Of a DNA stretch of 64,000 nucleotides, positions 1 to 64,000 are shown piece after piece. The stretch is from contig NC_085857.1 in assembly GCF_034702125.1 (NCBI RefSeq), positions 55,682,714-55,746,713 on the forward strand, read 5' to 3'. Numbering within the stretch: the stretch's first letter is position 1; each line of letters opens with the position of its first letter. The translations under genes were made by a program, and so were the position numbers. Under the pieces are notes generated by a model. That model was not told where the DNA came from. It did no database searches and saw only the letters and a list, made by a program, of their open reading frames with translations. This DNA comes from Engraulis encrasicolus (lineage: Eukaryota; Chordata; Actinopteri; Clupeiformes; Engraulidae).

Positions 1-3000
1 TATGGACTAAAGAGGGCAGTGTGAGTATAGTAAACTACTACAACCCATGTAAACAAATTCAGCTGGAGCACCTGGAGGCGATCTGGGAGGGGTTGGGTGA
101 CAAGGTAATATGGTGTGGGGATTTCAATGCCCACAGCACGCTGTGGGGGGATAAAAATGATGCAAATGGTGGCATTGTGGAAGAGTTCCTGGACGAGGTG
201 GGGCTTGTATGCTTAAATGATGGCACACATACACGAATAGACGTAGCAAATGGTACTGGCTCTGCTATTGACCTTACAATAGTCTCCCAAGCTTTAGCGG
301 CCAGATGCAACTGGGAGGTACTGGGCAGCACGGTGGGTAGTGATCACTTTCCAGTTGTAGTAGTGCTGGAGGTAGAGGCAATACGAGAGCAGGTGGTGAG
401 GAAAGGGAAATGGGATTTAAATAAAGCAGACTGGGAATCCTTCTCAGAGTCTAGTGAGCTCAACTTGATGAATATTGCAGCCGATGGCTGTGTTGAGACC
501 ATGTGTTGGGCAGTCACCAATGGTGTAATCAGAGCAGCTGAGAATGCTATCCCTAAAAGTGGGCCGGGAAGGGCAAGAAAGATAGTGCCGTGGTGGTCCA
601 AAGAATGCAGGAAAGCTATCAAGGAGCGCAACAAAGCATTTAGAATTTTAAAGAAAACATTGAACTTTGAGACATTGATACAGTACAAGAAGTGTCAAGC
701 TGTAGTGAGGTGTACAGTTAAAAAAGCCAAGAGAGAGTATTGGAAAGCATTCTGCGAAACTTTAGACAGAACTACCCCAATAGGAAATGTATGGGGAATG
801 GTTAAAAGAATGAGAGGCATTAGGAGAGAGCTGGAATACCCCATAATGATGGCAGATGACAGAGTTATCATAAGCAGCAAGGATAAGGCTGAGGCTATTG
901 CTAAAAATCTTGTAAAGGTCCACAGTTCAGGAAATCTTACTCCTATAGAGGCAAGAGGAAGAGAAATTACAATAGATCGCTATAGGCATGTGTTGGAGGA
1001 GGAGATGGGGAATGAGGATGCTCTAAATACTCCATTTGACTTGGGTGAATTGAATAGGGCATTAAAGAAAGTGGGTAGGTCGACCCCAGGAAGGGATGGG
1101 GTTTACTATATTATGTTGGAAAAGTTAACTGACAAGGGGAAGGATGTAGTTTTGGCTTTAATCAATAAGGTGTGGGTGGAGGGAGCTATTCCAGCCGAAT
1201 GGAAACTGTCTGTAATAATCCCTATTAGAAAGCCTGGGAAAGATGCAACGATGCCATCAAACTATAGACCCATAGCACTGACCTCGCAGTTGGGTAAAGT
1301 AATGGAAAGAATGGTGAACGATAGGTTGGTCTACTGGTTAGAAACTAGAAATATTTTGCACAGCTACCAGAGCGGATTTAGGCAGAGAAGGAGCACCATG
1401 GACCCAGTAGTGGCCTTAGAAGACTCAATAAGGAAAGCTCAAGTTAATAAGGAGACATTACTGGCCGTCTTCTTTGATATAGAGAAGGCTTATGATATGG
1501 TCTGGAGAGAGGGACTCCTAATTAAACTCAGACAGATGGGTATCAAGGGTAGAATGTTCCAGTGGGTCAAGGATTTCCTATCAGGTAGGAGAATCATGGT
1601 TAAAATTAATGAAGAGTTCAGTAGTGAATATATAGTGGAAAACGGCACACCGCAAGGAAGCATTATCAGCCCGATATTGTTCCTGATCATGATTAATGAT
1701 GTCTTCAAGGAGGTGCAGGAGTCTGTCCATGTTGCGTTGTTTGCAGATGATGGTGCAATGTGGAAGGGGGGGAGAAATGTCAACTTCATTGTGAATAAAA
1801 TGCAACAGGCAGTAGACCATGTTCAAACATGGGCCCTTGAGTGGGGATTTAGAATATCTATAGATAAAACTAAAACCTTGTTTTTTACTAGAAGGAGCAT
1901 TCCTGTGAGTTTGAAGCTGAAGTTATCAGGCGCTGAGCTAGAGAGAGTTGACTGTTTTAAATATTTAGGCCTGTGGTTTGATAAGAGGCTAACCTGGTCT
2001 GTTCACATACAGAAAATGATTGAGAAATGTAATAAGGTCCTAAATGTCATGCGCTGTTTGAGAGGGGTGGACTGGGGAGCCAACAGGTCAGCCTTGAAAA
2101 CGATATACATTAGCCTTATCAGGTCTGTATTTGACTATGGTTGTGTGGCCTACAGATCTGCATCTAAGACGCTTCTGACAAAACTGGATGTAATTCAGCA
2201 TAAAGCATTAAGACTGTGTTGTGGAGCAATGAAGTCTACTCCTGTAAACGCTATACAGGTAGAAATGGGGGAAATGCCATTGTATATAAGGAGAGATCAA
2301 CTGGCTTTAGTCTATTGGGCTAACCTCAGAGGGCAAGGGGAAGGCCACATCAGTCAATCTGTGCTAATTCATTGTCAGGAGAAAGATAAGCCTGGTAGAA
2401 GCTTTGGGTGGGTGATTCCTCAAAAGGTAGAGGCACTGGGCCTACAGGCACTTACTCTGTGCCCAGCTCTTACATTCCCAGTTATTTCACCATGGTTGTT
2501 AAAGAAACCTGTAATAGATTTAACACTTTTAGAGCTGAAGAATCAGGAGGAGTTCAGCAAAGTTACAGTTGAGTATCATATCAGAGCACAGTATGAAGAT
2601 AAACTTGTGTTTTTTACTGATGCCTCAAAGGCACTAGATGGCAAAGTGGGTGTGGCATTTGTAGTACCAGAGCTTAAGGTGTGTAAAAAAGAAAGGATAA
2701 GCAATGACCTTGCAGTGTATACGGCAGAACTAGTAGCCATCCTCACTGCTCTGACTTGGATAGAGGGGAATAGACCAAGGGGTGGAGTGTTAATTGCCTC
2801 AGATTCTGCTTCTGCATTGATGAGTATCCAGAGTACCATGTCGGAGTCCAGACAGGATATTGTTTTTGAAATTGCACAGATGGTCAATGGAATCATAACA
2901 TCAGGCATTGATATAAGCTTCTTATGGGTACCAGCTCACTTTGGGATACGAGGGAACGAGTTGGCGGACAAATATGCAAAACAAGCATGTGTGATCCCTG

Positions 3001-3464
3001 AGGTCACCTTAGAAGTAGCCCATAGTAAATCAGAGGTAAAGTCAATTGTTAAGATAAAGTCCAAGGAGATTTGGCAGAGTCAGTGGAGTGGAGCAGCTAC
3101 TGGGAGAAAGTACTTTGCGATCCAAGGGATGGTTGGTCATGCTAGACCAACAGCAAGAACCACTAAAGAGGAGGACATCATATCTAGGATGAGGTTTGGG
3201 CATACTGGTCTGAACAGTACGCTATTTGTGTTTAAAAAGCATGCTGATGGAAAGTGTAGTGTATGTGGTGCTACTGAGACCATAGAGCATGCAGTAGAAC
3301 GTTGTAGCAGGTTTGACCAGGAGAGGCAGCACCTCATCCTAGGACTGGAGTCAGAAAGTGTGCAGTTAGATGTGAAAACAATACTGCAGAAAAACTCAAA
3401 TGAGAAATGCTTTAAGTACCTCTTTTCCTATCTAGAAGCCACAGGACTGATTAGAAGGATATAA
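1..3464 (+). CDS. I-group non-LTR retrotransposon ORF2 (endonuclease-RT-RNase H), 5' cut by window edge
   Basis: Polyprotein for target-primed reverse transcription. The frame is already open at base 3, so the true start lies upstream; residues are counted from the GTG at 21. Seen: the C-terminal half of an APE-type endonuclease (GDFNAH 33-38, SDH 107-109); reverse transcriptase with AFFDIEKAYD (D486), NGTPQGS 541-547 and FADDG 574-578; RNase H with candidate catalytic D867, E903, D928 and D983; and a C-X2-C-X7-H-X4-C knuckle at 1079-1095. EN, RT, RNase H and a terminal CCHC in this order point to the I group (I/Nimb-like). The visible frame of about 1,150 codons has no stop, so the copy is recent or maintained. 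The N-terminal endonuclease motifs and any ORF1 lie outside the window. It is unrelated in function to the zinc-finger genes that follow. Confidence 0.93.
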   Translation, partial: WTKEGSVSIVNYYNPCKQIQLEHLEAIWEGLGDKVIWCGDFNAHSTLWGDKNDANGGIVEEFLDEVGLVCLNDGTHTRIDVANGTGSAIDLTIVSQALAARCNWEVLGSTVGSDHFPVVVVLEVEAIREQVVRKGKWDLNKADWESFSESSELNLMNIAADGCVETMCWAVTNGVIRAAENAIPKSGPGRARKIVPWWSKECRKAIKERNKAFRILKKTLNFETLIQYKKCQAVVRCTVKKAKREYWKAFCETLDRTTPIGNVWGMVKRMRGIRRELEYPIMMADDRVIISSKDKAEAIAKNLVKVHSSGNLTPIEARGREITIDRYRHVLEEEMGNEDALNTPFDLGELNRALKKVGRSTPGRDGVYYIMLEKLTDKGKDVVLALINKVWVEGAIPAEWKLSVIIPIRKPGKDATMPSNYRPIALTSQLGKVMERMVNDRLVYWLETRNILHSYQSGFRQRRSTMDPVVALEDSIRKAQVNKETLLAVFFDIEKAYDMVWREGLLIKLRQMGIKGRMFQWVKDFLSGRRIMVKINEEFSSEYIVENGTPQGSIISPILFLIMINDVFKEVQESVHVALFADDGAMWKGGRNVNFIVNKMQQAVDHVQTWALEWGFRISIDKTKTLFFTRRSIPVSLKLKLSGAELERVDCFKYLGLWFDKRLTWSVHIQKMIEKCNKVLNVMRCLRGVDWGANRSALKTIYISLIRSVFDYGCVAYRSASKTLLTKLDVIQHKALRLCCGAMKSTPVNAIQVEMGEMPLYIRRDQLALVYWANLRGQGEGHISQSVLIHCQEKDKPGRSFGWVIPQKVEALGLQALTLCPALTFPVISPWLLKKPVIDLTLLELKNQEEFSKVTVEYHIRAQYEDKLVFFTDASKALDGKVGVAFVVPELKVCKKERISNDLAVYTAELVAILTALTWIEGNRPRGGVLIASDSASALMSIQSTMSESRQDIVFEIAQMVNGIITSGIDISFLWVPAHFGIRGNELADKYAKQACVIPEVTLEVAHSKSEVKSIVKIKSKEIWQSQWSGAATGRKYFAIQGMVGHARPTARTTKEEDIISRMRFGHTGLNSTLFVFKKHADGKCSVCGATETIEHAVERCSRFDQERQHLILGLESESVQLDVKTILQKNSNEKCFKYLFSYLEATGLIRRI

Positions 3465-3650
3465 TCTCTTCTTTCTTTCTGTCTTTCTCTCTCTCTCTCT
3501 CTCCCTTTTTTTTTTTTTTTTTTTCCTTTTCTCCTCTAGATGAGTTTAGCTTTCGTCCAGACTCACACTCCATTTCGGTAGGTGGCGGTAATGCTTCCAA
3601 AACGTTGTTTGCCAACCGCCAACAAAACTAAGAAGAAGAAGAAGAAGAAG
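1..3650 (+). mobile_element. I-like LINE, 3' portion with 3' UTR and (AAG)n tail
   Basis: After the stop at 3462-3464 comes a CT-rich and T-rich tract (about 3466-3535). A candidate terminal stem-loop follows (GGCGGT at 3584 pairing with ACCGCC ending 3620), then an (AAG)n tail at about 3629-3650. A hairpin plus short tandem tail is the usual 3' signature of such LINEs. At 3651 the sequence switches directly to ZNF1 exon 1, so the 3' insertion junction is exact. The 5' junction and target-site duplication are outside the window. Confidence 0.88.
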
Positions 3651-3713
3651 TAAACCAGCCACATCGAAAGACGAACGCAGGAGCTGATAAAATTATCACT
3701 GTGGACTTTCGCG
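3651..3713 (+). other. ZNF1 exon 1 (non-coding, 5' truncated by LINE)
   Basis: Matches exon 1 of ZNF2, ZNF4 and ZNF5 (shared ACTGTGGACTTTCG followed by a GTGAGC/GTGAGA donor; donor GT at 3714-3715). It has no ATG, so it is 5' UTR. The conserved block found just upstream in the other copies (CACTTCCCTTCA to GTAAACA) is replaced here by the LINE tail. Confidence 0.7.
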
Positions 3714-4302
3714 GTGAGCAAGTTTGATATTTACAGTGAAAATGTGATGTGTCATGCCATTTATGGACTCGGTGTGTCTTTGGGAAATTCTAATGACCAG
3801 TAGTAGACAACTATTACATGTAGCTGAGTTTGTTTTACGCATGTGGCTAATTAAGTGGTTTTCCATTCATCCAGTGTTGGGAAGGTAACTTGTAAAACGC
3901 ATCCCACAATTCACAAGTCTGAGTAGCTTATTCTGAATACTTGATGTATGTAATGCGATGGCTGTGCTTTAGGCTAACGGATGTTGCCCCTGTGCCCTTG
4001 TCTTTGCATGTGAAGTGAAGGTGTTTTAATCTCCAAGTTGGGAATATCTGCTGTCTTCTGTTGGTCCGTTATGCATGAATACACGAACTGACGGTGTTGT
4101 AGGCCTAGGCCTATAGCCGTTGTAACATGAACTCCGTTGTGTATCAAAAACATTTCAATCACCTAGTATAATGAACATCATTCTGATGGATGATCATCTT
4201 AAAAGAAAAAGTATGCACAGACAGACTCAAGAGACTGTTAGTAATGACATGCTTACAGTAGCAGCCTACTGCGATGAGGTGTGTAACATGGTTGACATAC
4301 TG

Positions 4303-4303
<1 letters not shown>

Positions 4304-4370
<67 letters not shown>
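4304..4370 (+). repeat. (TG)n microsatellite in ZNF1 intron 1
   Basis: Uninterrupted TG dinucleotides. Related TG/CGTG arrays sit at the equivalent intron position of ZNF4 (42.8 kb) and ZNF5 (55.1 kb), so the microsatellite predates the gene duplications. Confidence 0.95.
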
Positions 4371-4373
<3 letters not shown>

Positions 4374-4578
4374 TTTATAACAGGGGACAGTGACATATTG
4401 CTGTAGTAGTGATGTGTGTAACAGGATGACTGCTATTGAGGTGTGTGAAAGACCATCATGTGTGCATGTGTAGGGTGGGTATGTAGAATTGAAACACTTG
4501 GCACTCTAACCTACTAGTAATGCCTTATGTTGCTGTGGTGGTGATGTGTGAACAACACTCTACTGTGTTCTATTGCAG

Positions 4579-4609
4579 CCACACCCCATTGGAACCCATC
4601 TGATCATGG
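4579..4609 (+). CDS. ZNF1 exon 2: 31-nt start-codon microexon
   Basis: Acceptor CAG ends at 4578 and donor GTAAGT starts at 4610. The ATG is 4606-4608 followed by one coding G, so the exon gives four coding bases. The context GATCATGG has A at -3 and G at +4, a strong initiation context. The structure recurs at ZNF2, ZNF4 and ZNF5 and is mutated in ZNF3. Confidence 0.75.
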
Positions 4610-7600
4610 GTAAGTCTGGAGTGGTGTGATGGTTTTCAAATGTATGGCACTACTACTGCTACTAATACTGCTACTACTGATACTGATGCAACTCCTACTG
4701 ACACTACTGCTACTGCTACTACTTCTTTAAAAACTATGTTGAAACAATAGCCTGGTTTTCACCAGACGGAGTGTGTGTAGCTTCGGTGCCCCCTGGAGGA
4801 GCAGAGCTACACATACTACCGTCTGGTACACAGCCATGGAGCACGCCATGGTATCAGCCATGAATGCTCCGTCTATTTTCTGGCTGAAACGATGGCGTGC
4901 TCTATGGCTGTGTACCAGACAGTAGTGTGTGTAACTCTGCTCCACCAGGGGGTGCCGAAGCTACACACACACTGTCTGGTGTGAACCAGGCTAGAATTAC
5001 AACACTGCTTTCTCACTAAATATGGTGCAAAGACGTTCTCTCTGTGTTCACTCACATTGTATTGGCATTTTATTTATAGATTTGAATTGTGGCTTGAAGG
5101 AAGAAGAATTTGAAGAGGATATTTGTCCAAGACAGGAAATAAAAAGGGAAGAAGAGCCTCATGACATCAAACAGGAAGACTCTACAGGTACAAGACGCAT
5201 ATGGAGCAGCAGATGGGAAACAGGGCGACCATGAATATGCAACAGAATATGCAGACAAGGACTTTCATTAGATTTCATAGCACGTTAGAAGTGTGCACGC
5301 TGTGAAATTATGGTAAACTCACCGAAAGTAGTTTTGGACAACGGGATGTCTGGCTATCCATTTATTTTCTTCCTGGTTTGTGAATGCACTTGGCTATACA
5401 GAGGGAATTGGCTACAGTTACCACAGCTAAAATCTACAGTCCAACCTCAATATTCAATTGCCTATAATTCACAAGACTAGTGAGTAATGAGTAACTGGTA
5501 TCGTTTTGACGAGGACTCCTTTGCTTGTGTTATTAACCATGGTGTGAAAGCCTGGCCATTTTGGTCACGTGGCCACTCAGGGCGACTGCGACTGTCCACC
5601 TACTGTACCAACGGTACAGAACTCTGCTAGATGTATACGCGCACCAAACCAGTACCTTCACCCCCGCCAACTTTCACTATGAAGCCAGAACAGTCTGTAG
5701 TGTAAAGACAGCTAATGAGTAACCCTGGGCACTGTGCCGCTGGCCCTTGTACATGTAGATAGTCCGGCCCTGAGCCTAAGAACATGTTTGTGTGTCAATT
5801 TGCTCATTCTTTTGCACTCTTTACAACACTGTTTGTATTTTTGGTTTGTACTAGACTTGAATCAGAACATAAAAGAGGAAGGAGTGCCTAGTGTTCTGGA
5901 ACATGGAGGAGCGTCTAGTGTTCTAGAACATGTAGGAGGAGCCTCACCTGTGAAGGAGGTCAAACTAGAGGACACCACTAATCTACACGACGATTCCACA
6001 GGTACGTTTAATTACAGACCAATCACAAGTAGAGTAAGCCCACGATTTTCACCATAGTTCACCCGGGTCTGGGCCAGATCAACCCCGGGTCTGGGCCAGC
6101 TCAGTCACAAACTTACTGCACTGCCTCTTGAAGGTTACAATTGAAAGAAATTACCCTTTTTAAGTACCACTAGTTAGCTGCCAGCAAAGCTCAAACAATT
6201 TGCCTTCATTTGTGTGTAGACTAGCTACAGCTACTGCTAAACCAATTTGAAGTCGCTACACATTGTTTGCAATCAAATGTGGGCCATTACTTTCAAAAAC
6301 AAGGCAGAGAACTTTGTAAATATTTTATTTACCGGCTCTGATACCGTCCTTCCCTTGTAGTCTACCTAACAATCTCTGATGCCACCCTCGTAGTGTCTGG
6401 AGCCCGGAGAATCAGACTGAGGGGGTGGGGCATGGCACGCTTCTTCCTAGCGCCTGGGGTACGATGTCAAAATAAGAGTGCACAGCGCGATCGGACAAAA
6501 AAAACAAGTTTTTTTGAATGCGCATCGAACGTCTAATTTATAATCGTAGGAAATGTTGACATCGCGATTAAAATTGAAATCGAAAAATCGTCCAGTCCTA
6601 GGGGGAATGAAGTTGCAGAGGACATTAAGTTCAGAGCCTATGTTGTCCCATCATGCACTGCACTTTTTGAAGCAAATTTTCTCCAACACAAGACACAAAC
6701 AGCAATCACTCCTTGTAACATGTTACATTTTAATCATATTCTGCTTTTGCTATAGGGATTTTACTATGAAAAGTGGTACATGAAAAAAGCCATCTCCAAA
6801 GTAAAAAGCAAAGTAAATTTCGCAATTATCTCGTGAAGTCGCTGCGATACGACTACCAGAGGGGCCCCATTTCTCCCGCTCTAGGGCCCAGATAAAGGGT
6901 TAATTGCCCCGCCCGCCCTGAGAGACTCGGCTATTGGGCCCGGGGCGGCAGCCCTTTCAGGCCCTGCGCTCACTCCGCTACTGCTGAAGACATCTCGATT
7001 TCAGTTCCAATTTTAGAAAAAAGTTGACAGGGTTGTGACATAAACAACTAAACAGTTGCATAATATGAATAATTATTCAAACAAAACTGTTTTGGTAATT
7101 GTTTTGTTTTGTCGTTGCAGGGGATCCACAAAGGAAGCAATTAAGGACAATGTGCAAAACTTGTGGGAAGACCTTTACTGAAAGGCAACATATCAAATTA
7201 CACCAGACAACTGACAGACCTTTTAGCTGTACAAAATGTGGGATGCCATTTAAAGACATAAATGATTTAAGAATGCACCAGAAAACTCACATTGTGAAGA
7301 AGCCTTTTGAGTCTATGACAAGTGTAGAGGTCATTGGAACAGATGGTTTCACGTCATATCAGTGTACTACATGTGGAGAGGTCTTTTCATCCAGATGCAA
7401 TCTCCAAATTCACCAGACAAGTCAGTGTACTACATGTGGAGAATCCTTTTCATGCAGCTGGAAACTCAAAATGCACCAGAGAACCCATCCTTTCCAGTGT
7501 AGCACATGCGGAAAGGGATTTAAAGACAAAAGCAATTTAAACATACATCTGAGATACCATACAGGGGAAAGGCCTTACCAGTGCAACACATGTGGAAAGA

Positions 7601-7737
7601 CCTTTGGAAAACGTTCTGTTCTCAATCGCCATAAGAAAATCCATACGGGAGAAAAACCATACCAATGCACTACATGTGGAAAGAGGTTTGGCCGGCGTAG
7701 TCATCTCAATCGCCATCAGAGAAACCATACTAGATAA
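4606..7737 (+). CDS. ZNF1: type I C2H2 zinc-finger protein, 291 aa, C-terminally truncated
   Basis: Predicted join 4606-4609, 5080-5187, 5855-6001, 7121-7737, all phase 1, giving 291 aa. Residues 2-37 (exon 3) and 38-86 (exon 4) are acidic and carry psi-K-x-E motifs at K8, K23, K32, K44 and K74; zinc fingers run from residue 98. Seven finger units are visible, five with full C2H2 ligands; unit 1 (CKTC...) and unit 3 (CTTCGEVF, running straight into the next CTTC) lack the second His. Likely a nuclear DNA-binding regulator, by family. The stop at 7735 is a GAA-to-TAA type change in a linker that reads GGAGAA in ZNF3, and relic fingers follow. The LINE at 1-3650 has removed or displaced the usual promoter, so expression is uncertain. 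Confidence 0.75.
4748..4993 (+). mobile_element. Palindromic MITE (TAGCCTGGT...ACCAGGCTA) in ZNF1 intron 2
   Basis: Near-perfect inverted repeat of about 246 bp, starting TAGCCTGGTTTTCACCAGAC and ending in its reverse complement. It has no coding capacity and looks like a fold-back non-autonomous DNA element. The superfamily cannot be assigned from its ends. Confidence 0.75.
5080..5187 (+). CDS. ZNF1 exon 3: 36-aa acidic, SUMO-motif-rich cassette
   Basis: 108 nt, bounded by TATAG and GTACAAG, phase 1 to phase 1. It encodes [11 protein letters not shown]... to ...[17 protein letters not shown] and IKQE all fit psi-K-x-E. The same exon is present in all five gene copies with few substitutions, so it is under constraint or recently duplicated. 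It resembles no classical KRAB, SCAN or BTB domain. Confidence 0.78.
5188..5854 (+). other. ZNF1 intron 3, no recognised element
   Basis: Phase-1 intron of 667 bp between the two DLN exons. No open frame with recognisable content, transposon ends or simple repeats were seen. Confidence 0.5.
5855..6001 (+). CDS. ZNF1 exon 4: DLN...DST cassette with internal VLEH repeat
   Basis: 147 nt (49 codons), acceptor CTAG ending 5854, donor GTACG at 6002, phase 1 to phase 1. It starts DLNQNIKEE and ends DDST, mirroring exon 3 (DLNCGLKEE to EDST), which suggests exon duplication. Two copies of SVLEH-x-GGAS lie in the middle. IKEE and VKLE are psi-K-x-E motifs. No equivalent is visible in ZNF2, ZNF3 or ZNF5. 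Confidence 0.65.
6820..7120 (+). other. Intron 4 block shared by ZNF1 and ZNF3
   Basis: GC-rich sequence (GTCGCTGCGATACGACTACC near 6838, GGGCCCGGGGCGGCAGCCC near 6937) continuing to the exon 5 acceptor. A close copy lies at about 32945-33233 before ZNF3 exon 5 but not before the exon 5 of ZNF2 or ZNF5. It shows that ZNF1 and ZNF3 are sister copies. Confidence 0.7.
7121..7737 (+). CDS. ZNF1 exon 5: zinc-finger exon, type I
   Basis: Acceptor TTGCAG ends at 7120; the split codon restores Gly and the frame reads GDPQRKQLRTM. Fingers follow the C-X2-C-X12-H-X3-H pattern with HTGE(R/K)PYQC linkers. Relative to ZNF3, about 48 nt are missing just after MCKT, creating a new CKTCGKTF start. The last finger ends HTR then TAA. 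Confidence 0.85.
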
Positions 7738-7965
7738 AAGCCTTAGCATTGTAGCACATGTGGAAATTCCTTTGTACACAAAACCCATCTTGTCCGCCAT
7801 CAGAGAACACATACAGAAAAAAGCCGTTCCAGTGTAATGGAGAAAAACCTTACCAATGCGTACCACCTGTGAAAATGGCTGGAGAAGATCCCAGTGTAGC
7901 ACATGTGGAAATGCCTTTCCAGTTTAAAATGATCTGAAACGGCATCAGGATGGAAAGAGAAGAGA
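7738..7965 (+). pseudogene. Relic finger sequence downstream of the ZNF1 stop
   Basis: Finger-like pieces continue after the stop (CTTAGCATTGTAGCACATGT, then FVHKTHL-like and AFPV-like codons) but are broken by stops and frameshifts. They align with the last fingers of ZNF3 at 34068-34320, so ZNF1 once had at least two or three more fingers. Confidence 0.75.
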
Positions 7966-8052
7966 AGGGCTACCGGGCCGCCAGCTGTTTTATGATGTCA
8001 CATCATGACGCTCTGGAATTCAATGCTTCTCTCTGATTGGCTGCTAGAAGTG

Positions 8053-8058
8053 AATAAA
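8053..8058 (+). promoter_or_regulatory. Candidate poly(A) signal of ZNF1
   Basis: AATAAA about 315 bp after the stop, in 3' sequence that also matches ZNF2 (CTCTGGAATTCAATGC versus CTCTAGAATTAAATGC). Placement only; no cleavage evidence. Confidence 0.4.
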
Positions 8059-8159
8059 ACAAGTTGATCATGAACTGTTTGAAAGTAGTTCTGTCACAAA
8101 AAAACTAAGCACCATTCCATATCAATACCTCACAGAGTGAATGTATAGCAACTATGTAT

Positions 8160-8650
8160 GATTGAGAGCTGGGCTTGTGGCTATGGCAAGCCATTTTAGC
8201 ATTTAATAGCCAGGCTGGCTATGTGTTGCAGATATCTGTAATGTGTTTTTTCAAAATAAGCATTTCAGATATCCGCAACTACATCCCTCCTATCCATAAT
8301 TGTCATTGATGATGTCACTTTTAGCATTCATTTCAATGGGTGATGTAATTTTGCACATCTGCAATTCTTTTTCGGATATCCACAGCATAGATTGCAGATA
8401 TCTGCAACTGAACTGTGAAATTAAATAGCAGATATCTGTAACTGGAATTATGACTAGTAAAAATGACGTTTTAGATATCTCATACTGGAGTTATGGATAG
8501 TCGAAATGTAATTGTAGATAACCATTATTAAGTTATTACATTTCTATTCAAAAATCATTTCCAAATATCTATAACAGATATCCTGAATTAGAGTTTTGAC
8601 TAGGTGAAATGACGCTACAGATATCTTTGGCCTATGCAAATTAGGTCTGG
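8160..8650 (+). repeat. Degenerate AGATATCT-periodic repeat, left block
   Basis: AGATATCTG-type motifs recur every 40-60 bp, often with GACTAGT-x-AAATGACGTT between them. The same pattern in the same orientation is at 10977-11345, suggesting one repeat-bearing element split by later insertions. Family not recognised. Confidence 0.6.
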
Positions 8651-8873
8651 GCTGGCTGCTAAGATGCTCGAGCTCCGTTAGCTTAGCACCCCGACTAGCT
8701 TAAAACATTGAGTGATCAGATGGTATGGAGTAACCTACTCTTTAATAAGTTAGTGGTGCATTTCTACATCAATCCATGTGACGGAGCGCAACGCGTCACT
8801 TTAACAGCGGTACAAACGCAATTGCAAAGGACATTAAAAATACATGTTGGGTTGTATGCATTTGTGCAGTCAT

Positions 8874-9150
8874 GGGCAGTCATGGGTGAGCGGTTAGGGC
8901 GTCAGACTTGCTTCCCAGAGGTTGCCGGTTCGACTCCCGACCCGCCAGGTACTCTGAGCATGGTACCGTCCCACCGCACTGCTCCCCATGGGGCGCCACT
9001 GAGGGCTGCCCCCTTGCACGGGTGAGGCATAAATGCAATTTCGTTGTGTGCAGTGTGCAGTGTTCACTTGTGTGCTCTGGAGTGCTGTGTCACAATGACA
9101 ATGGGAGTTGGAGTTTCCCAATGGGCTTTCACTTTTTCACTTTCATTTGC
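8874..9150 (+). mobile_element. tRNA-derived SINE
   Basis: Head with an A-box-like GGTGAGCGGTTAGGG and a B-box GGTTCGACTCC (8927-8937), then a conserved body and a short repeated TTTCAC tail, as in fish tRNA SINEs. It would be transcribed by RNA polymerase III and mobilised by a LINE. No clear target duplication seen. Confidence 0.75.
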
Positions 9151-9404
9151 TGTGGGTTTACTGTGAGCAGTTAGCCATGTGGGGGTTCGGGTATGTTTGT
9201 ACACCGTCTCAGTTTAAAATCAGATATATTTGTTTGAACACGGGTTAACAAGAGAACAAAAGCTGCAACACCGGTGAAATCGCTATGGCAATATTATAAC
9301 TTTAATGGTAAACAACAGTAATGTAAAGGTTCTTCTTAGTGCGCACAAGTTTAACATCAGAGTCCTCTTGCTGAAGTTAAGTATCATTCAAATCAACAAT
9401 CAAA

Positions 9405-9850
9405 GCAGATCTACCCAACATCCAGGATCTCTACAATCAGCGGTGTCTGAGGAGGGCCAAACGAATTATAGCTGATCCGCACCACCCCAGCTACACACAC
9501 TTCACCCTTCTACCATCTGCCCGGAGATACAGGTGCTTACGTGCTCACACCAGCCGACTCAGGGACAGCTTCTTCCCTCAGTGTATCAGACTGTTGAATT
9601 CCAAAACACAGACATAGGAAGGAACTCGTCACATCTCCCCTTTCTCCAACCTGCCAATTTTTTATTTATTTTTTGCAGCTTTCAACTTTTATATTTTTTT
9701 TTCCTTCTTTTTTTTTTTTTTTTTTGCCTTTTTAACATTTTTTTTTTTACCTTTTTTGGGACTACCAGAGCAGGGAAGCTTTTCATTGTATATATATGTT
9801 TCATATATATACACATGACAATAAAATATCTTGTATCTTGTATCTTGTAT
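9405..9850 (+). pseudogene. 3' end of an L2/CR1-like LINE with (TTGTATC)n tail
   Basis: From about 9440 the frame reads the C-terminal motif of these LINEs (RRAKRIIADPHHPSYTHF, then LLPSARRYR, SFFPQCIRLLN) to a stop near 9613. A T-rich 3' UTR and repeated TTGTATC units at 9829-9850 follow. The upstream RT is absent: a typical 5'-truncated insertion. Confidence 0.75.
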
Positions 9851-10154
9851 CATTATTGTAAGAAGAAATATTTGTAGCCATGTTACCTGTTGCAGTCTTC
9901 CGGATGCGTGTGATCAAACAGAGCGCAGGTCAGCCGAGTCTTTTGAAGGCTCCGCCCGTGGTGCGTGGGAATTATTAACTAGTGCAGGAGTAATTTAATT
10001 TTAATACCTGTTCTAAGTGGTTTGTGCAATATAACTACTCGATGTTTCTGGTATTAAGTAATGCATGCAGGGAAAATGTGTAAAACTGTTTAGTCATGTC
10101 TAGTTCAGTTGATTTGTTGATTGTAATCAGCAGCATGATGGTGACGTTAGTCTT
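9851..10154 (+). other. Spacer, nothing recognised
   Basis: No supported gene or repeat boundary seen between the LINE tail and the TTAA-flanked MITE. Confidence 0.4.
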
Positions 10155-10431
10155 TTAAAGTGATACTGTCCCATTTTTGGAAATAAGCTCATATTACACC
10201 TCCCATTTTACCTCCAAGATAGCAGTTCACATTGAGTCCTATGAGACCAGTCAGCCGCCAGCTGGTCTCATAGGACTCAATGTGAACTGCTAGCATGAGG
10301 CTAAAATTTACACTGCCATCCTCAAAGAACGATTGAAAGTACAGGAGAATGGTAAAACCCTATTATTTAACTCAAGGGGACGTGTAAAATAAGCTTAATT
10401 CTAAAAATGGGACAGTAGGCTATCACTTTAA
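10155..10431 (+). mobile_element. TTAA-flanked palindromic MITE with a 30-bp perfect hairpin
   Basis: Ends TTTAAAGTGATACTGTCCC and its reverse complement, bounded by TTAA at 10155 and 10428. In the centre 10221-10250 pairs perfectly with 10262-10291. TTAA flanks suggest a piggyBac-like origin; non-autonomous. Confidence 0.7.
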
Positions 10432-10976
10432 ATATTTACTGCCAGAGTCAGTAGGGAGATCGCCTCTGTAGCAAGAGGACACACTGACGTAAGCTCTGCC
10501 AATTCAGGTCTGTGATTGAGACTTTTGAAGCCTAGTTTTGTGGGCCTTGTCCCTGTCTTTTTGTTTTGTTCGTTTTTGCTTCACTGTTTTGTTTTGTCAT
10601 CTTCTTGAAATTAAATGAAAAATAAAAAGAAGAATATTTTTGCACAAGAATTCTCCTTGTCTTAACTCATCATTTTGACTGACTACCCCAACTGCTCGGC
10701 ACACTTAATTACTATCCACAAAGCAAAAACTTTCATGCTGGAAGCCGCTTGGCCGTCGTGTTTTTCAGAAACTGTAATTCGTCTGGTCCACTAAGCAAAT
10801 TACTTGCATATATACAGAGGACATTACACTGCTGAGTTACCCTACACTATTACAAATGGTGTGTCTTCTGGGCTATAAGCAGCCTTTATTCTTATGATTT
10901 AAAGCCTGTATCTTATAACATGATGCATTTGATGCTTGTTTGTGTTTTATTTGTAATCCGGTTTAGAAGATACAAT
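10432..10976 (+). other. Spacer, nothing recognised
   Basis: AT-rich sequence with no open frame of note, no transposon ends and no simple repeats. Confidence 0.4.
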
Positions 10977-11345
10977 GCTAGTCAGCTTAAATAGCCAGGA
11001 ATGCTATTCAGGCCAATCGTCATGACGAATATTTTGCACTACTTGCAATGATGTTTGTGATATATTTAACTTTCATTCTGCCTAGTTAAAATTCAATTAC
11101 AGATATTCATAATTGTCATATCAGACATGTGATGAGCTGAATGTCGTTTTCAATTACATCATTGTAGATATCTGTAATTCCATTTCGCCTGGTCAAAAAA
11201 GAATTGTAGATATCTATAGCCTATCATTTTCACTAGTCGAAATGACATTTCAGAAATCTCCAAGGACCATCACGACCATCCAAAATGCGATGCAGAATGA
11301 CATTGTTGATATCTACAAGGGCAATTTCTGATATTTAAGCACAGC
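10977..11345 (+). repeat. Degenerate AGATATCT-periodic repeat, right block
   Basis: Same orientation and motif set as 8160-8650 (AGATATCTGTAATTCC, CACTAGTCGAAATGACATTT). It ends just before the CACTCT-ended element. Confidence 0.6.
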
Positions 11346-11599
11346 CTTTCTTGCCATGTGGCTGTGTAGTGCTCTACACTCTAAAAAGAGCTGGGTTATT
11401 ACTTTGACTAAACCCCTGGGTCAATTGCTTTTCTATGAAAAATGGGTTAAATATAACCCATATTGGGTCATTTTCCGTACCCATTACCTGGGTTATTGGC
11501 CAAACCCACATCAGCACCCAGGCCCTGGGATATTTCAACCCTGTAATCTAAGTTATCTTGTCAACGATTTTTAATTTTACCGGTCACCATTGCCAAAAC

Positions 11600-11735
11600 G
11601 GCTACCAGTAGGCTACCAATGTCCAAAAGAAAGGACACTGGATGGCATGTGAAAGCATTGTTTCGGTAAGTGTGCGCCTTTTATTACATATAAACTTGCC
11701 ATATTGCTTTTCGCGGTGTAAATATGCGTCAGCCG
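11600..11735 (+). repeat. Sequence shared with 34500-34640
   Basis: Both contain GCATT(G/A)TTTCGGTAAGTGT, a CCTTTTAT stretch and TGTAAAT-x-ATCAGCCG-type sequence. TTTCG|GTAAGT looks like a donor, so this may be a first exon carried by the element. Function unknown. Confidence 0.45.
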
Positions 11736-13978
11736 TGAGTTCCTGTTTGTGGCGAGTATATTAAGGCACATTTCATAGAAAGCTATAAAGTAAGGTCGCC
11801 ATATTCCGCCCACTTCACTGATCACTTCATTGAAAACGTGATAATATCACTATTTCAAATACTATTTAATTATGCTATCGTATATTTTTGGATAGCGGCA
11901 ACTGTGTAGATGAGGTAATGAGCAATATTAGCTAACATTGGTAGCCCTTTCTATCGTAATTTGGCGACAACGTCCAGCATGTCCACAATCTAGTTTCAGC
12001 ACAATTCACCGGCGAAAGGCTCCCAATTCCGCCCGTTTGATTTCAGGCCACGTCGGTATTTCCGTTACTGTTTATTATTCCTTCATGGCATTTTGCTGAT
12101 TTCGTTCACACTTGTAGTCCTGGCTTTACCGATGCAGGAACTGTGATTAGTTTGGTCGTTACTGTGGAAACGGTTGAATAATTTTGGTCCTAAAGCGAAA
12201 CAGGGAAGCGGCCAGGGCGAGTTTTTAGCCAGAATGTCGTCGTGAGTTAAAGTTCCATGCTGCCGTTACGACACCATTCATTACAATGCTGTTTATGGCC
12301 GTTTGACTCGGTTTTAAATATCATCACCGTTTCAAATTGTAAGCATACAAACTCCGTATCATGTCGATATCCATTCCTGACTTAAATAGTGGATACATAA
12401 GTAACTATCATCACTTATAAGTAGGCGGGCGGAATTAGGCGACTTTACTATATACCCATTTCGAATAGGAGGAAACGGTAACTACTCTTTTAAGGGCAAG
12501 GAGCAAATGAATAAGCACTTTGTCATAACTGCAGCGGTTTGCTATCCTGTGGTGGATTTGGGAATATATTTGCTACATTTCATTGGAAAGTAGTATGTTC
12601 GTCCAGCCTTCGTCCAGGTTCTGTCAGTTAGCTAATAACCAAGACACTACGGTAAGTCATAATGTTAGCCCCTCTGGGATTCATTTGGTTGCTATTTCGC
12701 ATAGCTTATAACGGCTGGTTGGCTGTCAGTGGTTGGGCAGATTCTTTTAGGTAGAGGGCTAAGTGTGTCTACTCAACGATAAATTGAGGTTCAGTACACA
12801 GTGAGGCGATATACTTTCTATACGGGCTGTGATACTACTAGCCTAATGCAGGACGCAACTGACACAAATCTGAGAAATTAGCTAACTATATCTAGCCGCT
12901 ACCTGGCTCCACTCGACCTAGAATTCAGTTCATAACGACAGCATTTTCGTTTGGGGTCCGCAAGCTGGCATCTGGAGACTGTCTTCGGTTTCCACAAGTG
13001 TCATGTTAGTTCTACATACTGTAGGGGAGTCGACGGGCTTTCTTCTTTTTCTGTGTCAACTAGAACTAGTTTTATGAGAGCAAGTGCTTGTGTTGTGTGA
13101 CTTCTCCTGACTCCTGCGATGTTCTTCCGAGCTCAGCTCACTGCGACTTGCACCTTTCACAAGTCCGAACTCTGATAAAGGCAGAGGGAGGGATAGCTCG
13201 CGCATGAAATATTACCGGTATGTTAGGTGTGGTAAGTCGCATCGTGTGTTCGGGCAGCTTGCCTGTGCAAGAAAATGTTGTCGCGACAATTGTTTATTGT
13301 TTGTGTGTCAACTGGCGTTTCTTATCTCGTATGTGCTTTGCTTGCTTGGTTAGAGTCGTAGCTCTACCACAGATTCTGTAAGAGACTTATAAGGGCTGTG
13401 GCTCTACTACGTAGCTGTTTGATAAATGCGGATGAAGGCTACGCGTGGAAAACGTGTTTACATTCACCAGTCGTTGTGTTCCAAAATTACGGAGGGAATA
13501 GTTATCCAATTTCTTTCATTCACGAGCAGGGATGTGTTGCTTTGTTGACGCTACAGGGAAGTTTCCTGGTTTAAAGAAAGTTGTGGCTATAGGCAACAGC
13601 TACTTCAACAAGCTTTGCATGAAATCGTGCGTGTGTAACTTAGTTCTAGTGTGAGTGTGTGATATTGTACTCTGCAGTATTTACGAAGAGACTGGTTGGT
13701 TTATAGTTTTGTTTATGTAAATGAAAAATGTAAAGTTGTGTGTAGTAGTGAGACAAAAGCCTTTCATACATTTATTTAAGGTTGTCTGTTGTCTGTTTGA
13801 AGGTGTGTCTGCAAAGCTCTGAAACGTTTTGTCATTTTTGTCTCTTCTGCTCTGGATAAGGTGGACTTCTCTCCTCTGACCTGTTACCAAGACAGCTGGG
13901 TGTGTAGGAAACTGGAACTAAGTCACTGAAGAAGTAAACCGATGAAAACCGATTTGGATTGTCTGAGAGATGTAAGTC
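11736..13978 (+). other. Interior of the CACTCT-ended element, unassigned
   Basis: No convincing coding frame. Sequence near 11790-11815 (GGTCGCCATATTCCGCCC) recurs inverted near 12420-12450, so part may be an old palindromic insertion. Confidence 0.35.
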
Positions 13979-14217
13979 AGTGAGTTCAGGATAAATGTGT
14001 ATCAACTGTATTGTAGGCTTATTACTTGAACAATAAAATCACAACAACTGCTTATTTTTCAGCTGTAGGACACAAGTAAGAGGAGAAGAATGCTGCTCAG
14101 CTGGGTCGGCGTCGGCCACACTACTTATTCAAGAAGCCCTTGGATATCATCGGCATGTATGAAGTAAGTTTTTAATGTCATGCACAACAGCAGGCGTGAA
14201 TGCGCTCGCACACGCGT

Positions 14218-14220
<3 letters not shown>

Positions 14221-14254
<34 letters not shown>
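14221..14254 (+). repeat. (CA)n microsatellite
   Basis: CA dinucleotide run within the direct repeat; shorter CA runs lie at 14752-14781 and 15530-15553. Confidence 0.9.
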
Positions 14255-14258
<4 letters not shown>

Positions 14259-14864
14259 ATGAGAGCTGGCCTGATATTGTTCTTTGATGCTGTTAATGTG
14301 TATGGAATGACTACTGTCTAGTGTCACTTCAGACAATTTTGCTACGGTTTACTGTATGTTCTGTCTATCTGTCTGCCAAACTCTCAAACTTGTTGTCTGT
14401 CTTTTTGTCTTCCTCTTTGGGCACCGGCAGGCACAGTCATTCCGGTAGTCCGTTCCTCGATGGAAGTGATGACCTGGCACCAAAACCGCTTAAAGTGTAT
14501 GGAGCTGTGTCTGCATCGAGGAAAGAACGCGGCACTGAAATGTGAGTGTATGATCCAAGAATTGTAAACATGTGTACCAGTTGTACTATATATTTCAAAG
14601 TAAAATCCCAATTACTCATAGTTCTTTTTCTGCTGTAGGACAAGAGGACTACTGCTCTACTGGGTCTGTGACACTACTTATCCGAGGAGTCCTCAAACAT
14701 CAGGATGTAGGAAGTAAGATCTTTTTATGTCATGCATAACAGCCCATGCGTGCACACACACACACACACACACACACACACCACACATATGCTCATACAC
14801 ACATGCGGACACATGCGCATGCACAGCCCCACTCTACACCACACACAGATAAACACACACAACC

Positions 14865-15229
14865 TTAAAGGGACACTGTGTGAGATTTTTAGTTGTTTAT
14901 TTCCAGAACGCATGCTGCCCATTCACTTATGTTACCTTTTTCATTAATGCTTACCACCACCATCAAATTCTAAGCATTCATTATGACTTGAAAAATTGCA
15001 CTTTTCATACATGAAAAGGGGGATCTTCTCCATGGTCCACCATTTTGAATTTCCAAAAATAGCCATTTTTAGCTGCAAAAATGACTACTTGGACCATGCT
15101 AGAAAATATTTGTTTATTACTTAGTAAACTTTCATGCAAAGATCAAATTTGGCAATAGGCAGCCCAGTTTCAACGAGCAGCATAGTTGCAGTACCTTTTT
15201 TGACCATTTCCTGCACAGTGTCCCTTTAA
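14865..15229 (+). mobile_element. TTAA-flanked palindromic MITE (TTAAAGGGACACTGTG)
   Basis: Ends TTAAAGGGACACTGTGTGAG and CTGCACAGTGTCCCTTTAA are inverted copies bounded by TTAA. Internal motifs (TGCTGCC, TTCCAAAAATAGCCATTTTT) resemble the MITE pieces at 37.6-38.4 kb. Confidence 0.7.
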
Positions 15230-15768
15230 AGGAAAATCCCTACTAGTTTCAACATCCAATTACATTGTTCTCACTACCACTGGCTTGTCAGGACCCAACA
15301 ACGCAGTTCAGGATAAATGTGTATGTCAGCTGTATTGTAGGCCTATTACTTTAACAATAAAATCACAATAACTGCTTATTTTTTGGCTGTAGGACACAAG
15401 TAAAAGGAGAAGAATGCTGTTCAGCTGGGTCGGCGGCCACACTACTTATTCAAGAAGCTCTTGGATATCATCGGCATGTATGAAGTAAGTTTTTTTATAT
15501 CAATGCACAACAGCAGGCGTTAATGCACACACACACTCACACACACACACACAATGAGGCCTGATATTGTTCTTTGGTTCTGTGAATGTGTATGGAATGC
15601 CTACTGTGTGGTGTCACTTAAGACAATTTTGCTACGGTTTACTGTATGTTCTGTCTATTTGTTTGCCAAACTCTCAAACTTGTTGTCTTTTTTTTTGTCT
15701 TCCTCTTTGGGCACCGGTAGGCACAGTCATTCCGGTGCAGTCAAGTCAGAAATAACATTTTATATACC

Positions 15769-15769
15769 A

Positions 15770-15840
<71 letters not shown>
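15769..15840 (+). repeat. (TG)n(TA)n(CA)n compound microsatellite
   Basis: TG, then TA, then CA runs, immediately before the L2 fragment. Confidence 0.95.
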
Positions 15841-15841
<1 letters not shown>

Positions 15842-17393
15842 TACAGCACTAACCAAAATAATAAGTGATCTTAGGCTCAGCACTGCCGCAAACAAAGTTT
15901 CAGCACTTATCCTCCTCGACCTCAGGGCCGCCTTTGACACGATAGACCACAACATACTAATTGACCGCCTTGAATCTTGGGTAGGCTTGTCCGGTCACGT
16001 CTTAGAGTGGTTCAAAACATATATTACAGGAAGGCAGTTTTTTGTCACCATCGGAGAATACGTCTTAAACAAGTATGATGTGCCTTTTGGAGTTGCTCAG
16101 GGTAGTTGCTTGGGCCCTCTCCTCTTCTCTCTATATATGTTGCCCCTGGGCTCCATCATCAGAGAGCACAATGTTGATTTTCATAGCTATGCCGATGACA
16201 CTCAACTATATATCTCTGTCGAGCCTAGCCAAACCACTGGCATTCATGCCTTGACTAAATGCATGTCTGCCATCACAGATTGGATGAACAGTAACTTCCT
16301 AAAATTAAATGAGGATAAAACCGAAGTGTTGCTCATTGGGCCTAAGAAAAAAACGTGCAAAACTCCACTCAAGCCTAGGTGACCTAAGCATACACATTAA
16401 AGATAAGGTTACTAGCCTAGGTGTGGTCATAGACTCGGATTTGAGCTTTGAGCCTCACATCAACAAGATAACAAAATCTGCTTTTTTCCATCTTAGAAAT
16501 GTCAACAAAGTGCGCGGCTTGGCCCCCCGACAAGACGCTGAGAAACTTATTCATGCCTTTTTCACCAGTAGGATAGACTACTGCAATGCTCTCTTCTCTG
16601 GTCTCCCAAAAAAATTAATTGACAAATTGCAACTCATTCAAAATTCTGCGGCAAGAATCCTAACAAGAACCAGAATAAGAGAGCACATCTCTCCTGTCTT
16701 GGCAGACCTGCACTGGTTACCTGTCTCATACAGAATCGACTTTAAGATTCTGCTCACAGTATTTAAAGCATTAAATGGACTTGCCCCTAGTTATATCTCA
16801 GACATGCTCTCTTTTTATGCCCCTGCTCACGCTCTCAGGTCCACTGATGCCAAGCTGCTAAGGACCCCCACCCCCCGCAGAAGAAGATCGGCGACGCCGC
16901 GTTTGCCTGCTATGCGCCCAAGAGATGGAACGCCCTCCCCATCGAGATCGGATCAGCCACCTCCGTCGACTCCTTCAAGAAGCAGCTGAAGACCCACCTC
17001 TTCATCCTTGCCAACTCCTAGCTGCCAAGGCGTCATAGTGTCCCAGCTGCCGCAGCGCCCTTACTACTCGCAACCAGCCCTGGCAGGGGGCTCCCCTAGG
17101 TGGCCGCTGGTCTCTGCCTGAGGTTTCTTCCTGACTATAGGGGGTCTTTTTTCTCAGACCTCACTCAGCTTTTTTTTCCCCCTTACAAACTATGAATCAA
17201 GCGAAAGGGAGTTTTTCCTCACCCCTGATGCCACCAGGGGCCGCACCTGAGCGCCCAATCTCTGTGTGACTATCTATGACTTATGATAGGCCCAGCCACT
17301 ATGGACCTTACACATCTAAGAATCCTGGTCCTAACCTACGTTGACCTTATGACTCTACATTCTCTGTCTATCTCTTCTTCCTCTGCCTTCCTG

Positions 17394-17395
<2 letters not shown>
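15841..17395 (+). pseudogene. L2-like LINE 3' half: RT domain with two frameshifts, plus 3' UTR
   Basis: RT motifs are clear: LLDLRAAFDTIDH, GVAQGSCLGPLLFSLY, YADDTQLY and LKLNEDKTEVL. The frame shifts near 16370 (continuing SIHIKDKVTSLGVVIDSDL) and again near 16880, after which the conserved tail AFACYAPKRWNALP to THLFILANS runs to a TAG at 17019. The 3' UTR holds GAGGTTTCTTCCT and GGAGTTTTTCCT, usual in fish L2. 5' truncated and dead. Confidence 0.85.

Positions 17396-17430
<35 letters not shown>
17396..17430 (+). repeat. (TA)n microsatellite
   Basis: TA run between the L2 3' UTR and the Tc1 end; possibly the preferred TA target of the Tc1-like insertion. Confidence 0.9.
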
Positions 17431-17433
<3 letters not shown>

Positions 17434-17800
17434 TATCACGAAAGTGAATACACCCCTCACCGTTTTGCAGATTTTTGAGTATATCTTTTCATAGGAAAGC
17501 ATTACAGAAATTTAACTTTGACACAATGATTAGTGACCTTTTAACAACATATTTAACCGCTTAAATTTCTTGTTCACAACAAAAGTGAGTACACCCCAGA
17601 TTAAAATCCGGTAGAGAAGGGGCTATGTTGGCTCGAATCGTCTCGAAATGAAAAGGGATGACAAGGGAGGTCATCAGTGTGCGTTTCAACCTTTCTTTGC
17701 ATTGAACTTTTAAATTTTGAGTCTGCATCTGGCTTAAATAGATTGGTGTGAGATTTGAATGCAATCCTATGGAGAATATCATGATCTGCTTCAGTAGTCC
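17431..17800 (+). mobile_element. Tc1/mariner-like element end, truncated
   Basis: Begins GTATATCACGAAAGTGAATA and repeats AAAAGTGAGTACACCCC at about 17580: outer and inner direct repeats typical of a fish Tc1-like TIR. The following non-coding sequence looks like such elements but no transposase frame or second TIR follows. Confidence 0.65.
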
Positions 17801-18639
17801 TTTTAACCCCTTTTAGCAGAGCCTATGTTTTAACTTTACTGTCACCAATATTGTAGTGACTGAGTTTTAACCTGTTACTTAAGGCTCTTGGTAATGTCGT
17901 AGCAATGTTGCTGTGATGTAGTTGAGTCTTTTCGGTCATGAGTGATCAGTCTTGCTGATAACCCATCTTTGCAAAGAGGCTACAAAGATGAAGGTTTTAT
18001 TGCTTCAATGCTATGATGTGTTAATGCTACACTGCTGTGATTTGCATCTTTATAGTATACTTTTATGAAATGTATTGTTAATTATCTACATTGTTCAGCA
18101 ATAAAAAAAGAGATCTGAAATATTATGCATTCTTGTATTTTGTTTTTTAAATTGATCTCAATTGTATTGGTAAACAATTCTGGTATATTTCACCTTAATG
18201 TACTAATGTAAAGTCATAATTGTTTTTTGTAAATCTCCTTGCAATTTAAATACCCAATATTGGGTTAAAGTATGAACCCAACAAAGAAGTCAATATGACC
18301 CAATAATGTGGTAGTAGGTCTGACCCATGTAATGGGTTCTTTTAACACAGCAATTTGGTCAGAATGACCCATTTAGTTGGTTTAGAGGAATGACCCAATC
18401 TGAGGGTTAAAATATTTTAACCCAGGCAAAGGGTAGGCCCAATACTGAACCAGGGCCTGGGTCAGAAAATAACCCAATTTGGGTTGTTTTTGACCCAGCC
18501 TTTTTAAGAGTGTATGCAACATTACAAACATTATATTATGGCGAATTTGGCCTGGGAAAAAAACCCCACAACTAACCCTTCTTTGCATTTGCACTTGTTC
18601 TGTATATCTCCTGTGCACTTTGTATCTGCTGGTGATGCT

Positions 18640-18706
18640 ATGATTATTTCCTCGTTTGAAAGTCGCTTTGGTTATAAAGCGTCAGCAAAATGCAATGTAA
18701 TGTAAT
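18640..18706 (+). mobile_element. 3' tail of a fish LINE/SINE
   Basis: AAGTCGCTTTGGTTATAAAG, then GCAAAATGCAATGTAATGTA: the common AAGTCGCTTTGGATAAAAGCG-type tail of fish L2 LINEs and their SINE partners. Body not recognised. Confidence 0.55.
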
Positions 18707-18719
18707 GGAACATCCCATT

Positions 18720-19360
18720 TCAACCCTTAGCACCTACGCCTTTCTCCTTCCCCTCCATTTTGCACGTTCACGTGTAGGGGTAGTGGCATCCCAATTCACG
18801 TCAAGAGAGAGGGGTAAGGGGAAGGGCTTTCTAACCCTCCAAACGGAGCTTTTCTGACACCACACTCAAAACCCTTCCGGGCGGCTAATGGAGCTGTGAA
18901 AGCCAAAACTTTTGACTGGGCTGTAATGGGCTGATCAAAGCTATTTTCCAATCCACCTTGCATTCCCCCTCGATCACACATGCTGTAACCAATGGTGCAC
19001 TTTTCAACTTCACTTGGCAGGTAATTTTTGAGTTGTGTGCGTGCAAAAAATATGTAATTATTTGGACTACACAACAGAAGTCACATATCTGACGTACACT
19101 TGGCTGTACACCTTCAGCCTCGGTTAACGTCAAATATGTGAGCCGCACATTGTAGTCTCTAACACCGTTTTGCACTGTTTTATTTAATAACCTTTCGTGC
19201 ATGCCGGAAATGGGCACATGCCACACGGGATGAGGATTTAGCTTTCAAAATTTGGAGAGCTATAGCCCCATAGATTGGAAGTAGAAGGGCGTGACTTAGG
19301 TGCCCCATGACAACGGTGTTCTGGCGTGCTTGGGGAATATGTAGGCTACAGGGCGGTGCG
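18720..19360 (+). other. Intergenic spacer, nothing recognised
   Basis: No supported gene. Minus-strand open frames here (for example 18885-19226) match no family I recognise and look like chance. Confidence 0.4.
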
Positions 19361-19396
19361 CGGGGGGTGGGGGGTGGGGGGGGGGGGGGGGGGGCA
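19361..19396 (+). repeat. G-rich homopolymer tract
   Basis: Run of mostly G with occasional T, including about 19 consecutive G; could form a G-quadruplex and is a likely sequencing-error hotspot. Confidence 0.85.
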
Positions 19397-19587
19397 GGGT
19401 GGTGGGGGATTGGGAACCACTGCCCTACACAGTTGTTTCAGTACGTTGTCATCAGATGGCATGAAACAGCAGTGCAAGTAACGAAGGCAGAGACATAACA
19501 TTATTATCACCATTTTCAACTTAAACATGAATATGCACAAACACACTCCAAAAAGACGAGCAAGTACAGAGAAGAATATGGATTTAC

Positions 19588-19827
19588 TAGCCTGGTGAAC
19601 CAGCGCCACCCGCTGGACGGCAAAATGTTTTGTCTACGGGTGGGTCTGGCCTCGCATAATGATTCAATGAAGCCAGAATGCCATGAATCTGGCAAGCCAA
19701 TTACAACGCAAAGATGTGTTTTGAATCAAAGCGGGCAGGGTTTTGAGGGAAGAACAATCTTCGGATGTATTATGCATCGAGGCCAGACTAAATTAGACAT
19801 CCACATTTAGTCTGGTTTACCAGGCTA
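19588..19827 (+). mobile_element. MITE with TAGCCTGGTGAACCAG ends
   Basis: Starts TAGCCTGGTGAACCAGCGCC and ends TCTGGTTTACCAGGCTA. A second copy of the family, sharing GCGCCA(C/T)CCGCTGGA and AATCAAAGCGGGCAGGGTTT, lies at 32538-32891 in ZNF3. Confidence 0.7.
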
Positions 19828-20339
19828 TGGATTTACCATAATGTTGATGAATCTGATGTGTGTGTATTGTTCAAGTATAGGGCCTAATTGTACAAGATTC
19901 TTGATATATCTAAATTGAACTAAAATCTTTTCGTTGGATGAGAAAAGGCAGAAGAACCATGTTTCTCATTCAAAAGTAGGCCTATTCTATTATTATGGTT
20001 TACAAATGACTGAACTGTCTGTCATGAATGTGTCATTTCGAAAAATTGACACCAGGAATATATTAATTTATAAATTTGCAAAGTGATTATTTTAGGCCAT
20101 CATTCTATGCCATGCAGGCGGGCTGCATTTAGCATTTGGGCTCCCTTTTGCATTCCATACATTTTCCTACATGAAAGACTTACCGGCGCTCGCGGACTAG
20201 TGGACACTCCATAGGAACTGCAGTATGCATGCAAAGCTAACTGGCTACAATGGGAACCATTCAGTGTGAACATTCTCCCTGTATTCTAATTTCTCTGGTC
20301 TCGGAGAGGGCTCGATAATGTGCAGTGCATTGTGGGACT

Positions 20340-20465
20340 TGTAGTATTTGGCTTGGTATTCAAATAATATCGGAACACTCTGTAAACTACAAGGAAAGAA
20401 TATGGCAACGTTTCGTCACTTCCCTTCATTAGGACCGTGCAAAGGGCGGCTGTAAACAAATCCAG
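20340..20465 (+). promoter_or_regulatory. Conserved upstream block of ZNF2 (candidate promoter)
   Basis: ATTCAAATAATATCGGAA, CTGTAAACTACAAG, CGTCACTTCCCTTCA and GGCTGTAAACAAA occur in the same order before exon 1 of ZNF4 (38.67-38.79 kb) and ZNF5 (52.49-52.62 kb). No TATA box seen. CGGAA/CTTCC words are ETS-like, but this is only suggestive. Confidence 0.55.
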
Positions 20466-20517
20466 CAACAACATCGGGGACGAACGCATCATTAAATCCT
20501 CACTGTGGACTTTCGTG
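20466..20517 (+). other. ZNF2 exon 1 (non-coding)
   Basis: Homologous to ZNF1, ZNF4 and ZNF5 exon 1, ending ACTTTCGTG before donor GTGAGC at 20518. The 5' limit is not known. Confidence 0.6.
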
Positions 20518-20949
20518 GTGAGCAAGTCTGATATGTACAGTGAAGATTTGATGTGTCATACGATGTGGACTTTGGGAAATTCTAATAGCCAATAGTAGCA
20601 GACAAAATGCTACTTTGGGCATGGTCGTATAGTTTGGTTCTATTTTTTTTGTTTTCCCATTGGTACTGAGACGGGCAGAGGGGACAGAGAGGAGACTAGA
20701 GGAAGAGGAACGGAGGGGCACGTTTGTGGGTAGCCTTTAAGGTGTGGAGAAGTAGGCTATTTTAATTTGATAGGGAGAAAGTGGAGATGTTGCAGTGCAT
20801 GGGGTAATAATAGATGATAGGAAGGGGTTTTGGTGCGAGCAGTTGAGTTCTGAACCAGTTGTGCTTGAGGAGAGATTTTTGAGGGAGACCAAAGAGGAGA
20901 GAATTAGGCCTACAGTCATCAGTGCGGTAGGTGACAAGGCAGTGTACAA

Positions 20950-20950
<1 letters not shown>

Positions 20951-21006
<56 letters not shown>
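20951..21006 (+). repeat. (GA)n microsatellite in ZNF2 intron 1
   Basis: Uninterrupted GA run where other family members have TG repeats. Confidence 0.95.
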
Positions 21007-21008
<2 letters not shown>

Positions 21009-21242
21009 CATGTGTAGGATGGGTACCGGTGTCTAGAATGAAAACACTTGGCTACCAGTAATGCCTTATATTGTTTTGGTGGTGTGTGTGTGTGAGAAAG
21101 ACCATCTTGTGTAGGATGGGTATGTGTAGAATTAAAAAACACTTTGCTCTAAAGCCTACTATTAAGCCTTGCTGTGGTGGTGGTGTGTGTATGTTAACTT
21201 CATGCCATGACATGGCAATCACTTTACTGTGTTCTGTTGCAG

Positions 21243-21268
21243 CTAAACAGCTAATCAGCTGATCATGG
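21243..21268 (+). CDS. ZNF2 exon 2: 26-nt start-codon microexon
   Basis: Acceptor TTGCAG ends 21242, ATG 21265-21267, then one G and donor GTAAGT at 21269. Same GATCATGG context as ZNF1, ZNF4 and ZNF5, five nt shorter on the 5' side. Confidence 0.75.
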
Positions 21269-24200
21269 GTAAGTCTGGAGTGATCTGATGGTTTTCAAAG
21301 TACAGTGATTGCAATGAGCCATTTATGTCTATGTAGTCCTTCAGATTAGCTGGGCTTGTCAAATAGGCCGAATACACCTAAATAGAGTCTTGCTTGCGGA
21401 GAACGTAGTAGCCTAGTAGTCATTGATGATGATTTGGTGTATTTAGTCGATTCTTAGTTCTGTAAAGTGTAGTTATTTAAAAACTAATGTTTAACGACAA
21501 CACTGTTTTCTCACTGTATATGCTATGACATTCTTTCTGTGTTAACTCACTTTGTCTTGATATTTGATCTGCAGATTTGAATTGGGGCTTGAAGGAAGAA
21601 GACTTTGAAGAGGATATTCATCCAAGACAGGAAATAAAAAGGGAAGAAGACCATCATGACATCAAACAGGAAGACTCTACAGGTACATTTTTTTGCATGT
21701 ACAATTCCACATTAATTGGTAAGCCGTAAGAAGAGACTTGACTTCATTGAATGTTTATGAATAGAGAGTTTAAAATCCATATGTTCACTCAACAAATTTC
21801 ATTTTATATGTCCATGAAGCTAATGACAGGTTGACTTGTCTTTCTGTTTTGGACTATTGTCATGTTGGGATGCCCAAACAGTGTCCCATGTGTGTGACGG
21901 AGGTCATCTTGCACCTGTTCACCCCCCTCGGGGATCGAACGTGCGACCTCGTCAACTACAAAGATTCGGCAATGGGAGACACAGTACGATACCGCTGGGC
22001 CAAGAGACTAGTCTCTCGGCCCAACGGCACGAGACTGTATGAGGCTATCGGAGGGAGGTTTACCAACGTTCCACGCCAACTCTGTGCTAGTTAGCCTCCG
22101 TTACACTCTCCCCCTTAAACCTCACTCCCATCCCGGGTCAGCGGCACCACTGTGACGGAGGTCATCTTGCACCTGTTCACCCCCCTCGGGGATCGAACGT
22201 GCGACCTCGTCAACTACAACGATTCGGCAATGGGAGACACAGTACGATACCGCTGGGCCAAGAGACTAGTCTCTCGGCCCAACGGCACGAGACTGTATGA
22301 GGCTATCGGAGGGAGGTTTACCAACGTTCCACGCCAACTCTGTGCTAGTTAGCCTCCATTACATGTGCAGCTTCAAGTCTGATGAGTTTCAAATTTCCTC
22401 CAGTATTTTTCACAAGTTAATGTATTCATTGTTCTATGAGAATGGACCAAAAGTACAGTGCATTTGTAACTCATGTGTCCCCAAAACTTCAGTGGTCCAT
22501 CACCATGTCTCACAGACAAGATGGTGTGACTTTCACCATAGGCCATGTTGACTGTTCTCCAAATGAAGTGTTAATAATGGCTGAAAAGGCCCTGCCATGA
22601 CGGTAGGGCTCTGAGTTACTACGCCCTGGTTCAATTCCGGCCCTCTCCATCTCTCCATCTCTACTCGTTTCCTGTCTCTCCTCCACTATCCTGTGGCAAA
22701 GGGAAAAAGCCCTATACAGTGGCGCTCATATGTTTACATACCCCAGCAGAATAGACGCTTTCTCTGCGATATCTCACGAAATATGACGGATTACACAAAA
22801 CCTTTTTTTTCACTCATTGCTAGTGACTGGCTTAAGATATTTATTAGCATTATTCTGTGTTTACTCTTTCAAAAGCATGATCACAACCCAAACTACCCGA
22901 ATGACCCTGTTCAAAAGTTTACGTACCCTAGTTTCTGATGCTGAATATGACCCTGCTTAACATCAAGGACCGCTCTAAATTGTTTGTGGTAGTTGTGGAT
23001 AAGGCTCTTAATGTTCTCAGATGACAAAACAGCACATTCTTCCTGGCAGAATGGTTGTTTCCTATAACATCTTTGGGTGTCTTGCTGGAACCTCACATTT
23101 GAGGTTTCCCCTGAGTGGCTCAATGATGTTGAGATCAGGAGAGTGAGATGGTCGCTCAAAAACCTTCATTTTATTCTTTCTGAAGCTAATGATGGGTTGA
23201 TTTGGCTTTCTGTGTCGAAATATTGCCATGTTGGCACTGTTGGAATTTCAATTCAGAAATGCAATATGAGGGGTTTGGTTGGAATCAAGCCATTGGGCAA
23301 GGGAATCATTGCATTGCAATGATCATTGCAAGGGAAGTTGTTCAGGAGGCATAGGACAACCAAAAAATAACTTCAGGTGAAATGTAGGACAACATGAAAA
23401 AATGTTTTAAACTGTACAGGAAAGAGGCACTTGAGGAAAGATGGGCTGTTGGGGGTTGCCAGGAGAAAGCCATTACTACAAAAATGCAAACATGTTATTT
23501 TGCATATGATACACCAAATAGCATAGTGAGAAGCATCAGAATGCATCTGGCAAAGTCATTTGGAAAAATTAGATCAATATGGAACTTTTTTCAGCCACTA
23601 TTAACAGTACCATTTGGAGAACAGTCAACGGAGCCTATGATGAAAGTTACACCATCCCTTCTGTGAAACATGGTTATGGACCACTGATGTCATGATGTCA
23701 CATTTGAGTTACAAATGCACTACACTTTTGGTCCATACTCACAGAATGATGAATACATTGCCCCGTGAAAAATACTGGAGGAAACTTGACACTCATCAGC
23801 CTTGAATCTGCACATGGTTCATTGTTGGACATGCCAACATGACAATATTTCAGCACAAAAGCCAAATCAACCCGTCATTAGCTTCAGAAAGAATAAAATG
23901 AAGTTTTTGTGCGACCGTCTCACTCTTCTGATCTCAACATCATTGAGCCACTCAGGGGAAACCTCAAATGTGAGGTTCCAGCAAGACACCCAAAGGTATT
24001 ATAGGAAACAACCATTCTGCCAGGAAGAATGTGCTGTTTTGTCATCAGAGAACATTAAGAGCCTTATCCACAACTACCACAAACAATTTAGAGCGGCCCC
24101 TGATGTTAAACAGGGCCATATTCAGCATCAGAAACTAGGGTATATAAACTTTTGAACAGGGTCATTTGGGTAGTTTGGGTTGTGATCATGCTTTTGAAAG

Positions 24201-27200
24201 AGTAAACACAGAATACTGCTAATAAATATCTTAAGCCAGTCACTAGCAATGAGTGAAAAAAAAGGTTTTGTGTAATCCTTCATATTTTGAGAGAAATCGA
24301 CAAGAAAGCGTATATTCTGCTGGGGTATGTAAACATATGATCACCATATAGTATAACTGTATATGCATATATATAAAAATAAATAATAATGGCTGAAAAA
24401 ATGGCGGCCTTCATGGCCGTGAACCTGCCACCTTGTCAACACATCGGGTTTGACATTGGGAGGCACAGTAATAGACCACAGAGCAAAAGGGCCGGTCCGA
24501 TAGCCCTACGCTACCGCACTGTATGGAGGCTTCGGGAGGGAGGTTTTACTAACATTCCACGCCACACTTTGCTAGTTGTCCACCGTTACATATTTGCACC
24601 AGCTTAACAACTCTACTGTAGTCTTCAGGCTAGTCTGAGCTCTGCTTAAATTTTCTACAGCAGCAGAGATCTCCATAACATTAGAAGAGGAGGAGGAGAT
24701 GAAGTGGGAGGATGAGGAGGAGGATGAGGGGGATGGAGGAATGTGGACTTCTAGGGACAGCGCAGAGGAACCTCACCAACATGTCTCTACTCGTACAAGT
24801 ACGTCTTAAACGTTTTCTTTTCTTCAGAAATGATTAAATCATCACGTCTTCTCTCATGTAGACGGAATAAGCAGGTAATTAGATAAATTAGAAACAAGCA
24901 GAGGTGGCAAAAGTGAAAGTAAAAAAATAAATACAGTTTCAACACGAGTAACTTATGTGAGTCTTACGACCAGTTGACTCTGCGCTGTTTGGATATGTGT
25001 TGGGTTCGGCAAGAGTCAAATGAAAACTGAAATTAAAGTCTGCGACCTAAAGCTCCCGTTTCTCTTATTTGAATGTGACGTTTCGGGCAGCATGCCTTTC
25101 ATCAGTCATGATGTTGTCTGATAAAGGGCATGCTGCCCGAAACATCAAATTCAAATAAGAGAAATGGGAGCTTGGTGTCACAGACTTTATTTTCAGTTTT
25201 CATTTGACCTTGCTAGTCCTGCACCCAATCTTTTTCAGACAGAAGTGCACATTTTTTCTTTGTTACACAAAACGACAAGAGTCATACACTAAGGAGGAAG
25301 GGAGTCCCACACAGGATCTGATTGCAATTGGGGGTCCAAGCCCAACATGTTTTTTTTTCAAATTGGGAACACTGATGATGAGATAGATTCCTGAAATAGT
25401 TGTCCTACTTTGTCTTTGGCTTTCATATTTTTATTTTCAGCATGTTCAGTACAATATTTCCTGAACTGCATCCAGCTCCTGCTCTGTGCGACTCCCTTTC
25501 TCCTCAGTGTGGGCCATTGTCCTTTCTCCTCTGTGTATAAAGTATAGGCCCATAGTCCTTTCTCCTCAGTGTACCCTTTGAGGAGTAAGGACTTTTCCCA
25601 GTTCTTTTAGAATTTCACTTGAACACTCTACAGCTCCCATAGAACTCTGCTTAAAAATGCTGCAAAGTCCTTGTGACATCATATTAACTATATTTTTTTT
25701 AACTTTTTTTTTTTTTTTTTTTTTTACAAAATTCCAATCACATATTTGTAATGTTACTCCTCAAAGGGTTAAGTATAGGACCATTGTCCTTTCATCTCAG
25801 TGTATTAATTATACAGCAGGCCTCTTGTCCTTTCTCCTCAGTGTATTAAGTACAGGTCCATTGTCCTGTACTAAGCATCAGATGTTCTACCCTTTCATGT
25901 GTAGGTCTTTCAAGCTGATTCTAATTCTACTTTTCGTGTGATCAAACAATTTCAGTCTTTGATTTGTGTACCCAAGCAGACCCTTTCATTACTTAAGCCA
26001 AATAATCAGCAGAGGAATTTGATTTATCAATGGTTTTAGTAACTAGTAACTGTATAACTTGTCGTTACAGGGGGTCTACAAAGGATACCGTCAAACAAAA
26101 TGCGCAAAACTTTAGAGAAAAGAAGAGGACAACTGTCTTATGATTATTCTGAGTATGGAAGGATTTTTATTGAAATGCAACCTATCAAAGCACACCAGAG
26201 AACGGTCAAACCTTTCAAGTGCATGAAGTGTTGGACACCGTTTAAATATAAATGTAATTTATTGGTACATCAAAAAACTCACATTTTGAAGAAGCCTTTT
26301 AAGTCTATAACAAGTAGAAAGGCCATTGGAGCACATAGTTTCAAGCCATGTCAGTGCACTACATGTGAAAAGTCATTCGCATGCAGATGGACCCACAAAA
26401 TTCACCAGAGAATTCATACTGTAGAAAAACCTTATCAGTGTAGCATTTGTGGAAAAGCCTTTGTAGCCAAACTTGATCTCCAAAAGCATCAGCGAACCCA
26501 TACTAGAGAAAGGTCTTACCAGTGTAGCTGTGAGAAGGACTTTGCAGACCGGTCTAATTTTAGAAGGCATCAGAGAACCCATACTGGAGAGAAGTCTTAC
26601 CAGTGTAGCATATGTGAGAAGGACTTTGCAGACCCGTCTAATTTTAGAAGACATCAGAAAACTCATACTGGAATAAAACCTCACCAGTGTAGTACATGCG
26701 GAAAGAACTTTGCCTTCATATCGTATCTCAAAATTCACCAGAGATTTCACTCTGGAGAAAAGCCTTACCAGTGTAGCATATGTGGAAAAGCCTTTGCAAC
26801 CATACTTGGTCTCCAAAAGCATCAACGAACCCATACTGGAGAGAGGCCTTACCAGTGTAGCATATGTGAGAAGGACTTTGCAGACCTGTCTCATTTTAGA
26901 AGGCATCAGAGAATTCATACTGGATTAAAACCTCACCAGTGTAGTACATGCGGAAAGAACTTCGCACTCATATCGTATCTCAAAATTCATCAGAGAACTC
27001 ATACTAGAGAAAAGCGATATCCTTGTACTTACCAGTGCAGGACATGTGAAAACTCCTTTTTACACAAAAGCCAGCTAGACTGCCATCAGAGAACCCATCC
27101 AGGGGAAAAACCATACCAGTGTAGCATATGCGAAAAAGGCTTTACACAGTCAAGATACGTAAAGGATCATATGATAACTCATTCTGGAGAAAAGCCTTAC

Positions 27201-27923
27201 CAGTGTAGCACATGTGGAAAGAGCTTTGCACGTAAATGTTCTCTCACAATTCACCAGACAACTCATACTAGAGAAAATCAGTGCAGCATATGTGGAAAGG
27301 CCTTTGGCCGAATGGTTGACCTCAGTCGCCATAAGATAGTCAATTCTGGGGAAAAACCATATCCGTGTAATACATGTGGAAAGAGCTATAGCCAAAAAAC
27401 TCATCTCAAAGTTCACCAGAGAACTCATACTGGAGAAAAGCCTTACCAGTGCACCACATGTGGAGAGGGCTTTGCATTCAGGCATGCTTTAAATCTTCAC
27501 CAGAGAACCCATCTGGAAGCCCATGCAAAGGAAATGTCCTATCATACTGGAGGAAAACCTTTCCAATGTACTACATGTGGAAATGCCTTTGTTAACAAAA
27601 GTCAGCTCAACATTCACCAGAGAACCCATACTGGAGAAAAGCCTTACCAATGTAGCATATGTGGAAAGGCCTTTGTTACCAAAGCTCATCTCAAAATTCA
27701 CCAGAGAACTCATACTGGAGAAAAACGTTACCTTTGCACCACATGTGGAAAGGCCTTTGCACAGTTGGGTCACTTCAAAGATCACCAGATTCTCCATACT
27801 GGGCAAAAACCTTACCAGTGTACCACATGTGGATTGGCCTTTGCAGTCAAAAGTTATCTGAAACGGCATCAGAAAAGCAGGCATGTGCAGAGAAGAGATG
27901 CTACGGTGACTGCAGCTGTTTGA
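21265..27923 (+). CDS. ZNF2: type II C2H2 zinc-finger protein, 700 aa, intact
   Basis: Predicted join 21265-21268, 21575-21682, 24661-24798, 26071-27923, all phase 1, exactly 700 codons. Residues 2-37 are the DLN...DST cassette; 38-83 a Glu-rich acidic segment (exon 4); 94-133 a conserved lead-in ([16 protein letters not shown], then a degenerate finger [12 protein letters not shown]); fingers run from 134 to about 690. Of 19 finger units 17 have full C2H2 ligands; unit 4 has C-S-C (one residue short) and unit 13 lost its last His. Units 3-6 and 7-9 are a recent internal duplication. Probable nuclear sequence-specific DNA-binding regulator; target unknown. Its introns hold Tc1-like and tRNA-like repeats and its 3' UTR two hAT insertions, yet the coding frame is clean. 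Confidence 0.85.
21575..21682 (+). CDS. ZNF2 exon 3: DLN...DST cassette
   Basis: 108 nt, acceptor CTGCAG, donor GTACAT, phase 1 to phase 1. Reads DLNWGLKEEDF to [16 protein letters not shown] and IKQE retained. Confidence 0.78.
21820..22560 (+). mobile_element. Relic long-TIR Tc1-like copy in ZNF2 intron 3
   Basis: Matches the Tc1-like relics at 49109-49770 and 55875-56575 (GAAGCTAATGACAGGTTGAC, GTCCATCACCATGTCTCACA) but lacks the left TIR and is interrupted by the tRNA-like repeat at 21893-22361. The shared position in ZNF2, ZNF4 and ZNF5 shows the insertion predates their divergence. Confidence 0.6.
21893..22361 (-). repeat. Head-to-tail dimer of a tRNA-like repeat (258-bp period)
   Basis: TGTGACGGAGGTCATC begins at 21893 and again at 22151. 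Read on the minus strand each unit has a B-box-like CACGTTCGATCCCCG and an upstream GGCCCAGCGGTATCG resembling an A-box region, so it may be tRNA-derived. The insertion split CCCATGTGCAGC (intact at 49.55 and 56.36 kb), with CATGTG on both sides as the likely target duplication. The embedded open frames are not genes. Confidence 0.6.
22717..24348 (+). mobile_element. Tc1-like element with about 0.5-kb inverted repeats, dead transposase
   Basis: Left end CAGTGGCGCTCATATGTTTA at a TA. The right end holds the inverted GTATGTAAACATATGATCAC near 24324. Arms of about 520-550 bp mirror each other (GCACATTCTTCCTGGCAGAA at 23031 and inverted at 24015). The central 23390-23690 keeps transposase-like traces ([20 protein letters not shown]) with stops. 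It sits in ZNF2 intron 3. Confidence 0.7.
24390..24595 (-). repeat. Degenerate relative of the tRNA-like repeat
   Basis: Shares the CTGTATGGAGGCTTCGGGAGG and CATTCCACGCCA-type right half and the CATTGGGAGGCACAGTA-type left half with 21893-22361, but is diverged. Confidence 0.45.
24661..24798 (+). CDS. ZNF2 exon 4: Glu-rich acidic segment (type II)
   Basis: 138 nt (46 codons), acceptor TTCTACAG, donor GTACGT, phase 1 to phase 1. Reads AAEISITLEEEEE, then an E/D run with MWTSRDSAEEP, and ends VSTRT. ZNF4 and ZNF5 have a homologous 132-nt exon with Gln in part of the acidic run. Likely disordered. Confidence 0.72.
25016..25207 (+). repeat. Palindromic repeat (TTTCGGGCAGCATGCC / GGCATGCTGCCCGAAA)
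   Basis: Both arms are present in ZNF2 intron 4. ZNF4 (about 51.09-51.18 kb) and ZNF5 (about 57.89-57.99 kb) contain mainly the left arm, ending CCCTTCATCAGACATCATGA. A MITE-like fold-back of unassigned family. Confidence 0.65.
26071..27923 (+). CDS. ZNF2 exon 5: zinc-finger exon, 19 units
   Basis: Acceptor GTTACAG ends 26070; the split codon with the exon 4 final A gives Arg, then GLQRIPSNKM. Continuous fingers to the TGA at 27921. Linkers vary ([24 protein letters not shown]). The tail RRDATVTAAV is finger-free. Confidence 0.9.
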
Positions 27924-27949
27924 TGTTGTTACCTCACGATACTATAGAA

Positions 27950-29270
27950 CAGTGTTGGGTAAGTTACTTTTTAAAAGTAGTTAGTTACTTTACTTAAGTT
28001 ACTGCGTTCAATTGTAACTGAATTACTTTACTTATTACTAATAACTTGTTACTTATTACTTTACTTTACTTTTCGCGGGAAAAGGGATTTTAACCAGTGG
28101 CACACCTATAATACACCTGCTTCCCAAGGTTGTAGGCCGGCTGTGTAAATGGCCTAATATTTTAATCTGTGCAAACTGTAGGCCTACCTCTATGGAATCC
28201 CTCATATAGGCCTATTGTCATTCTCACATCTAAAATGCATTTCATGATTGCCCTGTAGGCCTGTTTATAACAGTGTCAATACATTTGAATCTAGTCTAAC
28301 ATTACGCCATAGAATAATATTGTCTTTTATTGTCATGTCAGCATTAAAATTACTTTTGGTCTCACAGAATAAAAACAAAATGAGTAAGGTGAGGTGGCCA
28401 TACCAAACAGAAATGTTGTAGGTTGGACACTCTGCTTACATCCTCTCCTAGATGTTGCAGCTTAGGCTACTCCAAAGCCTTTCAGTTCCCTGCGCATTGC
28501 ATATGCATCAACATTATTATTAAAGATTCTGCCGAATGCAGAATCCGTTCGTGCTGGAAGACGGTTTGATCAGGCACATTTGAACAGCCCGAAGAACGTG
28601 GCGGCCTCAACGCCATGGTGTTGCTTGCGCTGTTGTTCTCATGTTATTATTCCCAATTACTTGACTCGCGCTGGCTGCTGCTGCTGACGGAGCTACCCAA
28701 ATTGTTTTTTTTGCCGTGTAGCCTATTTAACTGTCATCAGTGAGCACAAAAGAGGCTATGGCATTTGCGATATGGGGTACAGCTGTTTTAGAATGCATTT
28801 GCGTAACGATGAACTCGGAATGACTGTAGATTTAACTGCGCAGCGAATCACTTTCACTTTCCCTCCATGGCATAAATTAAAAGGTTAGTATTGTAGTATA
28901 GGTTAACCACATCACAGTGCAATGGGCTCATGAAAGTCCCACTGAAAGACCTTGCATGCACGAGGAAGGAACAGCAGTCTGCGTGCGGGCGCTCTCACAC
29001 ACGTGCACACACCCAATTCCGAGAGCTCGAGAAGGGCTGGGGAAAACAGCCCAGACAGAGCTCTTCGCGCATCTAGAACTACTAATAACAGCAGACCTTA
29101 AGATGATTTCAAGGCTGAAATGTATAACGAGTAACGACCGTTACGGCAGCGCAGTAACTGTAATTAAATTACTGAAATTTGAAGAGTAATGCGTTACGTT
29201 CCTACGTTAGTGCCAAAAGTAATTAAATTACGTAACGACGTTACTTAGTAACGCGTTACCCCCAACACTG
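27950..29270 (+). mobile_element. hAT-type non-autonomous element (CAGTGTTGGGTAAG), 9/8-bp TSD
   Basis: Starts CAGTGTTGGGTAAGTTACTT and ends GCGTTACCCCCAACACTG. ACTATAGAA is duplicated at 27941-27949 and 29271-29279 (8 bp CTATAGAA is the usual hAT size). Subterminal regions are rich in GTTACTT/AAGTAAC repeats. No transposase frame. It lies 27 bp after the ZNF2 stop, in the 3' UTR. Confidence 0.88.
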
Positions 29271-29279
29271 ACTATAGAA

Positions 29280-29496
29280 CAGTGGTTTTCAACCTTTTTC
29301 GAACAAACACCCCATTGACCTCATCATAATCCTGCCCCCCTTAGTATTATATATAAAAGTAACTATAATAAAATTGACTAATGCAACCCAATGGTAATTA
29401 AGCCCCACCAGCTGTCAGCTGTATCCTTCTCAACACACCCCTAGGACTCCCCAACACTCGTTGGGGGGGCTGTACCACCCCCATTGAGAAACGCTA
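29280..29496 (+). mobile_element. Second hAT-type MITE at the same target site
   Basis: CAGTGGTTTTCAACC at the left and TTGAGAAACGCTA at the right are degenerate inverted ends. Flanks CTATAGAA (29272-29279) and CTCTAGAA (29497-29504) match 7 of 8. ZNF1 3' UTR shows the unoccupied site (CTCTGGAATTCAATGC). Confidence 0.7.
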
Positions 29497-30031
29497 CTCT
29501 AGAATTAAATGCTGCTCTCTGAATCCAGCTCCATTGCAAATCGCCTTGCTCTGTCTTTGCAGTATAGACAGGTGATTTCACTATCAGATCTCTTGAGACG
29601 CCAATCCAAGGTTCCAAGAGAGAAATTCTTTGCACAAATTTGACCAACCAGCTGTGAATTGGCTTATCATAATGAGGGCTTAAGACATTCTGTGCATTCT
29701 GAGGCTTAAGTTATTCTGTGCACATCAAATATATCAAAGTGTGAATTGGAGTGTACTGCACGGTCAAAACATTCTTAGTACTCCAAAAGTCCAAACTGGA
29801 GAAATGTGGCAGATGTGACATGCGATTGTGGAATGATGATGACATGTTATTTGCTTATACTTTTTAATATGCTGTATATATAGTTTTGTTGTATATGCTG
29901 TATATATATATTTGTTGATATCCCTGTGAAGTGTAAGTGCACTTACACAGAGGTATGAATGCTCATGTGTCCAATAGGGCTGGATATCTTACCAACAGCT
30001 CTGATGATGTCAATACATGTTGTATTGTTCA

Positions 30032-30037
30032 AATAAA
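30032..30037 (+). promoter_or_regulatory. Candidate poly(A) signal of ZNF2
   Basis: AATAAA in GTTCAAATAAACCC; the same context is at 36607 after ZNF3, so this is likely the conserved 3' end of the family. Confidence 0.5.
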
Positions 30038-30633
30038 CCCTTTTTCATGGAGGGATAAAATAATCTATGACTCCTTTAGTTATTTACTTACCATATGTTT
30101 ATCTGCTTCTGTCTTGAAAACTGTCCCTGTCTGCTGCCTTGCTGTAAGGTCATTTTAAAAGAAGTGGTTTTCATACAAGAAAAGTTTTATCTGAACATTA
30201 TTATAGTTGTTGCCATGGCTACTTTAACATAAATTGGTTAACATTATAGTGTAGCTTTGGTAACAGTATTCACATGTATTGTTGGTCTGTGTAGGCCTAG
30301 GCTGTTGTCCTTTCTTGTGAAATTCAAATTAAAATTTAGCAATATTAAGAAAAAAGCTACAAAGACAAAAAAGGTCCAAAAGGGAGTCCAGCAGAAAAGG
30401 GTTATAATGGTCAGCGAATTTATAATGGTCAGTAGCAGACAAATGAACATGCCGCCTACGGATGTAGCACAGTAGCTGAGTTTGTTTTACGCATGGCTAA
30501 TAAACAAGTTTTCCATAGTTGGGAAGGATACTGGTGAAATGCATCCCATCACATGTGGAATATCTGTTCCATGTCTGTTTATTTACTCATTTGAGTATCT
30601 TATTCTGAATACTTGATGGACTGAATTGAACAA

Positions 30634-30805
30634 GGGTCCGTTTCTCGATTCTTGTCGTTGCTAACCGTCTTAAGACCGTCTTAAGATAGTCTTGCCGTTC
30701 CCTTGGATTTAGTGGTGAGCGTCGCTGTCGAGAGAGAGAGTTGAGTCGCTCTTACGAAGGACGTTGCTACCGTCGTTAGCAAAGACGCTTTCGAGATACG
30801 GACCC
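30634..30805 (+). mobile_element. MITE with GGGTCCGT(T/A)TCTCGA ends
   Basis: Left GGGTCCGTTTCTCGAT and right TTCGAGATACGGACCC are inverted; the interior also folds (CGTCTTAAGACCGTCTTAAG). Lies 5' of the broken ZNF3 exon 2. Confidence 0.65.
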
Positions 30806-30925
30806 CTGCTTTGCTGTCTTGTATAACTATTTTCATTCTTGTAAATGGCGGAGAGAAGACCATCATGTCTGCATGTGTAGGAAGACAAATTCCTGTGCAA
30901 ACAGACAATAATGTTTATCTTACCA

Positions 30926-30948
30926 TTTCTTAACTCAGCTGATCCTGG
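30926..30948 (+). pseudogene. ZNF3 exon 2 remnant: start codon and donor lost
   Basis: Aligns with GATCATGG|GTAAGTCTGGAGTG of the other copies but reads GATCCTGG followed by CTGAGTCTGGAGTG: ATG became CTG and the donor GT became CT. No substitute start microexon seen nearby. Confidence 0.7.
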
Positions 30949-31122
30949 CTGAGTCTGGAGTGCAGGGCTTGACATTCACTGGCCACAGTGGCTAGTGGTT
31001 TTCACAAGTCACTAGCCACTCAGGCTTTCTACTAGACACAGATTTACTCACAGTTGTTTTCCTGCTAAACAAAGAGGATTAGTGATATGAACACATCATG
31101 CCTGCATGTAAAATTGACACCA

Positions 31123-31383
31123 CTATACTGCCCTACAAAGGCAAAGTGCAGTAACTACATAGTTAGTCAAACTTGTTTTTAGACTGACAATGGTCTTAAT
31201 TATTGATCTTATGTCAAAGTCTTAACATCCAAATGTGAAATGTGACCTTTGGTTTTTGTAGATATATTGCTGTCATAACTGCCGTAACTACAATATTCAA
31301 CCTAATATCGAGGCTTTGGAGGAAGTTTTCTCAGTTTCAATGTTGCCATAGTTACTGCACTTTGCCTTTGCTTGGCAGTATAG
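31123..31383 (+). mobile_element. Palindromic MITE (CTATACTGCC...GGCAGTATAG)
   Basis: Left arm CTATACTGCCCTACAAAGGC with GCAAAGTGCAGTAACTA; right arm TAGTTACTGCACTTTGCC and GGCAGTATAG. A fragment of the same right arm is at about 50936 and 57736. Confidence 0.65.
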
Positions 31384-31752
31384 CGTTCACCTGTTTTATA
31401 ACTTTATAACGGCCATCTATTTATTTGCTGCTCTGCACATCCGCCCATGCTATGGGGTAAATTGGGACTGTCCACTGTTGATGGATGACTTTTGTCCATA
31501 TCCAATGTCTTTTTATGTAATGGGAGAATCTGTTCGGGGTAAATGTGCTTTGGGAATCTGTCTGTATTGTGTTTGTTTTCATCTCTTACGCTCCATTTAC
31601 TCAGATACTTCCTCCACAGGGAGCAATAAAGCTACTACTACTACTATTACTACTACTTCTACAGCTCATTTCAAAACTAAGTTGAATGACAACACTGCTT
31701 TCTGACTAAATCTGATGCAAAGACGTTCTCTCTGTGTTCACTCACATTTTAG

Positions 31753-31860
31753 ATTTGAATTGTGGCTTGAAAGAAGAAAAATTTGAAGAAGATATTTGTC
31801 CAAGACGGGAAATAAAAAGGGAAGAAGAGACTCATGACATCAAACAGGAAGATTCTACAG
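31753..31860 (+). CDS. ZNF3 exon 3: DLN...DST cassette
   Basis: 108 nt, acceptor TTTTAG, donor GTACAAG. Reads [11 protein letters not shown] to DIKQEDST; the three psi-K-x-E sites are retained despite loss of the start exon, which suggests recent inactivation or use of another start. Confidence 0.7.
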
Positions 31861-32139
31861 GTACAAGACATTAGCAGATGAACTTTTACATGACAAACAA
31901 TGTTTACAACAATGAACTAGACATAGTTCTCTTTTGCGAGATTGCGAGCTTTATTGTTCAATATCATTGACAAAGCCAAAACCACAGACAGGCATTCATT
32001 TTATATAAAAACAGTGAAAACATATGGGTTAGATGTCATTTTATATTATTCATTTGAAATGTATTTGGCTGTGGTTTCACCTGAACACTAAGGAAATGTG
32101 GCACCGTATTAAACACATGCAGTTCGTTCACAGGCACCA

Positions 32140-32257
32140 GATTGAACTAGTTCATTGTTCGTTCATCATGCAGTACACATAGAGCGTTCAGTATTCGCCC
32201 AAATTATGAACTAGTTCATGAACTATAGTTCATTGAACTAGTTCAGGTATAACACTG
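32140..32257 (+). mobile_element. hAT terminal fragment with GAACTAGTTC repeats
   Basis: Repeated GAACTAGTTC and ATGAACTATAGTTCAT palindromes end in AGGTATAACACTG, a hAT-like tip. Only one end was found. Confidence 0.5.
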
Positions 32258-32537
32258 GACATAACCCTTGTCTTGTTGTCGTACTGTGCTGCTTCTTGAA
32301 GGTTGAGAGACATGTCTTGTTGTCTCTGGAAGTTCACATAAAACACAGTATCAGCGAAGAATTTTGTTGAATAACTCTGAAAGCGACAACATTCCTCAGT
32401 GTATATTCAATTTGAAAATCTCAGATGTATTCTTGCAACTCATTTCAGATATGTGTATATTGTTAGTAGTTTATTTCCAAAATGAATGCTGCCTTTTCAC
32501 AATTATGCCATTTTGAATTTCCAGAAATAGACGCTTA

Positions 32538-32891
32538 TAGCCTAGTAAACCAGCGCCATCCGCTGGACAACTTTTTTTTTGCCTGCGAGTGGTCTAGCCT
32601 TGGACGGTTGAACATTTTGAACATGTTGCACTGAATCTGGCAAACCAATCATAACAGAGATTTGTTTAAAATCAAAGCGGGCAGGGTTTTGAGGGAGTGA
32701 TGACGAAGCAACGCTGGGAAAGCACATCAATGAGAAATATGGTGCTGATTGGTCAGAGCGTTGGCCTATAAGCACAGGTATGGTTTGGAAGACAGCGGGT
32801 TGTTCTCATCCTCAATCTTCTAATGTACTATTCATTGGGGCCAGATTAAATTACACATCCAATCTCACATTTAGGATGGTTTATCAGGCTA
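32538..32891 (+). mobile_element. Second copy of the 19.6-kb MITE family
   Basis: TAGCCTAGTAAACCAGCGCC left and ATGGTTTATCAGGCTA right, with the shared AATCAAAGCGGGCAGGGTTT inside. In the intron before ZNF3 exon 5. Confidence 0.65.
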
Positions 32892-33233
32892 TCTTTCTAC
32901 CCTTTTAATTGAGTTGAGAGGAAGCACAGTACATTTCGGGAGCATCTCCTGAAGTCGCTGCGATACGACTACCAGAGGGGCCAATTTCTCCCGCTCTAGG
33001 GCCCAGATGAAGGGGTAATTGCTCCGTCGGCTCCGAGGGACTGGTCCAGTGGGCCCGGGGCGGCAGCCCTTTCCACCCCTGCGCTCACTCCGCTACTGCT
33101 GAGGATACTTCGATTTCAGTCCCAATTTTAGCCAAGTTGACACGTTTGTGACATAAACAACTAAACAGTTGCATAATATGATTAGTTATTCAAACAAAAC
33201 CGTTTTGGTAATTGTTTTGTTTTGTTGTTGCAG

Positions 33234-34237
33234 GGGATCCACAAAGGAAGCAATTAAGGACAATGTGCAAAACTTTGGAGAAAAGAAGAGGAAAACCATC
33301 CTATGGTTATTCTGAGCGTAGAAAGACCTTTACTGAAAGGCAACATATCAAATTACACCATACAACTAACAGACCTTTTAGCTGTACAAAATGTGGGATG
33401 CCATTCAAAGACATAAATGATTTAAGAATGCACCAGAAAACTCACATTGTGAAGAAGCCTTTTGAGTCTATGACAAGTGTAGAGGTCATCGGAACAGATG
33501 GTTTCACGTCATATCAGTGTACTACATGCGGAGAAGTCTTTTCATCCAGATGCAATCTCCAAATTCACCAGAGAGGTCAGTGTATTACATGTGGAGAATC
33601 CTTTTCATGCAGCTGGAAACTCAAAATGCACCAGAGAACCCATAGTTTCCAGTGTAACACATGCGGAAAGGGATTTAAAGACAAAAGCAATCTAGACCAA
33701 CATCAGAGATACCATACAGGGGAAAGGCCTTACCAGTGTGGCGTATGTGGAAAGAGCTTCAGAAAACCTGGTATTCTCAATCGCCATCAGAAAATCCACA
33801 CTGAGAGAAATCTATACACATGTAAAACGTCTGGAAAGGTTTTTGCAGAGAAAGTGAATCTTCAAAGTCATCAGATAATCCATAGTGGAGGAATGCCATA
33901 TCAATGTGCTAAATGTGGAAGAGGTTTTGCACATGAAAGTAGATTAAAACTTCACCTATTAATCCATACTGGAGAAAAACCATACCAGTGCACTACATGT
34001 GGAAAGAGGTTTGGCTGGCGTAGTCATCTCAATCGCCATCAGAGAATCCATACTGGAGAAAGGCCTTTCCAGTGTAGCACATGTGGAAATTCCTTTGTAC
34101 ACAAAACCTGTCTTAACCGCCATCAGAGAACCCACACAGAAAAAGCTCTTACCAGTGTAATGGAGGAAAACCTGACCAGTGCACCACCTGTGGAAATGGC
34201 TTTACAAAGTCAACTCAACTCAAAGATCACCAGATAA
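33234..34237 (+). CDS. ZNF3 exon 5: zinc-finger exon, type I
   Basis: Acceptor TTGCAG ends 33233; reads GDPQRKQLRTMCKTLEKRRG, so the LEKRRG lead-in shared with ZNF2 and ZNF5 is kept (absent from ZNF1). Finger-like units run to CSTCGNSF; then a frameshift near 34143 replaces the next finger by ALTSVMEENL and a stop at 34235. Confidence 0.8.
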
Positions 34238-34340
34238 TCCGCACTGGAGAAAAGCCCAGTGTAGCACATGTGGAAAGGCCTTTCCAGTCAAAAATGATCT
34301 GAAACAGCATCAGGATAGAAAGAGAAGAGGCTGTAACAGG
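34238..34340 (+). pseudogene. Out-of-frame terminal finger of ZNF3
   Basis: In another frame the DNA reads [18 protein letters not shown] then DRKRRG, plainly the last finger and basic tail. It matches the relic after ZNF1 (7890-7965). Confidence 0.75.
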
Positions 34341-34499
34341 ATTCCATTTCTCCGGTCAAAAAATAAGTGGTGCATGTATTGCTTCAATATCAACAAATTC
34401 CTTCATAAACAGTTTCTGTTGGTCTCTAAAGCAGTGAAAGATTGCAGGGAAACAAATCTTGTCACAGCAATTTGAATTTTGAATTTAACGGTCGACAAA

Positions 34500-34640
34500 A
34501 TGGCTGCCAACACTTCCAGTCAGCAACTCCATTTCAGGAGAGAGGAGTCGGGTGACAGCATTATTTCGGTAAGTGTAGGCCTTTTATAAGATATTAACGT
34601 GCCTTACCTTGCTCTTCGCTGTGTAAATGTACATCAGCCG
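34500..34640 (+). repeat. Copy of the 11.6-kb GTAAGT-containing block
   Basis: See 11600-11735. AAAATGGCTGCCAACACTTC lies just before it. Confidence 0.4.
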
Positions 34641-35133
34641 ATGAAGCAAGCCATTAAAGGATTTATCCGGAGTTGGAGCAAGTTTGCCTCATTTTTGCAT
34701 GTTTGGGATGAAATACAGTCACTCTAGAGCAAAATCAAGGCAAAAGGATGCGTTTCGAGAAAGTTTGATAATATCACGTTAGCCTCGTTAGTCATATCAG
34801 CTATGCAATATGATAGATTGGGGGCATCATATCCCGGCGGTTACACACATTTCAAAAACACAACATTCTAAAGTCACAGCTCAAAACGACGTCACCCTTA
34901 GTATATAATATGTTGAGGGTATCCACACACAAACCGAAGTGTCCCAAGCCCTTCATGTATTCTTGAAAGGTCTGCAGAATATGTTTTGTGTGTTTTGCTG
35001 TCATTATGTCTGTGATGTATTTGGGAACATACAGGCTTTTATTAAGTTTAGGCTACATTTCATTGGAAATAGTATGGCCCTTGGAGCAATTTGAAGTGGC
35101 CCTTCGAATGAAAAAGGTTCCCCACCCTTGACT
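34641..35133 (+). other. ZNF3 downstream spacer, nothing clearly recognised
   Basis: Contains GGATTTATCCGGAGTTGGAG, which looks like repeat sequence, but no paired ends were found. Confidence 0.35.
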
Positions 35134-35398
35134 TAAAGGCGGATTCATAGTTAACGTAACTGGCGCTAACCTCATTCATACCTCCCTCGCGACGATGGTG
35201 TGCACTCAAAATGACGTCACACGCCCCTCTGCAAGCTGCCGCGGCGTGAGGTTGTGCACCCCATATTTTTTCTAACTTGGCGTGCGCCACCACTGACCAT
35301 GCAGGTAGGCAGACAAAGCAGGAGTTGCGAAGAGACAGGCTACAGCTAAGGCTACTACAGAATGCATCCTGCATCATTTTGAGGATAATAAAATGTCT
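35134..35398 (+). repeat. Direct repeat copy 1 (about 265 bp)
   Basis: AAGGCGGATTCATAGTTAAC to GGATAATAAAATGT. Copy 2 is at 35838-36104. Both contain ACGTCACAC and GCTGCCGCGGCG words. Confidence 0.75.
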
Positions 35399-35837
35399 TA
35401 GAGAGTTATTTTATATTCTCCCTTAAATGTTGTTCAGTGAAACTATTGTTTACTTTGTTCAGTAGGCTACAAGCACATTGTGTTTGGCGATCTATTTATA
35501 AATTCTGCAGCTAGAACAATGCTCTCACATGGTCTTGGAATGATCTGGCAATGTAGGCTACAACAAAAATATATGTTTTATTGTGATAAGTCACAAGTCA
35601 GACGTTCAGTAGCCCTACAGCAGCCGTGTTTGGCTTTCTATTTTAGATCTCTACAACCGCTGCATCTGATTCTGCCGCCGATTTCTACAGTTTCTCTCAT
35701 GAACAGCAGAGGGCACACTTCCGAAAATGCAAGCAAAAGCCTGTAAATGGCGCTTTTGACTATGAATGGTCTGCCACATTTTAATGGTTCTTACGCCAAA
35801 TGCGCCAAATTACGCACATTAAGAATGCGCAGCCCTC

Positions 35838-36104
35838 AAGGCGGATTCATAGTTAACGTAACTGGCGCTAACCTCATTCATACCTCCCTGGCGATGATAG
35901 CGTGCACACAAAATGACGTCACACACCCCTCCGCAAGCTGCCGCGGCGCGAGGTCGTGCACCCCACATCTTTTGTATCTTGGCGTGCGCTACCAGCGACC
36001 ATGCATGTAGGCAGACAAAGCAGGAGTTGCAAAGAGATATGGCTACAGCTACTGTACTACAGAATGGACCCTGCATAATTTTGAGGATAATAAAATGTAG
36101 ATTG
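35838..36104 (+). repeat. Direct repeat copy 2 (about 265 bp)
   Basis: Same orientation as copy 1, 704 bp later. The 440 bp between them encode no recognised protein. Could be the ends of one element or a local duplication. Confidence 0.75.
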
Positions 36105-36606
36105 TCAGTTTGTACCTCAGAACCTTGTCTCGCACACAGTGGACTGCGGCAAAGGTGTGATCTGGTTTGATTGACATCACTTCCCTTTCAAGGACCTAAA
36201 GGAGTACATCTTGGCTTGTGAATGCTCAAGGTTTACGCAGTATATGGTTTTAGGCTCACAAATGTGTGAGTTGAAATGTGCTGCATGATTGAACGTTTTG
36301 GCAGTTTAGTTAGTTGTTGATGGAAATCTACACTGTAGAAATGTTGGTGATGTGAAATGGACGCTAAGGAACACGATTTTGCAATAATGAAACATTTTTT
36401 AAAATATATATATATTGTTTTGATAATATCCCTGTAAACTAAGTGTAATGCCTCAATGTGAGTTCAACATATTATTTTTTTCTAATGCAAGTCATTCACT
36501 GTTTGTATATGTCCAAACGTGCTGGATGATCTTGCTGATGTCTTATTGATGTCAATACATCTTATTTGTACCTTGTTCTTGTTCTTATATCTTGTTATAA
36601 TGTTCA

Positions 36607-36612
36607 AATAAA
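36607..36612 (+). promoter_or_regulatory. Candidate poly(A) signal of ZNF3
   Basis: AATAAA in GTTCAAATAAACTG, the counterpart of 30032. The downstream sequence (TCTGCTTCTGTCTTGAAAAC) also matches that after ZNF2, so the duplication unit includes intergenic DNA. Confidence 0.5.
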
Positions 36613-36969
36613 CTGTTTTGGCTTCTGTAATCTACACGTATGTGTTGATAAGTTATTTAGTTAGGCTACTGTATGTGTTTCTGCTTCTGTCTTGAAAACT
36701 GCATCTCTGCCTGTTGCCTTGCTCTGATTGCTGGGGAAAGGAGTTTTTTTTAAGTAAATGGTTCTCATACAAGAACATCAGCAAAACTAATTGAATAATT
36801 CAATAAAACAAACCAAAGAAAACCATCAATATGTAAGAATTACATCTCTGAATGTTATTATCATCGTTGTTGCCATGGTAAAGGTTGAAGACCTTTTCCA
36901 TAGGCTACAGTTAACATTACAGTATTACTAACCTTTGCTACTTTCCCACTGGCTACATTGGTTAATTAC

Positions 36970-37490
36970 ACTATTATTAACAAGGCTAAGTCCCTTCCCA
37001 TAAGTCATTTCACAATGTGGCCATACGCCTCAGGGTTACAATGTCAGATTAGTAAGACCATGGGCATCTAAAAAGGAATGAGTAAACAGAAATGGGACAA
37101 CTGAGCGATGCACAACACATATGGTTGCAATCGCAATGAAAACCAGATTACAATGGCTATCTAGGATTGGCCATATATGGAGACAATGCTGCAAATCATC
37201 CTTTGCCTTGATGTGTTGAACTGCACGTACACAGAATTTCATGATAACATGTTCTGCTTCGCGATCTGTGGGATGAAGTGGGCGCGGACTCTTGTGTTTG
37301 AGCAGTCATAAAAGCTTACGCATCGAGGCGCGAGATGATTGGATAAATGACATGCGCAGCTCGGCAAGCAATTGGCTCTTGTTGCCGGACAGGTGGGATA
37401 TGTGCAAGCAACCATATTGGTTTAATGAATTGCCCCCGTTCTTTCCTATGGACGCTTCCTGAAGTTTTCCGTCTCCTCTTATATTGACAG
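36970..37490 (+). other. Insertion relative to the ZNF2 downstream region, unassigned
   Basis: Interrupts homology with 30240-30330. No gene or clear terminal repeats recognised. Confidence 0.35.
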
Positions 37491-37619
37491 TCTCTGATGT
37501 AGGTCTATTAACTTATCTTGTGAAATTTAAATTGCAAAAAAGAAGGATGAATAGAATAGAATATAATTCTAGCCTGTATACACATACATTACACACATGC
37601 AATCGGTTTTAAGGCCTTT

Positions 37620-38400
37620 TATGTGTAGATGCACTGTGTAGGATTGTGGCCAGATGTATTTCAACTAAACTGCAAGTTGAAACTCTGCTGCCTACTGCCG
37701 AATTTGATCTTTTCATGAATATTTACGAAATGATAAACTAATATTTACTATATGACCAAAGTACAGTAACTTTTGCAGCTAAAAAAAATCTATTTTCTGG
37801 AAACTCGAAATGGCAAATGTGGATGCATGAAAAAAGAAAATGTAGCCTATACTTTTACACTTAGAATTTGATGGTGATGGTAGGCCTCCGTATTCATGTA
37901 AAAAAAGGCAGTGGTTAAATTCGCTTTTGTGAAATGGGGCTTCACTCGCTGTCAATATAATATATTTTTTAACATCACCACTTAATCAGATTAATGATGT
38001 ATTTTTTCATCAAATTATGCCTAATTGAAATCTCAGATCAATTATTTAGGCCCTACTTTTCTCAAACAGCAAGGTACCCTACCCTCGTCACCCTTTAATC
38101 ACTTTAGCTAGGTTGCAAATAAATAGGTAGGCCTAAATACTAAATCTCTCTGCACTGGGAACACATTCAACACAAAGGTTAAAGGTGCACTGTGTTAAAG
38201 GGGTTAAAGGTGCACTTTCTGCTGCCAGATTTGATCTTTTCATGAATATATACTGAATAAAAAATTACTATAGTATAACCAGAATTATAGTGTGTTAAAG
38301 CTGAAATGGCTACTTTTGGAAATTCAAAATCCCCTTTTCATGTATAAGAGTGGATGAATAGCCTACTTTTGATGGTGGTGGTATACTTATAAGTAGCCTG
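37620..38400 (+). repeat. Fragments of a TTAAAGGTGCAC-type MITE family
   Basis: Repeated GCACTGTGT, TGCTGCC, TTTGATCTTTTCATGAATAT and TTTGATGGTG-type motifs occur in two overlapping partial copies; similar to 14865-15229. The second copy is also in segment B (52.03-52.23 kb). Confidence 0.5.
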
Positions 38401-38460
38401 ACCTGTTTTTTTTTTTTTAATGGCCAACATTAAATGAATAGCCTACTGGAAACAGAACAC

Positions 38461-38562
<102 letters not shown>

Positions 38563-38669
38563 TCACAGTGTAGATTTGAGTATCCTCTATGAGAGTAGGT
38601 CTGAGCTCCACAATGTGCAGGGCGTGGGATTGATTTGTTGTAGGCCTACTTCGCTAGGTATTAAAATAA

Positions 38670-38790
38670 TACCGGAATAGGCCTACTCTCGTGCTCAAAT
38701 CTCTATGATGATGCTCTGTGTAAACCACAAGACCCAGACTGCAATTCGTCACTTCCCTTCACCCGTGGAGAGGGCAGCTGTAAACAAACC
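38670..38790 (+). promoter_or_regulatory. Conserved upstream block of ZNF4 (candidate promoter)
   Basis: TTAAAATAATACCGGAATAG, TGTAAACCACAAG, CGTCACTTCCCTTCA and CAGCTGTAAACAAAC, as in ZNF2 and ZNF5. Confidence 0.5.
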
Positions 38791-38834
38791 AGCCACATCG
38801 GACGACCAAGCTGTAATCACTGTGGACTTTCGTG
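38791..38834 (+). other. ZNF4 exon 1 (non-coding)
   Basis: CCACATCGG to ACTTTCGTG, donor GTGAGA at 38835. The 5' limit is unknown. Confidence 0.6.
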
Positions 38835-39569
38835 GTGAGAAATGTTGATATTTACAGTGAAGAGGTGACGTGTCATACGATTTATCAACTCGATATATCT
38901 TAGGGAAATTCCTATGACCAGTTACGTAGCAGACAAATGGACACGATTGTGTAGCATAGCAGCAGAGACTCGTGTCTTTTCAGCCATTGATGTGCGCAGC
39001 TATTCTGGACTTTACGGTCCCATTCACTTCAATTCATTTTTTTGGCGTTTTACATATTTCGGACCGTGCGGACGCCGCTGTACTCGTGCGAGGAAAACAA
39101 CAATTGTCTCGGGTGCTAAACATGGTCATGGAACGGCTTCCTTAACCAGAATGGTGTGTGTTGTGTTATTTCGAAGATAATTAAAGAAAATCTTATTACA
39201 ATGGGATTTCTCATAGGCATGGTTTTGCATGTCTCTTATCTCTTTTCATGTTGACTGAGCGATCACCGTTACAAGTTTACAAGGTGCCCAGCGCACATAT
39301 GTATGCATACAAAAAGGAAGAATACATTTCACAGTGTAATTCTGCAAATAATTCACTTCAAAGTTAAGTGTTATTACATAGGCACCATGGTCATCAATAT
39401 GTGTGTAAGAACAAGTGAAAAAACAAATCGGTCAGTTTGTCAAAGAGGAGACGGTAGATATGCACCATAATACACAGTATTCATCGAAATATGCTCATGA
39501 GTTGTATGCTGAAGAAATACTGTACGCACAAATATCTATTTACTGAATTAGACTAATCATGGCCTATCA

Positions 39570-39990
39570 GAAGTGAGGTAACATACACGAGTGTAAAAAT
39601 TGTCCTTTGATGGGCCTTGAACCCACAACCTGTGGAATGATAGGCATGACTCCATCCACTAAGCTACCACAGTTTCAGTAGAATTTGTTTGACCAGAAAA
39701 CTTCTTGTTGTGCACATTATCACAGCACTAAAAAATCATATAGGCCTACAATCATTTCTTCATCATACTTCAGACAATGAGGTAATGGTGCAGGGAAAAT
39801 ATATTTTATATGATTTATTGTGTTAAAATGCACAACGACGACATATCTTTCTGGTCTTAACATTTCTTATGAAACTGTGGTAGCTTAGTGGATGAAGTCA
39901 TGCTGTCCATACCATAAGTTGTGGGTTCAAGGCCACTCAGCATTCAACTTTTACTCACGTGTATGTAACCTCACTCCTGATATAGGCCTA
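39570..39990 (+). repeat. Inverted pair of tRNA-like units inside the long-TIR element
   Basis: At 39885 onward the + strand reads GTGGTAGCTTAGTGGATGAA and GTGGGTTCAAGGCC, like tRNA A and B boxes; 39605-39680 has the same on the minus strand. Flanks also mirror (TTGTGCA, ACACG-GTAT-GTAAC). Not a folded tRNA gene. Confidence 0.5.
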
Positions 39991-40512
39991 CATTATAAGG
40001 CTTATTGGGAAAATAAATATTTGTGCCTTCAGTATGTCTTCAGCATATCTTTCAGGAGCACATAGCGACACATACTGTGTATTATGCTACATATCATCCA
40101 CAGTGTCTGCTTTGAGAAATTAATCATTCTCAATTTGCACTACTTATTACATATGTGGTATGATCTGTTAACTTCAGAGTTACTTATTTTCAGAATTACA
40201 GAAAGTTCTGATCATTCTGCACATTGTAAGATGAAATGGTGATGACGCAGTGAACATGCTAAGAGATATGAAACCTGTCCAATCATGCAAATGACATCCC
40301 ACTATAATAAGATTTTATTCAATTTTCTTCAAAACAACACAACACATTGCAGAAATTCTTGTAGCCATCATATGTAGGCCTATAGGATGTAATGGAAGCA
40401 TTTACACATTGTCAGCAGCGCAAGCACCCTTTTCTCACAGACCCTTGATGTGCCCTACAGACAGACTTGAAGTACTTTGTACATGGGCCCATCTAAAACA
40501 TGCAGTACAATG

Positions 40513-40876
40513 TTAAAGGGACAGTTTGGTCAATTTCAACATGCAGTTGTAATGCTCACACTACCCTGGACTTGTCAGTGCCAGTGGCAGCTCTTTGTTT
40601 ACATTTCAAAAAAACATTTTTATTTATTCCCAAAAACATCCAAAAGGTTATAAAACATCAGCAGACAACTAGCAAGCAGCAGTACCTTTTGGGAAAATAT
40701 TTGGAGTTGGCCTATGTTTTATTTTTTTAAAATGTAAACAAACGCTGCCCCCATTAGAATTGCTCATATCTCGGAAAGGGCTGAGCCGAAAAATGTGGCA
40801 TCACCAGGTACTGACAAGTCAAGGGTAGCGTGAGCAATACAACTGCATGTTGAAATTGACCAAACTGTCCCTTTAA
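40513..40876 (+). mobile_element. TTAA-flanked palindromic MITE (TTAAAGGGACAGTTTGG)
   Basis: Ends TTAAAGGGACAGTTTGGTCA and TGACCAAACTGTCCCTTTAA are exact complements bounded by TTAA. Nested inside the long-TIR element; piggyBac-like ends. Confidence 0.78.
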
Positions 40877-41023
40877 GATTTTGTTTGTTAATTCTTAACC
40901 TACAAACATGGAAAAGACAGAGGAGATGAAAGACATTGGAAACTTCTTGAATGTAGCAATCCCATTACAATAGAAACAACATGAATTGTTTGCCAATTAA
41001 TGACTATATGTAGTAGCCTAGCC

Positions 41024-41344
41024 CAGTGGTTCCCAACCTTTTTCTTCAGGGACCCATGTTTTTACTATTGTAAGGTTTGGTGACCCAGCGCCCGCATGAG
41101 AGGAAGTCACTCGATACGCTCTGTCTCCTACGAAAACTCATTTTAGTCATCATTTTATTCCTCAATTCGTCTTTGTTCAAAAACAGAATAAATGTTTAAT
41201 GTAGCACTTAAATTTTGTTGCTTCTATGCATTTGTCATTTATTCAACATGGGCTACATATGGTATTAAAATGAAACCCCTTAAACTCAAGAGGGCTTCGC
41301 GACCCCCTGTGGATCTTTGGCGACCCATAGGTTGGGAATCACTG
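41024..41344 (+). mobile_element. hAT MITE with perfect 8-bp TSD
   Basis: Starts CAGTGGTTCCCAACC and ends GGTTGGGAATCACTG; GCCTAGCC flanks at 41016-41023 and 41345-41352. Nested inside the long-TIR element. Confidence 0.88.
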
Positions 41345-42813
41345 GCCTAGCCTATAATGCAACCTTTGTTATATAGCCTAATAGTGAGTTAAATTGAATC
41401 CGAATGTCTCAGCGTGCCCTACAATATCGCCCCCCTGTGGCCACATTAGCTAATGAAGATAATGTTGCTTGAGTGATATGTGGCATGTGCATTATTGAGG
41501 AAAGAGACGTAGGCTATGTGCCGTCAGTATTTTTCCTTCATATCATTCAGAAGCATGGTGTGATGCATACTTTGTACTATGTTGCGCATATCTACCATCT
41601 CCTCTTTGACAAACTGACCGATTTGTTTTTTCACTTGTTCTTACACACATATTGATGACCATGGTGCCTATGTAATAACACTTAACTTTGAAGTGAATTA
41701 TTTGCAGAATTACACTGTGAAATGTATTCTTCCTTTTTGTATGCATACATATGTGCGCTGTGCACCTTGTAAACTTGTAACGGTGATAGCTCAGTCAACA
41801 TGAAAAGAGATAAGAGACATGCAAAACCATGCCTATGAGAAATCCCATTGTAATAAGATTTTCTTTAATTATCTTCGAAATGACACAACACACACCATTC
41901 TGGTTAAGCAAGCCGTTCCATGACCATGTTTAGCACCCGAGACAATTGTTGTTTTCCTCGCACGAGTACAGCGGCGTCCGCACGGTCCGAAATATGTAAA
42001 ACGCCAAAAAAATGAATTGAAGTGAATGGGACCGTAAAGTCCAGAATAGCTGCGCACATCAATGGCTGAAAAGACACGAGTGCAGCAGAGTTGGTTTACG
42101 CATGCAACTAGACAAGTTTCCCCCCCCATTTATCAGTGTTAGGAAGGTTAGGCTACTTGTTAAATGCCCGCGGTTTACACGTGTGAGTTGCGTATTCAGA
42201 ATTCTTGATGCATTTTAATGCGATAGCTAGCCTACCGTGATGATAGGCGGATTTTGCCCCCGTGTCCCTCTTTGAATGTGATCGAATCTCCAATTTGGGA
42301 ATGCATATCTCACACTGCTGGGTCCTTTCTGCTGATATCTGTGTCCATATCGGACTGTCGCCATCATCGGGAGGGATGTTTACAGAATATAGCCTAATAA
42401 TTTAGTTCATTTAGTTACGGTAATTTAGTGTCTATCCTTACACACTGAATATTACTGTCCGTGTTGTGCGTTGTGTCAAAAGAGTAAGATTCACTTAAGT
42501 TTGATGCCATTACAATTATCATTCTGATGTGTAATTCGGGAAACAAGTAGGCTCCTATTGATGCAAATATAACCTATACTGTATGTCAGTCAATAGAATC
42601 AAGCGACTATGTAGACAACTAGAATGAAACATTTCACACCAGCTAAGCCCATAGGCTAGTAGTAGGCCTACACTGCTGTGGTCGTGAATAGTGTATCTGT
42701 AGGCTACTTCATAACATGATGATGTCAGATGCCGCCCGTTATGGCATGCTTACAATACTGCTGTAGTGATGTGTGTAACATGGTAATGACATAATCCTAC
42801 TGCTGTAGAAGTG

Positions 42814-42814
<1 letters not shown>

Positions 42815-42895
<81 letters not shown>
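42815..42895 (+). repeat. (TG)n microsatellite in ZNF4 intron 1
   Basis: Pure TG run; segment B has an interrupted CGTG/TG array at the same place (55059-55146). Confidence 0.95.
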
Positions 42896-42899
<4 letters not shown>

Positions 42900-43028
42900 A
42901 AAGACCATCATGTGTGCATGTGTAGGATGGGTAGGTGTATATGTAAAACATTTCGCTCTATGGCCTACTAGTATTTTTACTTAATGCCATAGCATGGTAA
43001 CTAACCACTCTACTGTGTTCTGTTGCAG

Positions 43029-43059
43029 TTAAACACATTTGGAACCCATCCGATCATGG
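43029..43059 (+). CDS. ZNF4 exon 2: start-codon microexon
   Basis: Acceptor TTGCAG ends 43028, ATG 43056-43058, then G and donor GTAAGT. 31 nt. Confidence 0.75.
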
Positions 43060-46000
43060 GTAAGTCTGGAGTGGTGTGATGGTTTTCAAAATACAGCAAT
43101 TGCAATGAGCCCTTAATGTAGCATGTTATGTTGTCCTTCAGGTAAGCTGGGCCTGACAAATAGGCCGAATACACCTAAATAGAGTCTTGCTTGCGGGTCA
43201 TTCCATGTCAATTCACATGATTCCCTAGAATCTCCCCAGGTGACCCTCTCCGATTTACCCGATATCTCACATACAGGTACCTTTTGATGTCAATTGAAAG
43301 AATACCAAGTATTAGCACCCTACGTCTAACGGTTGCGTAGATGAAGCCCTCCAAAGTTGGGGTGCCATGCCCACTTTTCAAGCCTGTGAATTGCATACAA
43401 AATTTACAAGCAGATTTTGACACCTCTGGTTTTAGTTTGAAGGAAGATACAGGCCTAAAAATCACCACGGCCCCTCAATATGACCCTGTCTACCAGATGA
43501 TGTGCTTACAAATAGCATGCCTTGATTATTTTTGGCTATATTAAGCCTTAAAAACTGAGTTTGTGGAAAGCGTGATGAAGAGTCTTGCCATTTTGGGGTT
43601 CCAGATCTTGGAAACTATGTATGCTTTGGGAGTTATAATTGATTTTCCATCATATTTGGGAACTGTGCAGTGTATTCCAAAAACATTAGGGCGCTCAGAC
43701 TTTAAATGATAGAATCGGAGGGACTCAAAAACAGCTTTTGGACAAAATGACCTTACAGTACCCTCTACTTCAGGCCTCAAATTAACCATGTGGGCACTTG
43801 ATGACAGGAACCCCCTTTTAACCCCATGTACAGTAGCACTGTATCATACATTCAAGCTTGGAAAAACTTCGTTTTTCAAAGTTTTTTGTATTAATCTTGG
43901 CCTTCAAAGTACATGTTTTTCTCTATATCTTATCAGTGTCTGTTTTGTCTGCTGCCATCTGCTGGTCTAAAAAAGCAACAACAGCGTAATGTAAGAAAAC
44001 AAAAGGGGCTGGAAAATCTTGCCCATAATATACCAAAAAAGCACTGTAATTATACAGTATATTGCTATATACTAATTATGATGCTATATACTAAGCATGA
44101 TGAATATTTCTAGTTTAAATAATTTCTTAAGTGTGACTGCTTAATGCTCAATCATGATGCCAATCCCAAGATGGCCTCGACCCTGCACTACATTTCTACC
44201 ATGGGGGTGGGGGTGTCCTGGTAGAAATGTAATCATGATTGAGCATTCTGCATAATGCTTGTTAAAATCATAATTAATATATAGCAATATACTGTAGAAT
44301 TGAAGTCCTTTATTGGTAAGCTAGCGAGCTTAACCCCTAGGGGGGTCTAGATTTCTAGGCTACTTTATTGGTAAATTATGGGCAAGATTTTCCAGCCCTT
44401 TTGCTTTCTTACATTATGCTGTTGTTACGTTTTTTGACCAGCAGATGGCAGCAGACAAAACAGACACTGTGATAAGACATAGACAAAAACATAAACTTTG
44501 AAGGCCAAGATTAATATGAAGAACTTTGAAAAACAAAGTTTTTCCAAGCTTGAATGTTTGATACAGTGCTACTGTACATAGGATTAAAATGGCGTTCCAG
44601 TTATCAAGTGCCCACATGGTTAATTTGAGACCTGAAGTAGAGGGTACCATGAGGTCATTTTGTCTAAAGGCTGTTTTTGAGTCCCTCCAATTCCATCATT
44701 AAAAGTCTGAGTGACCTAATTTTTTTTGGAATACACTGTACAGTTCCCAAATATGATGGAAAATCAATTATAACTCCCAAAGCATACATAGTTTCCAAGA
44801 TCTGGAACCCCAAAATGGCAAGACTTTTCAACACACATTTCACAAAGTCAGTTTTTAAGGCTTAATATAGCCAAACATAATCAAGGCATGCTATTTGTAA
44901 GTACATCATCTGGTAGACAGGATCATATTGAGGGGCCGTGGTGATTTTTAGGCCTGTATCTTCCTTGAAACTAAAACTAGCGGTCTCCAAATCTGCTTGT
45001 AAATTTGGTGTGCAATTCCTGGGCTGGAAAAGTGGGCATGGCACCCCAACTTTGGAGGGCTTCATCTCCGCAACCGTTAGACGTAGGGTGCTAATACTTG
45101 GTATTCTTTCAATTGACATCAAAAGGTACCTGTATGTGAGATATCGGGTAAATCGGAGAGGGTCATGTGGGGAAGGCGTGTGAATTGACATGGAATGACC
45201 CTTGCATAGAACGTAGTAGTGGTCATTTAGTGATGATGATGATTTGGTTTATTTAGTGTATTCTGAATTCTGTAAAGTGTAAAGTGTAGTTATTTTAAAA
45301 CTATATTGAGTGACAACACAGCTTTCTCGCTATAGGCTATATGATGCAAAGACGTTCTTTCTGTTTTAACTCGCATTGTATTGATTTTTGGCTTGTAGAT
45401 TTGAATTGTGGCTTGAAGGAAGAAGAATTTGAAGAGAATATTTTCCTGAGACAGGAAATAAAAAGGGAAACAGATCGTCATGACATCAAACAGGAAGACT
45501 CTACAGGTACAAAACAACAACAACACATAATTTGTTTGCATTTAGAGTTCCACATTAATTGCTAAGTCGTAAGAAGAAGCCTTCTTGAGAAGGGTCCAGC
45601 TGCAGTAAAACAGTCCCACCCTTAATGCAAGCACGCCCATGGGCGTTCCCGGCATTTGCCGTATTGGCCAATCGTGAAGGGATACTGCATGATGTCATTT
45701 TCAAGGCCATTTCCGGATGAAGGCTCCATGTTTTCAAAGATATCCCGTGCAAATTGTTATCTTCCAGAGAAACGTTTCACTGAACATTCCACTGACATAA
45801 TATTCTCAACAATTTATGTAAGAAAGTGAGATAAATCACACGTTTTCTAATCCCAATATGTATTTTGCTTTGTCTTCCCGTACCTCGGGCATTGTAGCCT
45901 TCTGTTTAGAACTCGTGTCGCTATGCACAGATTTGTCATAACGTATCAGGTCGCCAAAATGCTTTGATTTCAACACAACGTTGACACATTGACAGTATAT

Positions 46001-48707
46001 ATTGCCTAAATATATACTGTCAATGCGTTGGCATTACCTCACCTCGCTGTGTGTATCGAGGTCACTGTTAACACTGGGTAGGCTATATGATTAAACCACA
46101 GATTTATCCTTTCCAGGATATTAACACACCCCGACAAATAATAATTAAAAAACCCTTTTAGGCGAGGTTGTTCACTTGGTAAGACATTATATAGGCTACT
46201 TAGAAAAGTTGTACGATGTACATCAGCAACACATTCCCGACTTTTTGAAGTAATGAGTGTCACCTCACCACAGTTATGTGGCCAGCTTGAAAAGAGCAGA
46301 TATTAATGAAAAAATATGAAATAGTATTTGAAATAGCAATAGGCTATTTGTTTGTTTTATTGGAGAAAACGATTTCTTCATTACCATTGGCCTACCATAC
46401 TCCATGTCTGTCTATGATTTAGGAGTGACCACACCATTGAAGCTTACCTCTTTATCCAGGAGAGGTTCCAGATTGGCCTGTCTTAATTCAAAGGCCATCA
46501 GAAAACAGAGAAAAATTTTCCTACCATCATAACCAGTGTTTGTGCATACATAATCAGGGCCGCTGACAGCTTTGGCTTTGCCCAGGACAAAGTCATCTGA
46601 AAGGGCCCCCCACTCAATACATAGACTACATACAATGTAATGAGGACCCATTCCTGGACCCCTCGTCTCACTGGGCCCAGGTCAACGGACCCCTTTGTCT
46701 CCCCTGCATGTAGGGCACATACATTGCTGAAAGAAGTGAACGAGACAGGAATGAAATGTGAATTTATTTCTGTTTACTTTTACACTATGAAGTGTGAACG
46801 GTCAACAAGAGGGTTAACACAAAGTTTGAAATTGTGTTTGACCAGTCTCAAATGTGCATTTAACTAATAACTAAAAATAAGGCATTGGCATTAAATACAG
46901 ACTGATACATACTATAAATACAGACACCCAAACAGTGTGCAATAATAAGATTAACATACTGATGGACAATAAATACACAAACACAGTGGACACACACACA
47001 CGGCAGGAGGAGTTCATACAGGTGGTGTGAAGAGGCTGTATACAAGGTGCAAAGTGTAAAGTGTAAGTGGCATGGTGAAAGAAGTGTTCATGGAATATTC
47101 TCCCGTGTCCTTGGTTATTCATGTGGTTTTCTTCAGTGCGTTGAGGAGTCTGATGGCTTGTGGAAAGAAGTCGTTTCCCAGTGTGCTTTTGCAGCACCGC
47201 ATGCTGGGCTAGCGCTTCCCTGATGGTAGTAGGGAGAACAGGTAGGGGTGATCTTATGAGCTTTTCTGCTGTCCTCACCACTCTCTGTACTGCCTTCTAG
47301 TCTTCAGCTTGACGGCTGCCATGCCAGACAGAGAGGCTGCTGGTCAGGATGCTCTCAATGACACCCCTGTAGAAGGTGGTGAGTGCCGTTGTGGGGAGGT
47401 CGGCTCTTCTCTCATCCTTCGCAGGAAGTGGAGTAGTGTCTGTGCCTTTTTGAGATGGTGGAGCCATGTGGTGCAGTTGGCAGAGGAGGAGCGGCACAGT
47501 GGTTGGTGCTGGGTTGATCAGGTTCAGATCCGAAGTTGCTGGTGTCATCAGCCCTCCCTCTGAAAACTGGCTCTGTGCCTGTCAAAAAAAGGCATGTTAA
47601 TGTTATGAATGACAATTAAGACAAAAACAACCACCCCCTATCTACCTACAGAAGGACATGACATGAGCACGTGCATATGCTTGTGCACATGCCCCCCCAC
47701 ACACTGCTACTGTCTTAAAGTTTGGTGCACGTGCATGCATGCACGCCTATTCTCCCCCCTTTGCCTCAAGTCAAGTGTGCATTTTAGAGGTTGTCCTCAC
47801 CTGCACATGTGTGAAGAGCAGGAAGATTGGAGGTTGAGGATGAAGAGGCAGGGCAGGAGGTTCTCCTTGTGAGCGGCCCTGGTCCTGATGCTGATTGCCC
47901 ATCACCATGCTGTGGCTCATCAAACCCATTACCGGCATATCAATGCTGAACAGGAACGACTGCTTCCATCTGCACGCATGCACACAGACATACACACACA
48001 CACACACGAGAGGGATACATAGAATACACTACATAAAAATCACACCCATCATTTTAATGCAGAACACCAGGCTGAAGAGATACACAGCTTCTGGCCTGTG
48101 CAGGGATCACTACAGTGCCAGTGTTTTGTATTATCCTCTATCCACATTTTTTTTCAATAAATAAACACAGCACAGAAAGGAATTACTGTATGAAATACTT
48201 ATTGGTCTAGTGCAGAACAAAACAGATTCAGTGTTTTACTCACCACTGTGTGCAAGTTTCTGTGTTCAGCTCAGGTGGAAGCCTCCATCACAACATGTTG
48301 GTACTGACATTAACCATCCTTCAGAAAACTGCCTCTGCCTGTCAGAAATAGCAAAATAATGTTAACACAACAAGGTAGTATCTTAAAAATATCCTTAACC
48401 AAAGACAGACAGACACACACTGCCACTGTCTTGGTTCTAGGACACACACACGCCCTTTAAGGGTCACATCACATGTAATGGCCGGGTTCTCACTCACTCA
48501 CTCACTCCTTTTCTCCTACTTTTGCCTCAGACAATGCAGTGAGTTTTTAAAAATTGGCCTTACCTGCTCCTGTGTGAAGGACAGGAAGGGAGGTTGAGGA
48601 TGGAGCTGCCAGTCAGGAGGTCCAGAGCTGTCCTGGTCCATCACCATCATGTGGATCATCAACCCCAACCCCAACTTCTTATATCTGCGTGAACACATTC
48701 ACGAACA

Positions 48708-48797
<90 letters not shown>

Positions 48798-50019
48798 AGG
48801 CGAGATACAGGTTATATGGCACATTAGGAGGCATGGGTATTGTTGCACTCTAGATGTTTAGAAATAAGTAGGTGCGTGGACCCAAAAAGTAGAGTTCAAT
48901 GTGGGAGTACACTAAATAAGACACTGAGGTCAAGTCACTGCTCTCTGATGGCAGCAACCTGAAACATCTGCTCTACTCTGCTCTGAGAAAAATAAAACAA
49001 AAAATCTGCTTGTGCTTGACCTTAGTGTCTTATTTAGTGTGTGAACCTGCTCCCACATTGAACTATATGGCACATTTAAAATCAGACCTAGGGTAGGGTG
49101 GGGTAAATGATTTGTTAGCGATTTCTCGTACAATATGAATAATTACACAAAACCTGTTTTTCATTCTTTGCTTGTGACTGGCTGAAGACATTTATTAGAA
49201 ATAGCCTGTGTTTACTCTTTCAAATCATAATCACTACTACACAAATGACCCAAATCAAAAGTTTATGCACCCTTATTTCTGACGCTGTAGGCCTATGTTG
49301 TCTCCTTTAGCATCAATGACCTCTTGAAATCGTTTGTGGTTGTCTTAATCTTCTCAGATGGCAAAACAGCCCATTCTTCCTGGCAAAAACCTTACGTTTG
49401 AGGTTTCCACTGTGGTACTCAGTGATGTTGAGATCCGGAGAGTGAGGTGGTCACTCAACAACCTACATTTTATTTATTCCTGAAGCTTATGACAGGTTGA
49501 CCTGGCTTTCTGTTTTGGATTATTGTCATGTTGGGATGCCCAAACAATATCCCATGTGCAGCTTCAAGGCTGATGAGTGTCAAATTTCCTCCGGTATTTT
49601 TCACATGTTAATATATTCATTGTTTTATGAGTATGGACCAAAGTACAGTGCCTTTGTAACTCGTATGTCCCCAAACCATCAGTGGTCCATCACCATGTCT
49701 CACACACAGGATGGTGTAACTTTCATCATGGGCCATGTTGACTGTTCTCCAAATGTAAATGTGGCTTAAAAAAGTTGATCTAATTTTAGGATAAGCGACA
49801 CAACGTCTGGGAAGGACTGTATAATTGATGTATGCACCAGCTTAACAACTCAACTGTAGTCGTCTGACTGGATCTATTTTTCTACAGCAGCGGAGATCTC
49901 CACGTCATTAGAAGAAGAGGAGGAGCAGGAGCAGCAGCAGGAGCAGGAGGATCACCGAGAAATATGGATTTCAGAGGACAGTGAAGAGGAATCTCACCGA
50001 CATATCCCAACTCGTACAA
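43056..50019 (+). CDS. ZNF4: zinc-finger gene, N-terminal exons only (exon 5 missing at assembly gap)
   Basis: Join 43056-43059, 45399-45506, 49888-50019 gives M plus 36 and 44 residues, ending at the same phase 1 as ZNF5. Intron 4 sequence continues past the point equivalent to 58.1 kb in ZNF5 and stops at the N gap (51264). The zinc-finger exon is therefore absent from the assembly, not shown to be absent from the genome. Exons 3 and 4 equal those of ZNF5 by eye. Introns 1, 2 and 3 carry the large insertions that distinguish segment A. Confidence 0.65.
43195..45201 (+). mobile_element. 2.0-kb near-complete palindrome, 4-bp TSD TTGC, segment A only
   Basis: GGGTCATTCCATGTCAATTC left, inverse right; arms of about 900 bp mirror around a short centre near 44.1-44.3 kb. 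TTGC at 43191-43194 and 45202-45205; segment B has the uninterrupted site at 55441. No transposase. The open frames inside are mirror images and not genes. Superfamily uncertain (4-bp TSDs occur in several). Confidence 0.82.
45399..45506 (+). CDS. ZNF4 exon 3: DLN...DST cassette
   Basis: 108 nt, acceptor TTGTAG, donor GTACAA. Reads [35 protein letters not shown]; all three psi-K-x-E sites present. Confidence 0.75.
47110..47480 (-). pseudogene. LINE RT C-terminal fragment, minus strand
   Basis: Minus-strand frames read KKAQTLLHFLRRM, LTTFYRGVIESILTSSLSVW, VVRTAEKLIRSPLP and NDFFPQAIRLLNALKKTT then a stop: the C-terminal part of an L2/Rex1-like reverse transcriptase broken by frameshifts and a deletion. 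Confidence 0.7.
47500..48700 (-). repeat. Duplicated exon-like GT-AG blocks, minus strand
   Basis: On the minus strand, two blocks ending at about 47802 and 48566 are preceded by TGCAG/CGCAG and followed by GTGAGG/GTAAGG. They read related peptides (VMGNQHQDQGRSQG, LHPQPPIFLLFT and VMDQDSSGPP, LHPQPPFLSFT). A second pair upstream of each shares CAGTTTTC(A/T)GA(A/G)GG. This looks like a tandemly duplicated, decayed two-exon fragment. Host gene not identified. Confidence 0.4.
48706..48795 (+). repeat. (CA)n microsatellite
   Basis: Pure CA run of about 90 bp. Confidence 0.95.
48893..49064 (+). mobile_element. Fold-back MITE (AGTTCAATGTGGGAG...CTCCCACATTGAACT-like)
   Basis: AGTTCAATGTGGGAG with ACTAAATAAGACACT on the left; AGTGTCTTATTTAGTGT with TCCCACATTGAACT on the right. 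About 172 bp. Confidence 0.6.
49109..49770 (+). mobile_element. Relic Tc1-like half element in ZNF4 intron 3
   Basis: Same family as 22717-24348; its left TIR was removed by the 45584-49108 block. The embedded 90-codon frame is not a gene. Confidence 0.6.
49888..50019 (+). CDS. ZNF4 exon 4: E/Q-rich acidic segment (type II)
   Basis: 132 nt (44 codons), acceptor TTCTACAG, donor GTACGT. Reads [20 protein letters not shown], then [16 protein letters not shown] and RHIPTRT. Identical by eye to ZNF5 exon 4. Confidence 0.72.
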
Positions 50020-50167
50020 GTACGTTTTGAAAGTTTTATATCTTCAGAAACTGTTAAATCACCTCCTCTACTTTCATGTAGACAGAATAAGCAGTTCATT
50101 TGAGTTAAATTGGAAACAAGCAGAGGTGGCAAAAGTTAAAAAAAAAAAAATGCAGTTTTCTTCCAAT

Positions 50168-50484
50168 TAGGGGAGGGCGATATGGCAAAAATGTCATATC
50201 ACGTTTTGTTAACAAAATCTCCATTTTGATTTTTAAAAAATTGAACAAAAACAACCGTCATATACTTGCAATTTGCAATTTGCAGTTAGTAAAATGTTAA
50301 CACACTGATGACACTCATAAAGTGCACAATTGGAATACAATACTAAGTAAACATCACTCTGATACTGATACTGACATCCTCACTGCAAGACGATCGATAC
50401 GATTTCTCCACTTTGGCAGATTCAAGACGATCTTGTATCGATATCACGATTCACGATTTAATATCGCCATATCGCCCACCCCTA
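50168..50484 (+). mobile_element. hAT MITE (TAGGGGAGGGCGATATGGC), 8-bp TSD CTTCCAAT
   Basis: Inverted ends TAGGGGAGGGCGATATGGC and GCCATATCGCCCACCCCTA; CTTCCAAT at 50160-50167 and 50485-50492. Also in segment B, so older than the A/B split. Confidence 0.9.
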
Positions 50485-51263
50485 CTTCCAATACAGGTAA
50501 CTTATGTGAGTAACCTGCGCACTTGTCTTACATGCAGTTGACTCTGCACTGGTTCGATTTGGGTTGGGTTGGGTTCAAAATAGTCTTTACAAAATATTAA
50601 TACACCCTTTCACTGCAACACATTTTTTAAAAATTGCTGTAAGGAACAGTACTGCAAGGGAAGGACAGAACTATTTCCAAACTCGAGCATTTCATGCTCT
50701 CCTTTAGAGAGGGAGCTTTGCCAAACATCTTGTAAGATAAAGCAAGCCCGCACTTTTCTGGTATCCACGTGACGTCAAGTGAATGTAGATTTAGGAGACC
50801 CTCGGTTAAGAAACCTTTAGTAGACTTATGACTTGAGTTGAGAATAATTGAAGTTCTTGTTTAGATAGCCTTTAGTAGTCCAAACGCCGGAAGGAAGGAA
50901 GACCATTTTCAGTCCATGCTCAATTTGGAAAAGTATGTAGTTACTGCATTTTGCCTTTGTAGGACATAATTGATGAGAGCAGTCTGTATGATGGGTGTTT
51001 GTGTACTTAACATCCGATGAAGTTAAAGCTGATGCCTGCTCCTCAGTCTGTCTTGGGAGAGTTTTGCTTGGTCTGTAATGGTAAGAGTCGCATGAAAACT
51101 GAAAATAAAGTCTGCGACACCAAGCTCCTGTTTCTCTCGTTTTAATGTGACGTTTCGGGCAGCATGCCCTTCATCAGACATCATGAAAGGTGCTTGGTGT
51201 TTTTTTCGGAGCTCAGAAACGATATTTTTATTGCTCCTGGCCTGACTCCCACCACATTTTGAG

Positions 51264-51363
51264 NNNNNNNNNNNNNNNNNNNNNNNNNNNNNNNNNNNNN
51301 NNNNNNNNNNNNNNNNNNNNNNNNNNNNNNNNNNNNNNNNNNNNNNNNNNNNNNNNNNNNNNN
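51264..51363. other. Assembly gap: exactly 100 Ns
   Basis: A run of exactly 100 N is a common placeholder for a join of unknown size. It falls between the truncated ZNF4 copy and the start of segment B. Confidence 0.98.
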
Positions 51364-51753
51364 AATCATGTGAAAAAGGCAGTGGTTAAATTCACTTTTG
51401 TGAAATGGGCCTTCACTCGCTGTCAATATGATTTTTTTTTTAACATTACCACTTAATCAGATTAATAATGTATTTTTTCATCAAATTATGCCTAATTCAA
51501 TCAATTATTTATGCCCTACTTTTCTCAAACAGCAAGGTACCCTACCCTCGTCATCCCTTCATCACTTTAGCTAGGTTGCAAATAAATAGGTAAATACTAA
51601 ATAGGTCAGCACTCATGTGCCGTTTACATGCATGGCTCATGTGAACACAACCATTAAGTTGCTTTATATGCCATACAATGGGCATAGAGAATACACTTGG
51701 AGACTCATACATACACTTAAGTATGATGATCAATGTAATGTGTGGGCATCTAT

Positions 51754-51943
51754 CAGCGGTGTAGTCTACTTTTTTGAAGTGGGTATACTATATTTGAACA
51801 TTTTTGGAAGTGGGTATACTGTATATATTTATGCTATTCTAAATAATGGATCAATCAATTTTAAGTGGGTATATACTGAAGCCCCTAAAATTTAGAAGTG
51901 GGTATACTCCGTATACCTGCGTTCTACGTAGACTACACCACTG
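51754..51943 (+). mobile_element. hAT MITE, 8-bp TSD GCATCTAT, segment B only
   Basis: CAGCGGTGTAGTCTAC left and GTAGACTACACCACTG right; GCATCTAT at 51746-51753 and 51944-51951. GTGGGTATACT-type repeats inside. Nested in a 409-bp insertion (51601-52009) absent from A. Confidence 0.85.
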
Positions 51944-52279
51944 GCATCTATGTAGTAAAACGGACTCCCAAGGAAGAGCATCTCTGACGACAGTTATGGA
52001 GGCCAATCTCTCTGCACTGGGAACACAAAGGTTAAAGGTGCACTGTGTTAAAGGGGTTAAAGGTGCACTTTCTGCTGCCAGATTTGATCTTTTCATGACT
52101 ATATACTGAATAAAAAATTACTATAGTATAACCAGAATTATAGTGTGTTAAAGCTGAAATGGCTACTTTCATGTATAAGAGTGGATGAATAGCCTACTTT
52201 TGATGGTGGTGGTATACTTATAAGTAGCCTGTATTTTTTTGAATGGACAACATGAATAGCCTACTGGAAACAGAACACT

Positions 52280-52399
<120 letters not shown>

Positions 52400-52489
52400 T
52401 CACAGTGTAGATTTGAGTATCCTCTATGAGAGTAGGTCTGAGCTCCACAATGTGCAGGGCGTGGGATTTGTTGTATTTCGCTTGGTATT

Positions 52490-52617
52490 AAAATAATACC
52501 GGAATAGGCCTACTCTCATGCTCAAACTCTATGGTGATGCTCTGTGTAAACCACAAGACCCAGACTGCAATTCGTCACTTCCCTTCACCCGTGGAGAGGG
52601 CAGCTGTAAACAAACCA
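52490..52617 (+). promoter_or_regulatory. Conserved upstream block of ZNF5 (candidate promoter)
   Basis: Same ordered words as the ZNF2 and ZNF4 upstream blocks, next to exon 1. Confidence 0.5.
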
Positions 52618-52665
52618 GCCACATCGGACGACCAAAGCTGATTATAATCACTGTGGACTTTCTTG
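52618..52665 (+). other. ZNF5 exon 1 (non-coding)
   Basis: CCACATCGG to ACTTTCTTG, donor GTGAGA at 52666. No ATG. Confidence 0.6.
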
Positions 52666-53026
52666 GTGAGAAATTTTGATATTTACAGTGAAGAGGTGAC
52701 GTGTCATTCGATTTATCGACTCGATATAGGCCTATCTTGGGGAAATTCCTATGACCAGTTACGTAGCAGACAAATGACACGATTGTGTAGCATAGCCGCA
52801 GAGTTGGTTTACGCATGCAACTAGACAAGTCCCCCCACCCCCCCATTTATCAGTGTTAGGAAGGTTAGGCTACTTGTTAAATGCCCGCGGTTTACACGTG
52901 TGAGTTGCTTATTCTAAATTCTTGATGCATTTTAATGCGATAGCTAGCCTACCGTGATGATAGGCGGATTTTGCCCCCGTGTCCCTCTTTGAATGTGATC
53001 GAATCTCCAATTTGGGAATGCATATC

Positions 53027-54553
53027 TAGGGTGACCAGATTTGGATTTGTAAAAAGGAGGACACTTTAGGGGGGGGGGGGGGGTGGGAGGGGGTTGTTTG
53101 GGGGTCATCGGTGTATCCAGAGGCGATTCTAGGGCCAGATGGGGCCCCAAACGAAAATGCAAAAGAATGAGCACTTTACCCCATATCGTCACTACTGTGG
53201 TAAAATCTGATCTGTTATTCACTATCTAGGGCCTTGGGGGCCCCAAGCGGCTGCCTGCCTTGCCTGGTGGCAAGATGCACCTCTGGGTGTATCTGTGTAT
53301 CTACAGGTATGAAGTATATGGGTATGAGGTATGATAGTAGGCCTATAAAGTATCAACGCATCCAAAATGGCCATTTGTTTAAAAGCCACTTGAACTTTTT
53401 GGCATGCACATTCATTTGTCTACCATAAATGACAATTAAAATCTCGTCAGTTACACCTATAGGCCTATCACATAATTTGTGTGATCATATGATGCAGAGT
53501 GTGCCTTTGTTACAATCCTAGATAGTAGGCCTAACACCTATATTGGAGTAGCTTAACAGCATAACAATGCAGCTCAATTTCATAGGCCTATTCTAATTTC
53601 TGCATTAGGTTTTTAAAAATAGATTCACCATCATGTAGGCCCATCTCAGCCATTCCCCACAAAGATGAATGGCATTAGGCTATATAACATTGGAAACTAA
53701 ATATAAAAAACACAACATTTGTGGTTTTCAACTGAATTGATAATGAAGTTCTATTAGGCTACATTTTAGGCTTAATATGTTTATGAGACACCTCACAATT
53801 TACCCCTCCACTGTCATCCATTAGGCCTATTTAGATAGGCTATTTGTAGTGGCATGGTGCTCAGAGATTAGCAATGGGCACTGCAGCCATTAAGAGAGGA
53901 ACTGGAGTTTTACCTACCATTAATAACACATACAGCGTTATCAATAACTGCAAAGGCAATAGACAGAAGAAGAAGCTGATGAAGAAGAAGCTTAATGTCT
54001 TAACTCAGGAATGAGTCCTTCTAGCTCCGAGAAATTGCTTTTGCAAATAACTTGGAAATGTCAGATCATGAAAGAATTTTTAGGCTAAGTCTTGTGACAA
54101 GGTGTAACAAAACTTGTACCTCCCTAAATGATGGATTTGGTGGTGTTACTACTCCTGTGTTAGATTACCTTCATACCTGGCTTCACACGCGGGATTTTTT
54201 TTTCAACTCCACCGCGAACGTGCATTTGCGTTTCTATCGGCATTGCAGTCCGTCGAACCGGCGGACATATGCACTTTCGCTTGTAAACATGGGGCGCACT
54301 GGCTAGTCCCCTAGACTACTTCTTTCGGACACATGGTGCGAAGTGGCTAGATTTAATGAGAAGGGCGTAACTAATTTGTGAACGGTAGAGAGAAACCTGG
54401 AGTGGAGTCAAATGGAACGGAGTGAAAATTACAGTGCAGATAGGTCTATATTTCAGGCAGAAATCCCGGACATTTCTGAAATTCCCCCCCGACATTTTTT
54501 TAGGTCTCAAAAGCAGGACATGTCCGGGGAAAACCGGACGTCTGGTCACCCTA
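53027..54553 (+). mobile_element. 1.5-kb hAT element (TAGGGTGACCAGA), 8-bp TSD, segment B only
   Basis: TAGGGTGACCAGA left, TCTGGTCACCCTA right; TGCATATC at 53019-53026 and 54554-54561. Segment A has the empty site TGCATATC at 42302-42309. No transposase; internal GGGGCCCC/GGCCTA-rich repeats. In ZNF5 intron 1. Confidence 0.92.
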
Positions 54554-55058
54554 TGCATATCTCACACTGCTGGGTCCTTTCTGCTGATATCTGTGTCCAT
54601 ATCGGACTGTCGCCATCATCGGGAGGGATGTTTACAGAATATAGCCTAATAATTTAGTTCATTTAGTTACGGTAATTTAGTGTCCATCCTTACACACTGA
54701 ATATTACTGTCCGTGTTGTGCGTTGTGTCAAAAGAGCAAGATTCACCTAAGTTTGATGCCATTACAATTATCATTCTGATGTGTAATTCGGGAACAAGTA
54801 GGCTCCTATTGATGCAAATATAGGCTATACTGTATGTCAGTCAATAGAATCAAGCGACTATATAGACAACTAGAGTGAAACATTTCACACCAGCTAAGCC
54901 CATAGTAGTAGGCCTACACTGCTGTGGTCATGAATAGTGTATCTGTAGGCTACTTCATAACATGATAATGTCAGATGCCGCCCGTTATGGCATGCTTACA
55001 ATACTGCTGTAGTGATGTGTGTAACATGGAAATGACATAATCCTACTGCTGTAGAAGT

Positions 55059-55090
55059 GGCGTGCGTGCGTGCGTGCGTGCGTGCGCGCG

Positions 55091-55122
<32 letters not shown>

Positions 55123-55146
55123 TGCGCGCGTGTGTGTGTGTGTGTG
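55059..55146 (+). repeat. (CGTG)n/(TG)n microsatellite
   Basis: Interrupted form of the segment A TG array. Confidence 0.92.
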
Positions 55147-55278
55147 AAAAAAGACCATCATGTGTGCATGTGTAGGATGGGTAGTTGTAGATGTAAAACA
55201 TTTCGCTTTATGGCCTACTAGTATTTTTACTTAATGCCATAGCATGGTAACTAACCACTCTACTGTGTTCTGTTGCAG

Positions 55279-55309
55279 TTAAACACATTTTGAACCCATC
55301 CGATCATGG
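55279..55309 (+). CDS. ZNF5 exon 2: start-codon microexon
   Basis: Acceptor TTGCAG ends 55278, ATG 55306-55308, then G and donor GTAAGT. One substitution from ZNF4 in the exon (TTTTGAACCC versus TTTGGAACCC). Confidence 0.77.
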
Positions 55310-58300
55310 GTAAGTCTGGAGTGGTGTGATGGTTTTGAAAATACAGCAATTGCAATGAGCCCTTAATGTAGCATGTTATGTTGTCCTTCAGGTAAGCTGG
55401 GCCTGACAAATAGGCCGAATACACCTAAATAGAGTCTTGCTTGCGTAGAACGTAGTAGTGGTCATTTAGTGATGATGATGATTTGGTTTATTTAGTGTAT
55501 TCTGAATTTTGTAAAGTGTAGTTATTTTAAAACTATATTGAGTGACAACACAGCTTTCTCGCTATAGGCTATATGATGCAAAGACGTTCTTTCTGTTTTA
55601 ACTCGCATAGTATTGATTTTTGGCTTGTAGATTTGAATTGTGGCTTGAAGGAAGAAGAATTTGAAGAGAATATTTTCCTGAGACAGGAAATAAAAAGGGA
55701 AACAGATCGTCATGACATCAAACAGGAAGACTCTACAGGTACAAAACAACAACACATAATTTGTTTGCATTTAGAGTTCCACATTAATTGCTAAGTCGTA
55801 AGAAGAAGCCTAACTTCTTTGCCTTTTTGTGAATAGACAGAAAGTTTAAAAAAAGTTTAAAATCTACCGGTACAGTGGTGGTCATATGTTTACATACCCT
55901 GGCAGAATATATGCTTTGTTAGCGATTTCTCGTACAATATGAATAATTACACAAAACCTGTTTTTCATTCTTTGCTTGTGACTGGCTGAAGACATTTATT
56001 AGAAATAGCCTGTGTTTACTCTTTCAAATCATAATCACTACTACACAAATGACCCAAATCAAAAGTTTATGCACCCTTATTTCTGACGCTGTAGGCCTAT
56101 GTTGTCTCCTTTAGCATCAATGACCACTTGAAATCGTTTGTGGTTGTCTTAGTCTTCTCAGATGGCAAAACAGCCCATTCTTCCTGGCAAAAACCTTACG
56201 TTTGAGGTTTCCACTGTGGTGCCCAGTGATGTGGAGATCCGGAGAGTGAGGTGGTCACTCAACAACCTACATTTTATTTATTCCTGAAGCTTATGACAGG
56301 TTGACCTGGCTTTCTGTTTTGGATTATTGTCATGTTGGGATGCCCAAACAATATCCCATGTGCAGCTTCAAGGCTGATGAGTGTCAAATTTCCTCCGGTA
56401 TTTTTCACAAGTTAATATATTCATTGTTTTATGAGTATGGACCAAAGTACAGTGCCTTTGTAACTCGTATGTCCCCAAACCATCAGTGGTCCATCACCAT
56501 GTCTCACACACAGGATGGTGTAACTTTCATCATGGGCCATGTTGACTGTTCTCCAAATGTAAATGTGGCTTAAAAAAGTTGATCTAATTTTAGGATAAGC
56601 GACACAACGTCTGGGAAGGACTGTATAATTGATGTATGCACCAGCTTAACAACTCAACTGTAGTCGTCTGACTGGATCTATTTTTCTACAGCAGCGGAGA
56701 TCTCCACGTCATTAGAAGAAGAGGAGGAGCAGGAGCAGCAGCAGGAGCAGGAGGATCACCGAGAAATATGGATTTCAGAGGACAGTGAAGAGGAATCTCA
56801 CCGACATATCCCAACTCGTACAAGTACGTTTTGAAAGTTTTATATCTTCAGAAACTGTTAAATCACCTCCTCTACTCTCATGTAGACAGAATAAGCAGTT
56901 CATTTGAGTTAAATTGGAAACAAGCAGAGGTGGCAAAAGTTATAAAAAAAAAAAATGCAGTTTTCTTCCAATTAGGGGAGGGCGATATGGCAAAAATGTC
57001 ATATCACGTTTTGTTAACAAAATCTCCATTTTGATTTTTAAAAAATTGAACAAAAACAACCGTCATATACTTGCAATTTGCAATTTGCAGTTAGTAAAAT
57101 GTTAACACACTGATGACACTCATAAAGTGCACAATTGGAATACAATACTAAGTAAACATCACTCTGATACTGATACTGACATTGTCACTGCAAGACGATC
57201 TATACGATTTCTCCACTTTGGCAGATTCAAGACGATCTTGATATCACGATTCACGATTTAATGTCGTCATATCGCCCACCCCTACTTCCAATACAGGTAA
57301 CTTATGTGAGTAACCTGCGCACTTGTCTTACATGCAGTTGACTCTGCACTGGTTCGATTTGGGTTGGGTTGGGTTCAAAATAGTCTTTACAAAATATTAA
57401 TACACCCATTCACTGCAACACATTTTTTTAAAATTGCTGTAAGGAACAGTACTGCAAGGGAAGGACAGAACTTTTTCCAAACTCGAGCATTTCATGCTCT
57501 CCTTTAGAGAGGGAGCTTTGCCAAACATCTTGTAAGATAAATCAAGCCCGCACTTTTCTGGTATCCACGTGACGTCAAGTGAATGTAGATTTAGGAGACC
57601 CTCGGTTAAGAAACCTTTAGTAGACTTATGACTTGAGTTGAGAATAATTGAAGTTCTTGTTTAGAAAGCCTTTAGTAGTCCAAACGCCGGAAGGAAGGAA
57701 GACCATTTTCAGTCCATGCTCAATTTGGAAAAGTATGTAGTTACTGCACTTTGCCTTTGTAGGACATAATTGATGAGAGCAGTCTGTATGATGGGTGTTT
57801 GTGTACTTAACATCCGATGAAGTTAAAGCTGATGCCTGCTCCTCAGTCTGTCTTGGGAGAGTTTTGCTTGGTCTGTAATGGTAAGAGTCACATGAAAAAT
57901 GAAAATAAAGTCTGCGACACCAAGCTCCTGTTTCTCTCATTTTAATGTGACGTTTCGGGCAGCATGCCCTTCATCAGACATCATGACAGGTGCTTGGTGT
58001 TGCGGACATTATGTTCAATTTTCATTTGACTTTGTTAGTCCTGCACCCAATCTTTTTGAGATGGGTGTTTTTCAAGGAGTTCCCGATTTTTTTCGGAGCT
58101 CAGAAACAATATTTTTATTGCTCCTGGCCTGACTGAGTCCCACACATTTGATGAATGCAATTGGGGGCTCAAGCCCATCATCATTTTTTTCAAATTGGGA
58201 ACACTGATGATTGGATAGATTCCTGAAATGGTTGTATCTTACCTCGCCTTCCGGCTTTCATATTTTATTAGCTTTTTCAATATTTCCAGAACTGTATCCA

Positions 58301-60141
58301 GCTCCTCTGTATACGTATATGCCAATTGTCCTTTCTCCTCATTGTATTAAGTATACAGCAGGCCTCTTGTCCTTTCTCCTCAGTGTATTAAGTACAGGCC
58401 CATTGTCCTGTACTAAACATCAGATTTTCTACCCTTTGACATGTAGGTCTTTCAAGCTGATTCTAATTCTACTTTTTGTGTGGTAAATTTCAGTCTTCAA
58501 CTTCTGTGCCCAAGCATTCCCTTTTGTTACTTACGCCAATTAATCAGCAGGGTAGTTTATCAATGGTTTTAGTAACTAGTAACTGTATAACTTGTCGTTA
58601 CAGGGGGTCTACAAAGGATGCCATCAAACAAAACGTGCACAATTTTGGAGAAAAGAAGAGGACAACTATCGTATGATTATTCTGAGTATGGAAGGACTTT
58701 TATTGAAATGCAGCCTATCAAAGCACACCAGAGAAGGGTCAAACCGTTCAAGTGCATGAAATGTTGGACAGCGTTTAAATATAAATGTAATTTAATGCTA
58801 CACCAAAAAACTCACATTGTGAAGGAGCCTTTGGAGTATATGACAAGTAGAAAGGCGCTTGGAGCACATAGTTTTAAGCTATGTCAGTGTACTACATGTG
58901 GAAAGACATTCACATGCAGATGGACCCTCAAAATTCACCAGAGACTTCATATTGCAGAAAGGCCTTACCAGTGTAGCATTTATGGAATGGCCTTTGCAGC
59001 CAAACTTGGTCTACAAAAGCATCAGAAAACCCATGCTGGAGAAAAATCTTACCAGTGCACCATATGTGGAAAGGGCTTTTCACAGTCAGGAAACTTAAAG
59101 TCTCATCAGAGAACCCATACTGGAGAAAAACCTTACCGGTGCAGCGTATGTGGACAGAGATTTACGCAGCAAAAAAGTCTAATTCGCCATCAGACAATCC
59201 ATACTGGGGAAAAACCTTACCAGTGCAGCACTTGTGGAAAGGCTTTCAGAGATAAGTGGCATCTAAAAGAACATCAGAGAACTCATACTGGAGAAAGGCC
59301 TTATCAGTGTAGCACATGTGGTAAGAGCTTTGCAAGGGCAACTCATCTCAACACTCACCACCAGACAACCCATGCAGGCGAAAGACCTCACCAGTGCACT
59401 ACATGTGGGAAGGCATTTCCAGACAAAAGTCGTCTCAAGCAGCATCAGAGAACCCACAGTGGAGAAAAGCCTTATCAGTGTACTACATGTGGGAAGGGAT
59501 TTGCAGTCAGATCTACTCTCAAAAGTCACCAGAAAACTCACAGTAACCGGTTTCCTTGTACTATATGTGGACAGGCCTGTTTATCCAGAAGTCATCTGGA
59601 CATGCATCTGAGAAATCACACTGGAGAAAGTCGTTACCAGTGTAGCACATGTGGAAAGGGATTTGAGGAAAAATGTAAGCTCAAAAGTCACCAGAGAACA
59701 CACACCGGTGAGAAACCTTATCAGTGCACCACATGTGGAAAAGCCTTTTCACAGAAATTTTATCTTACAAACCACCAGAAAACCCACTCAAGTGAGAAAT
59801 CTGATCAGTGTATCACTTGTGGAAAGTTTTTTGCATCAAAAGCTAATCTTGAAGCCCATAAGAGAAGTCATACAGGAGAAAAGCCATTTCTTTGTAGCAC
59901 GTGTGGAAAAGCATTTGCAGACAAGCGTAATCTAAGGGTTCACCTGAGAATCCATACTGGAGAAAAACCTTACGTGTGTAGCATATGTGGAAAGGGATTT
60001 GTCAAGAATAGTGATCTCAAAATCCATGACAGAATGCATACTGGAGAGAGACCATATCAGTGTAGCATATGTGGGAAGGCATTTACAAAGGCAGGTCACC
60101 TTAAGGCCCACCAGGGAACCCATACTGGAGAATATGTGTAA
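55306..60141 (+). CDS. ZNF5: type II C2H2 zinc-finger protein, 593 aa, intact
   Basis: Predicted join 55306-55309, 55631-55738, 56692-56823, 58604-60141, all phase 1, exactly 593 codons. Residues 2-37 are the DLN...DST cassette; 38-81 the E/Q-rich acidic segment; about 95-131 the [16 protein letters not shown] lead-in and a degenerate finger; fingers from 132 to near the C-terminus. Of 16 finger units 15 keep C2H2; unit 3 is CSIYG (Cys to Tyr), unit 7 has a four-residue His spacer, unit 10 lost its core Phe. Unlike ZNF2 there is no recent block duplication. Presumed nuclear DNA-binding regulator. Decayed linkers after the stop suggest a longer ancestor. Confidence 0.85.
55631..55738 (+). CDS. 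ZNF5 exon 3: DLN...DST cassette
   Basis: 108 nt, acceptor TTGTAG, donor GTACAA; identical by eye to ZNF4 exon 3. Confidence 0.78.
55875..56575 (+). mobile_element. Relic Tc1-like half element in ZNF5 intron 3
   Basis: Keeps the left TIR (CAGTGGTGGTCATATGTTTA) that segment A lost; then the same body as 49109-49770. No right TIR. Confidence 0.62.
56692..56823 (+). CDS. ZNF5 exon 4: E/Q-rich acidic segment (type II)
   Basis: 132 nt, acceptor TTCTACAG, donor GTACGT, phase 1 to phase 1. Confidence 0.75.
56973..57284 (+). mobile_element. hAT MITE (TAGGGGAGGGCGATATGGC), copy in segment B
   Basis: Same element and same CTTCCAAT target duplication (56965-56972, 57285-57292) as 50168-50484. Confidence 0.9.
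58604..60141 (+). CDS. ZNF5 exon 5: zinc-finger exon, 16 units
   Basis: Acceptor GTTACAG ends 58603; the split codon gives Arg, then [10 protein letters not shown]. Fingers to [17 protein letters not shown], then HTGEYV and TAA at 60139. Confidence 0.9.
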
Positions 60142-60215
60142 TGTCAAGAGAATCCTTACTGGAGAATATGTGCAATGTTCAGGGAAATCCATACTGGAGA
60201 TCATTTGTAATGCCC
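60142..60215 (+). pseudogene. Decayed finger-linker repeats after the ZNF5 stop
   Basis: Three ACTGGAGA(A/T)-type linker remnants at 28-35 nt spacing (around 60121, 60155, 60190), each followed by a stop. Either eroded fingers or slippage of the linker. Confidence 0.55.
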
Positions 60216-60299
60216 ATTGTTGGGAAGGTTAGTTTCAAAATCTATTCCCCAATAGATTACAGAGCACATGCCTCAAAATAGTGTAGTGCAGAGGCCCTT

Positions 60300-60710
60300 T
60301 GGACTCCACTGTGTGTTTCCTCATATGATTCCCTCTCTGTCTGTCTGTATGTGTGCTAATGTGCGTTTGTATCTGTGTGTGTGAATGTTGTGTCCCACTG
60401 CCTTGTATGTATGCCATTATTCTGAGTGCCAAGCAATTTTGGGATGGGTTTTGTTTGAGGGGAGGTGTCTGGGTGGGAACAATTCAGAGATTAGACAGGA
60501 CGCGTATTGATAGCGTGTGGGGTAGGCATGTAAAATGTAGTGGGTAGTTAAGTAGTCTAATTGATTAGTGTAGTGTTTATTATTTTTCTTGGGGGACACC
60601 TCCTTTTGCCCGTTTTAGTGTGAGAGGGCAGGTAATAAAAGAAGAAGAAAATTGTATTTGCTGCCTCCGTCATCCTTTGAAGTGGCTACAACTTGGCGCT
60701 AAAATATAAT
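60300..60710 (+). repeat. Possible LTR fragment
   Basis: A TGTGTTTCC start, GGTAATAAAAG as a candidate poly(A) signal (60631-60641), then CTACAACTTGGCGC resembling an LTR end and primer-binding site. No internal retroelement domain follows, so this is weak. Confidence 0.2.
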
Positions 60711-60715
60711 GTGCA

Positions 60716-61440
60716 ATGCAGTCCATGGAGCTACTCAACGTGGTGAATATAATGTCTCACTTTAATGAGCACAATTGCATTGCTATAGATTACAGAGCAC
60801 ATGCCTCAATGTAAAGCATGGAGTTACTCATGCCTGATTCTCATCGACAAAAGAGAATAACTCAATTTGGAGTTTGCAAGGCAGGTGAATAAATAAATGA
60901 ATTATTTAGTGGTGGGCCGTTATCGCTGGTAACACACTGCGATAATGTGTGACCCTTATCGGGTGATTAAGAAAAGCCAGCACGCTAATCTATTGTCAAA
61001 GTTGTGTTGGGAGTTTGGGTATATGCAAGTCTCCACAGCATAAGTGGTATACTAGGGAAATGTTATTGTTTGAGGTGAAGTGGTAGAGAGACATTGTGTG
61101 TGAGTATGAGCCCAACATACATTTCCTCATGCATTGCATGGAACACCAACAACAGTCCTGGAAATCTTGCCTGTGCTATAGTTGCAAAACACTCAGAGTA
61201 ATAAATGCATTTTGAAGACCAAACTCAAACTGTCAATGACTACTCTCCCTAAATGTTTGCATTGTGATAGCGCATTTGTGACGCAGTAAGATATGCCCAT
61301 GTCAGACGGTAAACATGTAACACGGTTGTCACGTTTGATAATAGACTGAATTCAAACTGAATTCATTTGGAGTTTTGACTCCTCTGGTATTCTGCGAACA
61401 GTCAGGTTTTGGCCAAATCGTTGGATGTTCAGAGTCATAG
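60716..61440 (+). other. Spacer; one hAT-like tip at about 60908
   Basis: TAGTGGTGGGCCGTTATCGC at 60908 looks like a hAT terminus without its partner. Otherwise nothing recognised. Confidence 0.35.
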
Positions 61441-61442
61441 AT

Positions 61443-61503
61443 AGGGCCCACAACAGAGCCTCATAACAGACTATCTCTGGTATGAGGCTCTGTTGTGGGC
61501 CCT
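61443..61503 (+). repeat. Perfect 23-bp inverted repeat (hairpin)
   Basis: 61443-61465 and 61481-61503 are exact complements (AGGGCCCACAACAGAGCCTC start) around a 15-nt loop. Confidence 0.85.
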
Positions 61504-61914
61504 TTGATGGCCCCACTAAGCAGATTCTCTGCCTTATTCTTAAATGAGCCTCCGCCCTTTTTTAACAGTCAATGGCAGATTCTCTCTCTCTCCTTCTCTC
61601 TTTTTCCAGGCCCATTAGAAATCGTGGAGGCCATTTTGTTTTAGCCTAAATGTTTGATATATTTATCGGTATTTGCCTATACAACATATAGCGCTGTTCT
61701 TTTTAAAATTTCAGTTTCTTAAGACTGTTAATGCTTTCTAACATAGACTTGGATACCGTGGCTCTTGATCAATCACAAAGACTTGCTGTCTCGGTCAAAG
61801 ATGCAACAGTTACACGGGCACCAAGAATTTCTCATTTTTGAGCTCTGATACGTCACCCATAATGTTGTGTGCATTGCAATTTTTTTTGCAAAACTGTGCT
61901 CTTACCCTGCTAAT
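61504..61914 (+). other. Spacer, nothing recognised
   Basis: Short CT-rich tract (61579-61605) and no supported gene. Confidence 0.4.
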
Positions 61915-62044
61915 TGAACCTTCACACTTCACTTTACTGGTGCAATGTGCAATTAATGAAGATTGGTCCACAGGCTGGTCAACTTGAGCCAGAAACTTCC
62001 CTCACTAAAATGACCGGTGTCTCAGATATTTTGTCCAACCCCTG
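61915..62044 (+). mobile_element. Tc1/mariner-like right end
   Basis: Ends CAGATATTTTGTCCAACCCC TG at a TATA, the complement of the CAGGGGTTGGACAAAATA-type fish Tc1 tip. The rest of the element is missing. Confidence 0.55.
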
Positions 62045-62697
62045 TATATATTGCTCCTGGCCTGACTAGTAGCAACGCTGAAGGTCTTGCCTTCACTAGG
62101 AGGGCGTGGCCTGGATAGAGTTCCTAGTCTATGGTGCATATGTGTAATGTCTCACTTCAATGAGCACAATTGTATGCACAGAGTATTAAAATGTAATATT
62201 GTCAGTGTAAAGAGTACGGTGTTCTCTTATCCAGATTGTTTGTTAGCTTTTTGGGTTTCGGTGATCTTTAGTCCAAGGTATTGTGCTTTTAATATGTCCA
62301 TGTACAGTAGGACTTGTCAAATTATTAGCCTGCATTTTCATGTGGAGTGCCTTTGTCAGCAAATTTACTCTCAGTTTTGAACCTGTAATATTCAGTCCCA
62401 CCAGGAAATCACGGGCATTTTCTAAAAAAATCGTGATCTGAATTGCCAGATGGTGCACGAGGATTTCCAGAAAATCGCGATAAAAGTTGTGGAGCTTCTT
62501 ACTGTGTTGTTGCGATTTTGTTGCGGCATGAAGTGAAAGGTGCAATTTTTGTTGCGATTTTTAATATGTTTCCCCACATTTGAAAGTAAAGGACACTGCC
62601 ACATTCCAGTCCTCTGGTGTTTTTATATTATTTTCAGTGGTCATTTTGGTATTTTTGAGGTAGGCTTGGTAGCTTAGGTAGTAACCTCATAAGCTGC
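62045..62697 (+). other. Spacer, nothing clearly recognised
   Basis: TTGCGATTTTGTTGCG-type repeats and inverted ATCGCGAT words at 62400-62570 hint at a degraded DNA element; boundaries unclear. Confidence 0.35.
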
Positions 62698-63010
62698 GTA
62701 TGTGACGGAGGTCCTCTTGCACCTGATCGAACGTGCGATCTCGTCAACTACAACGGTCTGGCAATGGGAGACACAGTACGATACCGCTGGGCCAAGAGAC
62801 TAGTCTCTCGGCCCAACGGCACGAGACTGTATGAGGCTATCTGAGGGAGGTTTACCAACGTTCCATGCCAACTCTGCTAGTTAGCCTCCATTACACTCTC
62901 CCCCTTAAACTTCACTCCCATCCCGGGTCAGCGGCACCACTGTGACGGAGATCATCTTGCACCTGTTCACCCCCCTCGGGGATCGAACGTGCCAACTCGT
63001 CAACTACAAC
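62698..63010 (-). repeat. Second tandem array of the tRNA-like repeat
   Basis: One near-complete unit from TATGTGACGGAGGTCC and the start of a second at 62940, again head to tail. The second is cut at GTCAACTACAAC by the hAT element. Confidence 0.6.
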
Positions 63011-63749
63011 TAGAGGTGCTCCGATTGCTCGGCTGCCGATCATGACCGGCAGATAATGGCCAAAAATAGCCTGATTGGCAATCAGAAAAACATGCCGATC
63101 AAGAAAACGATAGTGAGATATCAAATTCCTCACGCAACCATTTGCCTTTACACCTGGCGCTGCATGTAGGCGCTGGCTCTGCACAGCTGCAAGTGCACCA
63201 AAAGAAGGCATCTTTGCTTGTCTATAACTTTTCGCCATCCCCCCTTCATTTCCACCATTCATAACCATATCTGCATCAACAATGATCTGATTTTCCGATC
63301 CATGCGCCGTTTACCTGACAATGTAATTTGCGATTGAGTATTACTCGCCAGTGAGCCATTTTACGTTATAACCTGAGTAGTTGCCTCGGTCGGCACGCGA
63401 AAACTTCACGTTGTCAGCACAAACATGTCAATTATTGTTTTCAAAGTTGTAATTGGCAGTCAGTCGATTAGTTTGATAGTCGCTGAAACACCAAACGGCG
63501 ACAGATGTGGTAAAACTTGAGAGAGACATTCAAAACGGCAGTGGAGCACTGGAACTGTGGACGGTGACAGAGAGGGGAGGGGCTCTCCTCACGAGGCTGC
63601 TCATTTAAAGCGACAGGTTGTTTTTTTCTCGTATGTGGAAGACTATTTGATGTAATGTTTCAGTTTCAATTCAATCTTAAATAGTTTAGTTATTCTATGC
63701 AATAACTTATACATTGATTAATACTGTAGACTGTATTACCAACACTAGT

Positions 63750-63837
<88 letters not shown>

Positions 63838-64000
63838 GCCTAATAATAGACATGTGCAAATTAAGATTGATTGGTTTATGGGCAGAAATGGTATTCAATA
63901 AGGATAATTAATATGCTATTAAAAAAATAGGAAATCATTTTTGTGATCGGCAATGATCGGTAATCGGCAGATAAAGATTTTTGGTGATCGGTATCGGTGA
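63011..64000 (+). mobile_element. hAT-like element, runs off the window
   Basis: TAGAGGTGCTCCGATTGCTC and CCGATCATGACCGGC at the left; inverted GATCGGTAATCGGC and GATCGGTATCGGTGA at the window end. Inserted into the tRNA-like repeat. No transposase frame seen. Confidence 0.65.
63756..63838 (+). repeat. (AAT)n microsatellite
   Basis: ATA/AAT trinucleotide run with one AAC interruption, inside the hAT-like element. Confidence 0.95.

Follow-up and report, generated by a model that had tools for sequence, protein, structure and literature searches.

The 64,000 nt of anchovy (Engraulis encrasicolus) DNA analyzed here, which we call the window, raise a simple question: What kind of gene keeps its start codon in an exon of its own, and what might the exons that follow it do? 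Taken alone, a lone ATG exon is a minor curiosity. The locus is best read as a cluster of repressor-type C2H2 zinc-finger genes arranged in tandem. Our main conclusion, to which we give a probability of about 0.57, is that these genes arose by duplication and that their symmetric N-terminal exons are candidate SUMO-acceptor arrays. The window contains five copies of exon 3, in genes A to E, and three further copies of the same design (X2, X1 and Z) are found upstream of it. The same order of segments (exon 3, exon 4a, exon 4b and fingers) is present in the E. encrasicolus protein P0001, a "zinc finger protein 23-like isoform X2". The whole of P0001 has no match in the 141.6 kb which we searched with it, and its nearest exon 4a in 341.6 kb is that of X1, 94% identical.

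The start codons are found at 4606, 21265, 43056 and 55306, in microexons (exon 2) of genes A (4579..4609, 31 nt), B (21243..21268, 26 nt), D (43029..43059, 31 nt) and E (55279..55309, 31 nt). These and all other numbered features are on the forward strand. All four microexons end in ATGG|GTAAGT; that of gene A lies between the acceptor TTGCAG and the donor GTAAGT. The pattern TTGCAG-(22 or 27 nt)-ATGGGTAAGT has four matches across the window and none in 100 shuffles, which bears out the original prediction of four copies with the start codon isolated in its own microexon. An exact 21-mer around the microexon occurs five times in the 1.43-Gb genome, all of them on one chromosome and inside 76 kb. 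The ATG context is the same in Z, A, B, D and E, with A at -3 and G at +4. Gene C has a decayed microexon (30939..30962), with three mismatches to a 24-mer (chance expectation 0.00): CTG replaces ATG, and CT replaces the GT of the donor. There is no in-frame ATG within exon 3. If the microexon is skipped in A, B or E, the first ATG opens an out-of-frame reading frame of 10–16 codons. A literature search combining microexon, initiation codon and zinc finger found nothing relevant.

The microexon is probably internal and not the first exon, because a conserved block with a common donor, ending CTGTGGACTTTCGCG|GTGAGC, is found upstream of five genes (Z, A, B, D and E). We consider this block as their putative noncoding exon 1. 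Its last 105 nt correspond to 3609..3713 in gene A (conserved block), 20413..20517 in gene B (conserved donor), 38730..38834 in gene D and 52561..52665 in gene E. In gene A these 105 nt are free of ATG; counted back from the donor, ATGs are found at 123 and 174 nt. An exon 1 longer than about 115–150 nt would bring in ATGs ahead of the microexon in Z, A, B and E. The reading frames which they open in the putative exon are short and stop ahead of the main start, with the exception of one out-of-frame ORF of 70 codons in gene E. At X1, X2 and C we did not find the block. Related blocks also precede a minus-strand copy of exon 3 and a divergent exon 3-like exon.

The coding exons have a regular design. 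Every modelled join is in phase 1, as originally predicted, and the coding exons between the microexon and the finger exon have sizes which are multiples of three. Exon 3 has 108 nt, AG/GT borders and an open reading frame in all five window copies; the size agrees with the prediction, the number of copies does not, since four had been proposed. In gene A, exon 3 (5080..5187, 36 codons, phase 1-1, located by tblastn and its splice borders) has three SUMO-consensus (psi-K-x-E) motifs and matches P0001 at 97% over 34 residues. It is followed by exon 4a (5855..6001, 147 nt, an open 1-1 exon with two such motifs), which shares 51% identity with P0001 in the second segment of that protein, and by the zinc-finger exon 5 (7121..7737), with five canonical fingers under a strict pattern. 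The finger array is closed early by a nonsense codon, and decayed fingers are found 3' of 7737. Gene B has exon 3 at 21575..21682, an acidic exon 4b of 138 nt (24661..24798) and an exon 5 with 17 canonical fingers (26071..27923). Gene E has exon 3 at 55631..55738, exon 4b at 56692..56823 (132 nt) and exon 5 at 58604..60141, with 15 canonical fingers. The predicted proteins of A, B and E have 291, 700 and 593 aa, exactly the sizes proposed.

The other two copies are incomplete. Gene C has an exon 3 with intact splice borders (31753..31860) and a finger exon with seven canonical fingers, whose frame is lost near its end (33234..34237); a search for exon 4 in this gene found neither 4a nor 4b. 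Genes A and C look damaged. In gene D, exon 3 (45399..45506) and exon 4b (49888..50019) are identical to those of gene E, and no finger exon was found before a gap of 100 N at 51264–51363; D may be an assembly duplicate. The full chain through the finger exon, predicted for four copies, is thus present in A, B and E and fails in D, because D lacks a finger exon before the assembly gap. Outside the damaged copies, the joined exons of B, E, Z, X1 and X2 give uninterrupted proteins with sizes of 700, 593, 589, 464 and 530 aa and with 9–17 canonical fingers.

A single exon with tandem fingers, joined by TGEKP-type linkers, places these genes in the C2H2 (Krueppel-type) class; Pfam PF00096 matches seven stretches in A and 17 in B. 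The finger-exon matches which we report from the extended region have E ≤ 1e-20, and matches in ER or E7 runs were set aside; exon 4b, located by a DNA pattern without this E-value and low-complexity filter, is found in five places. A database search of 5.77 billion proteins, limited in length and to N-termini, gave one match among 88 candidates and the same one among 111. The window was also scanned for Rfam families and tRNAs, with no matches. Splicing has been predicted from the sequence, and we consider that the gene structure is very probably correct as modelled.

The N-termini which we scanned match no effector domain of Pfam, as had been anticipated. No KRAB, SCAN or BTB match was found with E up to 1 in the whole proteins of A and B and in residues 1–174 of E, or, at a limit of E 10, in the N-terminal regions of X1, X2 and P0001. 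Weak matches in the latter scan, to MACPF, CIAPIN1, DUF4820 and Cwf15, are below the curated cut-offs and have been discarded. A structure of P0001 predicted with AlphaFold from a single sequence has a mean pLDDT of 40, too poor for use.

What these exons do contain is lysines in a particular context. Counting the SUMO consensus as [VIL]-K-x-E in six gene models (X1, X2, Z, A, B and E), 29 of the 35 N-terminal lysines are part of a motif and none of the 262 lysines of the finger exons, most of which are in the repeated TGEKP linker and are unable to match it. The corresponding figures for P0001 are 6/7 and 1/27. Each modelled protein has three to nine motifs, above composition-matched chance: The observed count is matched in 0 or 1 of 5000 shuffles, and these counts are not independent, because the paralogs are related. 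Exon 3 has 11 variable columns, and none of them coincides with any of the 12 occupied by the motif (P 0.004, assuming independence). Read in reverse, the motif does not occur in exon 3 of gene A or in the N-terminus of P0001. In one gene the motif has been multiplied by a 54-nt repeat (3.5 copies, 97%), with one motif per unit. On the other hand, the 4b exons of Z, B and E have no [VIL]KxE site, so an interpretation as SUMO-acceptor arrays does not fit every cassette. Judging from the motifs, we would give even odds to SUMO attachment as the working principle of the cassettes.

The mechanism we propose is as follows. An intact gene would consist of the start microexon (ATGG), one or more in-frame cassettes (3, 4a, 4b) and one finger exon. 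The fingers would choose the DNA target, and the cassettes would act as flexible SUMO-acceptor arrays. Their psi-K-x-E lysines would be SUMOylated, and SUMO would then bring the silencers SETDB1, Mi-2 and HP1, on the model of Sp3. At the IKEE site of this protein, SUMO is described as recruiting these three factors and giving H3K9me3 (PMC2978682). Sp3 is also a C2H2 factor with psi-K-x-E outside its fingers; one acceptor site is described in it, in contrast with the three to nine predicted [VIL]KxE sites of the anchovy models (PMC2978682). Since the flanking introns have the same phase, the number and length of cassettes could vary as exons are duplicated or lost or as repeats arise inside them, leaving the fingers undisturbed. 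Skipping of the microexon would give a finger protein without the array. Symmetric cassettes and a lone start-codon exon would then be a clear case of a gene family able to alter its effector part and leave the DNA-binding part undisturbed.

The FiNZ zinc-finger genes (FiNZ-ZNF, or FZNF) of cyprinids are a close known parallel. They are described as clusters of fast-changing C2H2 arrays, each encoded by one exon and preceded by a short N-terminal exon rich in glutamate (PMC10547256). Their lysines, like those of the anchovy cassettes, are mainly found in the motif, here [VILMF]-K-x-E: 196/222 vs 2/718 (175/222 with [VIL]) in the 84 of 111 proteins which were kept, those without a simple FiNZ pattern being left out; for the wider motif, shuffles give a mean of 16 and a maximum of 33. 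Nevertheless, FiNZ is described as cyprinid-specific (PMC10547256), and its gene layout is different: FiNZ is reported within the first coding exon and the fingers in the second (PMC10547256, PMC11620358), whereas the modelled anchovy start is alone in exon 2, the cassettes are exons 3–4 and the fingers exon 5. The relation to FiNZ had been left open by the original prediction. A profile comparison and shuffles find a similarity no greater than the common lysine motif; over the 28–36 residues available, there may still be a distant kinship. With 77 FiNZ 28-mers, hhalign gives a forced global E of 0.46 (48% identity over 25 columns) and a local alignment of five columns, with an E of 0.072 and low power at such length. 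When one FiNZ sequence is compared with exon 3, motif-keeping shuffles of the one or the other reach the score in 2517/5000 and 736–888/2000 cases, about 37–50%. Membership in FiNZ-ZNF by the 28-aa FiNZ sequence is not supported, with low power at this length. P0001 is absent from the 111 proteins of the FiNZ search, and FiNZ is likewise absent from the exon-3-type search. Tetrapod KRAB zinc-finger genes are also described as clustered, with effector exons apart from the finger exon and effector domains gained or lost between relatives (PMC2443715); the anchovy genes differ by having no KRAB match and cassettes which are all phase 1 and symmetric.

Ray-finned fishes are described as lacking KRAB-ZNF and TRIM28 (PMC11603059). 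We suggest, tentatively and with less confidence than the main reading, that they have repeatedly built zinc-finger repressors on convergent SUMO-acceptor arrays with several psi-K-x-E sites (FiNZ in cyprinids and exon 3/4a in an anchovy), which would recruit silencers by way of SUMO, the microexon of the anchovy genes acting as an on/off joint: its inclusion would add the array, and its skipping would give a bare finger protein. If this is true, two families which share only the motif would have one working principle. How FiNZ zinc-finger proteins repress is presented as an open question by Wells et al. 2023 (PMC10547256). If the N-terminal modules of fishes are SUMO-acceptor arrays, this question becomes testable by lysine-to-arginine changes. 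The SUMO-like sites in the front exons of the anchovy genes suggest a testable route to DNA silencing by fish zinc-finger proteins. Our literature search found no paper joining SUMO, zinc finger and FiNZ.

Other explanations may be considered. The cassettes might be acidic modules for protein docking, like FiNZ or the KRAB-like domains of fishes, with TRIM33 or a different TIF1 as partner. The lysine motif would then be a by-product of an acidic, lysine-poor sequence. They are in fact strongly acidic, glutamate enrichment is noted for both FiNZ and KRAB (PMC10547256), and TRIM33 is reported to co-immunoprecipitate with KRAB-like and FiNZ proteins, a route other than SUMO (PMC11603059). The shuffles which rarely or never reach the motif count, the missing reverse motif and the lack of a KRAB match by Pfam make this explanation unlikely. 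A different proposal concerns exon 4, which had been taken as one interchangeable exon, with N-terminal exons open to exchange between finger arrays. Two kinds of exon 4 exist: 4a alone is found in A and X1; 4b alone in B, D, E, Z and X2. Such a distribution might suggest mutually exclusive or swapped cassettes, as might X2, where 4b is joined to a third type of finger-exon start (GRAEKKQ). However, P0001 holds 4a and then 4b in tandem, ahead of a DPQ-type finger exon. Moreover, finger exons start with GDPQRKQ in A and X1 (4a) and with GLQR in Z, B and E (4b), and therefore the exon-4 type follows the finger-exon lineage in five of the six intact models, X2 being indecisive. We have not detected any instance of exchange among the genes compared, and swapping appears very unlikely. 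Exon duplication without frameshift, also predicted, does occur: Gene Z has two exons 3 in tandem, the second of which has intact splice borders, keeps the frame and has lost two of its three psi-K-x-E sites. Homology between exons 3 and 4a is supported: their score is reached by 0–1/2000 and 0–4/2000 composition shuffles and by 0–44/2000 motif-keeping shuffles. Homology between exons 3 and 4b is not supported: 97 to 1043 of 2000 shuffles reach the score.

Another explanation is that the microexon is not used: translation would start inside exon 4b or 5, from an ATG in frame with the fingers, and give bare finger arrays. In-frame methionines are available at residues 97 (A), 51 (B), 87 (E) and 59 (Z), there are ATGs further 5' within the putative exon 1, and copy C has lost its microexon and kept exon 3 intact. 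Nevertheless, the upstream block, the acceptor, the ATG context and the donor are all conserved, exon 3 remains open in every window copy, and P0001 begins with a methionine which matches that of the microexon; we consider this explanation highly improbable. It is even more improbable that the cluster consists mainly of decaying duplicates with little function. Signs of decay are evident: the early stop in A, the decayed microexon and loss of frame in C, and the absence of a finger exon in D. Against this explanation are the five open proteins of B, E, Z, X1 and X2, and the concentration of changes at the DNA contacts when the fingers of B, E and Z are compared: the contact residues differ at 0.70–0.77, against 0.41–0.47 at other finger positions. 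The dN/dS evidence from exon 3 is mixed: dN is lower than dS in eight of ten pairs; the A–B pair is reversed (dN 0.069, dS 0), and D and E are identical.

The start codon of these zinc-finger genes is found in a microexon (exon 2), described by the pattern TTGCAG-N(20–29)-ATGGGTRAGT, which has four matches in the window and none in 100 shuffles. The coding parts to be joined are 4 bases in exon 2, 108 in exon 3 and 147, 138 or 132 in exon 4, followed by the finger exon (exon 5). Joining exons 2 to 5 gives proteins of 291, 700 and 593 amino acids, the same sizes as in the original prediction, and the proposed design is recovered as well: All introns 3′ of the start codon are in phase 1 in the modelled joins. 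The four copies which had been predicted correspond to the four matches (genes A, B, D and E), but a fifth exon 3 was overlooked; it belongs to gene C, at 31753–31860.

The microexon is probably internal, rather than the first exon. A conserved block is found upstream of A, B, D, E and also of Z, a related gene upstream of the window. It ends in a common donor, [A/G]CTGTGGA[A/C]TTTC[G/T][C/T]G|GTGAG, and would represent a noncoding exon 1. No such block was found at C, nor at X1 and X2, two other related genes upstream of the window. Related blocks are also present 5′ of two other exons: a minus-strand exon 3 copy about 231 kb upstream of the window (block at contig position 55452434, exon at 55451428) and, past the downstream end of the window, a divergent exon resembling exon 3 (block at 55757830, exon at 55760688). 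The last 105 nt of putative exon 1 contain no ATG in A, B and E, so the microexon ATG, with A at −3 and G at +4, would be the first one if exon 1 is that long. Z, A, B and E have upstream ATGs 116 to 240 nt 5′ of the exon 1 donor. The reading frames which these open are short and stop ahead of the main start, except for a 70-codon out-of-frame one in E. If the microexon were skipped, the first ATG would be out of frame in exon 3, with a reading frame of 10–16 codons, and the next in-frame starts would give proteins lacking exon 3. Some human KRAB genes likewise have their initiator almost alone in a short exon.

The genome we have searched contains 1,433,290,184 bases in 1,880 contigs; the window occupies positions 55682714–55746713 of NC_085857.1 (60,269,354 bases). 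The published European anchovy genome is described as 1.4 Gb in 1,921 scaffolds, annotated by the NCBI pipeline from evidence which included RNA-Seq (PMC13403563). Seven related microexons (X2, X1, Z, A, B, D and E) are found in 341.6 kb of this contig, about 7% of which was unread. One more match to a loose pattern in this stretch was judged to be unrelated. Phase 1 joins give models of 589 amino acids for Z, 464 for X1 and 530 for X2. The exact microexon 21-mer occurs five times in the genome, always in this contig; the sequence is not identical in X1 and X2, and counts of the 21-mer therefore understate the family. Two finger-exon reading frames have no assigned exon 3: 55633420–55634239, with 7 canonical fingers, and 55635375–55636968, with 18.

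A single interchangeable exon 4 had been suggested. There are in fact two types, 4a and 4b, and both are present in P0001, an E. encrasicolus protein named zinc finger protein 23-like isoform X2 by NCBI, whose segments follow the order exon 3, 4a-like, 4b-like, fingers. The residues at its joins are compatible with phase 1, for example DSTGT|AAEIS, to be compared with the end of exon 4a in X1 (GGA ACA G|GT). Exon 4a is found in A and X1, exon 4b in Z, B, D, E and X2, and neither type was found in C. The finger exon starts with GDPQRKQ in A and X1, GLQR in Z, B and E, GRAEKKQ in X2, and is DPQ-type in P0001. The 4a/4b split thus tracks lineage in the deciding cases. To judge from their sequences, exons 3 and 4a appear to go back to an old duplication of one exon: Their similarity score was reached in 0–1 of 2000 shuffles in a first run, and in a second one in 0–4 of 2000 composition shuffles and 0–44 of 2000 motif-keeping shuffles. 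The shuffle test did not support a relationship of exon 4b to exon 3.

The N-terminal regions contain SUMO consensus motifs. All exon 3 lysines in A, B, E, X1 and Z are part of [VIL]-K-x-E (LKEE, IKRE, IKQE); exon 3 of C has one additional lysine. In six gene models (X1, X2, Z, A, B and E) the motif includes 29 of the 35 N-terminal lysines and none of the 262 in finger exons; the corresponding values for P0001 are 6/7 and 1/27. Motif counts were matched by 0 or 1 of 5000 N-terminal shuffles (A, B, E and P0001; exon 3 of A, B, C and E). Exon 3 has 11 variable columns among the five window copies and P0001, and all of them lie outside the 12 columns of the motifs (P 0.004, assuming independent columns). 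Exon 3 of X2 (55563702–55564025) has been lengthened to 324 nt by an in-frame 54 nt minisatellite, with 3.5 tandem copies, 97% identical, each unit containing one VKIEDS.

SUMO attached to the IKEE lysine of Sp3 is described as bringing SETDB1, Mi-2, HP1 and repressive marks (PMC2978682). By analogy, we propose that the cassettes repress via SUMO: The fingers would select a DNA site, and the lysines of the N-terminal array would be SUMOylated and bring silencers. The finger contact positions of B, E and Z differ at 0.70–0.77, versus 0.41–0.47 for other finger positions, as expected for finger arrays under shifting target pressure. Gene anatomy and motif statistics come directly from the sequence; expression, splicing, SUMOylation, repression and targets of the cluster genes are inferred. 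The main rival explanation is that the N-terminal cassette is a docking module for TRIM33 (PMC11603059). Two features count against a SUMO array: [VIL]KxE is absent from exon 4b in Z, B and E, and a second exon 3 in tandem in Z (55663653–55663760), with intact splice borders, has lost two of its three sites.

A similar motif content is found in FiNZ, the 28 amino acid N-terminal sequence of cyprinid zinc-finger proteins. A FiNZ query gave 111 proteins, 84 of them with a FiNZ start according to a simple pattern, and the comparison was made with 77 unique 28-mers. Of the 222 lysines in these 28-mers, 196 belong to [VILMF]-K-x-E, or 175 if the first position is restricted to [VIL]; in the finger regions of the 43 proteins that have three or more fingers, the count is 2 of 718. 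Past this motif, exon 3 shows no resemblance to FiNZ, in a comparison whose short length gives low power for a distant relation. The likeness is thus one of content, and common descent is not supported by this comparison. N-terminal effector exons are already known from other C2H2 genes; our literature searches gave no report of this anchovy module, its start-codon microexon or its SUMO consensus reading.

Two window copies, A and C, look damaged. In C, a decayed microexon is found about 790 bases upstream of exon 3: The sequence CTGATCCTGGCTGAGTCTGGAGTG matches the microexon over 24 bases except for three changes (chance expectation 0.00). It has CTG in place of ATG and CT in place of the donor GT, and the finger exon loses its frame near the end. 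The finger exon of A has a stop at 7737, followed by degenerate fingers. Between A and B there is a reverse transcriptase fragment (15756–16989), with an RVT_1 match in Pfam at 15756–16382 (E 2.8e-19) and no Pfam match in 16309–16989.

Near-identical blocks are shared by D (42301–51201, followed by a 100 N gap) and E (54553–58001). The three longest ones are 95.7, 96.6 and 98.6% identical, a fourth one (64 bases) 90.6%, and a block further upstream 88.3%. Exons 3 and 4b do not differ, and the interval from microexon to exon 3 is about 2 kb longer in D. No finger exon of D was found ahead of the gap (51264–51363). This copy may have arisen by recent duplication, or it may represent an uncollapsed haplotype in the assembly. 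An inverted self-match of about 1.2 kb (39157–40346, 67%), between its putative exon 1 and its microexon, would be either a large imperfect palindrome or a transposon.
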